Below, one piece after another: positions 1 to 48,492 of a DNA stretch of 48,492 bases; within the stretch, counting starts at the first letter, position 1; each line of letters begins with the position of its first letter. The translations under genes and the position numbers were made by a program. The notes beneath the pieces are model-generated. The model did no database searches. It was not told the DNA's origin and saw only the letters and a list, made by a program, of their open reading frames with translations. Source of the DNA: Candidatus Borkfalkia faecavium (GTDB taxonomy: Bacteria > Bacillota > Clostridia > Christensenellales > Borkfalkiaceae); contig DXEW01000010.1 of the NCBI GenBank assembly GCA_019114755.1, forward strand, positions 1-48,492, read 5' to 3'.

Positions 1-236
1 AGGACCGGGATGAACGCACCTATTGTGCACCTGTTGTCGCGCCAGCGGCACGGCAGGGTAGCGAAGTGCGGATGAGATAAACGCTGAAAGCATCTAAGCG
101 TGAAACTCACCTCAAGATAAGATATCCCATAACGTAAGTTAGTAAGACCCCTTGCAGACAACAAGGTCGATAGGTCGGAGGTGGAAGCGCAGCAATGCGT
201 GCAGCTGACCGATACTAATAGGTCGAGGGCTTGATC
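1..236 (+). rRNA. 23S ribosomal RNA, 3' end (partial)
   Basis: The window opens inside the last ~235 nt of a bacterial 23S rRNA gene. The conserved 3' terminal segments are readable, including GATGAGATAAACGCTGAAAG and the terminal GATACTAATAGGTCGAGGGC. The 5' part lies outside the window. The exact 3' end is set by analogy to other bacteria and may be off by a few bases. It is followed by a ~250 nt spacer with no recognisable tRNA, then 5S rRNA on the same strand, which is the normal operon order. Confidence 0.97.
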
Positions 237-488
237 TCAAAAAACGAGATAGAAAGAAACGAATACGAACCTGAAATACGGAACGAAAATTTCAACGAGC
301 ACACTAACAGCCGAACGTACGAACTTTTCCGAATTTGAGCCTATGCAGTTGTCAGCCTTCAGGCAAGGCGGAAGGCCGCGGCCAAACAGAGGTAAATCTG
401 CACGGCGGCGGAAGATATGGTCAATTCTTTTGGATAAGGGGAACTGATCATACAGTATATACCCCGCGAAAGCGGACTATATAGCCAT

Positions 489-603
489 TGCGGTGACGAT
501 AGCGGAGAGGATCCACCTGTTCTCATACCGAACACAGAAGTTAAGCTCTTCAGCGCCGAAAGTACTTTGGGATCACCCCACGGGAGGTTAGGTTGTTGCC
601 GCA
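489..603 (+). rRNA. rrf: 5S ribosomal RNA
   Basis: This is a ~115 nt 5S rRNA. Helix I closes between GCGGTGAC near the 5' end and GTTGCCGC at the 3' end. The typical internal motifs ACCGAACACAGAAGTTAAGC and CCCACGGGAGG are present. It lies 250 nt downstream of the 23S end, and a hairpin plus T-tract follows immediately, so this is the end of the rRNA operon. The end coordinates are estimates based on helix I. Confidence 0.95.
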
Positions 604-613
604 TCCAATTGCA

Positions 614-643
614 GGGCACTTGCATCAGCAGGTGTCCTTTTTC
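614..643 (+). terminator. rRNA operon terminator
   Basis: The stem GGGCACTTGC / GCAGGTGTCC has a 4 nt loop and is followed by TTTTTC. It sits directly after 5S rRNA and probably ends rRNA operon transcription. Confidence 0.85.
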
Positions 644-783
644 TTTGCCTTTTGCCGCCTTTGCTGCTTGCCGTGGGCGGCGATGGCAAAGCCGCGCAAG
701 CGAACGGGCTTCTAATAATGGTGCATGATAAATGCTAAGTGTAGAATTTTGGATAAAATAAAAGCATTTTATATTTCGTCTAT

Positions 784-858
784 AATTTTACATTTTACAT
801 TTTACATTCTAAACTGTAAACACAAAAACGCTCTCCTGCGGGAGGGCGTTATTATTTT
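784..858 (+). repeat. ATTTTACATTTTACA repeat and hairpin upstream of spoIIR
   Basis: In the 350 nt between the rRNA terminator and spoIIR, positions 784-812 carry one copy of the dispersed T/A-rich repeat (units of TTTTACA). This repeat recurs at 6839, 6989, 9981, 35080, 44721-45005 and 45266. Positions 827-850 form a hairpin (AACGCTCTCC / GGAGGGCGTT) followed by ATTATTTT, which may act as a weak terminator. No gene is recognisable in the interval. Confidence 0.6.
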
Positions 859-953
859 ACCTGCCGCGTGTTTCCATTTTCAACAGGCGGGAGGGCGTTT
901 ATATTTTCAATATTCTGTCAATACCTTCCCCAACCAAAACGGGAGGGGAAAAC

Positions 954-1481
954 ATGAAAAAACTCTGCATACTTTTTGCCCTGCTGCCGATACTGTTGGC
1001 AGCGGTACTCATCGGAGTGCAGCGGCCTGCGGCGGAACAAACGGCGTACTTGCGGCTGCATGTGCGCGCAAATTCGGACGCGGCGGAAGATCAGGCGGTC
1101 AAATACGCGGTCAAAGAGGCGGTCGTCGCCTACCTCGCGCCGCTGGCGGCGGAGTGCGGCAGCAAAGAAGAAGCGCTGCAGCTTGTGCGCGGCGAGCTCG
1201 GCGCCATCGAGGCTGCGGCCGAGGCCGTGCTGCAAGAGAAGGGCTTTTTCTACGGGGCGCGGGCCTCCTTGCGGCAAGAGGAATTCCCCGCCCGCGTGTA
1301 CGAAGGTGTCACCCTGGAGGCGGGCGTGTACGACGCGCTCATCGTAGAGCTGGGCACGGGCGCGGGCGCCAACTGGTGGTGCGTCATCTATCCGCCCCTC
1401 TGCTTTGCGGGCGACGCCGCCGTAGACGTCGAAGTGCGCTCCAAACTGTGGGAGCTCGTGCAAAAATTTTTCGGGAATTGA
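954..1481 (+). CDS. spoIIR: Stage II sporulation protein R (SpoIIR)
   Basis: This 175-residue protein has an N-terminal signal/anchor segment (residues ~3-20). It is followed by the SpoIIR hallmarks RLHVRANSDAAEDQ (34-47) and GANWWCVIYPPLCF (~138-151). In the family, SpoIIR is made in the forespore and crosses into the intermembrane space. There it triggers SpoIIGA to process pro-sigma-E in the mother cell. Here the gene is followed closely by sleB, so two sporulation genes of different stages are adjacent. The ATG at 954 follows GGGAGGGG with 7 nt spacing, so the start is well supported. A sigma-F promoter would be expected, but I could not identify one with confidence. Confidence 0.93.
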   Translation: MKKLCILFALLPILLAAVLIGVQRPAAEQTAYLRLHVRANSDAAEDQAVKYAVKEAVVAYLAPLAAECGSKEEALQLVRGELGAIEAAAEAVLQEKGFFYGARASLRQEEFPARVYEGVTLEAGVYDALIVELGTGAGANWWCVIYPPLCFAGDAAVDVEVRSKLWELVQKFFGN

Positions 1482-1547
1482 AGAAGATATCGGCCGCTTC
1501 ATACGCGGGGCGCATTCTTTTTCCATAAAAAACAGACAGGAGGAAAT

Positions 1548-2261
1548 ATGAAGAGTTTATTACGGACGGGCCTGCCGGCGCTGCTGCTGGCCGCCCTGTT
1601 TGCGGCGATGCCTCTGTGCGCTCTGCCGCACGGCGGCGTGCCGACGGCGATCGTACAGGCGGCAGAACAGACGCTGCGGCGGGGCAGCCGCGGCGAGGCG
1701 GTGAAAACGGTGCAGCAAAAGCTCATCCGCTGGGGGTATTTGAACGGCAAGGCGGACGGCATCTTCGGCGCCGCCACCGAAAAGGCGGTGCGGTATTTTC
1801 AGCGCAAAAACGGGTTGAAGGAAGACGGCATCGTCGGGCCCGCCACCTTCGAGGCACTGGGCATGCGCGCTTCCGGCGGCACGCAGGCGGGCGGGGCGGA
1901 CAGCTACACCAACGAAGACACCTATCTCTTGGCGCGCTGCATCTACGGCGAGGCGCGGGGCGAGCCGTATACCGGCCAGGTCGCCGTGGGGGCGGTGGTG
2001 TTGAACCGCGTCAAAAGTCCGGAATTCCCCAATACCATCGCCGGCGTCATCTACCAGCGGCATGCCTTTACCGCCGTCACCGACGGGCAGATCAACCTCA
2101 CGCCCGACGACAAGGCCATCTCCGCCGCCCGCGACGCCATGAACGGCTGGGACCCGACCGGCGGCTGCCTGTATTATTACAACCCCGCCACCGCCACCAG
2201 CGAGTGGATCTTTACGAGGGAAGTGGTCATGACGATCGGCAGGCATGCGTTTGCCATTTAG
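1548..2261 (+). CDS. sleB: Spore cortex-lytic enzyme SleB
   Basis: This 237-residue protein has a signal peptide (1 to ~39). A PG_binding_1 peptidoglycan-binding domain follows (~42-105, with LRRGSRGEAVKTVQQKL and DGIFGAATEKAV). A C-terminal cell-wall hydrolase domain spans ~122-237, with the typical YGEARGE (catalytic Glu135) and GQVAVGAVVLNRV. SleB is a lytic transglycosylase that degrades muramic-lactam cortex during germination. The RBS AGGAGG lies 4-5 nt upstream of the ATG. ypeB, its usual partner, follows after ~310 nt; normally the pair is nearly contiguous, but here a repeat element separates them and begins at the sleB stop codon. Confidence 0.93.
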   Translation: MKSLLRTGLPALLLAALFAAMPLCALPHGGVPTAIVQAAEQTLRRGSRGEAVKTVQQKLIRWGYLNGKADGIFGAATEKAVRYFQRKNGLKEDGIVGPATFEALGMRASGGTQAGGADSYTNEDTYLLARCIYGEARGEPYTGQVAVGAVVLNRVKSPEFPNTIAGVIYQRHAFTAVTDGQINLTPDDKAISAARDAMNGWDPTGGCLYYYNPATATSEWIFTREVVMTIGRHAFAI

Positions 2262-2468
2262 TTCACGAAATTTCTTTCGAGCTGACGAAAGAAATTTCCG
2301 TGAGGAAGGGGGAAACCTGTTGTTCGCCGCCTTACAGCGGCTCTGCAACGGTTTCTCCCCTCGTCTCGCGGCATTTAAGGGCACACCAGTTATAAAACGC
2401 CGCGAGACTTCACCCTCATCCGTATGCTTATAAGGGAAAAAAGGAAAAAGTGTGATTTTTCCTTTTTT
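2261..2468 (+). repeat. Four-hairpin repeat element, copy A
   Basis: This is copy A of the dispersed hairpin element. It starts with GTTCAC, whose first G is the last base of the sleB stop codon. Stem P1 pairs CACGAAATTTCTTTC with GAAAGAAATTTCCGTG around the loop GAGCTGAC. P2 pairs GGGGGAAACC with GGTTTCTCCCC. P3 pairs GTCTCGCGGC with GCCGCGAGAC around a loop containing AAGGGCACACC and TTATAAA. P4 pairs AAAAAAGGAAAAA with TTTTTCCTTTTTT. It fills most of the sleB-ypeB gap. Positions 2490-2527 then carry a fragment (CCGCGCCTTCCTCGTCTG) repeated at 6541-6578. Confidence 0.8.
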
Positions 2469-2575
2469 GAAAATCGTTTGAAATAAAATGCCGCGCCTTC
2501 CTCGTCTGGCGGGCGACTGCTTGCAAACGGCGAACGTCGGACGATAATAGAAATCAATTTTTCGGAGAATAAAAC

Positions 2576-4183
2576 ATGAAAAAGGAATATGAAAGCTCGT
2601 CGGGGGCGGATAAGGTAGAGGCCATCGCCCGCGGCGAAAAGGAAAAGCGCGGCGAAGCGGAAGACCGCCGCGAAGAAGCGGGGCAGGAAATGAACCGCCT
2701 GGAAGAAGACAAGCGGCGCGAGGCGGAGGCCGCGGCGGCGCGCGTTGCGGCTGCGCAGGAACGGCGCGCCGCCAAAGAGGAAAAACAGGCTGCCAAAGAG
2801 GAAAAATTGGCGGCCAAAGAAGAAAAGCGCGCCGCCAAAGAAGAGAGGGCAAAGGGCCGCAGGCAGCCCGGCTTCGGCGGCTGGCTGGCGGCGGTGGTGT
2901 CGCTGTCCGTCGCCGTGCTGGCGCTCGGTGCCATCGTCACCGTCGGCTATTTCGACCTCGACGCCGCCCGCACGGGCATGGAAGGGGGATACCGCGAGGC
3001 GGTGTACGAATTTTCAGAACACGTCGAATCGCTGGACGCGGACCTCGCCAAGGCGCGCCTCGCTTCCGGCAATTACGAGATGCAAAAACTGTTGTCGGAT
3101 ATCCTCGTCGAGAGCGAGCTGGCGGAAAAGTGCATCGAATATTTCCCCGTCGAAGAGCGAGACGCGGAGCAGCTGACGGCATTTTTCAACCGCACGGGCA
3201 GCTGCGCGCGCACCTTCTTATATAAATTGGCGGCGGGCGGCAGTTTAGACGAGGGGGAAGAAGAGGCGATCGAGTATATGTACCGGACGGTGCGGCAGCT
3301 GTGCGAGGCGACGCCCGCGCTGGTGCGCAGTGCCGAAGAGGGGGCTTTGGAAGAACTTGTATCGCCGCAGGGCGACTTCGCCGCCGCCTTCGGCGAGCTG
3401 TCCGCCCCCACCGCCGAAGCGCCCAAGCGCATACAGCAGGGCCCCTTTTTGCAGGCGGGCGGGCAGCAAGAGGGCGCGTTCCTCAAAGACGCGCCCGCCC
3501 TGTCGCAGCGGGAGGCGACCGCCCGCGCGGAGGCGTATTTTCGCGGCCACGGCGTGCGGCAGCTGCACATGACGGGCAAGACGGAGGGGCGCACGCCCGC
3601 CTATACCTTCGAATTCACCGATAAGGCGGGACGCGAATACACCGCGCAGCTGACCGAGCGGGGCGGGTATCTGCTGCTGCTCGAATCGTACAAGGCGTGC
3701 AGCGCCCACAACTACGACGCCGAAAACTGCACCGACATCGCCTCTGCCTTTTTAGAGCGCTGCGGCTATGCCTCGGTGCGGCCGGTGTGGGCGAGCGAGG
3801 CGGGCACCGACTGCTGCGTCACCTTCGTCTGCGAGCAGGAGGGCGTGCTCTGCTATCCCGACCGCATCCTCGTCAAGGTGTGTGAAGATGCGGGCATCGT
3901 CACGGGGGTGGACGCGCGCGCTTACCTTGCCAACCACGCCGCGCGCGAACTGCCCGAGGCGCGCCTGCCGCAGAGCCGCGTGGAAGAAAACGCCGCCGCC
4001 CGCCTTACAGACAGCAGCGTGCGCCCCGCCCTCATCCGTGCAGACGGGCGCGAGGTGCTCTGCTATGAGGTGACGGGCGAATACGGCGGCAGGCGATACT
4101 TTGCCTATATCGACGCCGACAGCGGCGAAACGCTGGAGCTGCGCGTGGTCGTCGGAACAGACAGGGGAGAAGTGATCCGCTGA
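2576..4183 (+). CDS. ypeB: Germination protein YpeB with extended coiled-coil N terminus
   Basis: This 535-residue protein has an N-terminal highly charged segment (1-98) containing four consecutive heptads of the type AAKEEKx (~65-92). One membrane segment follows (~101-124), then a long extracytoplasmic part with the YpeB-type helical region and C-terminal PepSY-like domains (for example LSQREATARAEAYF and YFAYIDADSGETLELRVV). YpeB is required for SleB to be stable and localised in the spore. Position directly after sleB supports the call. Family members are usually ~450 residues with the membrane helix near the N terminus, so the ~95-residue charged extension is unusual. The start is supported by CGGAG upstream of the ATG, but internal starts cannot be excluded. 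Confidence 0.85.
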   Translation: MKKEYESSSGADKVEAIARGEKEKRGEAEDRREEAGQEMNRLEEDKRREAEAAAARVAAAQERRAAKEEKQAAKEEKLAAKEEKRAAKEERAKGRRQPGFGGWLAAVVSLSVAVLALGAIVTVGYFDLDAARTGMEGGYREAVYEFSEHVESLDADLAKARLASGNYEMQKLLSDILVESELAEKCIEYFPVEERDAEQLTAFFNRTGSCARTFLYKLAAGGSLDEGEEEAIEYMYRTVRQLCEATPALVRSAEEGALEELVSPQGDFAAAFGELSAPTAEAPKRIQQGPFLQAGGQQEGAFLKDAPALSQREATARAEAYFRGHGVRQLHMTGKTEGRTPAYTFEFTDKAGREYTAQLTERGGYLLLLESYKACSAHNYDAENCTDIASAFLERCGYASVRPVWASEAGTDCCVTFVCEQEGVLCYPDRILVKVCEDAGIVTGVDARAYLANHAARELPEARLPQSRVEENAAARLTDSSVRPALIRADGREVLCYEVTGEYGGRRYFAYIDADSGETLELRVVVGTDRGEVIR

Positions 4184-4217
4184 GCGCAGCGTATACAACC
4201 GACATCCGCAGCGATGG

Positions 4218-4256
4218 CCGCGTTTTTGCCGCAGGGCAGAAACGCGGCTTTGTTTT
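4218..4256 (+). terminator. Terminator after ypeB
   Basis: The stem CCGCGTTTTTGCC / GGCAGAAACGCGG is followed by CTTTGTTTT. It separates the germination genes from the next transcription unit, whose promoter begins at 4260. Confidence 0.8.
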
Positions 4257-4259
4257 ATG

Positions 4260-4288
4260 TTGACATTCCCGTGTAAAAAAAGTATAAT
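4260..4288 (+). promoter_or_regulatory. Consensus sigma-A promoter for the SecB-like/fabZ unit
   Basis: A perfect TTGACA (4260-4265) lies 17 bp from a perfect TATAAT (4283-4288). The start codon of the next gene lies 43 bp downstream. Strong constitutive expression is expected. Confidence 0.88.
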
Positions 4289-4331
4289 AATAGAAAAAGC
4301 AGAAATGCAATTTGTTCGGAGCAATCAATCC

Positions 4332-4757
4332 ATGGAAAAGATCAATCTGTCGCTGAAAGGGATCCGCGTAGACGAGATGACCTTCAAACTCAACGCCGTC
4401 CGTCAGCAGCCCAAAATGGAGCTCAAACCCACCTTTTCGCGCCGTGTGCGCCGTGCCGTCGAGAACGAAAAGATGATCTTCGTGTCGCTGACGGTCAAGA
4501 TCGAAAAGACGGAAGAGTCTCCCAAGCCCTTCGATCTGGAAGTGACCTATACCGGCCTGTTCGAGTCTGACGCCACCGACGAGGCTTCCCGCCGCGCCGC
4601 CGTCATCGAGGGGACCAAGATCATCTACCCCTATCTGCGCGCGGGCGTCACCACCCTCACGACCGCGGCCCTGGCCGCGCCAATCGTGCTGCCCGTGGTG
4701 GGCGGCTCCATCTTCCCCGAAGATAACGAGCCGGAAAGCGACGGCCTCTACAGCTGA
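4332..4757 (+). CDS. SecB-like protein
   Basis: This is a 141-residue protein. I chose the ATG at 4332 because GGAG lies 10 nt upstream and an earlier in-frame ATG would overlap the promoter. The fold signature resembles the SecB superfamily: an N-terminal strand region, then PFDLEVTYTGLF (~78-89), then a helix with TKIIYPYLRAGVTTLTT and the C-terminal APIVLPVV. SecB proteins are tetrameric holdase chaperones; in Gram-positives, SecB-like proteins are found alone or with toxin-antitoxin systems. Here it is the first gene of a unit with fabZ, 68 nt downstream, which is not a known functional pairing. The family assignment rests on pattern recognition and its role is unknown. Confidence 0.6.
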   Translation: MEKINLSLKGIRVDEMTFKLNAVRQQPKMELKPTFSRRVRRAVENEKMIFVSLTVKIEKTEESPKPFDLEVTYTGLFESDATDEASRRAAVIEGTKIIYPYLRAGVTTLTTAALAAPIVLPVVGGSIFPEDNEPESDGLYS

Positions 4758-4825
4758 GGCGCATATTTTTGAACGTGAAGCGGGCGGAAAGCCGCGCCGC
4801 AAATTCTGAAGCGAGAGGGAAGACC

Positions 4826-5251
4826 ATGAATAGAGAAGAGATCAAAAATATCCTGCCCCACCGCGAGCCCATGTTGCTTTTGGATGAGGTGAACGTGACC
4901 GAAGAAGAGGGCACGCCCGTCTCCGTCGGCAAATACGCGGTGCGGGGCGACGAATTCTTTTTGCAGGGGCATTTCCCCGGCAACCCCATCGTGCCCGGCG
5001 TCATCCAGTGTGAGATGATCGCCCAGACCGCCGTGGCGCTGCTGCCGGACGTCAAGGGCACCCCCCTGTATACGGGGCTGAACAACGTCAAATTCAAAAA
5101 CCCGCTGCTGCCCGGCGACACCGCGGTGATGACCGTGCAGCTGACGGCGCGCAAGGGGATCTTCTGCTTTGCCAAGGGCAAGCTGGAGGCAAACGGCAAG
5201 CTGTGCACGAGCGCAGAATTTTCATTCGCCATCGTACCGCCGCGCGCATAA
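4826..5251 (+). CDS. fabZ: 3-hydroxyacyl-ACP dehydratase FabZ
   Basis: This 141-residue hot-dog-fold dehydratase removes water from 3-hydroxyacyl-ACP in the fatty-acid elongation cycle. The N terminus ILPHREPMLLLDEV and the active-site segment GHFPGNPIVPGVIQCEMIAQ are typical, with catalytic His49 and Glu63. The ATG at 4826 was chosen for its GAGAGGGA Shine-Dalgarno and for its match to the family N terminus; an upstream in-frame ATG at 4769 would add 19 atypical residues. It is followed by a strong terminator, so it is transcribed with the SecB-like gene and separately from fabH and the rest of the fab genes. Confidence 0.95.
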   Translation: MNREEIKNILPHREPMLLLDEVNVTEEEGTPVSVGKYAVRGDEFFLQGHFPGNPIVPGVIQCEMIAQTAVALLPDVKGTPLYTGLNNVKFKNPLLPGDTAVMTVQLTARKGIFCFAKGKLEANGKLCTSAEFSFAIVPPRA

Positions 5252-5254
5252 GGC

Positions 5255-5284
5255 ACGGCGCGCAAGATTGCGCGCCGTTTTTTG
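5255..5284 (+). terminator. Terminator after fabZ
   Basis: The perfect stem ACGGCGCGCAA / TTGCGCGCCGT has a 2 nt loop and is followed by a run of T. It separates fabZ from the fabH promoter. Confidence 0.9.
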
Positions 5285-5357
5285 TCTGCCTTCGGGCAAA
5301 GTTCGCCCTTTTTCGTCCTCCGCAGGGGGCGTTTGGCCGCTTTTTTGGCAATAAGGC

Positions 5358-5390
5358 TTGACTAAATAGGGCATATCTACTATAATAATG
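5358..5390 (+). promoter_or_regulatory. Promoter of the fabH-led gene cluster
   Basis: TTGACT (5358-5363) lies 17 bp from TATAAT (5381-5386). An imperfect inverted repeat CTACT / AGTAG brackets the -10 region (5377-5396) and could be an operator. I see no match to the FapR or FabT consensus sites. Confidence 0.8.
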
Positions 5391-5492
5391 CAGTAGGGTG
5401 TTTTTGGAAAAGAACGCCCTGCCGCCGCGCGGGGCAAATTGTCGGGCAAATTCTTTCGCCCGCGCCCTTTGCGCATCTTTTCGGAGAAAGCC

Positions 5493-6455
5493 ATGTCATT
5501 TTACATTGCGGGGACGGGCAGCGCCCTTCCCGAAAAGGTCGTCTCCAACGACGACCTCGCACAGTTTTTAGATACTTCCGACGAGTGGATCTTCACCCGC
5601 ACGGGCATCCACCGCCGCCACGTGCTCACGCACGAGCGGCTGGACGAGCTCGCCATCCGCTCGGCGCAGATCGCCCTGCAAGACGCGGGCATCGGCGGCG
5701 AGGAGGTGGACCTCATCCTCTGCGCCACCATGCGCGGAGATACCTTCACCCCTTCCCTCGCCTGCACCGTGGGCGAGGCGGTGGGTTCGCACGCGCCCTC
5801 GTTCGACGTCAACGCCGCCTGCGTGGGCGTGCTGTACTGCATGGAGATCGCCGACAGCTTTTTTGTCGCCGGCAAGGCGAAGACGGCGCTGATCGTCTCT
5901 GCCGAGGCGATGAGTAAGCTGGTCGACTGGACAGACCGCTCTACCTGCGTGCTGTTCGGCGACGGCGCCGGGGCGATGGTCGTGCGCGCGGGCGAAGGCC
6001 GCCTGGCTGGCGAACTGTCTACCAGGCCCGATTCGCACGTCATCCGCATGCCCAACATCGAGGGGCTGAACAGCCCGTATAACCGGATAGAGCAGGAAAA
6101 GCTCGCCATGTATATGGACGGCGGCGAAGTGTATAAGTTCGCCGTCAACGCCATGGGCAGCAACATCGCCGAGGCGTGCGCGCAGGCGGGGCTGACCCCT
6201 GCCGATATCGACTGGTATCTCCCGCACCAGGCCAACGTGCGCATCATCGATGCCAGCCTGCGCAAGTTCAAGATCGATAAGAGCAAAGTGCTTTTGAACA
6301 TCGCCGAGTGCGGCAACATGAGCGCCACCTCCGTCATGGTCCTCTTAGACGAATACGCCAAAAAGGGCACCTTCCACAAGGGAGATAAGCTCTTGTTTGT
6401 GGCCTTCGGCGGGGGGCTGACGAGCGGGGCGGTCATCGTCACCTGGCAGAAGTAA
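5493..6455 (+). CDS. fabH: 3-oxoacyl-ACP synthase III FabH
   Basis: This 320-residue thiolase-fold enzyme condenses acetyl-CoA (or a branched primer) with malonyl-ACP to start fatty-acid synthesis. The catalytic triad is visible as Cys110 (DVNAACVGVLYC), His245 (YLPHQANVRI) and Asn275 (AECGNMSATS). The N terminus FYIAGTGSALPEKVVSNDDL is typical. The ATG at 5493 has GGAG 6-9 nt upstream; an upstream in-frame ATG at 5439 would add 18 non-family residues. It is followed by ~640 nt of repeats before acpP, so co-transcription with the rest of the cluster is uncertain. Confidence 0.96.
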   Translation: MSFYIAGTGSALPEKVVSNDDLAQFLDTSDEWIFTRTGIHRRHVLTHERLDELAIRSAQIALQDAGIGGEEVDLILCATMRGDTFTPSLACTVGEAVGSHAPSFDVNAACVGVLYCMEIADSFFVAGKAKTALIVSAEAMSKLVDWTDRSTCVLFGDGAGAMVVRAGEGRLAGELSTRPDSHVIRMPNIEGLNSPYNRIEQEKLAMYMDGGEVYKFAVNAMGSNIAEACAQAGLTPADIDWYLPHQANVRIIDASLRKFKIDKSKVLLNIAECGNMSATSVMVLLDEYAKKGTFHKGDKLLFVAFGGGLTSGAVIVTWQK

Positions 6456-6540
6456 ATTTGCAAGCATTCATCGCGTCATACCATGTCAGGCTTGCGTTTT
6501 GCCTCGGTCATGTACGTCTGTGTACACTCCCGTCGGCAAA

Positions 6541-6578
6541 GCCGCGCCTTCCTCGTCTGACGCGCGACTGCTTCCAAA
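6541..6578 (+). repeat. Short dispersed repeat (fragment shared with 2490-2527)
   Basis: The string CCGCGCCTTCCTCGTCTG plus the following GCGACTGCTT is shared with positions 2490-2527 next to hairpin element copy A. A small hairpin region around 6508-6535 (CATGTACGTCTGTGTACACTC) precedes it. It is noncoding. Confidence 0.6.
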
Positions 6579-6604
6579 TTTCGTTCTCCCCAAGCATGAT
6601 ATGG

Positions 6605-6820
6605 GTTCACGAAAATCTCGGCGAGCTGACGCCTGCGATTTTCCGTGAGTTGAAGAAAACCCCGCTGTCCGCCTTTGGCGGAGCAGCCGGAGTTTTCCTC
6701 TGTGCCGCACATTTAGGGGCACACCTTTTATAAACGTGCGGCACATTCACCTTTCCTGCAAGAGCCTTGCGGCAAATTGGGGGCGCTGGCGCAAAAGCGT
6801 GGTTTTGCTTGCGCGAGTAT
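6605..6820 (+). repeat. Four-hairpin repeat element, copy C
   Basis: The element starts with GTTCACGAAAATCTCGGCGA. P1 pairs TCACGAAAATC with GATTTTCCGTGA. P2 pairs AAAACCCCG with CGGAGTTTTC, with a nested GTCCGCC / GGCGGAG. P3 pairs GTGCCGCAC with GTGCGGCAC around a loop with GGGGCACACC and TTATAAA. P4 is GCGCAAAAGC / GCTTGCGC. It lies 149 nt after the fabH stop, in the same orientation. Confidence 0.8.
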
Positions 6821-6838
6821 TTATTTAGAGAGTCCTCA

Positions 6839-7052
6839 ATTCTACATTTTACATTTTACATTCTACATTTATAAAACGAGTCAAGCGCCTCCCGCTTCGG
6901 CGGGGAGGAGAACTGCCCCCCCTGTCATCCTGAGTAAGTGCGGCGAAGCCGCACGCATCGAAGGATCTCTGGAAAGGGCATCATCCTTAATTCTACATTC
7001 TACATTCTACATTTATAAAAAAGTCAAACGCCTCCCGCTTCGGCGGGGCGGA
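6839..7052 (+). repeat. Two copies of a TTCTACATT/CGGGAGG repeat flanking a REP-like repeat
   Basis: Positions 6839-6908 and 6989-7052 are direct repeats of about 65 bp. Each consists of ATTCTACATTTTACA units followed by ATAAAA, GTCAA and a hairpin GCCTCCCGCTTCGGCGGGG. Between them (6922-6968) lies a palindromic TGTCATCCTGAG...CGAAGGATCTC element of the REP-like type found throughout the window. No ORF or tRNA is recognisable; the acpP Shine-Dalgarno follows at 7082. Confidence 0.7.
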
Positions 7053-7094
7053 GATACAAATCCAAAAAAGATAAAAAAGAAAGGAGACATCATT

Positions 7095-7322
7095 ATGGAA
7101 ACATTGGAAAAGTTGAAGGAGATCCTCAGCGAGTGCAAGGGTGAAGACCTCGATATCACCCCCGAAACCACCTTCGAAGAGCTGGACTTCGATTCCCTCG
7201 ACAAGGTAGACATCGTCATGCAGATCGAAGAGGCGTATGATATTTCCCTCGGCGACAACATGCAGCTCTCCACCGTCGGCGAGCTCATCCAGAAGATCGA
7301 CGAGGCCGTCGCCGCAAAATAA
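7095..7322 (+). CDS. acpP: Acyl carrier protein
   Basis: This 75-residue acidic four-helix protein carries the growing acyl chain. The 4'-phosphopantetheine attachment site is Ser34 in ELDFDSLDKVDIVMQIEEAY. Length and sequence are typical. The ATG follows AAAGGAGA with good spacing. fabK starts 19 nt downstream, so acpP is probably the first gene of the contiguous acpP-fabK-fabD unit. Confidence 0.96.
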   Translation: METLEKLKEILSECKGEDLDITPETTFEELDFDSLDKVDIVMQIEEAYDISLGDNMQLSTVGELIQKIDEAVAAK

Positions 7323-7341
7323 GCAAGCACAGGCGTAAAAA

Positions 7342-8283
7342 ATGCAGACAAAACTGACAAAATTGTTGGGTATCCAATACCCGATCATCCAGGGAGGCAT
7401 GGCGTGGATCGCCGATGCCTCTTTGGCGAGCGCTGTTTCCAACGCAGGGGGGCTGGGCATCATCTCGGCGATGAACGCCGATGCCGACTGGGTGCGCGCC
7501 GAGATCAAAAAGTGCCGCACCATGACGGATAAACCCTTCGGCGTCAACATCATGCTGATGAGCCCGCACGTCGAAGAGGTGGCGAAGATGGTCGCCGAAG
7601 AAAAGGTGCCCGTCGTCACCACGGGCGCGGGCAACCCTTCGCGGTTTGTGAAGATGTGGAAAGAAGCGGGCACGGTGGTCATCCCCGTGGTGGCTTCCAC
7701 TGCCCTTGCCAAAATGGTCGAGCGCGCGGGCGTAGACGCGGTCATCGCCGAAGGCGGCGAGAGCGGCGGGCACGTCGGCGATCTCACCACCATGGCGCTG
7801 GTGCCGCAGGTCGTGGATGCGGTCAAGCTCCCCGTCGTGGCGGCGGGCGGCATCGGCGACGGCCGCGGCATGGTGGCGGCGTTCGCGCTGGGCGCCTGCG
7901 GCGTGCAGATGGGTACCCGCTTTTTGGTGGCGGACGAATGCACCGTTTCCGAAGAGTATAAAAAGAAGGTGCTCGCCGCCAAAGACATCTCTACCATGGT
8001 CACGGGCAAGCGCCTGGGCCATCCCGTCCGCGCCATCAAAAACACCTATATGAACAGCTACGCCAAGCTGGAGGCGAATTCCAACATCCCCGACGAAGAG
8101 CTGGAGCAGTTCGGCGTCGGTTCCCTGCGCAAGGCCGCCAAAGAGGGCAATGCCGAAGAGGGCTGCTTCCTCGCGGGGCAGATCGCCGGCATGGTCAAAA
8201 AGCGCCAGCCCGCCAAAGAGATGATCGAAGAGATCATGGCCCAGGCAGAGCAGATGATGGAGGGCGTCAAATGGGACGTGTAG
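7342..8283 (+). CDS. fabK: Enoyl-ACP reductase II FabK
   Basis: This 313-residue FMN-dependent TIM-barrel enzyme performs the last reduction of the elongation cycle (trans-2-enoyl-ACP to acyl-ACP). The sequence shows PIIQGGMAWIADASLASAVS at the N terminus, AEGGESGGHVG (~135-145), PVVAAGGIGDGRG and GTRFLVADE, all typical of the nitronate monooxygenase/FabK family. It is assigned to FabK rather than nitronate monooxygenase because it is embedded between acpP and fabD. No fabI is visible, so this is probably the sole enoyl reductase of the cluster; FabK enzymes are known to resist triclosan. Its 3' end overlaps fabD by 13 nt. Confidence 0.95.
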   Translation: MQTKLTKLLGIQYPIIQGGMAWIADASLASAVSNAGGLGIISAMNADADWVRAEIKKCRTMTDKPFGVNIMLMSPHVEEVAKMVAEEKVPVVTTGAGNPSRFVKMWKEAGTVVIPVVASTALAKMVERAGVDAVIAEGGESGGHVGDLTTMALVPQVVDAVKLPVVAAGGIGDGRGMVAAFALGACGVQMGTRFLVADECTVSEEYKKKVLAAKDISTMVTGKRLGHPVRAIKNTYMNSYAKLEANSNIPDEELEQFGVGSLRKAAKEGNAEEGCFLAGQIAGMVKKRQPAKEMIEEIMAQAEQMMEGVKWDV

Positions 8284-9107
8284 CCTTTTTGTTCGCCGGC
8301 CAGGGCGCGCAGGTGCCCGGCATGGCGGCAGACGTCAAAGACCTGCCCAAGGTCAGGCATCTGTTTGAAGTTGCCGAAGGCATCCGCCCCGGCATCGTAG
8401 ACAAGATGCTTTGCGGCACGCAGGAAGAGCTCAACCGCACCCTGCTCACCCAGCCGACCATGTTTCTGGCAGACCTCGCCTACGCCTATGCGAAGGAAGA
8501 GGAGATCGGCACCCCCGCCTGCGCCTGCGGCTTTTCGGTAGGGGAAGTGCCCGCGCTCACCTTTGCGGGCGTGTTTTCGGAAGAAGACGGCTTCCGCGCC
8601 ATCTGCAAGCGCGCGGAGCTGATGGAAGCATACACGCAGCGGGTACAGGGCTGCATGATCGCCGTGGTCAAGCTCACGCGAGACAAGGTAGAAGCGCTGT
8701 GCGACGGCGTCTCTACCCATCCCGCCAACTACAACGGCGCCCTGCAGACGGTCGTTGCCTGCCGCGCCGAGGCCGAGGCGGAGTTCTCCGCCAAGGTCAA
8801 AGAGGCGGGCGGCAGGGCGATGAAGCTGCGCGTTTCGGGCATGTTCCACTGCCCCGAACTGGCGGAAGAGGCCGCCGCCTTTGAGGCGTTCCTGCGCACC
8901 CTGCCCATGGGCGCGCCCCGCCTCGACGTGTACGCCAACCTCACGGCGCAGCCGTACGCGGGCGACTTTGCCGCCACGCTGGCGGCGCAGATGCGCTCCC
9001 CCGTGCGCTTTACCGATACCGTCGCCAACATGCGTGCGGCGGGTGTAGACGAATTTATCGAAGTCGGCCCCGGCAAAGTGCTCACGGGCCTTGTCCAGCG
9101 CGGGTAA
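8271..9107 (+). CDS. fabD: Malonyl-CoA:ACP transacylase FabD
   Basis: This 278-residue enzyme transfers malonyl from CoA to ACP. FLFAGQGAQVPGM (7-18) and FIEVGPGKVLTGLV near the C terminus are typical. The nucleophile is Ser89, but in the motif GFSVGE rather than the usual GHSxGE, so the conserved His before the nucleophile is Phe. The catalytic His193 (SGMFHCPE) is present. Its start codon lies inside the end of fabK, indicating translational coupling. The stop codon overlaps a short inverted repeat (9106-9143). Confidence 0.94.
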   Translation: MGRVAFLFAGQGAQVPGMAADVKDLPKVRHLFEVAEGIRPGIVDKMLCGTQEELNRTLLTQPTMFLADLAYAYAKEEEIGTPACACGFSVGEVPALTFAGVFSEEDGFRAICKRAELMEAYTQRVQGCMIAVVKLTRDKVEALCDGVSTHPANYNGALQTVVACRAEAEAEFSAKVKEAGGRAMKLRVSGMFHCPELAEEAAAFEAFLRTLPMGAPRLDVYANLTAQPYAGDFAATLAAQMRSPVRFTDTVANMRAAGVDEFIEVGPGKVLTGLVQRG

Positions 9108-9143
9108 CCAAGTCAAAGCAAAAGGGTTTATTTTGACTTGGTC
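9106..9143 (+). repeat. Short inverted repeat AACCAAGTCAAA...TTTGACTTGGT
   Basis: The arms ACCAAGTCAAA and TTTGACTTGGT surround ~14 nt. The left arm (AACCAAGTCAAAGCAAAAG) closely resembles the terminal inverted repeat of the element at 16660-16942 (AACCAAGCCAAAGCA). It may be an internally deleted relative, or simply an attenuating hairpin between fabD and fabG. Confidence 0.55.
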
Positions 9144-9187
9144 AAGTTCCCGTTCCGGTTCTTGATTTTTTTGAAGGAAAAGTAAAG

Positions 9188-9928
9188 ATGAACGAAAAAC
9201 GTGTCGCGCTCGTCACGGGCGCGGGCAGGGGCATCGGCGCCACCATCGCGCGCACCCTCGCCGCCGACAATACCGATATCGCCGTCGTCGATTACGGCGA
9301 AGAGAGCAGCGCCGCCGCGGCACTGCAGGCGATCGCCGAAGCGGGCGCCGCCGTGCGCTATTACCGCTGCGACGTCTCCGATTTTTCCGCCGCCAAGGCG
9401 GTGGCAGACAGCGTCGCCAAAGACTTCGGCAAGATCGACATCCTCGTCAACAACGCGGGCGTCACCGCCGATAAGCTGATCATGCGCATGAGCGAAGAAG
9501 ACTGGGACCGCGTGCTCTCCATCAACCTCAAGGGCTGCTTCAACATGGTCAAGCACGTCACGCCCTATATGATGCGCAAGCGCTACGGCCGCATCGTCTC
9601 CATCAGCTCGGTGGTGGGCCTGATGGGCAACGCGGGGCAGGCCAACTACGCCGCCTCGAAGGCGGGCATCATCGGCCTCACCAAAACGGTCGCCAAAGAA
9701 TTCGGCTCGCGCGGCATCACCGCCAACGCGGTCGCGCCCGGCTTTATCAAGACCGCCATGACCGACGCCCTCACCGAAGAGCAGAAGCAGGCCATGTATA
9801 AAATGATCCCGCTCGGCCGCCTGGGCGAAACGCAAGACATTGCCGACGCGGTCAAATTCCTCGTCTCCGACGCAGCCGCCTATATCACCGGCGTGGTGTT
9901 AAAGGTAGACGGCGGCATGTATATTTAA
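9188..9928 (+). CDS. fabG: 3-oxoacyl-ACP reductase FabG
   Basis: This 246-residue short-chain dehydrogenase reduces 3-oxoacyl-ACP with NADPH. The nucleotide-binding motif TGAGRGIG (10-17), NNAG, and the catalytic Ser141, Tyr154 and Lys158 (NYAASKAG) are present. The C terminus ITGVVLKVDGGMYI is typical of FabG. AAGGAAAAG precedes the ATG. It is followed by a 418 nt repeat-filled gap before fabF. Confidence 0.95.
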   Translation: MNEKRVALVTGAGRGIGATIARTLAADNTDIAVVDYGEESSAAAALQAIAEAGAAVRYYRCDVSDFSAAKAVADSVAKDFGKIDILVNNAGVTADKLIMRMSEEDWDRVLSINLKGCFNMVKHVTPYMMRKRYGRIVSISSVVGLMGNAGQANYAASKAGIIGLTKTVAKEFGSRGITANAVAPGFIKTAMTDALTEEQKQAMYKMIPLGRLGETQDIADAVKFLVSDAAAYITGVVLKVDGGMYI

Positions 9929-9980
9929 GGGTTTTGGAAGGGCTCGGAAAGGAGCACCGCCCCCGCCCGTCGTGCGGGCA

Positions 9981-10066
9981 GAATGTAGAATGTAAAATGG
10001 TAAATTGCGGAAGAGCAAAAAATATTTTTTATTGTGTCCATAATTCTACATTTTACATTTTACACT
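9981..10066. repeat. Inverted pair of ATTCTACATTTTACA repeats
   Basis: AGAATGTAGAATGTAAAATG (from 9980) and ATTCTACATTTTACATTTTA (from 10042) face each other across ~40 nt and could form a long imperfect hairpin in the fabG-fabF interval. Confidence 0.65.
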
Positions 10067-10111
10067 TACCATTTGACCCGCTCGCCGAGGTTTCCGCGAG
10101 CATAAATGCTT

Positions 10112-10329
10112 GAAAAAGCAAAAACCACGCTTTTTGCTTTTTCCCCTCACAGCGAGGAGCTGCAAGCGGAAAGAGTGAATTTGCGCGGCATTCATAAAAC
10201 GAGTGCCCTGAAAAGCCGCGCAAAGAGAGAAAACCGGGCGCAGAGCGTTGCGTAAGCAAAAGCGAACGCCGGGTTTGCTCTCAAATCACGACAATTCGCA
10301 GCCGCCGTCGCGGCGAGAATTGTGTGAAC
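10112..10329 (-). repeat. Four-hairpin repeat element, copy E
   Basis: Read on the minus strand, it begins GTTCACACAATTCTCGC and shows P1 (CACACAATTC / GAATTGTCGTG), P2 (AAACCCGGCG / CGCCCGGTTT) and P3 (TTTGCGCGGC / GCCGCGCAAA, loop with CAGGGCACTCG and TTTTATGAA). P4 is GAAAAAGCAAAAA / TTTTTGCTTTTTC. P4 and its flank are nearly identical to copy F. It lies antisense to and 17 bp upstream of fabF, inside the fab cluster. Confidence 0.8.
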
Positions 10330-10346
10330 AATATATGGAGGTTATC

Positions 10347-11579
<1,233 letters not shown>

Positions 11580-11829
11580 CGCCGAAACCGAGGCGGCTTT
11601 TGCCGCCGAGGCGCGGCTTATAAACGGAGAATGCGCTGCGCTTTGCCGCGGGCGCATTTTCGGCACTTTTGTCCGCTGTGCGGGGCGCGGCAGCGACCGC
11701 GCCGCAGGGGGCGTCAACAAGAACAAACACTGCAATTTGTCCGCTTACGGGGCGGCCCGAGCCTTCCCGCGGCGGATACAGGGAAAAAGCCCGCTTTTTT
11801 GCGGGCACAGAAAGAAGGAGAGAAGGCAA
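11580..11829 (+). other. fabF-accB leader region with hairpins
   Basis: This 250 nt interval contains two clear hairpins: GAGGCGGC / GCCGCC with a TTTT loop near 11590-11612, and GCCCGC / GCGGGC around TTTTTT near 11790-11808. No gene, tRNA or consensus promoter is obvious. The second hairpin lacks a trailing T-tract, so it is not a standard terminator. Confidence 0.4.
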
Positions 11830-12297
<468 letters not shown>

Positions 12298-12315
12298 GCG
12301 GCGCGGTGAACAGCC

Positions 12316-13662
12316 ATGTTTAGTAAGATCCTCATCGCAAACCGCGGCGAGATCGCCGTGCGCATCATCCGCGCCTGCAACGAGATGGGCATCCGCACCG
12401 TCGCCGTCTATTCGGAGGCGGACGCGCAGGCGCTGCACGTCAATTTGGCGGACGAGAGCTATTGCATCGGCCCCGCCCTTCTCAAAGACAGCTACCTCAA
12501 CATGACCGCCATCATCGATGTCGCCATCGCCACCGGCTGCCAGGCCATCCACCCCGGTTACGGGCTGTTGAGCGAAAACGCCCGCTTTGCCGAGCTGTGC
12601 GAAAAGTGCAACATCAAGTTCATCGGCCCGCATTATTCGGTCATCTCGAAAATGGGCGATAAAGACGAAGCCCGCCGCACCATGAAAAAGGCGGGCGTGC
12701 CCGTCGTGCCCGGGCTGGACGAAATTACCGACATCGCCGCGGCAAAGGCCTTCGCTTCCGAGATCGGCTACCCCGTCATCGTCAAGGCGGCGGCGGGCGG
12801 CGGCGGTAGGGGCATCCGCATCGTCTGGAAAGAAGAAGACTTTGAAAACGCCGTGCGCACCGCCTCGGCGGAGGCGCAGGCCGCCTTCGGCAACGGCAAA
12901 TGCTATCTGGAAAAATACCTCACCGACGTCAAGCACGTCGAAATGCAGATCGTGGCGGATAACCAGGGCAACGTGGTGTGCCTGGGCGAGCGCGACTGCT
13001 CGCTGCAGCGCAAAAACCAGAAGCTCATCGAAGAGAGCCCCTGCGTCACCTTGAAGCCCGCCGTGCGCGAAGAGATGATGCGCGCCGCCGTGCTCGCGGC
13101 AAAAACGGTCAATTATACGAGCCTGGGCACCATCGAGTTTTTGCTCGATCGGCAGGATCATTTCTATTTTATGGAAATGAACACCCGCCTGCAGGTAGAG
13201 CACCCCGTCACCGAGTATGTGACGGGCATCGACATCGTCAAATGGCAGATCCGCATCGCCGCGGGCATCGAGTTCATCTATAAGCAGGAAGACATCCGCC
13301 TGCGCGGCTGCGCCATCGAGTGCCGCATCAATTCGGAAGATGCGCGCAACAACTTCCGCCCCAGCTGCGGGCAGATCAAGTTCATGCACATCCCCGGCGG
13401 CCCGTGGGTGCGCTTCGATACCGCCATCTATCAGGACTACGTCATCCCGCCCTATTACGACAGCATGATCGGCAAGCTCATCGTCTACGCGCGCGAGCGC
13501 ACCGAGGCCATCCGCAAGATGCAGGCGGCGCTGTGCGAGCTGGTCATCGACGGCGTCAACACCAATGCCGAACTTTCCAGCGACATCCTCGCTAGGCCCG
13601 AGTTCAAAGACGGCAGTTATTGTACCAATTTCTTGGATAAATTTTTGAAAGATTATCATTGA
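12316..13662 (+). CDS. accC: Acetyl-CoA carboxylase, biotin carboxylase subunit
   Basis: This 448-residue ATP-grasp enzyme carboxylates the biotin of AccB using bicarbonate and ATP. The N-terminal ILIANRGEIAVRIIRACNEM, HPGYGLLSENARFAE, the glycine-rich loop AAAGGGGRGIRIV and EMNTRLQVEHPVTE are all present. Its length is normal. The Shine-Dalgarno is weak (GCGGTG), so translation may be coupled to accB. A ~250 nt gap precedes accD. Confidence 0.96.
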   Translation: MFSKILIANRGEIAVRIIRACNEMGIRTVAVYSEADAQALHVNLADESYCIGPALLKDSYLNMTAIIDVAIATGCQAIHPGYGLLSENARFAELCEKCNIKFIGPHYSVISKMGDKDEARRTMKKAGVPVVPGLDEITDIAAAKAFASEIGYPVIVKAAAGGGGRGIRIVWKEEDFENAVRTASAEAQAAFGNGKCYLEKYLTDVKHVEMQIVADNQGNVVCLGERDCSLQRKNQKLIEESPCVTLKPAVREEMMRAAVLAAKTVNYTSLGTIEFLLDRQDHFYFMEMNTRLQVEHPVTEYVTGIDIVKWQIRIAAGIEFIYKQEDIRLRGCAIECRINSEDARNNFRPSCGQIKFMHIPGGPWVRFDTAIYQDYVIPPYYDSMIGKLIVYARERTEAIRKMQAALCELVIDGVNTNAELSSDILARPEFKDGSYCTNFLDKFLKDYH

Positions 13663-13912
13663 TGCAGGTTGCAGGCACACGGACACTTGACTTTGTATGA
13701 CAAAAAAAGAAGCATTTCAGCGACAGGCCGGCTACGGCAGAAAGAAAAACAGATATAAATGGGCTGCCGACGCGCAGAAATGGGCGCTCAGCCAAAAACA
13801 TAAAAACGCGCAGGCCAACCGCTTCCTGGTAGCGCAGCGGTCGGCGCAGGCGCGCAGCGGAACGGGTTGGCGGCGGATGGCATCCGTGCGGCTCCCGGAA
13901 GGAGAATGGACC

Positions 13913-14796
<884 letters not shown>

Positions 14797-14800
<4 letters not shown>

Positions 14801-15561
14801 GCGCATATGACGTCGTATTAAAGAGCCGCGAAAAGGGCAGGCCCACCGCGGTCAGGTATATTTCCAACATCGTCGAAGGGTTTATCGAGCTGCACGGCGA
14901 CCGCCGCTTTGCCGACGACCGCGCCGTCATCGGCGGCGTGGGCACCATCGGCGGCAGGCCGGTCACCGTCATCGGCATCGAAAAGGGAGAAGATACCGCC
15001 ACCCGCCTCGAACATAACTTCGGCTGCGCCAATCCCGAAGGCTACCGCAAGGCGGTGCGCCTGATGAAGGAGGCGGAAAAATTCCACCGCCCCGTGCTCT
15101 GCTTTGTGGATACTTCGGGTGCGTACTGCGGCATCGGCGCCGAAGAGCGCGGCCAAAGCGAGGCCATCGCCATGTCTATCATGGAAATGATCAGGCTGAA
15201 GACGCCCACCCTCTCTATCATCATCGGCGAAGGCGGCAGCGGCGGCGCGCTCGGCCTGTGCGCGGCAGACGAGGTGTGGATCACGGAAAATGCGACCTAT
15301 TCGGTCATTTCGCCCGAGGGCTGCGCTTCCATCCTCTGGAAAGACAGCTCCAAGGTCGCCGAAGCCAGCGAATGCCTGAAAATGACGGCGGAAGATCTGG
15401 CAAAGCTCGGCGCCGTCGAAGAGGTCATCCCCGAAAACGGCTTTACCGACGCGTTTTACGCCGGCTTGAAGGAAAAGATCGCCGCCTTCTTTGCAGAAAA
15501 GAAGGCCGTCCCCGCCGAAGAGCTCGTCGAGGCGCGCTACCGCCGCTTCCGCAAATTTTAA
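14797..15561 (+). CDS. accA: Acetyl-CoA carboxylase, carboxyltransferase alpha subunit
   Basis: This 254-residue partner of AccD transfers the carboxyl group from biotin to acetyl-CoA. FIELHGDRRFADDRAVIGGV, FVDTSGAYCGIGAEERGQSE and GEGGSGGALGL are diagnostic. It lacks the ~50-residue N-terminal extension of the E. coli enzyme, as in many Firmicutes. The ATG overlaps the accD stop (ATGA), indicating coupled synthesis of the two subunits. A DegV-family gene follows after ~118 nt. Confidence 0.95.
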
Positions 15562-15679
15562 GCCCCCCCGCGCGCTTGTTTTGCGTCCGTGAAAGGTTCA
15601 CGGGCGAAGGAAAGCGCACGTTCCCCCGCCGCGCAAGCGGCCGTACGAAAGCCCGCCCCGCGGGCATAGGAGGAGAGAT

Positions 15680-16495
15680 ATGATCGCTATCGTCACCGAT
15701 TCCACGGTCGGGTATTCCACGGCGGAGATCGCCAGCCGCGGCATCCTCAGCGAGGTGCCCGTCAATTACCAGATCGGCCAAAACTTTTACGAAGAATACG
15801 CGTCCGACCGCAACGGAAACTTTCTGCCCCTGATGGCGGGGCAGCCGCTGTGCAAAACGGCGCAGCCCTCCCTCAACAACTTCATCGCCACCTTCCGCTC
15901 CCTCGTCGAGCGCGGGTGCGACGTCATCTGCCTCGTGCTCTCGTCGGCGCTGTCGGGTACCTACTCGTCCGCCTGCTTTGCGGCGCAGCAGGTGGGGGGC
16001 AACATCCGCGTGGTCGATTCCGGCACCATCGGCGCGGGCATGCACCTCTTGGCAGACGAGGCCGTCAACATGGCCAAGGGCGGCTTCGGCTTTGAAGAGA
16101 TCGTAAAACATCTCGAAAGTTTGAAGCGCAAGATCGGCATCGTGTTCACCGTCGAATCGCTCGACCGTCTGGCCGCGGGCGGGCGGCTGAACAACGCCAA
16201 GGCGAACACCTCCCTCAACCTGCGCCCCGTGTTCGATCTGAAGGGCAAGATCTTGTTCCGCCTCAACGCGCGCGGGCACAGGGAACGGCTGGACGAAATG
16301 TGCGCGCGCATCCCCGAAAACGCGCGCCGGCTGATCGTGGCGCGCTGCGGCGAGCGGACAGACGTTTCCGAATTTACCCAGATGCTGAAAAACCGCTTCC
16401 CCGCCGTCAACATCCACCAGCGCGTGCTCGGGCCCGTGCTCAGCATCCACACCGGCCCCGGCGCCTTCGGCGCGGCGTATATAACAAAAGAATGA
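15680..16495 (+). CDS. DegV/FakB-like fatty-acid-binding protein
   Basis: This 271-residue DegV-family protein has the N-terminal TDSTVGYS, a ligand-contact region CLVLSSALSGTYSSA (~92-106) and a VESLDRLAAGGRLNNAK segment (~160-176). DegV proteins bind a fatty acid, and FakB members present it to the FakA kinase to make acyl-phosphate. Its location directly after the fab/acc genes supports a lipid role, although no fakA is visible here. AGGAGGAGAG precedes the ATG. A hairpin repeat element starts 4 nt after the stop. Confidence 0.88.
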   Translation: MIAIVTDSTVGYSTAEIASRGILSEVPVNYQIGQNFYEEYASDRNGNFLPLMAGQPLCKTAQPSLNNFIATFRSLVERGCDVICLVLSSALSGTYSSACFAAQQVGGNIRVVDSGTIGAGMHLLADEAVNMAKGGFGFEEIVKHLESLKRKIGIVFTVESLDRLAAGGRLNNAKANTSLNLRPVFDLKGKILFRLNARGHRERLDEMCARIPENARRLIVARCGERTDVSEFTQMLKNRFPAVNIHQRVLGPVLSIHTGPGAFGAAYITKE

Positions 16496-16499
16496 TGTT

Positions 16500-16987
16500 G
16501 TTCACAAATTTTGTTTCAAGCTGATGAAACAAAATTTCGTGACCAAGGGGGAAACCTGCCGTGCGCGCGGCTTTGCCGTGCTGGCGGCGGTTTCTCCCCT
16601 CTGCGGCGCGCCTTTCGGGGCACGCCATTTTTTATGCGCGCCGCATTCACCTCCATCCAAACCAAGCCAAAGCAAGAAGACCCCGCCCTGAAAGGCGTCT
16701 TTTGCGCGCCTTGGGGCTCATCCTCATTGCAATACCTCTGGGGGTATTGCTGCTTCGTCTGTCGCCCCAATCCATCGCAAAATGCGCTCTTTCAGGGTGC
16801 GAAGCAATCGCAAGCGGGTAGATTGCCGCAGATGCAAGGCAAAGCCCGCAGGTAATATACAGACATATTGCCAAGGGCTTTAACGATGCAGATGTGGTGA
16901 GATACCCGCTTCCGATCGGGGTCTCTTTGCTTTGGCTTGGTTAAGCTCATAAGGGAAAAACGGCAAAAGTGTGATTTTGCCGTTTTT
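16500..16987 (+). repeat. Four-hairpin repeat element, copy B, split by an inserted element
   Basis: It starts GTTCACAAATTTTG 4 nt after the DegV-family stop. P1 pairs CACAAATTTTGTTTC with GAAACAAAATTTCGTG. P2 pairs GGGGGAAACC with GGTTTCTCCCC. P3 pairs TGCGGCGCGC with GCGCGCCGCA around a loop with GGGGCACGCC. The 3' part with P4 (ACGGCAAAA / TTTTGCCGT, loop GTGTGA) resumes at ~16943, after a 283 bp insertion at 16660-16942. Positions 17010-17100 carry a further 3' fragment like that of copy C. Confidence 0.78.
16660..16942. mobile_element. MITE-like element with ~26 bp terminal inverted repeats
   Basis: The left end AACCAAGCCAAAGCA and the right end TGCTTTGGCTTGGTT are inverted repeats that extend to ~26 bp, through GACCCCG / CGGGGTC. 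The interior has no ORF. It contains further hairpins: GCAATACC / GGTATTGC and a long stem-loop AAAGCCC...GGGCTTT enclosing GGTAATAT / ATATTGCC. It interrupts hairpin repeat copy B. No clear target duplication was seen. It could be a MITE or a mobile structured RNA. Confidence 0.75.
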
Positions 16988-17009
16988 TGAGAATTGTTTG
17001 GAATAAAAA

Positions 17010-17880
17010 TGCCGCGGCTTCACCTTTCCTGCAAAAGCCGCAGGTATGCGGCAAATGGGGTGCGCGGGCGCAAAAGCGCGGTTTTGCTTGCGCGAGAATT
17101 TTTTATATCAGCCAAAATTTTGGATAGATGAAAGAATGTTTTTCCCTTCCCTGTCATCCCGAGCGTCAGTCGAGGGATCTTGTACAGAACGCAAAAGCGG
17201 GGAAGAACACGGCTCTATGCATGGCTTCCCCCTGAGGGACCTGGCGCGCGCAAACAGGGCTCCCAAAAAGTATCGAAGAACTTTTTGGGAAGAGGAGCGG
17301 CAGGCGCAGCGGGCAAGACGGCAAGCACAGCGCGCCGTCTGCCATGGCGCCTTGCTGGCGACGAGATGAGGGGATACTATCCTTGTTTTAGGCGGAGTAG
17401 ATTATATAAGGATATAACATCCCTCATCCACCGCAAGCGGTCCCCCTTCCCCCTTAAAAAGGGGGAAGGCAAGAAAAGGAGATGGGCAGCAGCCGGCAAA
17501 AGCGCAAACGCGCAAGACCCATTCGACTGCGCGGCTCAAAAAACAGGGCTCCCGAAAATCGCAGCGCAGCGAGATTTTTGGGAAGAGGAGGAGCCGCCTT
17601 GCAAGTCGAGCGTTTTGCCGTTCGGCAAAATGCTGACAGCATAGGCGAGTGACGACGAGCTCAGGGTGACATGGAAGGGGCGAGCCGCTTCGCTTTTCGG
17701 GACGGGCGGGGGCTCTGCAAGGATAACAAAAACGAGCACTCTTCTTTCTTCCCCAAAACAAAACGAGAAAAAGCCTGCAAAATTCGCCAAGAGAGGAGGG
17801 CATTCGCCCCTCTTTGCGGGCAAGCGGCGGGCGCGGCAGTTGACTTTTGCGCGCGTTTCGGGTATACTGGTATTGATTTG
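17010..17880. repeat. Repeat-rich intergenic region
   Basis: This ~870 nt stretch carries no convincing gene. It contains the following: a 3' fragment of the hairpin element (17010-17100); a REP-like TGTCATCCCGAG...GGATCT (17151-17175); two copies of a hairpin repeat with GGGCTCCC...GGGAAGAGGAG (17251-17322 and 17542-17604) related by inversion to 34824-34872 and 44641-44692; a CCCTCATCCACCGCAAGCGG block (17421-17466) inverted at 30165-30205; and a GTGACGACGAGCTCAGGGTGAC block (17650-17671) inverted at ~44563. The lipoprotein promoter follows. Confidence 0.65.
17840..17868 (+). promoter_or_regulatory. Promoter of the InlB-repeat lipoprotein gene
   Basis: TTGACT (17840-17845) lies 17 bp from TATACT (17863-17868), 21 nt before the start codon. 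Confidence 0.8.
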
Positions 17881-17888
17881 GAGGCATC

Positions 17889-19478
17889 ATGAAAGTAAAA
17901 ATATTATTTTTGGCGCTCTTGGGCGCGGCGGCGCTGGCGTGTGCGGTACTGCTGGTCGCCTGCCAGAAAGATACATACGTCATTCAATACGAATATAACG
18001 GCGCCGTGCGCTTAGAAGTGGTCGAGGGCAAGGTGTTCGCCTTAGAAGAGCTTCCCTCGCGCCTCGGCTATACCTTTGCCGGGCTGTACGACGCCTCCGA
18101 AGGGGGCGAACAGGTGGTAGACGCCAACGGCATGAGCTGCGGCCCGTACGAACGGGGGGCAGACTGCACCCTGTATGCCCGTTTCATCCCCAACACCTAC
18201 ACCATCCGCCTCGAATACGAAGGGGGCGAAAGCGCTTCCGGCGTGCGGCAGGTGGAGGCCGAGTACGACGCCGCCATCGAGGGCATCCCCTTCGATCTGA
18301 CGATGCGCCTGCACGAGTTTGCCGGCTGGTTCACCGCCCCTGCTATGGGCGGCGTGCAGGTGGCGGACGCGGTCGGCATGCTGCCCGGGTACGAGCGGCT
18401 GTGCGCCCCCGCCTATACCCTTGCCGATACCATCACCCTGTACGCGGGGTTTACCGAGGTCGAATACGAGGTCACCTTCTGCTACCGCATGGACGGCAGC
18501 GACGACGTCACCGTCTCCGCCGTGCACGGCGCCTCTTTGGCGAGCATCGAGCCGCAGGATCACCTGGTAGACGGGCAGTATGTGCTGGCATGGTCTACCG
18601 TTCCCAACGACACCGCCCAGGCATACGCCTTCAACGGCAGCATCACCAAAGACATGACCCTCTACCCCAGCCGCTTCGGCTATTCCGTCTCCTTCGACCC
18701 CAACGGCGGCAGCCCCTGCCACACCATCCGCGGCGAAGCGGGCACGCCCGTGTCCATGCCCCGCCCCGCGCGGGCGGGCTACCGCTTCATGGGCTGGCTT
18801 TTAGAGGGCGAAAGGTATTCCTCTTCCGTCATCCCTGCGCAGAACATCTCCCTCGTCGCCGAATGGCAGCCCCTTCTCACCTTTGAAGAAAACGGCGGCA
18901 CCGAGGTAGACGACATCTCTGTGCCCGCGGGCGAGCCGATCTCCCTGCCCCGCCCCGTGCGCGCAGGTTACGAGTTCGCGGGCTGGTACACCTCGCCCGA
19001 GGGCGGCGAATTGTTTGAAGAAGAGGTCATGCCCGCCGAGGGGCTCACCCTGTACGCGGGCTGGTACCGCAGCGTTAGCGGCGAGGCGACGCTCAGCAGC
19101 ATGCACGTCGGCGAAGGCTCTTCCCTCATCGAAGGGCTGACCATCGACCTTAGCGAAACTTTTTCCGAACAGGGAAGTTTGGCCGCGGCGTTCACCGTCT
19201 CGTACTCCGTGCAGGTAGAGGGATATTCCAACCCCGGCGACAAGCCGAGCAGTTTTCAGCTGCTGCTGTGTAACGACAGCGCCGGCACCTCGACGGCTGC
19301 CATCGCCGCCCTGCCCATCGCAGGCGCCTCGGGCAATTACAGCGGCTCGCTCACGGCCTCGCTTGCGGGCAGCCGCGTGTATGTGCGCGTGCAGACCGAC
19401 CCGTGGGACGCCGGCTACACCCTGCGCAATGTGGTCATCGGCTACACCGTCACAGACCGCTCGCACGTCGTCTTTTGA
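17889..19478 (+). CDS. InlB B-repeat (Flg_new) lipoprotein
   Basis: This 529-residue protein is predicted to be exported. It has a hydrophobic signal (1-24) and a lipobox-like LLVAC with Cys25 as the likely lipidated residue. At least four Listeria-Bacteroides/InlB B-type repeats follow, recognisable by FAGLYDASEGGEQV, FAGWFTAPAMGGVQV, FMGWLLEGERYSS and FAGWYTSPEGGELF. These alternate with TLYA-type strand ends. The C-terminal ~130 residues form a separate Ser/Thr/Gly-rich domain I do not recognise. Such proteins are usually surface-exposed adhesion or ligand-binding proteins; the specific role is unknown. Dry promoter spacing and a short leader indicate a single-gene transcript. Confidence 0.8.
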   Translation: MKVKILFLALLGAAALACAVLLVACQKDTYVIQYEYNGAVRLEVVEGKVFALEELPSRLGYTFAGLYDASEGGEQVVDANGMSCGPYERGADCTLYARFIPNTYTIRLEYEGGESASGVRQVEAEYDAAIEGIPFDLTMRLHEFAGWFTAPAMGGVQVADAVGMLPGYERLCAPAYTLADTITLYAGFTEVEYEVTFCYRMDGSDDVTVSAVHGASLASIEPQDHLVDGQYVLAWSTVPNDTAQAYAFNGSITKDMTLYPSRFGYSVSFDPNGGSPCHTIRGEAGTPVSMPRPARAGYRFMGWLLEGERYSSSVIPAQNISLVAEWQPLLTFEENGGTEVDDISVPAGEPISLPRPVRAGYEFAGWYTSPEGGELFEEEVMPAEGLTLYAGWYRSVSGEATLSSMHVGEGSSLIEGLTIDLSETFSEQGSLAAAFTVSYSVQVEGYSNPGDKPSSFQLLLCNDSAGTSTAAIAALPIAGASGNYSGSLTASLAGSRVYVRVQTDPWDAGYTLRNVVIGYTVTDRSHVVF

Positions 19479-19607
19479 TTTCCGATATATGGGAGCGGAA
19501 CCGGCGCCGGCACCCTGCAAAAGCGGCGGCGCCCACGCCGCCCTGCAAAAGCGGCAGCGCCCCCGCCGCCCTTTCTAAAACGGATATACCGTACCAAATA
19601 AAAATTT

Positions 19608-19635
19608 GCGCCCCCGCATCCGCGAGGGCGCTTTT
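19608..19635 (+). terminator. Terminator after the lipoprotein gene
   Basis: The hairpin GCGCCC...GGGCGC has the core GCCCCCGCATCCGCGAGGGC followed by TTTT. The same core recurs at 20419-20440 after the toxin gene. Confidence 0.8.
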
Positions 19636-19669
19636 GCTGCTGCATTTTCAAAAAAATCGAACATCCCTA

Positions 19670-19698
19670 TTGACAATATCGTACGATTTTGCTATAAT
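19670..19698 (+). promoter_or_regulatory. Promoter/operator of the toxin-antitoxin unit
   Basis: TTGACA (19670-19675) lies 17 bp from TATAAT (19693-19698). The perfect palindrome ATCGTACGAT (19678-19687) lies in the spacer and is a natural operator for autoregulation by the antitoxin. Confidence 0.82.
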
Positions 19699-19729
19699 AA
19701 TAGTGCGAAGAATAAGGAGGAACAGGGCA

Positions 19730-19945
19730 ATGTCGATCACGGCTACAGAATTAAAAGAAAATTTGAGCAAATATCTGCTGCTTTCCGCCACCGAAGACGT
19801 GTATATCACCAAAAACGGAAAGGTCGTTTCCAAGCTGACCAATCCCTTCCGCGAGCGCGTGGAGGTGGCAAAGTCGCTGTTCGGCGTTCTGCCTGCCGAT
19901 ATCGGCGAAGAGGAAGCGCGCGAAGAGAGGCTGAACAAGATATGA
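19730..19945 (+). CDS. Phd/YefM-type antitoxin
   Basis: This 71-residue protein has a Phd/YefM DNA-binding N terminus: ITATELKENLSKYLLLS, then VYITKNGKVVSKLT. Its charged C-terminal tail (EEEAREERLNKI) would neutralise a toxin. The ATG at 19730 has AAGGAGGAAC upstream; longer in-frame ORFs would run through the promoter. Its stop overlaps the start of the PIN toxin (ATGA). In the family, the antitoxin binds its own promoter; the ATCGTACGAT palindrome fits this. Confidence 0.87.
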   Translation: MSITATELKENLSKYLLLSATEDVYITKNGKVVSKLTNPFRERVEVAKSLFGVLPADIGEEEAREERLNKI

Positions 19946-20361
19946 GGGCGCTGCTGGATACCTGCGTCGTCATCGACGTGCTGCAGGGCAGAGAGCCGTT
20001 CTGCAAAGAAGGGCAGCAGCTGTTCCTCGCCGCCGCCAACGACTTGTTCGCGGGCTGCATCACCGCCAAGGCGGCGACGGATATCTATTACCTTACGCAC
20101 CGCCACACGCACAGCGACAAGGCCTCGCGCGAGGTGCTTTCAAAGCTGTTCGTATTGTTTGAAGTGTTAGACAGCGCCGATATCGACTGCCGCCGCGCCA
20201 TCCCGTCTCCCGTCTCCGATTTTGAAGACGCCGTCATGGCGGAAACGGCGCTGCGGGCGGGGGCGGACTGCATCGTCACCCGCAACCTCGCCGATTTTGC
20301 CAAGGCGCCGCTTTTGGTATTGTCTCCGAAAGAATTTTTGCAGAAGGTCTTGCACGAATAA
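19942..20361 (+). CDS. PIN-domain (VapC-like) toxin
   Basis: This 139-residue PIN-domain protein is predicted to be a metal-dependent RNase. The acidic residues are Asp6 (LLDTCVVIDVL), Asp47 (AKAATDIYYL), Asp96 (DFEDAVMAETA) and Asp118 (TRNLADF). It overlaps the antitoxin by 4 nt. Position and size are typical of VapC-like toxins paired with Phd-type antitoxins. The RNA target cannot be inferred. Confidence 0.9.
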   Translation: MRALLDTCVVIDVLQGREPFCKEGQQLFLAAANDLFAGCITAKAATDIYYLTHRHTHSDKASREVLSKLFVLFEVLDSADIDCRRAIPSPVSDFEDAVMAETALRAGADCIVTRNLADFAKAPLLVLSPKEFLQKVLHE

Positions 20362-20414
20362 AAGGGCTTTCGCGCTTTCTGCCCAAGCCCTTCAAAAGGT
20401 TTATATAATAAAAT

Positions 20415-20447
20415 ACGCCGCCCCCGCATCCGCGAGGGCGGTATTTG
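20415..20447 (+). terminator. Hairpin after the toxin gene (shared core with 19608-19635)
   Basis: The hairpin CCGCC...GGCGG has the core GCCCCCGCATCCGCGAGGGC, identical to the one upstream of the toxin-antitoxin unit. It is followed by GTATTTGT, a weak T-tract. Confidence 0.65.
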
Positions 20448-20560
20448 TATGTAGGGCCGCATGCCGCGCGCCTTCCGTAGGGGAGGCGCGCGGCGCTTTG
20501 TTTTGCCGTGCGCACGCGGCGCGGGCGGCGGGTCGCGTTGATTTTTCCGCGCAAAAGCCG

Positions 20561-21712
20561 CTACTGCCGTTCCACCGTCACCACGGCGTCGAGGTTTTCG
20601 TCGGAAAGGGAGATGCCGTCGCGGATGCGCCGCTCGATCTCGGCGTCACTCAGCTTGCAGTCGAAGGGCACCGCCACGTCGAACACGAGGTTGGAGTGCG
20701 TCTTGCCGCCCACCACGCGGAAGTCGTGCATGGCAAAGTGCGGGTCTACGGCCGCCACCACCCGCGCCGCCTCGGCGCGGAACTTGTTGACCTTGGGGTC
20801 GTCGAACACGAGTGGGTCGATGTGCACGGTCAGGGCGATGTCCATCTCTTTGCCGATCTGTTTTTCCAGCGCGTCTGCTAAGTCGTGCGCCGCCATGATG
20901 GGCATGTTCGCGTCCACCTCTACATGCACGGTGGCGAACAGCTTGCTGCGGCCGTAGTCGTGGATGACCAGGTCGTGCACGCCGTGCACCCCTTCCGCCG
21001 CACAAATTTTTTGCTTGATGGCGGCGATGGTTTCGGCGTCCGCCGCCTTCCCCAACAGGTTGGAGACCGTCTCTTTCAAGATCCCTATGCCCGAAAAGGC
21101 GATGAATACCGCCACCGCGATGCCCATCCAGCCGTCCAGTTCGATCTGCGCCCATTTCGAGATCAAAAGCGAAAGCAGCACGGCGCTCGTCGCCGCCGCG
21201 TCGGAGATGCAGTCCGCCGCCGTCGCCTTCAGCGCCTCCGAGCCGATTTCTTTGGCGAGGGCGCGGTTGAAAAAGAACATGAACAGCTTTACCGCCACCG
21301 ACGCCGCCAAAACGATGGCCGTCAGCAGCGAAACTTGCGTTTCGGCAGGGGAAAGGATGGTCTCTGCCGACTGGATGGCAAGCTCCGCCGCCACCACCAG
21401 CACGATGACGGCGATGATCAGCGCCGAAAGCGATTCCGCCCGCTGGTGCCCGAAGGGGTGCTCTTTGTCGGCGGGCTTTTCGCTCATCTTGAAGCCGATG
21501 ATGGAGACGACGTTGCTGCCGCAGTCGGTCAGGTTGTTGAGCCCGTCCGCCACCACCGACACCGCGCCCGCCAAAATGCCCGCCGCGATCTTGCCGGCGG
21601 CGAGCAGGGTGTTCAGGGCGATGCCCAGCCCGCCCGAAAACTTGCCGATGCGCCCGCGCGCCGCAGGCGAGGCGGCCGTTTCGTTTTCTTTCAAGAATAA
21701 GTTTGCAAGCAT
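20561..21712 (-). CDS. Cation diffusion facilitator family transporter
   Basis: This 383-residue protein has six predicted membrane segments and a cytoplasmic C-terminal domain. Candidate metal-site residues are Asn59/Asp63 (DGLNNLTDCGSN, TM2) and Asp167/Asp171 (ADCISDAAATS, TM5). KEHPFGHQRAE is the typical CDF loop. The family exports Zn, Mn, Fe or Co in exchange for protons; the Asn-x3-Asp/Asp-x3-Asp set argues against the classic His-containing zinc site. I chose the ATG at 21712, preceded by AGAGGAAAAT; a TTG at 21787 overlapping the upstream gene's stop would add 25 residues without a good Shine-Dalgarno. A ferrous/zinc regulator is not evident. Confidence 0.9.
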   Translation of the reverse strand: MLANLFLKENETAASPAARGRIGKFSGGLGIALNTLLAAGKIAAGILAGAVSVVADGLNNLTDCGSNVVSIIGFKMSEKPADKEHPFGHQRAESLSALIIAVIVLVVAAELAIQSAETILSPAETQVSLLTAIVLAASVAVKLFMFFFNRALAKEIGSEALKATAADCISDAAATSAVLLSLLISKWAQIELDGWMGIAVAVFIAFSGIGILKETVSNLLGKAADAETIAAIKQKICAAEGVHGVHDLVIHDYGRSKLFATVHVEVDANMPIMAAHDLADALEKQIGKEMDIALTVHIDPLVFDDPKVNKFRAEAARVVAAVDPHFAMHDFRVVGGKTHSNLVFDVAVPFDCKLSDAEIERRIRDGISLSDENLDAVVTVERQ

Positions 21713-21783
21713 ATTTTCCTCTGCGCCTTGCGCGGCGCCCGCGGAGGGTCTCTCCTCGCCGGTTGCCGTATCTGTCCGCTGCC

Positions 21784-22215
21784 TCAAAACAGCTGTTTGA
21801 GTTTAGAAATATCCGTCAGCCACTCATGGCGGCTGCGCTCGGCGTGCACGCGGTTCGCCTCGCCCAGGGCGGCGTGATACTCGCTCTGCGTGCAGCCGTT
21901 CACCTTCATAAAATGTTCCTGCGCCTGCGGTTCCTTCCCCAAAAGAGAGGTGCGGCCGATGTGTATCACGGCATGGCAGGCGGGGCAGACGGCGATCACG
22001 TCTTCCAATTTCTGTATATGCGCCGCATCGTCGTAGCTCCACACCTCGTGCGCTTCCAGCCTTCCGCGCGCCCCGCAGATACTGCACCTGCCGCCCGCCC
22101 GCGCATAGGCGGCGCGCCGCAGCCTGTCCCACACCTCTTTGGGCAGGGCGCTGCGCAAATTGGTATACCAGCAGCCGTCCGGCACCAACTGAAAGTTGAG
22201 TTTATATCGTTTCAT
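21784..22215 (-). CDS. HNH endonuclease domain protein
   Basis: This 143-residue protein has a Cys-x2-Cys/Cys-x2-Cys-His zinc-bound HNH-type motif: CSICG (Cys44, Cys47), EAHEVWSYDD (His56), then VCPACHAVIHIGR (Cys77, Cys80, His81, His85). Such stand-alone proteins are common in Firmicutes chromosomes and phages, and their targets are mostly unknown. I chose the ATG at 22215 because a promoter -10 lies only 7 nt upstream, making an earlier start impossible on that transcript. This predicts a leaderless mRNA, with no Shine-Dalgarno. The CDF gene follows on the same strand. Confidence 0.8.
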   Translation of the reverse strand: MKRYKLNFQLVPDGCWYTNLRSALPKEVWDRLRRAAYARAGGRCSICGARGRLEAHEVWSYDDAAHIQKLEDVIAVCPACHAVIHIGRTSLLGKEPQAQEHFMKVNGCTQSEYHAALGEANRVHAERSRHEWLTDISKLKQLF

Positions 22216-22222
22216 AGCCAAA

Positions 22223-22251
22223 AGTATACCACAAACGCGCCCGTTTGGCAA
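22223..22251 (-). promoter_or_regulatory. Promoter of the HNH gene (leaderless transcript predicted)
   Basis: On the minus strand, TTGCCA (22246-22251) lies 17 bp from TATACT (22223-22228). The start codon is 7 nt after the -10, so transcription should begin at or next to the A of ATG. Confidence 0.75.
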
Positions 22252-22308
22252 CAAATGAGGCTCTGCTGCAGCAGGTTTATGTGCGCGGGCAGCGATTTGA
22301 GATTAGTA

Positions 22309-22337
22309 TTGACAGCTTTTGATAACTATGATATAAT
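22309..22337 (+). promoter_or_regulatory. Promoter of the LytTR two-component operon
   Basis: TTGACA (22309-22314) lies 17 bp from TATAAT (22332-22337), 28 nt before the response regulator start. Confidence 0.87.
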
Positions 22338-22365
22338 ACAGATATAGACTCAGCGAGGTGAAAAA

Positions 22366-23070
22366 ATGCTCAAAATCTGTCTCGTGGAAGACGAAGATAA
22401 AGAGGCAGAAAGATTATCTGCCGCCATACGGCGGTATATGCAAGAAAAAGATCTGCAATATCGCGTTACACGGTTTTCTGACGGGCAGGATTTTGTAGAC
22501 GGATACACGCCCGGATACGATATCGTTTTTTTAGATATCGTGCTGCCGCGCTGCAACGGCATGGAGGCGGCGCGTGCGCTGCGCAGCCGAGACGGCGCGG
22601 TTTCTCTCGTGTTTGTTACGAATATGGCGAATATGGCGGTCAAGGGGTATGAAGTCGAGGCCTCCGATTTTATCGTCAAACCTGTGCGTTATAGTTCTTT
22701 TGCCATGAAGATGGACCGCATCCTCGCGGCGCGGCGGGGCAGGAGCGCATCGCTGCTGATCGCTGCGGAGGGGAATTTGAAGGTGTTGCCGGCCTCGTCT
22801 GTTGCCTATATCGAGGTGTGCGGGCACAACCTTGTATACCATACAGAGCAGGGGAACATCGTTACCCGCGGGGCGCTGAGTAAGGCCGAAGAGCAGGTAA
22901 AAGGAGCCGGATTCGAGCGTTGCAACGTATGCTATCTGGTCAACCTTGCTTTTGTAACGGCTGTAGAAGGCGATATCGTGACCGTCGGGGGAGATAAACT
23001 GCATATCAGCCGTGCAAAAAAGAAGAGCTTTTTAGAAAAGCTTACAAGTAGCTTCGGGCAAGGCAAATAA
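22366..23070 (+). CDS. LytTR-family response regulator (AgrA/LytR-like)
   Basis: This 234-residue protein has a receiver domain (~1-122; phospho-Asp57 in VFLDIVLP, Lys in DFIVKPVR) and a C-terminal LytTR DNA-binding domain (~135-232; YIEVCGHNLVYHTEQG, ERCNVCYLVNLAFV). LytTR regulators bind pairs of short direct repeats spaced by whole helical turns and usually activate transcription. GAGGTG precedes the ATG. The cognate kinase begins 3 nt after its stop. The likely target is the GH3 gene downstream, which has repeats of suitable spacing upstream of its promoter. Confidence 0.92.
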   Translation: MLKICLVEDEDKEAERLSAAIRRYMQEKDLQYRVTRFSDGQDFVDGYTPGYDIVFLDIVLPRCNGMEAARALRSRDGAVSLVFVTNMANMAVKGYEVEASDFIVKPVRYSSFAMKMDRILAARRGRSASLLIAAEGNLKVLPASSVAYIEVCGHNLVYHTEQGNIVTRGALSKAEEQVKGAGFERCNVCYLVNLAFVTAVEGDIVTVGGDKLHISRAKKKSFLEKLTSSFGQGK

Positions 23071-23072
23071 AT

Positions 23073-24482
23073 ATGTTTGATATAACGTCGGTGTTTTTTT
23101 GGTATAAGATATTGTTCATGGCGGAATTGATCGCGGCAGAAGGGCTGTTTGCATTCCGCCTCGAGCGGCGCTCGCGCTTTCCGCTCCGCGCCGGGTGCAT
23201 GTGCGCCGCCTTGATGGCTGCGGCCGTTTGCATCCCCGTCCCCGCCTATAACGCGTTTGTCCTTTCGTGCATATTTTTCTCGCTGTTCGCATGCAGCCTC
23301 GCGGCGATGAGTTTTTGCCTGCGTACGAGCTTTTTGAATATCTTGTTCTGTGCTGTGGCGGGGTACTCGCTGCGGCATTTTGCCTATGTGCTTTTTATCT
23401 CTCTGAACGACGCCGTGTTCTATGCTTTGGGCATCGTGACGGGCATTTCCGGCGGATTTGACCCCTACGGGACGCCGCTGCTGGATATTCTCAGCCGCCA
23501 GTCTGCGATAACGGTCATCCTCTATCTGTTCAGCTACTTTGTTGTCTTTTGGGCGGGGAAGTATATCTATGCCGATAAGATCCGCTCGCAGGGGACGCTG
23601 CATCTGGGGAACATAGAGTTCATTGCCATTGCCGCCGTGATGCTGTTTACCGACGTCGTGCTCTCTCTCGTCACCCAGTATAACGCCTCCATCGATCAAA
23701 CATCTGTCATCGTCGAGCGCATTTATAATGCGCTTACCTGCGTGCTGGCGCTGCAGCTGCTGTTCAGCAATATTTTTCAAAAAGAAGCGCAGCTGCGCTT
23801 GGCGGCGGCAGAGCAGCTGCTGTATACGCAGGCCAAGCAGTACGACCAGGTCAAAAAAAATATCGACATCATCAACATCAAGTGCCACGATTTAAAGCAT
23901 CAGCTGCGCGTATGGCGAGAAGGCGGCATGGAAGACACGGTCGAGCTGCAAGAGATCGAACGCGCGGTAGACATCTATCAGGCGGCATTCAAAACGGGCA
24001 ACGAGGTGCTCGATATCATCCTCACGGAAAAGAGCCTGCTGTGCGAAAAGAGCGGCATCATCCTTTCCTGCATTGCCGAAGGCCGCGTCCTCGGTTTTCT
24101 GCGTCCCGCAGAGCTATATTCGCTCTTCGGGAACGCGCTCGACAATGCGATCGAAGCTGTGATGCTGTTGCCGGAAGAACAGCGCAATATCGATATTTTT
24201 GTGCGCAGAGAGTCCTCTCTGGTGGGGATCCGCGTAGAAAACCCCTATGCTGGGCAAATGATCGTCAAAAACAACGCCGTGCAGACCAAAAAGAAAGACA
24301 AAAATTTTCACGGATCCGGCATCCTCAGCATGCGTGCGGTGGTCGAAAAGTATGGCGGCACCATGACCATCGACGCGGCCGGGCAGATCTTCCGTTTGCA
24401 CATCCTGTTTTCCGTTCCCGCCGATCATGACGCCGAAACGACCGATCATGACGCGCCCCCGGTCGGAAATGACCGATTGTGA
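23073..24482 (+). CDS. GHKL sensor histidine kinase (AgrC-like)
   Basis: This 469-residue protein has about six membrane segments (residues ~8-235). A coiled linker follows, then the dimerisation motif IKCHDLKHQLR with probable phospho-His272, and a GHKL ATPase domain (NALDNAIEAV N-box; GSGILSMRAVVEKYGGT G-box). This architecture matches peptide-sensing kinases such as AgrC, but no AgrB/AgrD-like genes are visible, so the signal is unknown. Translation is probably coupled to the regulator, as the genes are separated by 2 nt and the Shine-Dalgarno is weak. The last ~20 codons contain the direct repeats that probably bind the regulator. Confidence 0.92.
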   Translation: MFDITSVFFWYKILFMAELIAAEGLFAFRLERRSRFPLRAGCMCAALMAAAVCIPVPAYNAFVLSCIFFSLFACSLAAMSFCLRTSFLNILFCAVAGYSLRHFAYVLFISLNDAVFYALGIVTGISGGFDPYGTPLLDILSRQSAITVILYLFSYFVVFWAGKYIYADKIRSQGTLHLGNIEFIAIAAVMLFTDVVLSLVTQYNASIDQTSVIVERIYNALTCVLALQLLFSNIFQKEAQLRLAAAEQLLYTQAKQYDQVKKNIDIINIKCHDLKHQLRVWREGGMEDTVELQEIERAVDIYQAAFKTGNEVLDIILTEKSLLCEKSGIILSCIAEGRVLGFLRPAELYSLFGNALDNAIEAVMLLPEEQRNIDIFVRRESSLVGIRVENPYAGQMIVKNNAVQTKKKDKNFHGSGILSMRAVVEKYGGTMTIDAAGQIFRLHILFSVPADHDAETTDHDAPPVGNDRL

Positions 24483-24485
24483 CGC
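24421..24485 (+). promoter_or_regulatory. Three direct repeats, putative LytTR regulator binding sites
   Basis: CCGATCATGACGC occurs at 24421-24433 and 24442-24454, and CCGATTGTGACGC at 24473-24485. Offsets are 21 and 31 bp, that is two and three helical turns. The sites end 26 bp before the -35 box of the GH3 promoter and overlap the kinase 3' end. Confidence 0.7.
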
Positions 24486-24486
24486 T

Positions 24487-24529
24487 CCTGCGCCCGAGTG
24501 CGGATTCGCTCTTGCGCAGGGGCTTTTTT
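24487..24529 (+). terminator. Terminator of the two-component operon
   Basis: CCTGCGC (24487-24493) pairs with GCGCAGG (24514-24520) and is followed by GGCTTTTTT. The 3' arm contains the -35 box of the next promoter. Confidence 0.75.
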
Positions 24530-24540
24530 CCTGTTATACT
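24512..24540 (+). promoter_or_regulatory. Promoter of the GH3 gene
   Basis: TTGCGC (24512-24517, poor -35) lies 17 bp from TATACT (24535-24540). A weak -35 downstream of repeated sites fits activator-dependent transcription. Confidence 0.65.
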
Positions 24541-24583
24541 GTTGCCATACAGGACGGAAACGTCAAAAAACAGGAGGTAAACA

Positions 24584-27500
24584 ATGAACAGCAGACGGAT
24601 GAGCAATCGCTGTTTCCGGGCGATCGTTATCCCCATTACGGCGTTTGTGATCGTGCTTGCCGTGGTTGCGACCATCGCCGCCAATTTGTTTTCGGTGGCT
24701 TTAGACGAATACCTCGGCAAAGGCGAAATGCACATTCAGCAGGCGGAAGGGACAGAAGACTGGGATACGCAGTATTACGAAGATCTGTACCCGGATAACG
24801 AGGCGTCCAAAGAGGCTTCTTATCAGCTGGCGCGGCAGGTGCAGAACGAAGGCAGCGTGTTGCTGAAAAATAACGGAGTATTGCCGTTGGCTGCCGGCAG
24901 CGAAGTGACGCCTTTCGGCTATCGCTATATCGAGCCCATCTTCGGGCAGGTGTCTTCCAGCGGCTCGGCAAAGTGGACCATTGACCCGACCATGCCGGAA
25001 GAGGGCCTTGCCGATACCTATACGCTGAACAATGCGGCGGTAGAGGCCATGCGCGATGCGGGTACGCCCACGGCGCTCATCGAGGCGCCCGGCACTTTGA
25101 GCGCCGGCGCACTGAACGACCTGATGGGCGGCGACAGCAAGATCTACGAATTTGAGTCGTCGATCTATAACGGCATTGAAGGGAGGATCGGCGGTACCAC
25201 GGCGCTGGTGATGATCGCCCGTGCCGGGCAGGAAGGTTCCGATAAAAAGTACGACGGCTATACCGACGGCACGCCGCATTACCTGGCGCTTTCGCAAAAC
25301 GAGCTGGATACGATCCGCTTTGCCAAAGAAAACTGCGATAATGTCGTGGTCATCGTGGCAAGTTCCGCCGCCATGGAGCTTGCGCCCATTATGGGCGGCG
25401 AGTTGGAGGTGGATGCGATCCTGCAAGTCGGGCACGTCGGTGAAAAGGGCTTTGCGGCCTTGGGCGATCTGCTCTCCGGCGAGGTAAATCCTTCCGGCCG
25501 CACCGTCGATATCTGGGCTTCCGATTTCACGAAAGACCCCACCTATCAGAACTTTGGCGCATTCACTTATAACAACGCTACGTTTACGCAAAAACCGTAC
25601 GGCGAGCCCTCTTCAGCGGTCGGCGACGGGACCTATTACCGCTATTTTATTGAGTACGAAGAGGATATCTATATCGGTTACCGCTATTATGAGACGGCAG
25701 ACGTAGAGGATGATGCGTTCGTATACGGCACGCTGGACGGCGAGGGCGCCATCGAAACGGCAGGCGCCGTCAATTATCCGTTCGGATACGGCCTCTCGTA
25801 TACGACGTTTGAGCAGGAGATCGTTCGTTACAGCGATGCGGGCGACAGCATTTCCGTCGATGTAAAGGTGACGAATACGGGCAGCCTACCCGGCAAAGAG
25901 GTCGTGCAGCTGTATTATTCTGCGCCGTATACCGAATTTGACGTGCGCAACAAAATCGAAAAATCTGCAGTCGTTCTGGCAGCCTTCGCAAAAACGGAAG
26001 AATTGCAGCCGAACGCGGACCAGACGCTTACGCTCACCTTCGATAAAGAGGATATGGCGTCTTACTGCTACACCCGCGACAACGGCGACGGTACGACCGG
26101 TTGCTATGTGCTGGAAGAGGGCGACTACGTCATCTCTCTGCGTAAAAACAGCCACGACGTGATCGAAGAGCGCGAAACGACGATCGGTTCCACCATCTGG
26201 TACGATCAGAGCAATATCCGCCAAAGCGAGCGCGAGGCGCAGTCGGCCATGGACGATGGCGGCAATATCCTCGATTACCCCGCCGCGGGGGCAGACGCCT
26301 CGTATCAGGCGGCCGTCAACTTGTTCCAAGACAGCAGCGATTATATGAATCGCGACGCCACCATCCTCAGCCGCTCCGACTGGACGGGAACATTCCCCTC
26401 GATGCCGGAAAACCGTACAAAGGCGGCGAGCAGCGAGGCTCTGGCTCTGTTCGGCATTGAAGACACCTTTGACCCCCTCACCGATCCCCTCCTCGGCAGC
26501 GTGGAAGGCAGCCTCGTGTATGATGCCACCGAGTACCCCGTCGTCGACAGCGGACTGAAACTGACGGACATGCGCGGCGTCGACTATTACGACGACGCAT
26601 GGGACGACTTTTTAAACCAGGTCGATTACAGCGACGAAACCACGCTGAATCAGATCATCGCCATGATGGGCGGCGCCAATTATACGACTACACAGGTAGA
26701 TGTTCTCGGCCTGCCTACGGCGCTGCATGCAGACGGAGCCAACGGCATCAAGGCCGTCAAGACGGACGAGGGCATGGAGCTTTCCGCAACGTACGGGTAT
26801 GCGCCGCTGATGGCTTCTACCTGGAATACGGAACTTATGTATGAAGTCGGCAACATGTTCGGCAAAGAGGCGATGGAAAACGGTATTTCCGGCTGGTATT
26901 CGCCGGCGATCAATTTACACCGCTCCCCGTTCGGCGGCCGCGTCTTCGAGTATTATTCTGAAGACCCGTTGCTGACCGGCAAATTGGCGGCTGCGGTCGT
27001 CAGCGGCGCGGGCGATGCAGGCATGTATTGCTACATCAAGCATTTTGCCGTCAACGATCAAGACACCAACCGCGAGTTCATGCTGCATACGTGGGCGAGC
27101 GAGCAGGCGATGCGCGAGTTGTATTTCAAGGCTTTCGAGATCCCCTTCAAAGAAGCGCGCATGACGATCCGCTACATTTCAGACGACCAGGGGACCGTAT
27201 CGGAAAAGACGATGCGCGCGGCGACGGCCTGCATGGCCTCGCAAAACGATATCGGCGCAGTCATTGCCCACGGCAATTATGCGCTGCTTACGGGGCTGCT
27301 GCGCGGCGAATGGGGCTTTGTCGGCAATATCCACAGCGATATGTATGTTTGGACGGGCGATAAGGCGATGTTCGACCTCGCTTTCCGTGCCGGCTGCGAC
27401 ACCTTCCTGACGTATTCGTTCTTCAGCGGCTCGGAAGATACTGAGAGCACTACGGCGCACAGCGTGATGCGCAGAGCGCTGCACAATGTGGCATATACGC

Positions 27501-27697
27501 TAGCAAATTCCGCCCTTTTGCAGGGCTCGGCGCCCGGCTCCATCATCTATTACGATACTTCTCCGTGGGTCTATTGGCTGACCGCCGTCGATATCGTTGT
27601 CGGCGTATTCGCCGTCGGCATGATCGTATGGATGGTGTGCCGCGGGTTAGATGAACGCAAGCATCCCGATAAATATAACCGCCGCGAAAAGGATTGA
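24584..27697 (+). CDS. Membrane-anchored GH3 glycoside hydrolase-like protein with permuted domains
   Basis: This 1037-residue protein has an N-terminal membrane segment (~12-36) and a C-terminal one (~993-1018). The GH3 parts are in swapped order. The GH3 C-terminal alpha/beta domain comes first (~75-420; NEGSVLLKNNGVLPL, YPFGYGLSYTTF), then an Fn3-like domain (~430-540), then the catalytic TIM-barrel domain (~600-965; GLPTALHADGANGIK, CYIKHFAVNDQDTNR). The probable nucleophile is Asp919 in NIHSDMYVW. Swapped GH3 proteins occur in ruminal Clostridia as beta-glucosidases. The substrate is unknown; a cell-surface saccharide is plausible. The Shine-Dalgarno AGGAGG is strong. Control by the adjacent LytTR system is inferred from the upstream repeats. 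Confidence 0.85.
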   Translation: MNSRRMSNRCFRAIVIPITAFVIVLAVVATIAANLFSVALDEYLGKGEMHIQQAEGTEDWDTQYYEDLYPDNEASKEASYQLARQVQNEGSVLLKNNGVLPLAAGSEVTPFGYRYIEPIFGQVSSSGSAKWTIDPTMPEEGLADTYTLNNAAVEAMRDAGTPTALIEAPGTLSAGALNDLMGGDSKIYEFESSIYNGIEGRIGGTTALVMIARAGQEGSDKKYDGYTDGTPHYLALSQNELDTIRFAKENCDNVVVIVASSAAMELAPIMGGELEVDAILQVGHVGEKGFAALGDLLSGEVNPSGRTVDIWASDFTKDPTYQNFGAFTYNNATFTQKPYGEPSSAVGDGTYYRYFIEYEEDIYIGYRYYETADVEDDAFVYGTLDGEGAIETAGAVNYPFGYGLSYTTFEQEIVRYSDAGDSISVDVKVTNTGSLPGKEVVQLYYSAPYTEFDVRNKIEKSAVVLAAFAKTEELQPNADQTLTLTFDKEDMASYCYTRDNGDGTTGCYVLEEGDYVISLRKNSHDVIEERETTIGSTIWYDQSNIRQSEREAQSAMDDGGNILDYPAAGADASYQAAVNLFQDSSDYMNRDATILSRSDWTGTFPSMPENRTKAASSEALALFGIEDTFDPLTDPLLGSVEGSLVYDATEYPVVDSGLKLTDMRGVDYYDDAWDDFLNQVDYSDETTLNQIIAMMGGANYTTTQVDVLGLPTALHADGANGIKAVKTDEGMELSATYGYAPLMASTWNTELMYEVGNMFGKEAMENGISGWYSPAINLHRSPFGGRVFEYYSEDPLLTGKLAAAVVSGAGDAGMYCYIKHFAVNDQDTNREFMLHTWASEQAMRELYFKAFEIPFKEARMTIRYISDDQGTVSEKTMRAATACMASQNDIGAVIAHGNYALLTGLLRGEWGFVGNIHSDMYVWTGDKAMFDLAFRAGCDTFLTYSFFSGSEDTESTTAHSVMRRALHNVAYTLANSALLQGSAPGSIIYYDTSPWVYWLTAVDIVVGVFAVGMIVWMVCRGLDERKHPDKYNRREKD

Positions 27698-27726
27698 TCG
27701 CCATAAGCGGCCTCTGGCTGCCAACG

Positions 27727-27759
27727 ATCGTGCGCCCCCTGCAAGGGCGCACGATTTTC
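27727..27759 (+). terminator. Terminator after the GH3 gene
   Basis: The stem ATCGTGCGCCC / GGGCGCACGAT is followed by TTTTC. Confidence 0.78.
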
Positions 27760-27805
27760 GCTTGCAGAAAGAGTGCAAACATTTTACAATTTTTTCGCAA
27801 GGGTA

Positions 27806-27843
27806 TTGCGGGGCAGAAAAAAGTGTGGTATACTGGATATAAT
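27806..27843 (+). promoter_or_regulatory. Promoter of the HEPN-like/CBS gene
   Basis: TTGCGG (27806-27811) lies 17 bp from TATACT (27829-27834). A second -10-like TATAAT lies at 27838-27843. Confidence 0.65.
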
Positions 27844-27908
27844 TAAAGGGGCCCGCCGCGCCGTCCGGCACGCCCGCGCCTCCTTCAAATCTTGGCAGGA
27901 GAGAGCCC

Positions 27909-28646
27909 ATGGCAAACGAAAATGCAAACCGCTTTTTACGAAGCTATAACAAGATCGAGGCACAGCTCAAACTGTTGTATGGCGGCAAGGCCACCCAAAA
28001 CTTTACGGACCTGGTCAAGCGCTGTACCGACGTCAACATCACCGTCCGCCGCTACGAGTCTGAACTTGTCGACTACGGCAAGCTGCGCAACGCCATCGTC
28101 CACCGCACCGCCGCGGGCACCGACCTGTTCATCGCCAACCCCACGGACGAGGCCACGCAGAACATCGAATACATCGAGCGCCAGCTCTGCCGCCCGCCGC
28201 TGGTCACAGACGTGTTCAAGGTCAAAAAGATGGCGTCGGTGTTCGCCGATAAGCCGCTGTTGACGGCGGTGCAGACCTTTGCCGAAACGGAAAAAAAGAC
28301 GCTCGTCGTCTACGACCACGGCAACATGGCGGGGGTCATCAACTCTTACTTTTTGTACCGCATCATTTTGCAGCGCGCCGCCGCCGGCGAAGATCTGACA
28401 AAGTTTTTGCGCACCACCCCCTGCGGCGCCGTGCTCGACGAGACCATTTTGAACCGCTACCGCCTGCTCAGCGCCGCCGCCACCGTGTTCGACGTGTTTG
28501 AAGCCTTTGAACTGCGCAAAGACATCTACGCCGTCATCGTCACCGAAAACGGCGTGGTGGGCGAAAAGGTGCTCGCCCTCTTGACCCCGTCAGACTTCCC
28601 CGTCATCAACCACTATATCGAATCGTACAACGCCAAAACCTTCTGA
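27909..28646 (+). CDS. CBS-domain-pair protein with HEPN-like N terminus
   Basis: This 245-residue soluble protein has an N-terminal helical domain (~1-85) containing KLRNAIVHR, an R-x4-H arrangement (Arg60, His65) reminiscent of HEPN ribonuclease motifs. Two CBS-like motifs follow (~95-155: KPLLTAVQTFAETEKKTLVV; ~185-240: VFDVFEAFELRKDIYAVIV). CBS pairs sense adenine nucleotides, so ligand-controlled activity of the N-terminal domain is conceivable. GGAGAG precedes the ATG. The gene stands alone between the GH3 gene and the candidate large RNA. The CBS assignment is moderately secure; the HEPN similarity is tentative, and catalysis is unproven. Confidence 0.6.
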   Translation: MANENANRFLRSYNKIEAQLKLLYGGKATQNFTDLVKRCTDVNITVRRYESELVDYGKLRNAIVHRTAAGTDLFIANPTDEATQNIEYIERQLCRPPLVTDVFKVKKMASVFADKPLLTAVQTFAETEKKTLVVYDHGNMAGVINSYFLYRIILQRAAAGEDLTKFLRTTPCGAVLDETILNRYRLLSAAATVFDVFEAFELRKDIYAVIVTENGVVGEKVLALLTPSDFPVINHYIESYNAKTF

Positions 28647-28794
28647 GCGCGCGGGGCGGGGCCGTCAACCCCCTTTGCGCGCACGGCACGGCGCGGCGTC
28701 AAGCCCGCCACCCCTAAATGTTGCGTTGTTTCTTTTTTTGAGATACAATTACAAAAAAAATTAAAAAATTTTTCAAAAATTTTTAAAAAAGGTA

Positions 28795-28822
28795 TTGACA
28801 AATCAAAAAAACGTGCTATAAT
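28795..28822 (+). promoter_or_regulatory. Strong promoter of the candidate large noncoding RNA
   Basis: TTGACA (28795-28800) lies 16 bp from TATAAT (28817-28822), inside an A/T-rich stretch resembling an UP element (28741-28794 is largely A and T tracts). Confidence 0.82.
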
Positions 28823-28828
28823 ATAAGT

Positions 28829-29758
28829 ACAAACAACGGAAGACCTAATTCCAAAGGGGTCGGCCGATCGGCAAAGCCAAGCAAGTTCCGAGGTGAGCGG
28901 CGTTTGGTTCTTTGCATAGGCGATTGTATTTGAACGGTTTATCTGCGCAGAGTTTTATGGCCGCCTGCAGTGGCGGGTAAAACAAATCGGTCAAAGCAAA
29001 AGCAAGTGCGGAGGGTCAAATCAAAGCACCGGAAGGCGCAAAGTTTTTGCAAGATAGGCATACCGCGGCAGTACTGATCTGCAGGCGCTTCCAAAATATC
29101 ATCGGCAGTTATTCTTTTCCCCCAATCAATTTTGAAAAAGGCTGCAAATGATAGCATAGCGGAAGTTGAGTGCGCCAAGGTTCACCAAAAAGAAACGGGT
29201 ACCGTCTGTTTGGGAGTGGTTATTACAAATTCTCTCAGATGTTTCAAAGTGCAGTACATAAAAAGGACGCTTTGCTTAGGTGCAAATATCTGAATTTACG
29301 AAATTTATATCGTAAACAGCAAGAAAAATAAAACCAAAGGTAAAGCAAAAATCGAATGTCGCACAAATAGGTCAAAAAAATCAAAACACAGATTTTACGC
29401 AATATCATATAAAAAGCGTAAATACATTGGGCGTAGATTAGAATAAGACTGAACAATGTTGTCAAACTGAACAGGGAGAAAATGTTCGGTAAAGAAAAAG
29501 AAAAATATCCGCAGAATCGTTGATTTAACTGACAGGATGTCATAAAAAAGTTAAAAAGTGTAAGTAACGGTTCGCTATCGGATAACTTTTTGGAATACCC
29601 GATCGGCAAGCAGTTCGTAATGACCACTTGTAAATGAGGCGGCGCTCGCACCGAGTGCCGCCTTGATTTACCGAAGCTCCAAGGAGGGAAATCCGCAAGA
29701 AGTTCGGAAAAAGGGACCCGCTGCATATATGATGATGCAGCAGGCCCCTTGTTTTTTT
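28829..29758 (+). ncRNA. Candidate large structured noncoding RNA (~840-930 nt)
   Basis: A consensus promoter with an A/T-rich upstream region drives a stretch with no plausible ORF in sense orientation. Two terminator-like hairpins end it: an 11 bp stem GGCGGCGCTCG / CGAGTGCCGCC (29638-29662), then GGGACCCGCTGCAT / ATGCAGCAGGCCCC with a long T-tract (29713-29758). Local hairpins inside include CCGCC / GGCGG (~28960-28976), TTTACGA / TCGTAAA (29295-29316), TTTACGC / GCGTAAA (29394-29422) and GACA / TGTC (29531-29541). GCCGATCGG near the 5' end and CCGATCGGC near the 3' end can pair over long range. Base composition is far more A/T-rich than neighbouring genes. Its size is similar to known large bacterial RNAs (OLE, ROOL, GOLLD), but I cannot assign a family. 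Confidence 0.65.
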
Positions 29759-29830
29759 GCTCTAAAATAAATGCGGGGCGAAGGAAGAACGCTCCAGCAT
29801 TTTTTGATTTTGCCTTCGCCGCCATATATA

Positions 29831-29955
29831 GTTTGCCTGTATATATGGTGTTTGCGCAAAAATCGAGTACTATGTCTCGAATAAATCGTTGTTCCGCGTG
29901 AAAAACATACAAAATAGGCCGTCCGCCATAGCGCCTTGCCGCGGCGAGGGCGGGA
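29831..29955 (+). repeat. ~125 bp direct repeat, copy 1
   Basis: This copy contains GCAAAAATCGAGTACTATGT, AAATCGTTGTTCCGCGTGAA and GCCTTGCCGCGGCGAGGGCG. It is repeated with a few substitutions at 30278-30402. The hairpin CGAG / CTCG around TACTATGT is conserved. It is not obviously coding. Confidence 0.8.
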
Positions 29956-30277
29956 TGATAGAGAGGGCGGCTCGCCCCCGTTTTGTCACCCTGAGCGGAG
30001 CAGGGGCAACACCGTTGTCCCTGCGAAGTCGAATGGGTCTCTTAATAAAAAACCTTCTTTGTCATTTCGACCGAGGGAAGGAGCAGCCGCGACTGACCGA
30101 GTGGAGAAATCTTGCGCGCTGCGTATCGGCAGCAAACGCCTTCCCTTTTCATGCCTTCACCCTTTTTAAGGGGGAAGGGGGACCGCTTGCGGTGGATGAG
30201 GGATGATCTATCCTATTCTCCTTACATGGAAGCCCGTTGCCGTAAAAAACGCTGTATGCGGCCCCTTTGCCGATATG
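29956..30277. repeat. REP-like and CCGCAAGCGG repeats between the two direct repeats
   Basis: Holds TTGTCACCCTGAG (29982-29998), TTGTCATTTCGACCGAGG (30058-30076) and the block AAGGGGGACCGCTTGCGGTG with GATGAGGGATG (~30172-30206), which is inverted at 17421-17466. No gene is recognisable. Confidence 0.6.
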
Positions 30278-30402
30278 GTTGCCTGTATATATGGTATTTT
30301 CGCAAAAATTGAGTACTACGTCTCGAATAAATCGTTGTTCCGCGTGAAAAACATACAAAATAGGCCGTCCGCCATGCCGCCTTGCCGCGGCGAGGGCGGG
30401 AG
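30278..30402 (+). repeat. ~125 bp direct repeat, copy 2
   Basis: Second copy of the repeat at 29831-29955, with GAGTACTACGTCTCGAATAA and the same downstream blocks. It ends ~80 bp before the cysK stop codon. Confidence 0.8.
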
Positions 30403-30408
30403 GATCGG

Positions 30409-30511
30409 GGAGCGCTTCAGCCCTCAAACAGCGGGGTGGAGAGGTCATGCAAATGCCTCCGCGGCAAAGCCGCCGGAGCGCTTCAGCCCTCAAACAGCGG
30501 GGTGGAGAGGT
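30409..30511. repeat. Tandem duplication of the cysK 3' end
   Basis: A ~37 bp unit beginning GGAGCGCTTCAGCCCTCAAA occurs at ~30409-30445 and again at ~30475-30511, 66 bp apart. The second copy encodes the last codons of cysK; the first is a noncoding duplicate. Confidence 0.85.
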
Positions 30512-31409
30512 AGCGCGCGCCCGTATCGGGGAGGATGACGGCGATGCGCTTGCCCGCATACTCTTCGCGCCGCGCCAGGCACAGCGCCGCCCACACGGCA
30601 GCGCCCGCGGTGATGCCCGCAAACACGCCGTCCGCCTTGGCGAGGGTGCGCCCCGCCATGTAGGCGTCGGCGTCGGATACGGCGATCACCTCGTCGATGA
30701 GCGAGGTATCCAAAATTTCGGGCACGAATCCCGCGCCGATGCCCTGCAAACCGTGCGCGCCCGCCTTCCCGCCCGAAAGCACGGGCGAGCCTTCCGGTTC
30801 CACGGCCACGGCGCGGATGCGCGGGTCGCGTTCCTTCAAATATTTTGCCGTGCCCGTCAGGGTGCCGCCCGTCCCCACGCCCGCCACGATGCAGTCGAGG
30901 CGGCCGTCGGTATCGAACCACAGCTCGGGCCCGGTGGTGCGGTAGTGCGCTTCGGGGTTGTCGGGGTTCACAAACTGCCCCACGATGACGCTGTCTTTAT
31001 GTTCGCGGTGCAGCTGCTCGGCCTTGTCGATGGCGCCCTGCATCCCCAAAGCGCCGGGCGTGAGCACGATCTTGGCGCCGTAGGCGGAAAGCAGCTTGCG
31101 GCGCTCTTCGCTCATGGTCTCGGGCATGGTCAAAACCAGCGTATACCCCTTTACGGCGCACACGCACGCCAGCCCGATGCCCGTATTGCCGCTGGTCGGC
31201 TCAATGAGCAGGGTATCTTTGCCGATCTTGCCAGCCTCTTCCAGGCGGCGGATCATGTGCAGGGCGGGGCGGTCTTTCACGCTGCCCGTGGGGTTCAAAA
31301 ATTCCAGCTTCGCCAAGACTTCGGCGCGCGCCCCGAAGCGGCGCTCCATGCCGTGCAGCCGCAGCAGCGGCGTCTTGCCGATCAGTTCTTCGATAGATTG
31401 GTAGATCAT
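30483..31409 (-). CDS. cysK: Cysteine synthase (O-acetylserine sulfhydrylase)
   Basis: This 308-residue PLP-dependent enzyme makes cysteine from O-acetylserine and sulfide. PLP binds the lysine in FLNPTGSVKDRPAL. PTSGNTGIGLA and AGVGTGGTLTGTAKYL are the substrate and phosphate loops. The ATG at 31409 has AAGGAGAG upstream; the frame stays open further, but the extra residues are unlike the family. Its 3' end is tandemly duplicated. It has its own promoter and no neighbouring sulfur genes. Confidence 0.94.
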   Translation of the reverse strand: MIYQSIEELIGKTPLLRLHGMERRFGARAEVLAKLEFLNPTGSVKDRPALHMIRRLEEAGKIGKDTLLIEPTSGNTGIGLACVCAVKGYTLVLTMPETMSEERRKLLSAYGAKIVLTPGALGMQGAIDKAEQLHREHKDSVIVGQFVNPDNPEAHYRTTGPELWFDTDGRLDCIVAGVGTGGTLTGTAKYLKERDPRIRAVAVEPEGSPVLSGGKAGAHGLQGIGAGFVPEILDTSLIDEVIAVSDADAYMAGRTLAKADGVFAGITAGAAVWAALCLARREEYAGKRIAVILPDTGARYLSTPLFEG

Positions 31410-31448
31410 CTCGTCTCTCCTTGCGGCTGCTATGTCAGCCATATTACT

Positions 31449-31477
31449 ATTATACCCCGCGTTTTTGTTTTTGTAAA
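31449..31477 (-). promoter_or_regulatory. Promoter of cysK
   Basis: On the minus strand, TTTACA (31472-31477) lies 17 bp from TATAAT (31449-31454), ~40 nt before the start codon. No T-box or S-box-like leader fits in this short distance. Confidence 0.8.
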
Positions 31478-31565
31478 GGGAAAGAAGAAAAAATCGTGCC
31501 TGCGCTTGTTTCAAAAGAAAAAGCGTAAGCGTACAACGGCAGCGGCGGGCGCAACTATTCTGCGC

Positions 31566-31594
31566 TTGCATTTTTATCGGGAGCATGATATACT
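31566..31594 (+). promoter_or_regulatory. Promoter of the two-TM protein gene
   Basis: TTGCAT (31566-31571) lies 17 bp from TATACT (31589-31594). Confidence 0.7.
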
Positions 31595-31633
31595 GTAAGA
31601 GAATATATGGAAAAACATACGGAGGAGCTGCGG

Positions 31634-32239
31634 ATGGAAAGAGAAGTTTTGCAGCGGTCGGCAGCCGCCTCGCGACCGAAGGCGGAAACCTCGCAAACAG
31701 AGGAGAATGCGCCGCAAGAGGAAGCGCCCGTTCCCGATTTTTTGGCGGAAAATCCGCTCGGCAAACGGGAGGCCGATATTTTGGCGGACTATTCCTCCCG
31801 CCTGCCGTCGGCAGTCATGGCGGCGGGGCTTTTGGTAGTGCTGGCGGTGTTTTCGTGGCTGCTCGGTTTTTCGCAGGGAGATACGGTGTACGGCGTCTCT
31901 CTGCTTGTCGGCGCCGCGGCGGTGGCGGCTTTCCTCTTTTTCGTTTTCCCCGTTCTCTGCCGCCGCAATACCGAAAAGAGCCTCGTGTATACGGGCGCTT
32001 CGGTGCGGCTTACCGTCTTCGGCGAGCGGCTCATCCTGCAGACGGTGCGGGGAGAAGAGGTGCTTTCGCAGATGAGGCTGCGCGTCAAAGACCTTATAAA
32101 AGTGGCGGAATACCGCGGCTGCATGCTGGTGTTCGTGGCAAAGTCGCAGGCGAGCATCCTTTCGGCGGAAGGCTTTACCGTGGGTTCGGCGCAGGCGTTC
32201 AAGGCTTACTGCGCAGCGCGCGGCGTTCCCGTCAAATAA
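31634..32239 (+). CDS. Two-TM membrane protein of unknown function
   Basis: This ~201-residue protein has an acidic, Gln/Glu-rich cytoplasmic N terminus and two adjacent membrane segments (SAVMAAGLLVVLAVFSWLLG and SLLVGAAAVAAFLFFVFPVL). A C-terminal beta-rich region of ~90 residues follows (VRLTVFGERLILQTVRGEE...MLVFVAKSQASIL), resembling PH-like/YcxB-type domains. I prefer the ATG at 31634 because GGAGGAG lies 6 nt upstream; the ATG at 31607, close to the predicted transcription start, would add 9 residues. I do not recognise the family with certainty. A ~25 bp stretch around its stop codon is duplicated just downstream. Confidence 0.65.
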   Translation: MEREVLQRSAAASRPKAETSQTEENAPQEEAPVPDFLAENPLGKREADILADYSSRLPSAVMAAGLLVVLAVFSWLLGFSQGDTVYGVSLLVGAAAVAAFLFFVFPVLCRRNTEKSLVYTGASVRLTVFGERLILQTVRGEEVLSQMRLRVKDLIKVAEYRGCMLVFVAKSQASILSAEGFTVGSAQAFKAYCAARGVPVK

Positions 32240-32272
32240 ACCGCCCGCGCGGTGTTCCCGTCAAATAAACGG
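32214..32272 (+). repeat. Tandem duplication at the end of the two-TM gene
   Basis: GTTCCCGTCAAATAAAC, preceded by GCGCGG, occurs at ~32218-32242 and again at ~32247-32271, duplicating the final codons and stop. A further tandem pair of GGCAATTTTGCGCAAAGGCG lies at 32363-32409. The remaining 32240-32555 interval contains a -10-like TATACT at 32336-32341 without a good -35, and no gene. Confidence 0.75.
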
Positions 32273-32555
32273 CGCAGATACGGCTGTTCACACAATTTTT
32301 TCACGCGGCGTGCGGCAATTATCATAGAAGTGTGCTATACTGAAAGAAGATAAAGCCGCCTGCGGCAATTTTGCGCAAAGGCGGCGGGCAATTTTGCGCA
32401 AAGGCGGCGGGCATGCCCGCAGCCGTGCGGGCAGAGGGAAGGCATATAAGGCAGGGGAGAGGGCATCCCGCCCGGGCGGAAAACGCTTTCCGAAAAAAAG
32501 CGCCGCCCTCGGCAGAGGGGTGCATGGCAAAAGCAGAGGGCAGTGAGGGCAAGGT

Positions 32556-33518
32556 ATGTTTGCAGCGACGGTCAAAAGTTATGCAAAAGTGAATCTGGCG
32601 CTCAACGTCACGGGCTGCGCCGGCGGCTATCACCTGCTCGACAGCGTGGTCGCCTCCGTCGATATCTGCGATACCGTCCGCGCCAAACCGCGCAAAGACG
32701 CGCTCGTCAACGTATACATGCGCGGCATGGGCAGCGAGGGCATCCCGCCCGCGGCAAACAACGCCGTGCGCGCGGCAGAGGCGTTCGTGCAGGCGTTTGG
32801 CACGAAGGGCGCCGATATTCAGATCGATAAAGATATCCCCATCGGCGCGGGGCTCGGCGGCTCGTCGGCAGACGCCGCAGGCGCGCTCAACGCCCTGGCA
32901 AAATTATACGGCATACAGGGCGAAGAGGCGGAAAAAGAGCTCAAACGCATCGCCGACGCCGTCGGCAGCGACACCGGCTACATGCTTTCCGGCGGGTTCG
33001 CCCGCCTCACGGGCAGGGGAGACGCCGTGCAGCCGCTCACATCCCCCTGCACCTATCACATGCTGCTGTTTTTTCCGCAGGGCGGCGTTTCTACGGCGCA
33101 GTGCTTCGCCCGGTACGACGCTTCCCCCGACCCGCCCCGCTGCGACAGCGCCCGCCTCGCCGAGGCGCTTTCCCGCGGCGACCTTGCGGGCGTGGCGGCA
33201 AACGTGTACAACGCCCTGCAGCGCCCCGCCTGTCAGCTGCATGCGGGCATCGCGGAGGCATTGGCGGCGGCGGCGTCCTTTTCTCCGCTGGCGTGCGCCG
33301 TCACGGGTTCGGGCAGCGCCGTGTTCGCGTTGTTTGAAACGGAAGAGCTGTGCCGCTGGGCGCGCAGCCGTTACCGCGGCAAGTGCAAAACGCGCGTGGC
33401 GCGCACCGTCTGTCCGCAAAAGGGCGGGCGGGGGGCAGAGCCGCGCGGGCCGCATATGCCGCGCAATCCCTTTTACCTCAGCGAAGAAGAGCTGCGCCGC
33501 GCCCGCGGCAAAGAATGA
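32556..33518 (+). CDS. ispE: 4-diphosphocytidyl-2-C-methyl-D-erythritol kinase IspE
   Basis: This 320-residue GHMP kinase acts in the MEP isoprenoid pathway, phosphorylating the 2-hydroxyl of CDP-methylerythritol. The N terminus SYAKVNLALNVTG is typical. The phosphate-binding loop is DIPIGAGLGGSSADAAGALN (~92-111). The C-terminal GHMP motif AVTGSGSAVFALF follows. The C-terminal ~35 residues (CPQKGGRGAEPRGPHMPRN...) extend beyond usual IspE and are basic and low in complexity. AAGG lies just before the ATG. Confidence 0.92.
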   Translation: MFAATVKSYAKVNLALNVTGCAGGYHLLDSVVASVDICDTVRAKPRKDALVNVYMRGMGSEGIPPAANNAVRAAEAFVQAFGTKGADIQIDKDIPIGAGLGGSSADAAGALNALAKLYGIQGEEAEKELKRIADAVGSDTGYMLSGGFARLTGRGDAVQPLTSPCTYHMLLFFPQGGVSTAQCFARYDASPDPPRCDSARLAEALSRGDLAGVAANVYNALQRPACQLHAGIAEALAAAASFSPLACAVTGSGSAVFALFETEELCRWARSRYRGKCKTRVARTVCPQKGGRGAEPRGPHMPRNPFYLSEEELRRARGKE

Positions 33519-33810
33519 GTTTTTTGTATAGGGGAAGGAAGCTCGTTCCGCAGGCTTGCCGCATGGGCGCAAAATGATAAACGCCCGCCGCGGATTTCTC
33601 CCTTGCGGAAGAAGCCGCGGCGGCAACAGAAAAATCCGCCTTTCCTTTCATATATAAAAAGCAGAAGGCAAAAGCAAAGGAGCCCCCGCCATACGGCGGC
33701 GGGACCAAAGGGCTCGCCCATACGGCGGCGGGCGCACGGTAAAAACCATGGCACGGCCGCCCTTTCCTTCATAATAAAAGAGAAAGTGTGGCGGCAAAGG
33801 AAGCACGAAG
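33519..33810 (+). other. Intergenic region with short tandem repeats
   Basis: Contains a direct repeat CCATACGGCGGCGGG at ~33690-33704 and ~33718-33732 and a self-complementary GCCGCGGCGGC near 33612. No terminator with a strong T-tract and no gene are seen. Confidence 0.4.
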
Positions 33811-34653
33811 ATGGAAGAAAGAAGTTTAGAATTAGACGACGACGGCAAGATCCGCCTGCGCCGCACCGGCGAGGAAGCGGGAGAGGTGTCTGCCGACGAT
33901 ATCGTCATCGACATCCCCGACTACAAGGGCTTTGAAGAAGAAGAGGCCGGCGCCAGGTTTTTGGCACGCGAAGGCGAGCGGCGGCGCGCGGGCGCGCAGG
34001 CGATGCTCGCCGAAGCAGACGAGCTGTTTGCCGCGGGCGACCTACTCGGCGCGGGCGAAAAGTATTTAGACTGCGCCGCCCTCGACCGAGCCGACTGGCG
34101 GCCGTGGTTCGGCGTCGTGCGCGTGCACACCAAAGATCTCACCGATTTTTCCGGCTTCGGCGAGTGCAGCCGCGCCTTTGAAAAGGCGGTGCGGCGCATG
34201 GGCGAGGCGGGCCGCAAAGAAGTCGCCGCCCGCTACGGAGAGCAGCTTTCGCTGCGGGCGGAAGAGTGCGGCATGCGCGCCAGGGCGCAGGCGGCGGCAG
34301 ACGAAGAAAAGCGCGCCGCTGAGCGGCCGCAGGTCATGCGCGCCTACGGGCGGGCGCTGCGCAGCTTTGCCGTCGTCGCGGCGCTGTTTTTGGCGTTTGC
34401 CGTGGCGTCTGCGGTGCTCTTTCCCCTCATCGACGCCGTGCCCGGCTATCAGGTTTTGATCGCCGCCGTCGTCTGCGGGGCGGCGGCGCTGGTGCTGTTG
34501 GTGGCGGCCGCGGCGCTGGGGCGCAGGTTTTGGCGGGCCTTTTCCGCCAAGCGCCGCAACGAGCGCGCAGGCTCCACGCCCGAAGGCCGGCTGGCACGCC
34601 TTCTCGCCGAAGAAGAAGAGTGCATCCGCATGGTTTTGGAAGATATAATGTGA
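33811..34653 (+). CDS. TPR-like membrane protein of unknown function
   Basis: This 280-residue protein has an acidic N terminus with DDIVIDIPDYKGFEEEE. A helical region follows (~55-170) with TPR-like pairs (AQAMLAEADELFAAGDLLGA, GEKYLDCAALDRADWRPWFG). Two membrane segments lie at ~187-210 and ~214-238, and the tail is basic then acidic. The Shine-Dalgarno AAGGAAG is suitable. I do not recognise a specific family; the architecture suggests a membrane-associated scaffold. A hairpin repeat element (copy D) starts 4 nt after the stop. Confidence 0.6.
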   Translation: MEERSLELDDDGKIRLRRTGEEAGEVSADDIVIDIPDYKGFEEEEAGARFLAREGERRRAGAQAMLAEADELFAAGDLLGAGEKYLDCAALDRADWRPWFGVVRVHTKDLTDFSGFGECSRAFEKAVRRMGEAGRKEVAARYGEQLSLRAEECGMRARAQAAADEEKRAAERPQVMRAYGRALRSFAVVAALFLAFAVASAVLFPLIDAVPGYQVLIAAVVCGAAALVLLVAAAALGRRFWRAFSAKRRNERAGSTPEGRLARLLAEEEECIRMVLEDIM

Positions 34654-34657
34654 AGAA

Positions 34658-34752
34658 GTTCACACGTTCCTCGGCGAGCTGACGCCTGCGGAACGTCGTG
34701 ATTTGAAGACAACCCCGCGGGGCGCCGTACGGCTAGCCGCGGGGTTTTCCTC
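34658..34752 (+). repeat. Four-hairpin repeat element, copy D (5' half only)
   Basis: It starts GTTCACACGTTCCTCGGCGA. P1 pairs CACACGTTCC with GGAACGTCGTG. P2 pairs ACAACCCCGCGG with CCGCGGGGTTTT and is nearly identical to copy F. P3 and P4 are missing: the sequence switches at ~34752 to a different repeat, the inverse of 17251-17370. Confidence 0.75.
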
Positions 34753-35200
34753 GCCGCCTCGTCGCGTCAAGGCGCCATGGCAGACGGCGCGCTATGCTTG
34801 CCGTCTTGCCCGCAGCGCCTGCCGCTCCTCTTTCCCAAAAATCTCGCTGCGCTGCGATTTTCGGGAGCCCTAATTTGCGAGCCGCGCAGTCGAACGGGTC
34901 TTGCGCGCAAGCGTTGCGGCGACAAACTCTTTTGCCGTGTTCTTTCCTACTCACTATTCTGCACAAGATCCCTCCACTTGGTCGCTCGCTGCATTCGCTC
35001 CCTCGGTCGGAATGACAGGGAGGGGCGCTTGCCGTGCACCTTAGGATGACAGGGGCGCTTTTTTTGACGCCGTCCAAAATTCTACATTCTACATTCTACA
35101 TTTTACATTTTACATTTGCAGATAAGATCCTTCGACTCGGTCGCTGCGCTCCCTCGCTCAGGATGACAGGGGGGCTTTACTCCTCAGGATAACAGGGGGG
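34752..35200. repeat. Composite repeat region upstream of rex
   Basis: Positions 34752-34872 are an inverted, diverged copy of 17251-17370, including the hairpin TCCCAAAAATC...GATTTTCGGGA. REP-like GATCCCTCCACTTGGTCG...CGGTCGGAATGACA (34968-35020), ATTCTACATTTTACA units (35080-35116) and GATCCTTCGACTCGGTCG...CTCAGGATGACA (35128-35170) follow. No gene is recognisable. Confidence 0.65.
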
Positions 35201-35273
35201 CGGAGCCGCGTGCTTCAAGATGGCAGGGCCGCCCCTTGCGCCAATAATTTTATCTTAAATTTTTGCCAAACTA

Positions 35274-35302
35274 TTGCCAAACGGCAAAATTCATGGTATC
35301 AT
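35274..35302 (+). promoter_or_regulatory. Possible upstream promoter before rex
   Basis: TTGCCA (35274-35279) lies 17 bp from TATCAT (35297-35302), 180 nt before rex. It overlaps TTGCCAAACGGCAA, a short inverted repeat. Confidence 0.4.
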
Positions 35303-35393
35303 AGTACTGCAAGGGCCATGCAATGATCGTTTTTCGCATTTTTCGTTGGCTTTTTCTAAAAAATAACTTTATGATAAAAGTAGTTCCGCGCCG

Positions 35394-35433
35394 TTGACTT
35401 TGCCGCGCATATTTGATATTATTTTATCGATAA
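35394..35433 (+). promoter_or_regulatory. rex promoter with palindrome over the start site
   Basis: TTGACT (35394-35399) lies 17 bp from TATTAT (35417-35422). The palindrome TTATCGATAA (35424-35433) covers the expected transcription start, and a related GGTTATCAATAA follows. This is a good position for a repressor site, possibly Rex itself, though it is not a perfect TTGTTAA-type Rex box. Confidence 0.65.
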
Positions 35434-35483
35434 AAGGTTATCAATAAATTCGGTTCGATAGGGGCCGCACAGGAGGGGAGCCG

Positions 35484-36140
35484 ATGGGCAGCGACAAAGA
35501 GTTGACGAACGTATCGAAGGCGACGCTCGAACGGCTGCCTTCCTACCACCGCTGCCTGGCAGAAAAGCAGGAAGCCGGCGAAAAGACGGTGTCTTCCACC
35601 GCCATCGCCGAAGAGCTGCACCTTTCCGCCGTGCAGGTGCGCAAAGACCTCGCCGCCATCAGTTCCGCCGCCGGCAAGCCCAAACTGGGGTTTGAGGTAG
35701 ACGAGCTGCTGGACGACATCAACCGCCTGCTCGGCTACAACAACGTGACCGACGCCGTGCTCGTGGGCGTGGGCGGGCTGGGTTCGGCGCTGGCGGGCTA
35801 CGGGGGCTTCAAAAGCTACGGCCTGAACATCGTGGCGGCGTTCGATACCGACCCTGCCCGCATCGGCAAAGAGGTGGGCGGCGTGCGCGTTTACGGCGCA
35901 GACGTGCTCTCGCAGACGGTGCGCGAAAAAAAGGTGCGCATCGGCATCATCGCCGTTCCCAAACAGGCGGCGCAGGCGGCTGCCGACGCGCTGGTAGAAG
36001 GCGGCGTGCGCGCCATCTGGAACTTTGCGCCCGTGCATCTGGCGCTGCCCGCGGATATAGCAGTCAAAAACGAGGACATGGCGGCATCGCTTGCGATCCT
36101 GTCGCGTCGCCTCGCGGAGATATTGAAAAACGAAAAATAA
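35484..36140 (+). CDS. rex: Redox-sensing transcriptional repressor Rex
   Basis: This 218-residue protein has an N-terminal winged helix (~10-75; SSTAIAEELHLSAVQVRKDL) and a Rossmann domain with GVGGLGSALAGY (95-106) that binds NADH/NAD. Rex represses fermentation genes when NADH is low. adhE is 21 nt downstream, so Rex probably controls its own operon and ethanol formation. AGGAGGGGAG precedes the ATG. Confidence 0.95.
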   Translation: MGSDKELTNVSKATLERLPSYHRCLAEKQEAGEKTVSSTAIAEELHLSAVQVRKDLAAISSAAGKPKLGFEVDELLDDINRLLGYNNVTDAVLVGVGGLGSALAGYGGFKSYGLNIVAAFDTDPARIGKEVGGVRVYGADVLSQTVREKKVRIGIIAVPKQAAQAAADALVEGGVRAIWNFAPVHLALPADIAVKNEDMAASLAILSRRLAEILKNEK

Positions 36141-36161
36141 TTTTTTGGAAGGAGAGGACTC

Positions 36162-38762
36162 ATGGAAAACGAAAAGATCGTCGATTCGGTGGAAGCCTTG
36201 ATGGCAAAAATCGAGCAGGTCAGGAAGGCGCAGGAGATCTTTGCCACCTACAGCCAAGAGCAGGTAGATAAGATCTTCCGTGCTGCGGCTCTGGCGGCAA
36301 ACAACCAGCGCATCCCCCTGGCCAAGATGGCAGTTGCAGAGACCGGCATGGGCATTGTGGAAGACAAGGTCATCAAAAACCACTATGCCGCCGAGTACAT
36401 CTACAACAAGTACAAGCACACCAAAACGGTGGGCGTGATCGAAGAGGACGCCTCGTTCGGCGTCAAAAAGATCGCCGAGCCCATCGGCGTCGTGGCTGCG
36501 GTCATCCCGACCACCAACCCGACGTCTACCGCCATCTTCAAGACGCTCATCTGCCTGAAGACGCGCAACGGCATCATCATCTCCCCGCACCCCCGCGCGA
36601 AGGGCTGCACCATCGCCGCCGCAAAGGTGGTTTTGGAAGCTGCCGTCAAAGCGGGCGCGCCCGAAGGCATCATCGGCTGGATCGACGTCCCTTCGCTGGA
36701 AATGACCAACACGCTGATGAAGACGGCGGATATCATCCTCGCCACCGGCGGCCCCGGCATGGTGCGCAGCGCCTACAGCTCGGGTAAACCCGCCCTCGGC
36801 GTCGGCGCGGGCAACACCCCCGCCATCATCGATGAGACCGCCAACGTCGTCGTCGCCGTCAACTCCATCATCCACTCCAAGACCTTCGATAACGGCCTCA
36901 TCTGCGCTTCCGAGCAGTCGGTCATCGCCGAAGACGCCGTGTACGACGCCGTCAAGGCAGAGTTCATCAAGCGCGGCTGCTATATTCTGAACGAAGAGGA
37001 GAAGAACAAGGTCCGCTCCACCATGATCATCAACGGCTCGCTCAACGCCAAGATCGTCGGCCAGCGCGCCCCCAAGATCGCGGAGATCTGCGGCTTCTCC
37101 GTCCCCGATACCGCCAAGATCCTCATCGGCGAGGTGGAGAGCGTGGAACTGGAAGAGGCGTTCGCGCATGAAAAGCTGTCGCCCGTTCTGGCACTGTACC
37201 GCGCCAAAGACTTTGACGAAGCGGTCGCCAAGGCAGAGCGCCTGATCGCGGACGGCGGCTACGGCCACACCGCCTCCCTGCACATCGACCCCATCGCCGG
37301 CAAAGACAAGATCGCCAAGTGGCAGGAAGCGATGAAGACCTGCCGCATGATCATCAACATGCCTTCCTCGCAGGGCGCCATCGGCGACATCTACAACTTC
37401 AAGCTCAACCCTTCGCTCACCCTCGGCTGCGGCTCGTGGGGCGGCAACTCGGTTTCCGAGAACGTCGGCGTCAAACACCTTCTGAACATCAAGACCTTAG
37501 CGGAGAGGAAAGAAAATATGCTCTGGCTCAGACTGCCTGAAAAAGTTTATCACAAGCGCGGCTGCCTGCCCGTCGCTCTCGACGAGCTCAAGAACGTCAT
37601 GGACAAGAAGCGCGCCTTCATCGTCACCGACGAATTCCTGTACAAAAACAACTATATCAAGCCCATCACCGATAAATTGGACGAAATGGGCATCCGCTAC
37701 ACCTGCTTCTACAACGTGGCGCCCGACCCGAACCTCGCCTGCGCGAAGGAAGGCGCTAAACTGATGACCGAATTCCAGCCCGACGTGATCATCGCCCTCG
37801 GCGGCGGCTCGGCGATGGACGCCGGCAAGATCATGTGGGTGCTGTACGAACATCCCGAAGTGGACTTCCTCGACATGGCCATGCGCTTCATGGATATCCG
37901 CAAGAGGGTGTACACCTTCCCGAAGATGGGCGAAAAGGCGTACTTCATCGCCATCCCCACCTCCGCAGGTACCGGCTCCGAGGTCACGCCGTTCGCCGTC
38001 ATCACCGACGAAACGACGGGCATCAAGTATCCTCTGGCCGACTACGAGCTGCTGCCGAAGATGGCCATCGTCGATGCAGACTTCATGATGAGCATGCCGC
38101 GCGGCCTGACCGCCGCCACCGGTATCGACGCCATGACCCACGCCCTCGAAGCGTATGCGTCCATCATGGCTACCCCGTATACCGACGGCCAGGCGCTGGT
38201 CGCCCTCAAACTCATCTTCGAGTATCTGCCCCGCTCTTACGAGAACGGCGCAGCCGACCCCGAAGCGCGCGAAAAGATGGGCGACGCTTCCTGCATGGCA
38301 GGTATCGCCTTCGCGAACGCCTTCCTCGGCGTGTGCCATTCCATGGCGCATAAGCTGGGCGCCTTCCATCACATCCCGCACGGCATCGCCAACGCCCTGC
38401 TGATCAGCGAAGTCATCCGCTTCAACAGCGCCGAAGTTCCCACCAAGATGGGCACCTTCCCGCAGTACGCATACCCGCACGCAAAGCGCCGCTATGCGGA
38501 GATCGCCGAATTCTTAGGCCTGGGCGGCAAAGACGACGACGCAAAGGTCAAAAACCTCATCAAAGCCGTCGAAGAGCTCAAGGCGAAGGTCGGCATCAAA
38601 AAGACCATCAAAGACTACGGCGTTGACGAGCAGAACTTCTTGGACCGCCTCGACGAAATGTGCGAGCAGGCGTTCGACGACCAGTGCACCGGCGCGAACC
38701 CCCGCTACCCGCTCATCTCCGAGATCAAAGAAATGTATCTCAAGTGCTATTACGGTAAATAA
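36162..38762 (+). CDS. adhE: Bifunctional acetaldehyde-CoA/alcohol dehydrogenase AdhE
   Basis: This 866-residue fusion enzyme reduces acetyl-CoA to acetaldehyde and then ethanol, regenerating two NAD per acetyl. The N-terminal aldehyde dehydrogenase part (~1-440) has the catalytic Cys in NGLICASEQSVI. The C-terminal iron alcohol dehydrogenase part (~455-866) has GGGSAMDAGKIMWVLYEHPE, SAGTGSEVTPFAVI and metal-binding His in HSMAHKLGAFHHIPHGIANA. AdhE forms spirosomes in other bacteria. AAGGAGAGG precedes the ATG. Location after rex supports redox control. Confidence 0.97.
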   Translation: MENEKIVDSVEALMAKIEQVRKAQEIFATYSQEQVDKIFRAAALAANNQRIPLAKMAVAETGMGIVEDKVIKNHYAAEYIYNKYKHTKTVGVIEEDASFGVKKIAEPIGVVAAVIPTTNPTSTAIFKTLICLKTRNGIIISPHPRAKGCTIAAAKVVLEAAVKAGAPEGIIGWIDVPSLEMTNTLMKTADIILATGGPGMVRSAYSSGKPALGVGAGNTPAIIDETANVVVAVNSIIHSKTFDNGLICASEQSVIAEDAVYDAVKAEFIKRGCYILNEEEKNKVRSTMIINGSLNAKIVGQRAPKIAEICGFSVPDTAKILIGEVESVELEEAFAHEKLSPVLALYRAKDFDEAVAKAERLIADGGYGHTASLHIDPIAGKDKIAKWQEAMKTCRMIINMPSSQGAIGDIYNFKLNPSLTLGCGSWGGNSVSENVGVKHLLNIKTLAERKENMLWLRLPEKVYHKRGCLPVALDELKNVMDKKRAFIVTDEFLYKNNYIKPITDKLDEMGIRYTCFYNVAPDPNLACAKEGAKLMTEFQPDVIIALGGGSAMDAGKIMWVLYEHPEVDFLDMAMRFMDIRKRVYTFPKMGEKAYFIAIPTSAGTGSEVTPFAVITDETTGIKYPLADYELLPKMAIVDADFMMSMPRGLTAATGIDAMTHALEAYASIMATPYTDGQALVALKLIFEYLPRSYENGAADPEAREKMGDASCMAGIAFANAFLGVCHSMAHKLGAFHHIPHGIANALLISEVIRFNSAEVPTKMGTFPQYAYPHAKRRYAEIAEFLGLGGKDDDAKVKNLIKAVEELKAKVGIKKTIKDYGVDEQNFLDRLDEMCEQAFDDQCTGANPRYPLISEIKEMYLKCYYGK

Positions 38763-38776
38763 GGAGGGGAATCATT

Positions 38777-39523
38777 ATGGCAGAAATCATTCGCAAAACC
38801 GAAAAAAAGACCATCTATCGCGAAGGCAAAACGCTCGTCAAGCTGTTCAACAACGAGTATCCCAAGTCTGACGTCCTGAACGAGGCGCTCAACACGGCGC
38901 GCGTGGAAGAGGGCACCTCCCTCAACGTTCCCGCCGTGCACGAGGTCACCAAGGTCAACGGCGAGTGGGCGATCGTGCTCGACTTTGTAGACGGCAGGAG
39001 CATGCAGGAACTGATGGACGAAAATCCCGACAAGATGCAGCAGTATCTGGAAGAGTTCGTCGATCTGCAGGTAGAGGTGCTCAAGCAGAAAGTGCCTTTG
39101 CTGACCAAGCTGAAAGACAAGATGCACCGCAAGATCTCCGCGACCAAGTTCGATAAGACCACCCGCTACGATCTGCACATCCTGCTCGATTCGCTGCCCG
39201 CGCACGATAAGCTCTGCCACGGCGACTTCAACCCCAGCAACATCATCGTCAGCCCCGACGGGCGCAAGTTCATCATCGACTGGGCGCACGCCACCCAGGG
39301 CAACGCCCGCTGCGACGCCGCCCGCACCTACCTGCTGTTCAAGCTGGAAGGCAAAGACGACATCGCCGAAGAGTACCTCAAACTCTTCTGCGAAAAGACG
39401 GGCATCGCCAAGCAACTGGTGCAGAAAGCGCTCCCCATCGTCGCTGCCAGCCAGACCACCAAGGCCGTCCCCGAAGAACAGGCCTTCCTCGAAAAGTGGG
39501 TCAACGTGGTAGATTACGAGTAA
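38777..39523 (+). CDS. Aminoglycoside phosphotransferase-like kinase
   Basis: This 248-residue protein of the APH/choline-kinase fold has the Brenner motif LCHGDFNPSNIIV (Asp150, Asn155) and the metal-binding FIIDWAHATQGN (Asp168). The N-terminal lobe contains TLVKLFNNEYPKSDV, where a lysine may bind ATP. It resembles a small-molecule kinase paralog family common in gut anaerobes; antibiotic phosphorylation cannot be inferred. It lies 14 nt after adhE with AAGGAGGGG, so it is likely co-transcribed with rex-adhE, which is an unusual partner. The substrate is unknown. Confidence 0.85.
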   Translation: MAEIIRKTEKKTIYREGKTLVKLFNNEYPKSDVLNEALNTARVEEGTSLNVPAVHEVTKVNGEWAIVLDFVDGRSMQELMDENPDKMQQYLEEFVDLQVEVLKQKVPLLTKLKDKMHRKISATKFDKTTRYDLHILLDSLPAHDKLCHGDFNPSNIIVSPDGRKFIIDWAHATQGNARCDAARTYLLFKLEGKDDIAEEYLKLFCEKTGIAKQLVQKALPIVAASQTTKAVPEEQAFLEKWVNVVDYE

Positions 39524-39577
39524 AAAACACGGCGCCGCTTCCGGCTTAGCGGAGGCGGCCGTCATGGTCAACTCCCG

Positions 39578-39616
39578 GCCCGCCCGCGGCATTCGCCGCG
39601 GGCGGGCTCTTTTTCC
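39578..39616 (+). terminator. Terminator of the rex-adhE-kinase operon
   Basis: The perfect 13 bp stem GCCCGCCCGCGGC / GCCGCGGGCGGGC has an ATTC loop and is followed by TCTTTTT. Confidence 0.92.
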
Positions 39617-39664
39617 TTTTCTATCAAAAACCTTGCTAAATCAGCAAAATATTCACCCCGAAAA

Positions 39665-39733
39665 ATTTTTTACAAATTTATTACAAGTTTTTACCTCATT
39701 TTACAAGTGTAAAAAATTTTTTTGTTTTATAAT
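39665..39733 (+). promoter_or_regulatory. Pho-box-like repeats and -10 of the Na/Pi transporter gene
   Basis: Four TTTACA-like units (TACA or TACC cores beginning at 39671, 39682, 39692 and 39702) have 11, 10 and 10 bp spacing. They lie upstream of TATAAT (39728-39733), with no recognisable -35. Phosphate-responsive PhoP boxes have TTAACA/TTTACA repeats at ~11 bp period placed this way. Confidence 0.65.
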
Positions 39734-39883
39734 AGATATACGGGGATTTGTGCAAGCTGCCGAAAGGGGCGCGGCCCGTGTTCCCCGCCGCCGCCCGAGG
39801 GGCGGCATGAGAGAGAAATACGGGCTTTTTGCCGAAGGCCCGCCGTTATTTCAAAAGAAAAAGTTGTTAGGAGTAAAAACTGT

Positions 39884-41530
39884 ATGGATGCAATGGAGTA
39901 CGTGCTGGCGGTGGTTGCGCTGCTGGCAGGTCTTGGCGCATTTTTGTTCGGCTTCAAAGTACTTTCAGACAATATCGAAAAACTCGCCACCAACCGCCTG
40001 CGCAGCTGGTTCGATAAAACGGGCAAAAGCCGCCTGGCGGGCGTGGGCATCGGCGCGGGCGTCACGGCGATCATCCAAAGCTCGTCGGCGACCACGGTCA
40101 TGGTGGTCGGCTTCGTCAACGCGGGGCTGATGTCGCTGTTCCAGGCGACGACGGTCATCATGGGCGCCAACATCGGCACCACCGTCACCGCCTATTTTTC
40201 GGTCATCGCCGATATCCCCTTCATCGAGATCATCACCCTCTTCACCTGCGTCGGCATCTTCATGGACATGCTGTGCAAAAAAGAGAAGGCCAAAACCATC
40301 GGCATGATGCTGGCGGGCCTGGGGCTGGTGTTCCTCGGCCTCGAATACATGGGCATGGCGATGGACGACTTCGCCCAGCAGGACATCGTCAAAGATTTCC
40401 TCATCAGCGTCGATAACCGCCTCGTGCTGTTGCTGGCGGGCGTCATCATCACGGGCATCGTGCAGTCCTCCTCGGCGGTCACCACCCTCATCGTGCAGAT
40501 GGTGGCGGCGGGGCTGACCATCGGCGACCCTTCCAACAGCGGCGTGCTGTTTTTGGTGCTGGGCACCAACATCGGCACCTGCGTCACGGCGCTCCTCTCT
40601 TCGGTGGGCGCCAACACCAACGCCAAGCGCGCGGCGCTCATCCATCTGATGTTCAACGTGTTCGGCACGGTCATCTTCTCCATCTTCCTGCTGTGCTGGC
40701 CGGGCTTTATGAGCGCCACCCTCGGCAATTGGTTTGCCGATGACCCCGGCTTGCAGATCGCCCTCTTCCACACCTTCTTCAACGTGGTCTGCACCTGCAT
40801 TTTCCTGCCCTTTGCGCAGCTGTTCGTCAAGGCAGCCACCAAGCTCATCCGCGAAAAGAAGGGCGCGCAGACCCCCGAAAACGACTGCGCCGCCCTGGAC
40901 GAGCGCCTCATCAAGTCGCCCTCCGTGGCGGTCAACCAGGCGAATATCGCCGCCGCGCACATGGCAGATCTGGCGATGCAGTCGCTGCGCCTCTCCTTTG
41001 AAGGCTTCATCACACAAGACACGGAAAAGAAGGAGCAGGTAGACGCGCTCAACGCCCGCGTGTTCGAGATGGAAAAACGCATCGTGGCTTATCTCATCAA
41101 GATCTCTTCGCAGGATATTTCCCTTTCGGACGAAAAGCTGATCTCCGCCATCCACCACGCCACCGGCGACATCATCCGCATCGGCGAGCTTTCGGATAAC
41201 ATCACCAAGTACACCCGCAACTGCCGCCGCGACGGCATCGACTTCTCCAAGGGCGTCATCAAATCGCTGCAAGAGATGTTCGGCAAGATCGACACCCTCT
41301 ATCAGCGGGCGATGGACGTGTTCGATAAAAAGGACGTCACCGCCATCAAGGCCGTGGACAGCGTGGAAGAAGAGATCGACGCCGCCCGCAAGTCGATGGT
41401 CAAGGACCATATCCGCCGCCTGAACGAGGGCAAGTGCAAGCCCGCCTCCAGCGGCGTGTTCATCAACCTCGTGGGCAACTTAGAGCGCGCCGCCGACCAT
41501 ATCAACTACATGGCGCACGCCTTCGACTGA
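39884..41530 (+). CDS. Na/Pi cotransporter family protein with PhoU-like C terminus
   Basis: This ~548-residue protein has an N-terminal membrane domain (~1-320) with two inverted Na/Pi repeats, each marked by QSSSATT and QSSSAVTT, and paired GANIGTTVTA and GTNIGTCVTA motifs. A cytoplasmic PhoU-like helical domain (~370-548) ends the protein. It is predicted to import phosphate with sodium. I chose the ATG at 39884 with TAGGAG upstream; the open frame starts earlier but overlaps the promoter. A PhoP/PhoR-like two-component system follows, so a phosphate-regulation locus is likely. Confidence 0.9.
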   Translation: MDAMEYVLAVVALLAGLGAFLFGFKVLSDNIEKLATNRLRSWFDKTGKSRLAGVGIGAGVTAIIQSSSATTVMVVGFVNAGLMSLFQATTVIMGANIGTTVTAYFSVIADIPFIEIITLFTCVGIFMDMLCKKEKAKTIGMMLAGLGLVFLGLEYMGMAMDDFAQQDIVKDFLISVDNRLVLLLAGVIITGIVQSSSAVTTLIVQMVAAGLTIGDPSNSGVLFLVLGTNIGTCVTALLSSVGANTNAKRAALIHLMFNVFGTVIFSIFLLCWPGFMSATLGNWFADDPGLQIALFHTFFNVVCTCIFLPFAQLFVKAATKLIREKKGAQTPENDCAALDERLIKSPSVAVNQANIAAAHMADLAMQSLRLSFEGFITQDTEKKEQVDALNARVFEMEKRIVAYLIKISSQDISLSDEKLISAIHHATGDIIRIGELSDNITKYTRNCRRDGIDFSKGVIKSLQEMFGKIDTLYQRAMDVFDKKDVTAIKAVDSVEEEIDAARKSMVKDHIRRLNEGKCKPASSGVFINLVGNLERAADHINYMAHAFD

Positions 41531-41568
41531 GCCCTTCCGCGCTCTTGCGCGGCGATGAAAACGAATAC

Positions 41569-41610
41569 GGCGGCGTGCCCCGGTAAGCGGGCGCGCCGCT
41601 GTTTGTTTTT
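41569..41610 (+). terminator. Terminator after the Na/Pi gene
   Basis: The stem GGCGGCGTGCCC / GGGCGCGCCGCT is followed by GTTTGTTTTT. Confidence 0.75.
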
Positions 41611-41680
41611 GGAAGGGGAAGCCGCCGCTGTTTGTTTTTGGAAGGGGAAGCCGCAGCCTTTGTTCTTTAAACGGGAAGCC
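41601..41680 (+). repeat. Tandem GTTTGTTTTTGGAAGGGGAA repeat
   Basis: GTTTGTTTTTGGAAGGGGAA followed by GCCGC occurs twice at ~41601 and ~41631, and a third degenerate unit follows (CCTTTGTTCTTTAAACGGGAAG, ~41657). The first unit includes the terminator T-tract, so terminator DNA has been amplified. The rest of the 41531-41948 gap holds a promoter and no gene. Confidence 0.75.
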
Positions 41681-41870
41681 GCCTCCGCCTATCCTTTTTT
41701 TGCCGCCTGCGTCTGGCTGCGCCTTCGCCTTGTTCACGCATTGCCGCCGCGGCGACAGGGCCGCGTGCGCGCTCTGCTGCAGCGGCTCCTTGCGGAAGGC
41801 CGCTCGTGCGTTCTTGCTGCCCCGCCGCGGCGGGGGAGGGGCGCCCTTTCCTTCAAAATGCAAAAAGCGA

Positions 41871-41899
41871 TTGCAAAATGTCTTTTTCTATGGTATACT
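41871..41899 (+). promoter_or_regulatory. Promoter of the PhoP-like regulator
   Basis: TTGCAA (41871-41876) lies 17 bp from TATACT (41894-41899), ~50 nt before the GTG start. Confidence 0.75.
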
Positions 41900-41948
41900 A
41901 TATGCGGAGAAATGTCGCACAAAATGCGCGGCAGCCGAGGAGCTTATT

Positions 41949-42605
41949 GTGGAAAAGATCGTATACTTGCTGGAAGATGATAAAAATATCGGCGAGCTGG
42001 TGCGCTGCGCGCTGGAAATGTCGAACGTGACCGTCGAATGCTTTGAAACGGTGGCGGCGTTTTGTGGTGCAGTGGAAGAACAGCCCCCCGCCGTCGCCAT
42101 CATGGACATCATGCTGCCAGACGGCAACGGGTTAGACGTGCTGCCCAAGCTCAAACAAAAATACCCCTCCATGGGCGTCATCATGCTCTCCGCCCTGGGG
42201 CAGGAGACGGATAAGGTGCGCGGCCTGAATCTGGGCGCGGACGACTACATCGCCAAGCCCTTCGGCGTGCTGGAACTGACGGCGCGCGTCAACGCCCTGC
42301 TGCGGCGGGCGCAGGGCCACGCCTCGCTGGTGCGCGGCGATCTGGCGCTGGACGAAGAGACGATGACGGCCACCCTTCGCGGCGAGCGGCTGGAGCTGAA
42401 CAATAAAGAGTTCAATCTTTTGAAGTACCTGATGCAGAAGGAGGGCAAGGCGCTCACGCGCGAAGCCATCCTCAACGCCGTGTGGGGGTACGACGAGGGC
42501 GAAACGCGCACCGTCGATAATCACGTCTCCCGCCTGCGCAAACTGGGCATCGACTATATCGAAACGGTGTTCGGCGTGGGGTATAAGTTCGTATACAGGG
42601 AATAG
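41949..42605 (+). CDS. OmpR/PhoP-type response regulator
   Basis: This 218-residue protein has a receiver domain (~1-115; phospho-Asp53 in AIMDIMLPDGNG, Lys in DYIAKPFG) and a winged-helix DNA-binding domain (~125-218; NNKEFNLLKYLMQ, VDNHVSRLRKLG, TVFGVGYKFV). The GTG start at 41949 has GAGGAG 6 nt upstream, while the frame stays open upstream into noncoding DNA. It is probably the regulator of the Pho-box-like promoter before the phosphate transporter, but the specificity is inferred from context only. Confidence 0.9.
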   Translation: MEKIVYLLEDDKNIGELVRCALEMSNVTVECFETVAAFCGAVEEQPPAVAIMDIMLPDGNGLDVLPKLKQKYPSMGVIMLSALGQETDKVRGLNLGADDYIAKPFGVLELTARVNALLRRAQGHASLVRGDLALDEETMTATLRGERLELNNKEFNLLKYLMQKEGKALTREAILNAVWGYDEGETRTVDNHVSRLRKLGIDYIETVFGVGYKFVYRE

Positions 42606-42780
42606 ACGGTACATATAGTATAACATATAGTATAAACAGTATATGATGCAGGGCGGCCTTCTGCCCTGTATCGGTTTATTTTGACAGGACCAAGGCAACC
42701 CCCCCCTCCGCCCCCCGCCCGGAGAGGCGACTTTCGGGGCGGGCTCCGATCGCTTTTGCCTGGTTTGAAGGGAGAACCCT
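42606..42780 (+). other. Gap between regulator and kinase with AT repeats and a hairpin
   Basis: Contains ACATATAGTATAA twice in tandem (~42611-42636) and a hairpin GATGCAGGGC / GCCCTGTATC (42646-42673) followed by GGTTTATTTT, a possible attenuator that would lower kinase relative to regulator expression. A C-rich tract follows, then the kinase Shine-Dalgarno GAAGGGAG. Confidence 0.5.
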
Positions 42781-44463
42781 ATGAGAAAACGCATTTTATT
42801 GGTCACGCTGCTCGTATCGGTGCTCGGCCTGGTGCTGCTGACGCTGCTCTTTTCCGGCATGTCGTACAGCCGCTCCGCGCAGGCCGCCTCCGGGCAGCTG
42901 TCCGTATTGATGGATATGTACGCCGCCGACCATATCTCCGCTCCCCTGTCCGACGAGACGGCACAGGCCCTCTCCGCCGAGATGGGCGGCACGCGCGTCA
43001 CCTTTTTGCTGGCAGACGGCACGCCCGTGGGCGATTCCGAGGTGCCCGCGGCGCAGCTTTCTTCCCACGCCGGGCGCGAAGAGGTGCAGGCGGCGCTGCG
43101 CCAAGGCGAGGGCACGGCGGTGCGCCGCAGCGCCACGCTGGGCAAAGAGCTCGTCTACTACTGCCGCTACTTTTCGCAGCAGGGGGTATTGGAAGGCGGC
43201 GGGGCGGCGGAAGGCTTTCTGGTCCGCTTTTCGGGCGAGGCGAGCTCCTTTTTCGGCGTGTTCACGCAGGCGCTGCCCACCCTCATCTGGCTGCTGCTGT
43301 TAGACCTGCTCATCTGCCTGTTCGTGGCATGGATCGCCACCTCCTTCATCCTCCAGCCGGTCGAGCGGCTGACGCAGGCGGCGGCGACGGCGGGCAACAA
43401 GCCCGTGCGCACCGAATATCCCGAGCTCATGCCCATCGCCAAGATGATGAACGAGATGAATGCCGAGATCGGCGCCCAGATGGCAAAGATGCAGGAAGAT
43501 CACCGTATGGAAAAGCTCGTCCTCAACAGCATGGAGCACGGCATCGTCATCTTCCGCAGCGAGCAAGACGTGCTGCTGATCAACAAGCCCGCCATGCGCC
43601 TGTTAGATTACGAAAAGAACGAGCCCATCGCCTGCTTCACGCAGGATGGCGAGATCGCCTCCATCCTCGCCGCGGGCGAGCCCGCCACCGTCAACCGCCG
43701 CCTCGGCGAGCGCGAATACAGCCTGCGCTTCACCTTCGGCGACAGGGCGAACGTGCTGCTCATCACCGACGTCACCGAATTGATGGCCGCCGCCCGCTCC
43801 AAAAACGACTTCATCGCCAACGTCACGCACGAGATGAATACCCCGCTCACCAGCATCCGCGGCTTTGCCGAGCTGATCGGCGCCGGCGCCATCCCGCCCG
43901 AAAAGCTGCCCTCCGTCGCCGATACCATCATCCGCCAGAGCGACCGCCTCTCCAATCTCATCCGCTCCATCATCAACTTTTCCGCCATCGATGCAGACGA
44001 CCTGCCCGATTACGAGGTAGACCTCTCCGAAGTGCTGCGCGAAACGGCCGTCAACTTTGAACCTTCCCTCCGCCAGAAAGACATCGCCTTCACCTTAGAA
44101 GTGGAAGGCAGCGTCAAAGTGCTCTCCCGCCGCGAGCGGCTGGTGGAGATCGTCAACAACCTCGTCTCCAACGGCATCCGCTACAACAAAGAGGGGGGCA
44201 GGCTGCAAGTCAAACTCACGGGCGGAGAAGAGCCCGCGCTGTCCGTGTCCGATACCGGCATCGGCATCTCGAAGGAAAACCAAAGCCGCATCTTCGACAG
44301 GTTCTACACCGTCGATAAATCGCACAACGGCGCGGGCGGCGGCTTCGGGCTGGGCCTTGCCACCGTCAAAAAGCTGTGCCGCCGCGCGGGCTGGAAGCTC
44401 TCCGTCGAAAGCGAAGAGGGCGTCGGCACCACCTTCACCATCCGCTTTTGTAAAAAGAAATAG
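42781..44463 (+). CDS. PhoR-like sensor histidine kinase
   Basis: This 560-residue protein has an N-terminal membrane segment (~5-28), an extracytoplasmic domain (~30-160) and a second membrane segment (~163-186). A HAMP-like linker and a PAS-like domain (~235-335) follow. The HisKA domain has phospho-His350 in NVTHEMNTPLTSIRGFAELI. The HATPase domain has NNLVSNGIRYNKEGG, DTGIGISKENQSRIFDRFY and GFGLGLATVKKL. The H-box reads HEMNTPL rather than the usual HELRTPL. The architecture matches PhoR, and its partner is the adjacent regulator. GAAGGGAG precedes the ATG. Confidence 0.9.
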   Translation: MRKRILLVTLLVSVLGLVLLTLLFSGMSYSRSAQAASGQLSVLMDMYAADHISAPLSDETAQALSAEMGGTRVTFLLADGTPVGDSEVPAAQLSSHAGREEVQAALRQGEGTAVRRSATLGKELVYYCRYFSQQGVLEGGGAAEGFLVRFSGEASSFFGVFTQALPTLIWLLLLDLLICLFVAWIATSFILQPVERLTQAAATAGNKPVRTEYPELMPIAKMMNEMNAEIGAQMAKMQEDHRMEKLVLNSMEHGIVIFRSEQDVLLINKPAMRLLDYEKNEPIACFTQDGEIASILAAGEPATVNRRLGEREYSLRFTFGDRANVLLITDVTELMAAARSKNDFIANVTHEMNTPLTSIRGFAELIGAGAIPPEKLPSVADTIIRQSDRLSNLIRSIINFSAIDADDLPDYEVDLSEVLRETAVNFEPSLRQKDIAFTLEVEGSVKVLSRRERLVEIVNNLVSNGIRYNKEGGRLQVKLTGGEEPALSVSDTGIGISKENQSRIFDRFYTVDKSHNGAGGGFGLGLATVKKLCRRAGWKLSVESEEGVGTTFTIRFCKKK

Positions 44464-44472
44464 TGTTTGCCA

Positions 44473-44513
44473 CAAGCGGCGCCCTCCTTGTCAGAAGGGC
44501 GCCGCTTGCTTGG
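44473..44513 (+). terminator. Hairpin after the PhoR-like kinase
   Basis: The stem CAAGCGGCGCCCT / AGGGCGCCGCTTG is strong, but only CTTGGG follows, so termination may be inefficient. Confidence 0.55.
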
Positions 44514-44519
44514 GTGCCA

Positions 44520-44720
44520 TCTTGTCATTTCGACCGAGAAGGGCTGAAAGCCCGCCTCCCTTTGTCACCCTGAGCTCGTCGTCACTCGCCTATGCTGTCA
44601 GCATTTTGCCGAACGGCAAAATGCACGACTTGCAAGGCAGCTCCTCCTCTTCCCAAAAATCTCGCTTCGCTGCGATTTTCGGGAGCCCTGTTTTTCCGCG
44701 CAGTCGAATGGGTCTCGACT
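44520..44720 (-). repeat. Inverted copy of the 17500-17671 repeat block
   Basis: GTCACCCTGAGCTCGTCGTC, GGCAAAATGC next to GACTTGCAAGG, and the hairpin TCCCAAAAATCTCGC...GCGATTTTCGGGA are the reverse complement of 17500-17671, with small differences. It is noncoding and belongs to a dispersed repeat family. Confidence 0.75.
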
Positions 44721-45090
44721 GAATGTAGAATGTAAAAAGTAAAGTGTAAAATTCAGGAGATATTCAAAAAATATTTGTATCCCTTCCAAAATTCTACATT
44801 TTACATTTTACATTTTTGAGATCCCTCTGTTCGGTCGTTATGCTCCCTCGATCGGGATGATAAGTAAGAAGGATCTCGTCGCTTCGCTTCTCAGGATGAC
44901 AGGGAAAGAAATGTAGAATGTAAAGTGTAAAATTCAGGAGATATTCAAAAAATATTTGTATCTCTTCCAAAATTCTACATTCTACATTTTACATTTTACA
45001 TTTTTGAGATCCTTCGACTCGGTCGCGGCGCTCCCTCGCTCAGGCTGACAAGTAAGGGGGATTTCGTCGCTCCTCAGGATGACAGGGGGG
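44721..45090 (+). repeat. Imperfect tandem duplication (~185 bp unit) of mixed repeats
   Basis: Units at 44721-44908 and 44909-45090 share, in order: AATGTAGAATGTAAA, TAAAATTCAGGAGATATTCA, CAAAAAATATTTGTATC, ATTCTACATTTTACA units, TTTTTGAGATCC and a palindromic REP-like block ending in CTCAGGATGACAGGG. They differ by scattered substitutions and indels. Confidence 0.8.
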
Positions 45091-45143
45091 GGCGCCAGCG
45101 CAGGCGGCGCATAACGCGCCGAGGAGGAAGACAAGGAAGATTA

Positions 45144-45184
45144 TAGAAAAAAAGCGCCCCCGCTGCATGCAGCGGGGGCGCTTT
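45144..45184 (-). terminator. Terminator downstream of nrdD
   Basis: The stem GCGCCCCCGCTGC / GCAGCGGGGGCGC has a short AT loop. Read on the minus strand, a TTTTTTTCTAT tract follows. It lies ~160 nt after the nrdD stop, and an ATTTTACATTTTACA repeat (45266-45300) lies between. Confidence 0.78.
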
Positions 45185-45340
45185 GTATGGGATGGTTCAC
45201 ACTGTGATCGTAAGTTTTTTGTAAAACGCAGGGTGCGGAACGTGCCACGTCCGATAAACCTGTCCAAAATTTTACATTTTACATTCTACATTTTAAATTT
45301 GTTTGCTGTTTTTGCTCGCCGTGCTCTTAAAAAGGGCCGC

Positions 45341-47764
45341 TCACGACAGGGGTTTTTCAGCAAATTTTGTGATCTCGCTAAGGCCTGCGAACTTTTCGCC
45401 GCCCGCCACCAGCGTGGGCGCCTGGCGGATGCCGTAGCGCTCGCACAGGTCTGCGTGCTCTTCCGCCAACACTTTGGTGTAGGCAACGCCCTTCTTCTGC
45501 AGCAGCGCTTCCGCCGTGCGGCAGTTGGGGCAGGTGCGGGTGGTGAACAGCAGCGCCGCGTTTTCCGCAGGGGCGGCGCACTTGGCTTCCGCCGCGGCCG
45601 CGCACCCTGCCGCCGCGCACATGTCGGCGGGGGCGGTGACGCTGGCTTCGTTTACGGCCGCTTCCGCAGCCACCGCGTGCGAATGCTTGAGGGAGGAATG
45701 CGCCACGTCGTACAGCTTCCTGTCCTTAAACTCCTGCGCCTTGCCGTCGTTCCAGTTCTGCACGGGGCGGTAGTAGCCGGTGATGCGGCTGTACACTTCC
45801 GTCTTGGCGCCGCAGTGCGGGCATTTGAACTGTTCGCCGGCGAGGTACCCGTGGTCTTTGCAGATGGAATAGGTAGGGCTGAGGGTGTAGTAGGGGAGCT
45901 TGAAGTTCTCGGCGATCTTCTTCACCAGCGAAGCCGCCGCCTTCCAGTCGGGCAGCTTTTCGCCCAAAAAGGCGTGGAACACGGTGCCGGAGGTGTACAG
46001 CGTTTGCAAGTCGTCCTGGATGTCTAAGGCGTCAAAGATGTCGGAGGTGAATCCCACGGGCAGGTGCGAGCTGTTGGTGTAGTACGGGGTGCCGTTCTCG
46101 TTGGCGGTGATGATGTCGGGGAACTGCTCTTTGTCGTGCTTGGCAAAGCGGTAGGTGGTCGATTCCGCCGGCGTCGCCTCCAAATTGTACAGATCGCCGT
46201 ATTTTTCCTGGTAGTCGGAAAGCCGTTCGCGCATGTGGTTCAAGACCTTTTTGGTGAACTCCTGCGCCTGCGCTTTGGTCAGGTCCTGCCGCAGCCATTT
46301 GGCGTTCAGGCAGGCCTCGTTCATGCCCACCAGGCCGATGGTGGAAAAATGGTTGTTGAAGGTGCCCAGATACCGCTTGGTGTAGGGGTACAGGCCCTCG
46401 TTCAACAGCTTGGTGATGACGGTGCGCTTGGTCTTGAGCGAGCGCGCCGCGATGTCCATCAATTTATCCAAACGGCGGAAAAAGTCCGCTTCGTCCGCCG
46501 CCAGATAGGCGATGTGCGGCATGTTGATGGTCACAACGCCCACCGAGCCGGTGCTCTCGCCGCTGCCGAAGTACCCGCCCGACTTTTTGCGCAGTTCGCG
46601 CAGATCCAGGCGCAGGCGGCAGCACATGCTGCGGATGTCGCTCGGCTCCATGTCCGAATTGATGTAGTTGGAAAAGTACGGCGTGCCGTATTTCGAGGTC
46701 ATCTCGAAGAGCAGGCGGTTGTTTTCGGTATCCGACCAGTCAAAATTTTTGGTGATGGAATAGGTGGGGATGGGGTACTGGAAGCCGCGGCCGTTGGCGT
46801 CGCCCTCGATCATGATCTCGATGAACGCCTTGTTGACCATGTCCATCTCTTTCTGGCAGTCTTTATACTTAAAGTCCTGCTCTTTGCCGCCCACGATGGC
46901 GGGGAGCTCCGCCAGATCGTTCGGCACCGTCCAGTCTAAGGTGATGTTGGAAAAAGGCGCCTGCGTGCCCCAGCGGCTGGGGGTGTTCACGCCGTAAATA
47001 AACGACTCGATGCACTTTTTCACCTGGTCGTAAGTCAAATTGTCCGTCTTAACGAAGGGCGCGAGGTAGGTGTCGAAGGAGGAAAACGCCTGCGCTCCCG
47101 CCCATTCGTTCTGCATGATACCGAGGAAGTTGACCATCTGGTTGCACAGCGTGGCCAAATGCTTCGCCGGCGCCGAGGTGATCTTGCCCGGGATGCCTCC
47201 CAGTCCCTCTTGGATGAGCTGTTTGAGCGACCAGCCCGCGCAATAGCCGGTCAGCATCGAAAGGTCGTGGATGTGTATCTCCGCGTTGCGGTGCGCGTTC
47301 GCGACCTCTTCGTCGTATATCTCCGAAAGCCAGTAGTTGGCGGTGATGGCGCCGCTGTTGGAAAGGATCAGCCCGCCCACCGAATAGGTGACGGTCGAAT
47401 TCTCCTTCACCCGCCAGTCTGTCGCCTTCACATAGCTGTCTACCAGCTTCTTGTAGTCGAGCATGCTGCTCTTCATGTTGCGGATCTTTTCGCGGTTTTT
47501 GCGGTAGAGGATGTACGCCTTGGCGACGTCCGCATACCCCGCTTCCGAAAGCACTTCTTCTACGCTGTCCTGAATGTCTTCCACGGCGATCTTGCCGTTT
47601 TTGATCTTCGGCTCAAAACTGGCCGTCACCTTCAGCGCCAGCAGGTCGATGACGCTCGGGTGGTATTGCTTGTTCACCGCGTCGAACGCCTTGGTGATGG
47701 CGGCAGAGATCTTTTTGATGTCGAACTCGGCGACTTGTCCGTCGCGCTTGATCACTTGGTACAT
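45341..47764 (-). CDS. nrdD: Anaerobic ribonucleoside-triphosphate reductase with C-terminal glutaredoxin-like domain
   Basis: This 807-residue class III reductase makes deoxynucleotides under anoxia. It has an N-terminal ATP-cone (~1-90; VIKRDGQVAEFDIKKI), a catalytic ten-stranded barrel, and a C-terminal zinc site (FKCPHCGAK). The glycyl-radical segment RITGYYR places the radical on Gly663. An Ala-rich linker with several cysteines (~690-736) joins a glutaredoxin/thioredoxin-like domain (737-807; FTTRTCPNCRTAEALLQKKG, CxxC at Cys745 and Cys748; APTLVAGG). The fusion suggests reduction by a dithiol rather than formate. The activase gene lies upstream on the same strand. Paired NrdR boxes precede it. 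Confidence 0.94.
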   Translation of the reverse strand: MYQVIKRDGQVAEFDIKKISAAITKAFDAVNKQYHPSVIDLLALKVTASFEPKIKNGKIAVEDIQDSVEEVLSEAGYADVAKAYILYRKNREKIRNMKSSMLDYKKLVDSYVKATDWRVKENSTVTYSVGGLILSNSGAITANYWLSEIYDEEVANAHRNAEIHIHDLSMLTGYCAGWSLKQLIQEGLGGIPGKITSAPAKHLATLCNQMVNFLGIMQNEWAGAQAFSSFDTYLAPFVKTDNLTYDQVKKCIESFIYGVNTPSRWGTQAPFSNITLDWTVPNDLAELPAIVGGKEQDFKYKDCQKEMDMVNKAFIEIMIEGDANGRGFQYPIPTYSITKNFDWSDTENNRLLFEMTSKYGTPYFSNYINSDMEPSDIRSMCCRLRLDLRELRKKSGGYFGSGESTGSVGVVTINMPHIAYLAADEADFFRRLDKLMDIAARSLKTKRTVITKLLNEGLYPYTKRYLGTFNNHFSTIGLVGMNEACLNAKWLRQDLTKAQAQEFTKKVLNHMRERLSDYQEKYGDLYNLEATPAESTTYRFAKHDKEQFPDIITANENGTPYYTNSSHLPVGFTSDIFDALDIQDDLQTLYTSGTVFHAFLGEKLPDWKAAASLVKKIAENFKLPYYTLSPTYSICKDHGYLAGEQFKCPHCGAKTEVYSRITGYYRPVQNWNDGKAQEFKDRKLYDVAHSSLKHSHAVAAEAAVNEASVTAPADMCAAAGCAAAAEAKCAAPAENAALLFTTRTCPNCRTAEALLQKKGVAYTKVLAEEHADLCERYGIRQAPTLVAGGEKFAGLSEITKFAEKPLS

Positions 47765-47873
47765 GGTTCACCCCTTCTTTTCGGGGCTTTGGCCCCGTAT
47801 GTATTTGCCCGCCTTAGGCGCGCGGGCGGCGCTTTGCCCGTCAAAGTGCGGCGGGGCTTTCGGTTCGCTTCCT

Positions 47874-47903
47874 ATTATAGCACCGTATACGGTGGCCTGT
47901 CAA
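47874..47903 (-). promoter_or_regulatory. nrdD promoter with a palindrome in the spacer
   Basis: On the minus strand, TTGACA (47898-47903) lies 18 bp from TATAAT (47874-47879). The spacer contains the perfect palindrome CACCGTATACGGTG (47881-47894), probably an operator. Confidence 0.75.
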
Positions 47904-47922
47904 TGGCTTATGCTACAATTTA

Positions 47923-47968
47923 TTCGATATTTTGTGAAAAATTTTTAACTTATGCACAATATATTGTG
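47923..47968 (-). promoter_or_regulatory. Paired NrdR boxes upstream of nrdD
   Basis: CACAATATATTGTG (47955-47968) is a perfect NrdR-type palindrome. TTCGATATTTTGTG (47923-47936) is a weaker match with one good half. Their centres are exactly 32 bp apart, the usual three-turn spacing of NrdR box pairs. Confidence 0.8.
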
Positions 47969-48119
47969 GAAATGTGCATAAGCGCGGCTGCCCGCCGCAC
48001 GCCTTTCCGCTGCCGCGACGTGCCCACACAATGCCCGTCCCCGCGCGCCGCATCCGCGACGCGCGCCCATTGTTTGCACCCGTGCGCTCCGCCGCGCTGG
48101 CTTGAAATAAACTCTCTAT

Positions 48120-48342
48120 CGTCCCATCGATTACTGAAAAAGCAAAAACCGCGCTTTTTGCTTTTTCCCTTTACAGCGAAGAGCTGCACGGGGAAAGGTG
48201 AATTTGCGCGGCGTTTATAAATCGTGAGCCCTTAATTGCCGCGCAAAGAGGAAAACCCCGCGGCTAGCCGAATGGCGCCCCGCGGGGTTGTCTTTCGATC
48301 ACGGAAAATCGCAGGCGGCAGCCCGCCGAGATTTTCGTGAAC
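48120..48342 (-). repeat. Four-hairpin repeat element, copy F, with 10 bp flanking direct repeats
   Basis: On the minus strand it starts GTTCACGAAAATCTCGGCGG. P1 pairs TCACGAAAATC with GATTTTCCGTGA. P2 pairs ACAACCCCGCGG with CCGCGGGGTTTT. P3 pairs TTTGCGCGGC with GCCGCGCAAA around a loop with AAGGGCTCACG and TTTATAAA. P4 pairs GAAAAAGCAAAAA with TTTTTGCTTTTTC. AACTCTCTAT flanks it at 48110-48119 and 48343-48352. It lies between the activase gene and nrdD, starting 6 nt after the activase stop. Confidence 0.82.
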
Positions 48343-48348
48343 AACTCT

Positions 48349-48492
48349 CTATTCGCCCCGAATCTTCGCTTCCGGGATGGTACGCCGCAAAACGGCGCGG
48401 AAGGCCTGTAATTTTTTTTCCGAACAGGGGTGCAGGCCGGGGCAAAGCACCGTTTCGGCGTCGCGGAAGTTCTGCAAATAAAACCGCTTTGC
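48349..48492 (-). CDS. Radical SAM activase (NrdG2-like), C-terminal fragment
   Basis: The last 47 codons of a minus-strand gene that continues beyond the window. The translation contains RFYLQNFRDAETV, CPGLHPCSEKKLQAF and a terminal PEAKIRGE. This resembles the C terminus of the archaeal-type anaerobic ribonucleotide reductase activating proteins (YFLQ-F-D, LHP-S, RG). These use a [4Fe-4S]/SAM radical to install the glycyl radical on NrdD. nrdD lies downstream on the same strand, which supports the call. The N-terminal CxxxCxxC motif would be outside the window. Confidence 0.7.
   Translation of the reverse strand, partial: AKRFYLQNFRDAETVLCPGLHPCSEKKLQAFRAVLRRTIPEAKIRGE

What the first reader, a model, noticed from the sequence alone, without database searches (positions are those of the whole stretch)
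2261..48342. Dispersed ~220 bp element with four covarying hairpins (six copies)
Copies at 2261-2468, 6605-6820, 16500-16987 (split), 34658-34752 (half), 10112-10329 (minus) and 48120-48342 (minus) share one plan: GTTCAC start, P1 hairpin, P2 with GGTTTTCC or GGTTTCTC, and P3 enclosing an (A)GGGCAC loop and a TTATAAA-like stretch, then TTCACC and P4. Stem arms differ strongly between copies but stay complementary. For example, P1 is AAATTTCTTTC/GAAAGAAATTT in one copy and AAATTTTGTTTC/GAAACAAAATTT in another. The loop is conserved. This is the signature of selection for RNA structure, in a mobile or at least dispersed unit. I do not recognise the family.
Basis: partly seen in the sequence, partly recalled or inferred. 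Interest (0 to 1): 0.82.

Follow-up and report, generated by a model that had tools for sequence, protein, structure and literature searches.

The report
Shuffled hairpin elements in Borkfalkia genomes
A gut bacterium and many of its relatives carry dozens of copies of a small non-coding DNA element made of five hairpins, mostly set against gene ends; the hairpins appear to be swapped as whole palindromic units, so matching arms alone do not show that the element works as RNA.

Summary
All six copies are recovered by a covariance model, and the window's draft genome (near Candidatus Borkfalkia) holds at least 86 matches. 34 of 37 same-genus genomes and 15 of 297 across the order have it. The window has no Rfam match besides rRNA; one copy has no relative in phage or plasmid records. 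Paired changes far exceed shuffles (covariation score 0.610 against 0.185).

'Selection for RNA structure' is only partly supported. In P1 and outer P3, 11 of 3655 cells are G-U and 24 A-C; tRNA stems of the genus give 15 and 1 of 204. P5 and inner P3 do favour G-U. At 21 gene-flank sites shared between genomes, P1 is replaced in 16, with 128 paired and 3 one-sided changes; neighbours sometimes stay. Best reading: hairpin cassettes swapped as whole palindromes and kept as DNA hairpins. How copies first spread is unknown: Y1 transposase, reverse transcriptase and IscB were not found in the 90%-complete genome. An RNA role is not excluded.

The parts
2261..2468 (+). full copy 1: P1-P2-P3-TTCACC-P4-P5; its first base is the last base of the stop codon of ORF 1548-2261
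2263..2303 (+). P1 hairpin of copy 1 (loop GAGCTGAC)
2305..2362 (+). P2 hairpin of copy 1
2363..2408 (+). P3 hairpin of copy 1 (GGGCACACC loop, TTATAAA side), followed by TTCACC 2409-2414
2437..2468 (+). P5 hairpin of copy 1 (AAAAAGTGTGATTTTT tip)
6605..6818 (+). full copy 2; P1-P3 to 6751, P5 about 6784-6818 (core 6791-6808)
10112..10329 (-). full copy 3, head 17 bases before the ATG (10347) of the fabF-like gene; P5 10112-10143
16500..16981 (+). copy 4, interrupted between P3 and P5; P1-P3 16500-16651, P5 16962-16981
16660..16942 (.). separate 283-bp insert with 16-nt perfect terminal inverted repeats inside copy 4 (not part of the element)
   Evidence: parts of a similar insert in L085 and L096
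34658..34782 (+). partial copy 5: P1, P2 and start of a long-form P3
48120..48342 (-). full copy 6; P5 48136-48167

Best explanation
The element is a non-coding intergenic repeat of about 220 bp built of five hairpin cassettes in fixed order, joined by short conserved linkers (TTTGAGG, CCTC, TTCACC). Shown here: many copies per genome, in both orientations and in tandem; a head (GTTCAC end) that usually lies next to a gene end; near-perfect Watson-Crick palindromes in P1 and outer P3; and, at matching gene flanks in different genomes, hairpins replaced as whole units while neighbouring hairpins can stay. Inferred: copies within a genome exchange hairpins by homologous recombination or gene conversion through the conserved linkers, perhaps started by cleavage of extruded DNA hairpins, and it is the folded single DNA strand (or cruciform) whose pairing is kept. 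The first insertion of a copy at a gene end needs an agent that I did not find.
For: At least 86 matches in the own genome at E <= 0.001 (150 of 1120 candidates scored). Covariation score 0.610 vs 0.185 +- 0.005 in shuffles and at most 0.133 in slid controls. P1 2245 of 2275 and outer P3 1361 of 1380 cells Watson-Crick; G-U 11, A-C 24, other 14; control, 17 distinct tRNAs from 276 same-genus loci: 15 G-U, 1 A-C of 204. Stems that differ at one pair position differ on both sides in 38 of 54 comparisons for P1 and 38 of 54 for P3. Cross-genome copies with >= 300 nt of matching head flank fall into 21 sites; taking the closest pair of each, P1 is replaced (>= 4 pairs) in 16, differs at 1-3 in 1 and is unchanged in 4; changes are 128 paired and 3 one-sided in P1, 66 and 0 in P3; in 2 sites P1 is replaced with outer P3 unchanged, in 1 the reverse. 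L225:2785 (G007) and L204:2432 (G026): P1 and P5 different, P2-P3 nearly identical. In 60 own-genome copies, 23 P1 and 24 P3 variants occur in 52 combinations. P1 loops keep one orientation, 97 forward, 0 reverse, 53 unclassified of 150. In G015, 24 of 32 copies share their exact P1 with another copy of that genome and 0 with three other genomes.
Against: P5 and inner P3 show more G-U than A-C (15 vs 6; 61 vs 3), as RNA selection would give. Only 6 of 1008 P1-P3 variant quadruples show all four combinations, so reassortment rests on few complete cases. P1 sharing is not always genome-specific: in G007 20 of 29 copies and in G026 10 of 35 have a P1 that also occurs in the other genomes, and in G026 only 8 of 35 recur within the genome. 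Repeated insertion at the same gene end could mimic some in-place replacement. Some head flanks are not genes but remnants or tails of another copy, the L225/L204 case included. No recombination event, break or DNA hairpin was observed directly; the genomes are drafts.
Confidence: 0.45

Rival explanations
1. Structured RNA acting in cis: transcribed from the adjacent gene as a 3' (or 5') untranslated element that ends, protects or regulates the message. Stems are kept by selection on RNA; loops GGGCACRC and N-YGYGR are contact sites.
For: P3 loop, TTCACC and linkers recur in copies of other genera while arms change. Heads within 150 bp of a gene lie at stops in 30 and at starts in 11 of 41 cases. 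G-U excess over A-C in P5 and inner P3. bcr1-bcr3 repeats of Bacillus cereus are often part of UTRs or operon spacers (PMC3446304, passages).
Against: G-U almost absent in P1 and outer P3; copies also stand in reverse orientation before start codons; in window 1-18000 a pattern scan finds only weak terminator-like sites at P5; hairpins replaced wholesale at matching flanks.
Confidence: 0.27
2. A non-autonomous transposon (MITE-like) moved in trans by a transposase; hairpins are its recognition ends.
For: Dispersal, both orientations, tandem and nested copies; matches per genome from 0 to more than 80 in one genus; 18 of 30 fabF loci have a match within 550 nt upstream and 12 do not. Flanks of 124 copies share words of 5 or more bases slightly more often than shuffled pairings (69 against about 56).
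Against: No clear target-site duplication; Y1 transposase 0 in the own genome and present in three genomes without the element; no reverse transcriptase found in the own genome; one copy has no relative in phage or plasmid collections. DDE and serine transposases and IS110 were not tested.
Confidence: 0.2
3. Replication template switching inside each palindrome copies one arm onto the other and so makes paired changes in one step, without exchange between copies.
For: Paired changes dominate even between nearest stems. Monttinen and Loytynoja 2022 (PMC8794818, abstract and passages) describe this mechanism.
Against: Loop inversions, one expected trace, were not seen: 97 forward, 0 reverse, 53 unclassified of 150 loops. 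Exact P1 variants recur at other sites of a genome, which points to exchange.
Confidence: 0.08

Closest known systems
bcr1 (and bcr2, bcr3) repeats of the Bacillus cereus group (bcr1 paper of 2004: title seen in reference lists only, not held; described in passages of PMC3446304 and listed in passages of PMC2267715)
   Same: Intergenic, over 100 bp, many copies, conserved secondary structure, mobile-element traits, found in UTRs
   Different: Different taxon; sequence not compared here; described as MITE-like; whole-hairpin replacement at fixed sites is not mentioned in the passages I saw
REP/REPIN elements with RAYT Y1 transposases (PMC3116915, passages; PMC8266576, search listing)
   Same: Hairpin-forming intergenic repeats, tandem clusters, arms with compensatory change
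   Different: REPINs have two conserved REP ends and a RAYT in the genome; here five hairpins and no Y1 transposase found in the own genome
BOX elements of Streptococcus pneumoniae (named in passages of PMC2267715; modular make-up recalled)
   Same: Intergenic, structured, modular
   Different: Here five hairpin slots each with many palindromic variants; sequence not compared
HEARO / IscB omegaRNA
   Same: Multi-hairpin element of about 200 nt in many copies (recalled)
   Different: No Rfam match in the window and no IscB found in the own genome

Membership tests
any Rfam 15 family | match at the family's gathering score | tested here: not met
   only LSU and 5S rRNA in the window; nothing credible in 2200-2600 at E up to 10
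REPIN/RAYT | Y1 (RAYT-type) transposase in the genome | tested here: not met
   0 matches to PF01797 in G000 (90% complete); 23 of 40 genus genomes have one, including G001, G004 and G033, which had no element
REPIN/RAYT | two conserved REP ends with tetranucleotide tag | not tested
   no tag search was run
HEARO/omegaRNA | IscB gene linked to the RNA | tested here: not met
   PF14239 over its cut-off in 1 of 40 genus genomes (G019), 0 in G000
HEARO/omegaRNA | match to the Rfam HEARO model | tested here: not met
group II intron, retron or DGR RNA | reverse transcriptase in the genome | tested here: not met
   PF00078 in 4 of 40 genus genomes, 0 in G000
MITE | target-site duplication | tested here: inconclusive
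   69 of 124 copies share 5 or more bases between flanks, about 56 in shuffled pairings; 10 or more bases in 3, about 0.5 expected; no fixed length or place
MITE | terminal inverted repeats | not tested
   element ends were not searched systematically; the tail end is not sharply defined
bcr1 | sequence homology to bcr1 | not tested
   no bcr1 sequence was fetched

The most novel reading that the evidence does not exclude
A class of bacterial intergenic element whose unit of inheritance is the palindrome: sites are stable for the time in which flanking DNA diverges by about 4-26%, while each hairpin slot is re-dressed from a genome-wide pool of perfect palindromes by recombination, so that strong covariation arises from a DNA-level process and not from RNA function.
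Probability: 0.3. Interest if true: 0.78.

Novelty: new variant of a known kind. Interest (0 to 1): 0.62.

Why it matters
Covariation is treated as the best evidence for functional RNA structure. Here is a large natural family (dozens of copies per genome in many members of one genus of gut bacteria, with relatives in other families of the order) in which covariation can be traced to replacement of whole hairpins. It gives a test set for separating RNA selection from DNA palindrome turnover, and, if the elements do act on neighbouring genes, a genus-wide layer of fast-changing gene boundaries.

Tried and rejected
Kissing of the P3 loop (GGGCACRC) with the P5 loop (GYGTG): fits copy 1 by eye, not copies 2, 3 and 6; dropped, not tested formally. 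P5 as a standard terminator: the pattern scan of window 1-18000 finds only weak sites at P5. Y1 transposase, IscB and reverse transcriptase as resident partners: not found in the own genome. Phage or plasmid carriage: no similar DNA in either collection for one copy; 18 viral stretches with a 16-base exact match hold no element at E up to 0.1. Gene content of element-free against element-bearing regions: 30 proteins scanned, no clear difference. G005 against G035 as a close pair with few and many copies: one contig 99.3% identical but likely mis-binned, so not used. A first tRNA control had used all loci fetched by then, named ones of other genera included; it is replaced by the same-genus one. 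Literature: searches listed nothing on such repeats in Borkfalkia or Christensenellales ('Borkfalkia' with 'repeats': 0 papers; 'Christensenellales' with 'hairpin' and 'intergenic': 0; of the 6,606 papers only 15 were listed); this covers only the open-licence library.
Full report
What was checked. Rfam 15 at gathering threshold finds only rRNA in the window, and a permissive scan around copy 1 gives only chance-level hits. Four copies fold 4.6 to 8.2 standard deviations better than dinucleotide shuffles. A covariance model of P1-P3 (R1, 13 copies) finds 86 matches at E <= 0.001 in the window's own draft genome (1,728,480 bases, 38 contigs, 90% complete). As 150 of 1120 first-look candidates were scored, 86 is a lower bound.

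Where it occurs. With R1, 34 of 37 genomes of the same genus (own included) and 1 of 24 others of the order match (at most 50 candidates scored per genome). With the genus-wide model R2, 15 of 297 genomes of the order match: 2 of the own genus, 8 of the 9 listed of a second genus of the family, 3 of a genus in another family, and 1 each in two more families, one of these weak (E 1.5e-5). Twelve listed genomes of three further genera of the own family have none. A class-wide draw of 391 genomes gives only the own genome and one of that second genus. Most of the distant copies keep the order P1, P2, P3, TTCACC; the AAAA-N-YGYGR-TTTT tip of P5 is seen in some (such as L335:1692, L338, L344) and not in others (L343), and P1 is doubtful in the weakest matches. 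The organism is close to Candidatus Borkfalkia: named relatives by FabF are Borkfalkia and 'uncultured Clostridia' or 'Firmicutes' bins; NCBI puts the genus in Christensenellales. The own record is not named.

Anatomy. Head GTTCAC; P1 of about 16 pairs with a GAGCTGAC-like loop; P2 long; P3 with GGGC(A/T)C loop and a TTATAAA-like side; TTCACC; weak P4; P5; then an AT-rich tail without a sharp end. Some copies have a long P3 with an inserted domain; at one shared site G007 has it and G026 does not.

Context. Among 53 intergenic groups (70 of 91 hits), 38 single-element ones with genes on both sides have the head at a median 12.5 bp from a gene and the tail at 194.5 bp; the head is the nearer end in 29 of 38. 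Heads within 150 bp lie at stop codons in 30 and start codons in 11 cases. Groups are +, -, ++, --, +++, ++++, +- or ++-; no -+ was seen (simple ORF calls, not a gene finder). Upstream of fabF, 18 of 30 loci (one per genome) have a match within 550 nt, 11 of them within 16 nt of the aligned gene start; others have a spacer of about 30 nt with none, such as L169 and L176. Copies are regionally confined: the 18 contigs without a listed match add up to 743,280 bp, and 220,000 bp sampled from seven of them had no R2 match.

Covariation and its meaning. On 143 distinct copies from relatives, 93.5% of cells pair against 68.3% in shuffles, and the covariation score is 0.610 against 0.185; slid controls reach 0.133. 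The alignment was fitted to the model, which leans towards the structure. But in P1 and outer P3, G-U makes up 11 of 3655 cells and A-C 24. The control, 17 distinct tRNAs from 276 same-genus loci, has 15 G-U and 1 A-C of 204 cells. In 60 own-genome copies P1 has 948 Watson-Crick, 2 G-U, 2 A-C and 6 other cells. Results against this: P5 has 15 G-U and 6 A-C of 902 cells in 78 distinct stems, counted only up to the second mismatch, and inner P3 61 and 3 of 385. P2 has 18 and 41 of 1935, with 223 other mismatches, partly misalignment. Stems that differ at one pair position differ on both sides in 38 of 54 cases in each of P1 and P3.

Replacement in place. Copies whose head flank matches over 300 nt or more between genomes (74-96% identity) give 43 distinct pairs, with P1 changes 275 paired and 12 one-sided and P3 170 and 1. 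These pairs are not independent: 15 come from the fabG-fabF spacer. Grouped into 21 sites with the closest pair of each, P1 differs at 4 or more pairs in 16, at 1-3 in 1, and is identical in 4; changes are 128 paired and 3 one-sided in P1, 66 and 0 in P3; P1 is replaced with outer P3 unchanged in 2 sites, the reverse in 1. The clearest case, L225:2785 (G007) and L204:2432 (G026), has different P1 and P5 around nearly identical P2 and P3, though its matched flank ends in a remnant of another copy. L180 and L181 share the 3' part from the P3 loop on and differ before it (by eye). Within the own genome 60 copies carry 23 P1 and 24 P3 variants in 52 combinations, though only 6 of 1008 variant quadruples show all four. 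Copies whose exact P1 recurs within the genome, and in the other three genomes: G015 24 and 0 of 32; G000 15 and 4 of 24; G026 8 and 10 of 35; G007 19 and 20 of 29, so the trend is not uniform.

Reading. I take these as hairpin cassettes exchanged between copies as whole palindromes, with conserved linkers as the homology. Shown: copy number, plan, paired change, replacement at matching flanks. Inferred: recombination as the route, DNA hairpins as the kept form, any function at gene ends. Partners tested and not found in the own genome: Y1 transposase, IscB, reverse transcriptase; the genome is about 90% complete, and DDE, serine and IS110 transposases were not tested. No clear target duplication stands out in 124 copies, with a slight excess of shared words.

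Known relatives. The nearest in kind are bcr1-type repeats of the Bacillus cereus group (PMC3446304 and PMC2267715, passages; the 2004 bcr1 paper is not held), REPINs (PMC3116915, passages) and BOX (named in PMC2267715, rest recalled). Template switching as a one-step source of paired changes is described in PMC8794818 (abstract and passages); the lack of inverted loops (97 forward, 0 reverse, 53 unclassified of 150) does not favour it as the main route here.

Noticed in passing
window 16660-16942: A 283-bp insert with 16-nt perfect terminal inverted repeats sits inside copy 4; parts of a similar insert are seen beside copies in L085 and L096, so it looks like a second, MITE-like repeat.
   Followed up: partly
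G000 contigs C7, C8, C10, C13, C14, C16, C18, C19, C22, C23, C29, C30, C32-C35, C37, C38: 743,280 bp of the own genome have no listed copy, while copies cluster elsewhere; G015 contigs C1 and C3 have none listed either.
   Followed up: partly
tails of several copies, e.g. window 6830-6880: Other short repeats gather on the tail side: TACATTTTACATT arrays, GGAGCGATAGAGAGTTTG, GATCCTTCGGC.
   Followed up: no
L095, L093, L075, L077, L070:5622, window 34658; L216 against L202: P3 has a long form with an inserted domain of roughly 100-150 nt at about the same place.
   Followed up: partly
G035:C14 and G005:C33: 99.3% identical over 4.2 kb although the two bins differ greatly in element number (117 and 7 matches); one bin is probably mixed.
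   Followed up: partly
window 17889-19475: ORF with a strong match to the Flg_new (Listeria-Bacteroides) repeat domain.
   Followed up: no
upstream of several heads, e.g. L090, L085, L093, L103, L105: A cut-off 5' half of another P1 stands directly before a complete copy, as if copies restart inside older ones.
   Followed up: partly
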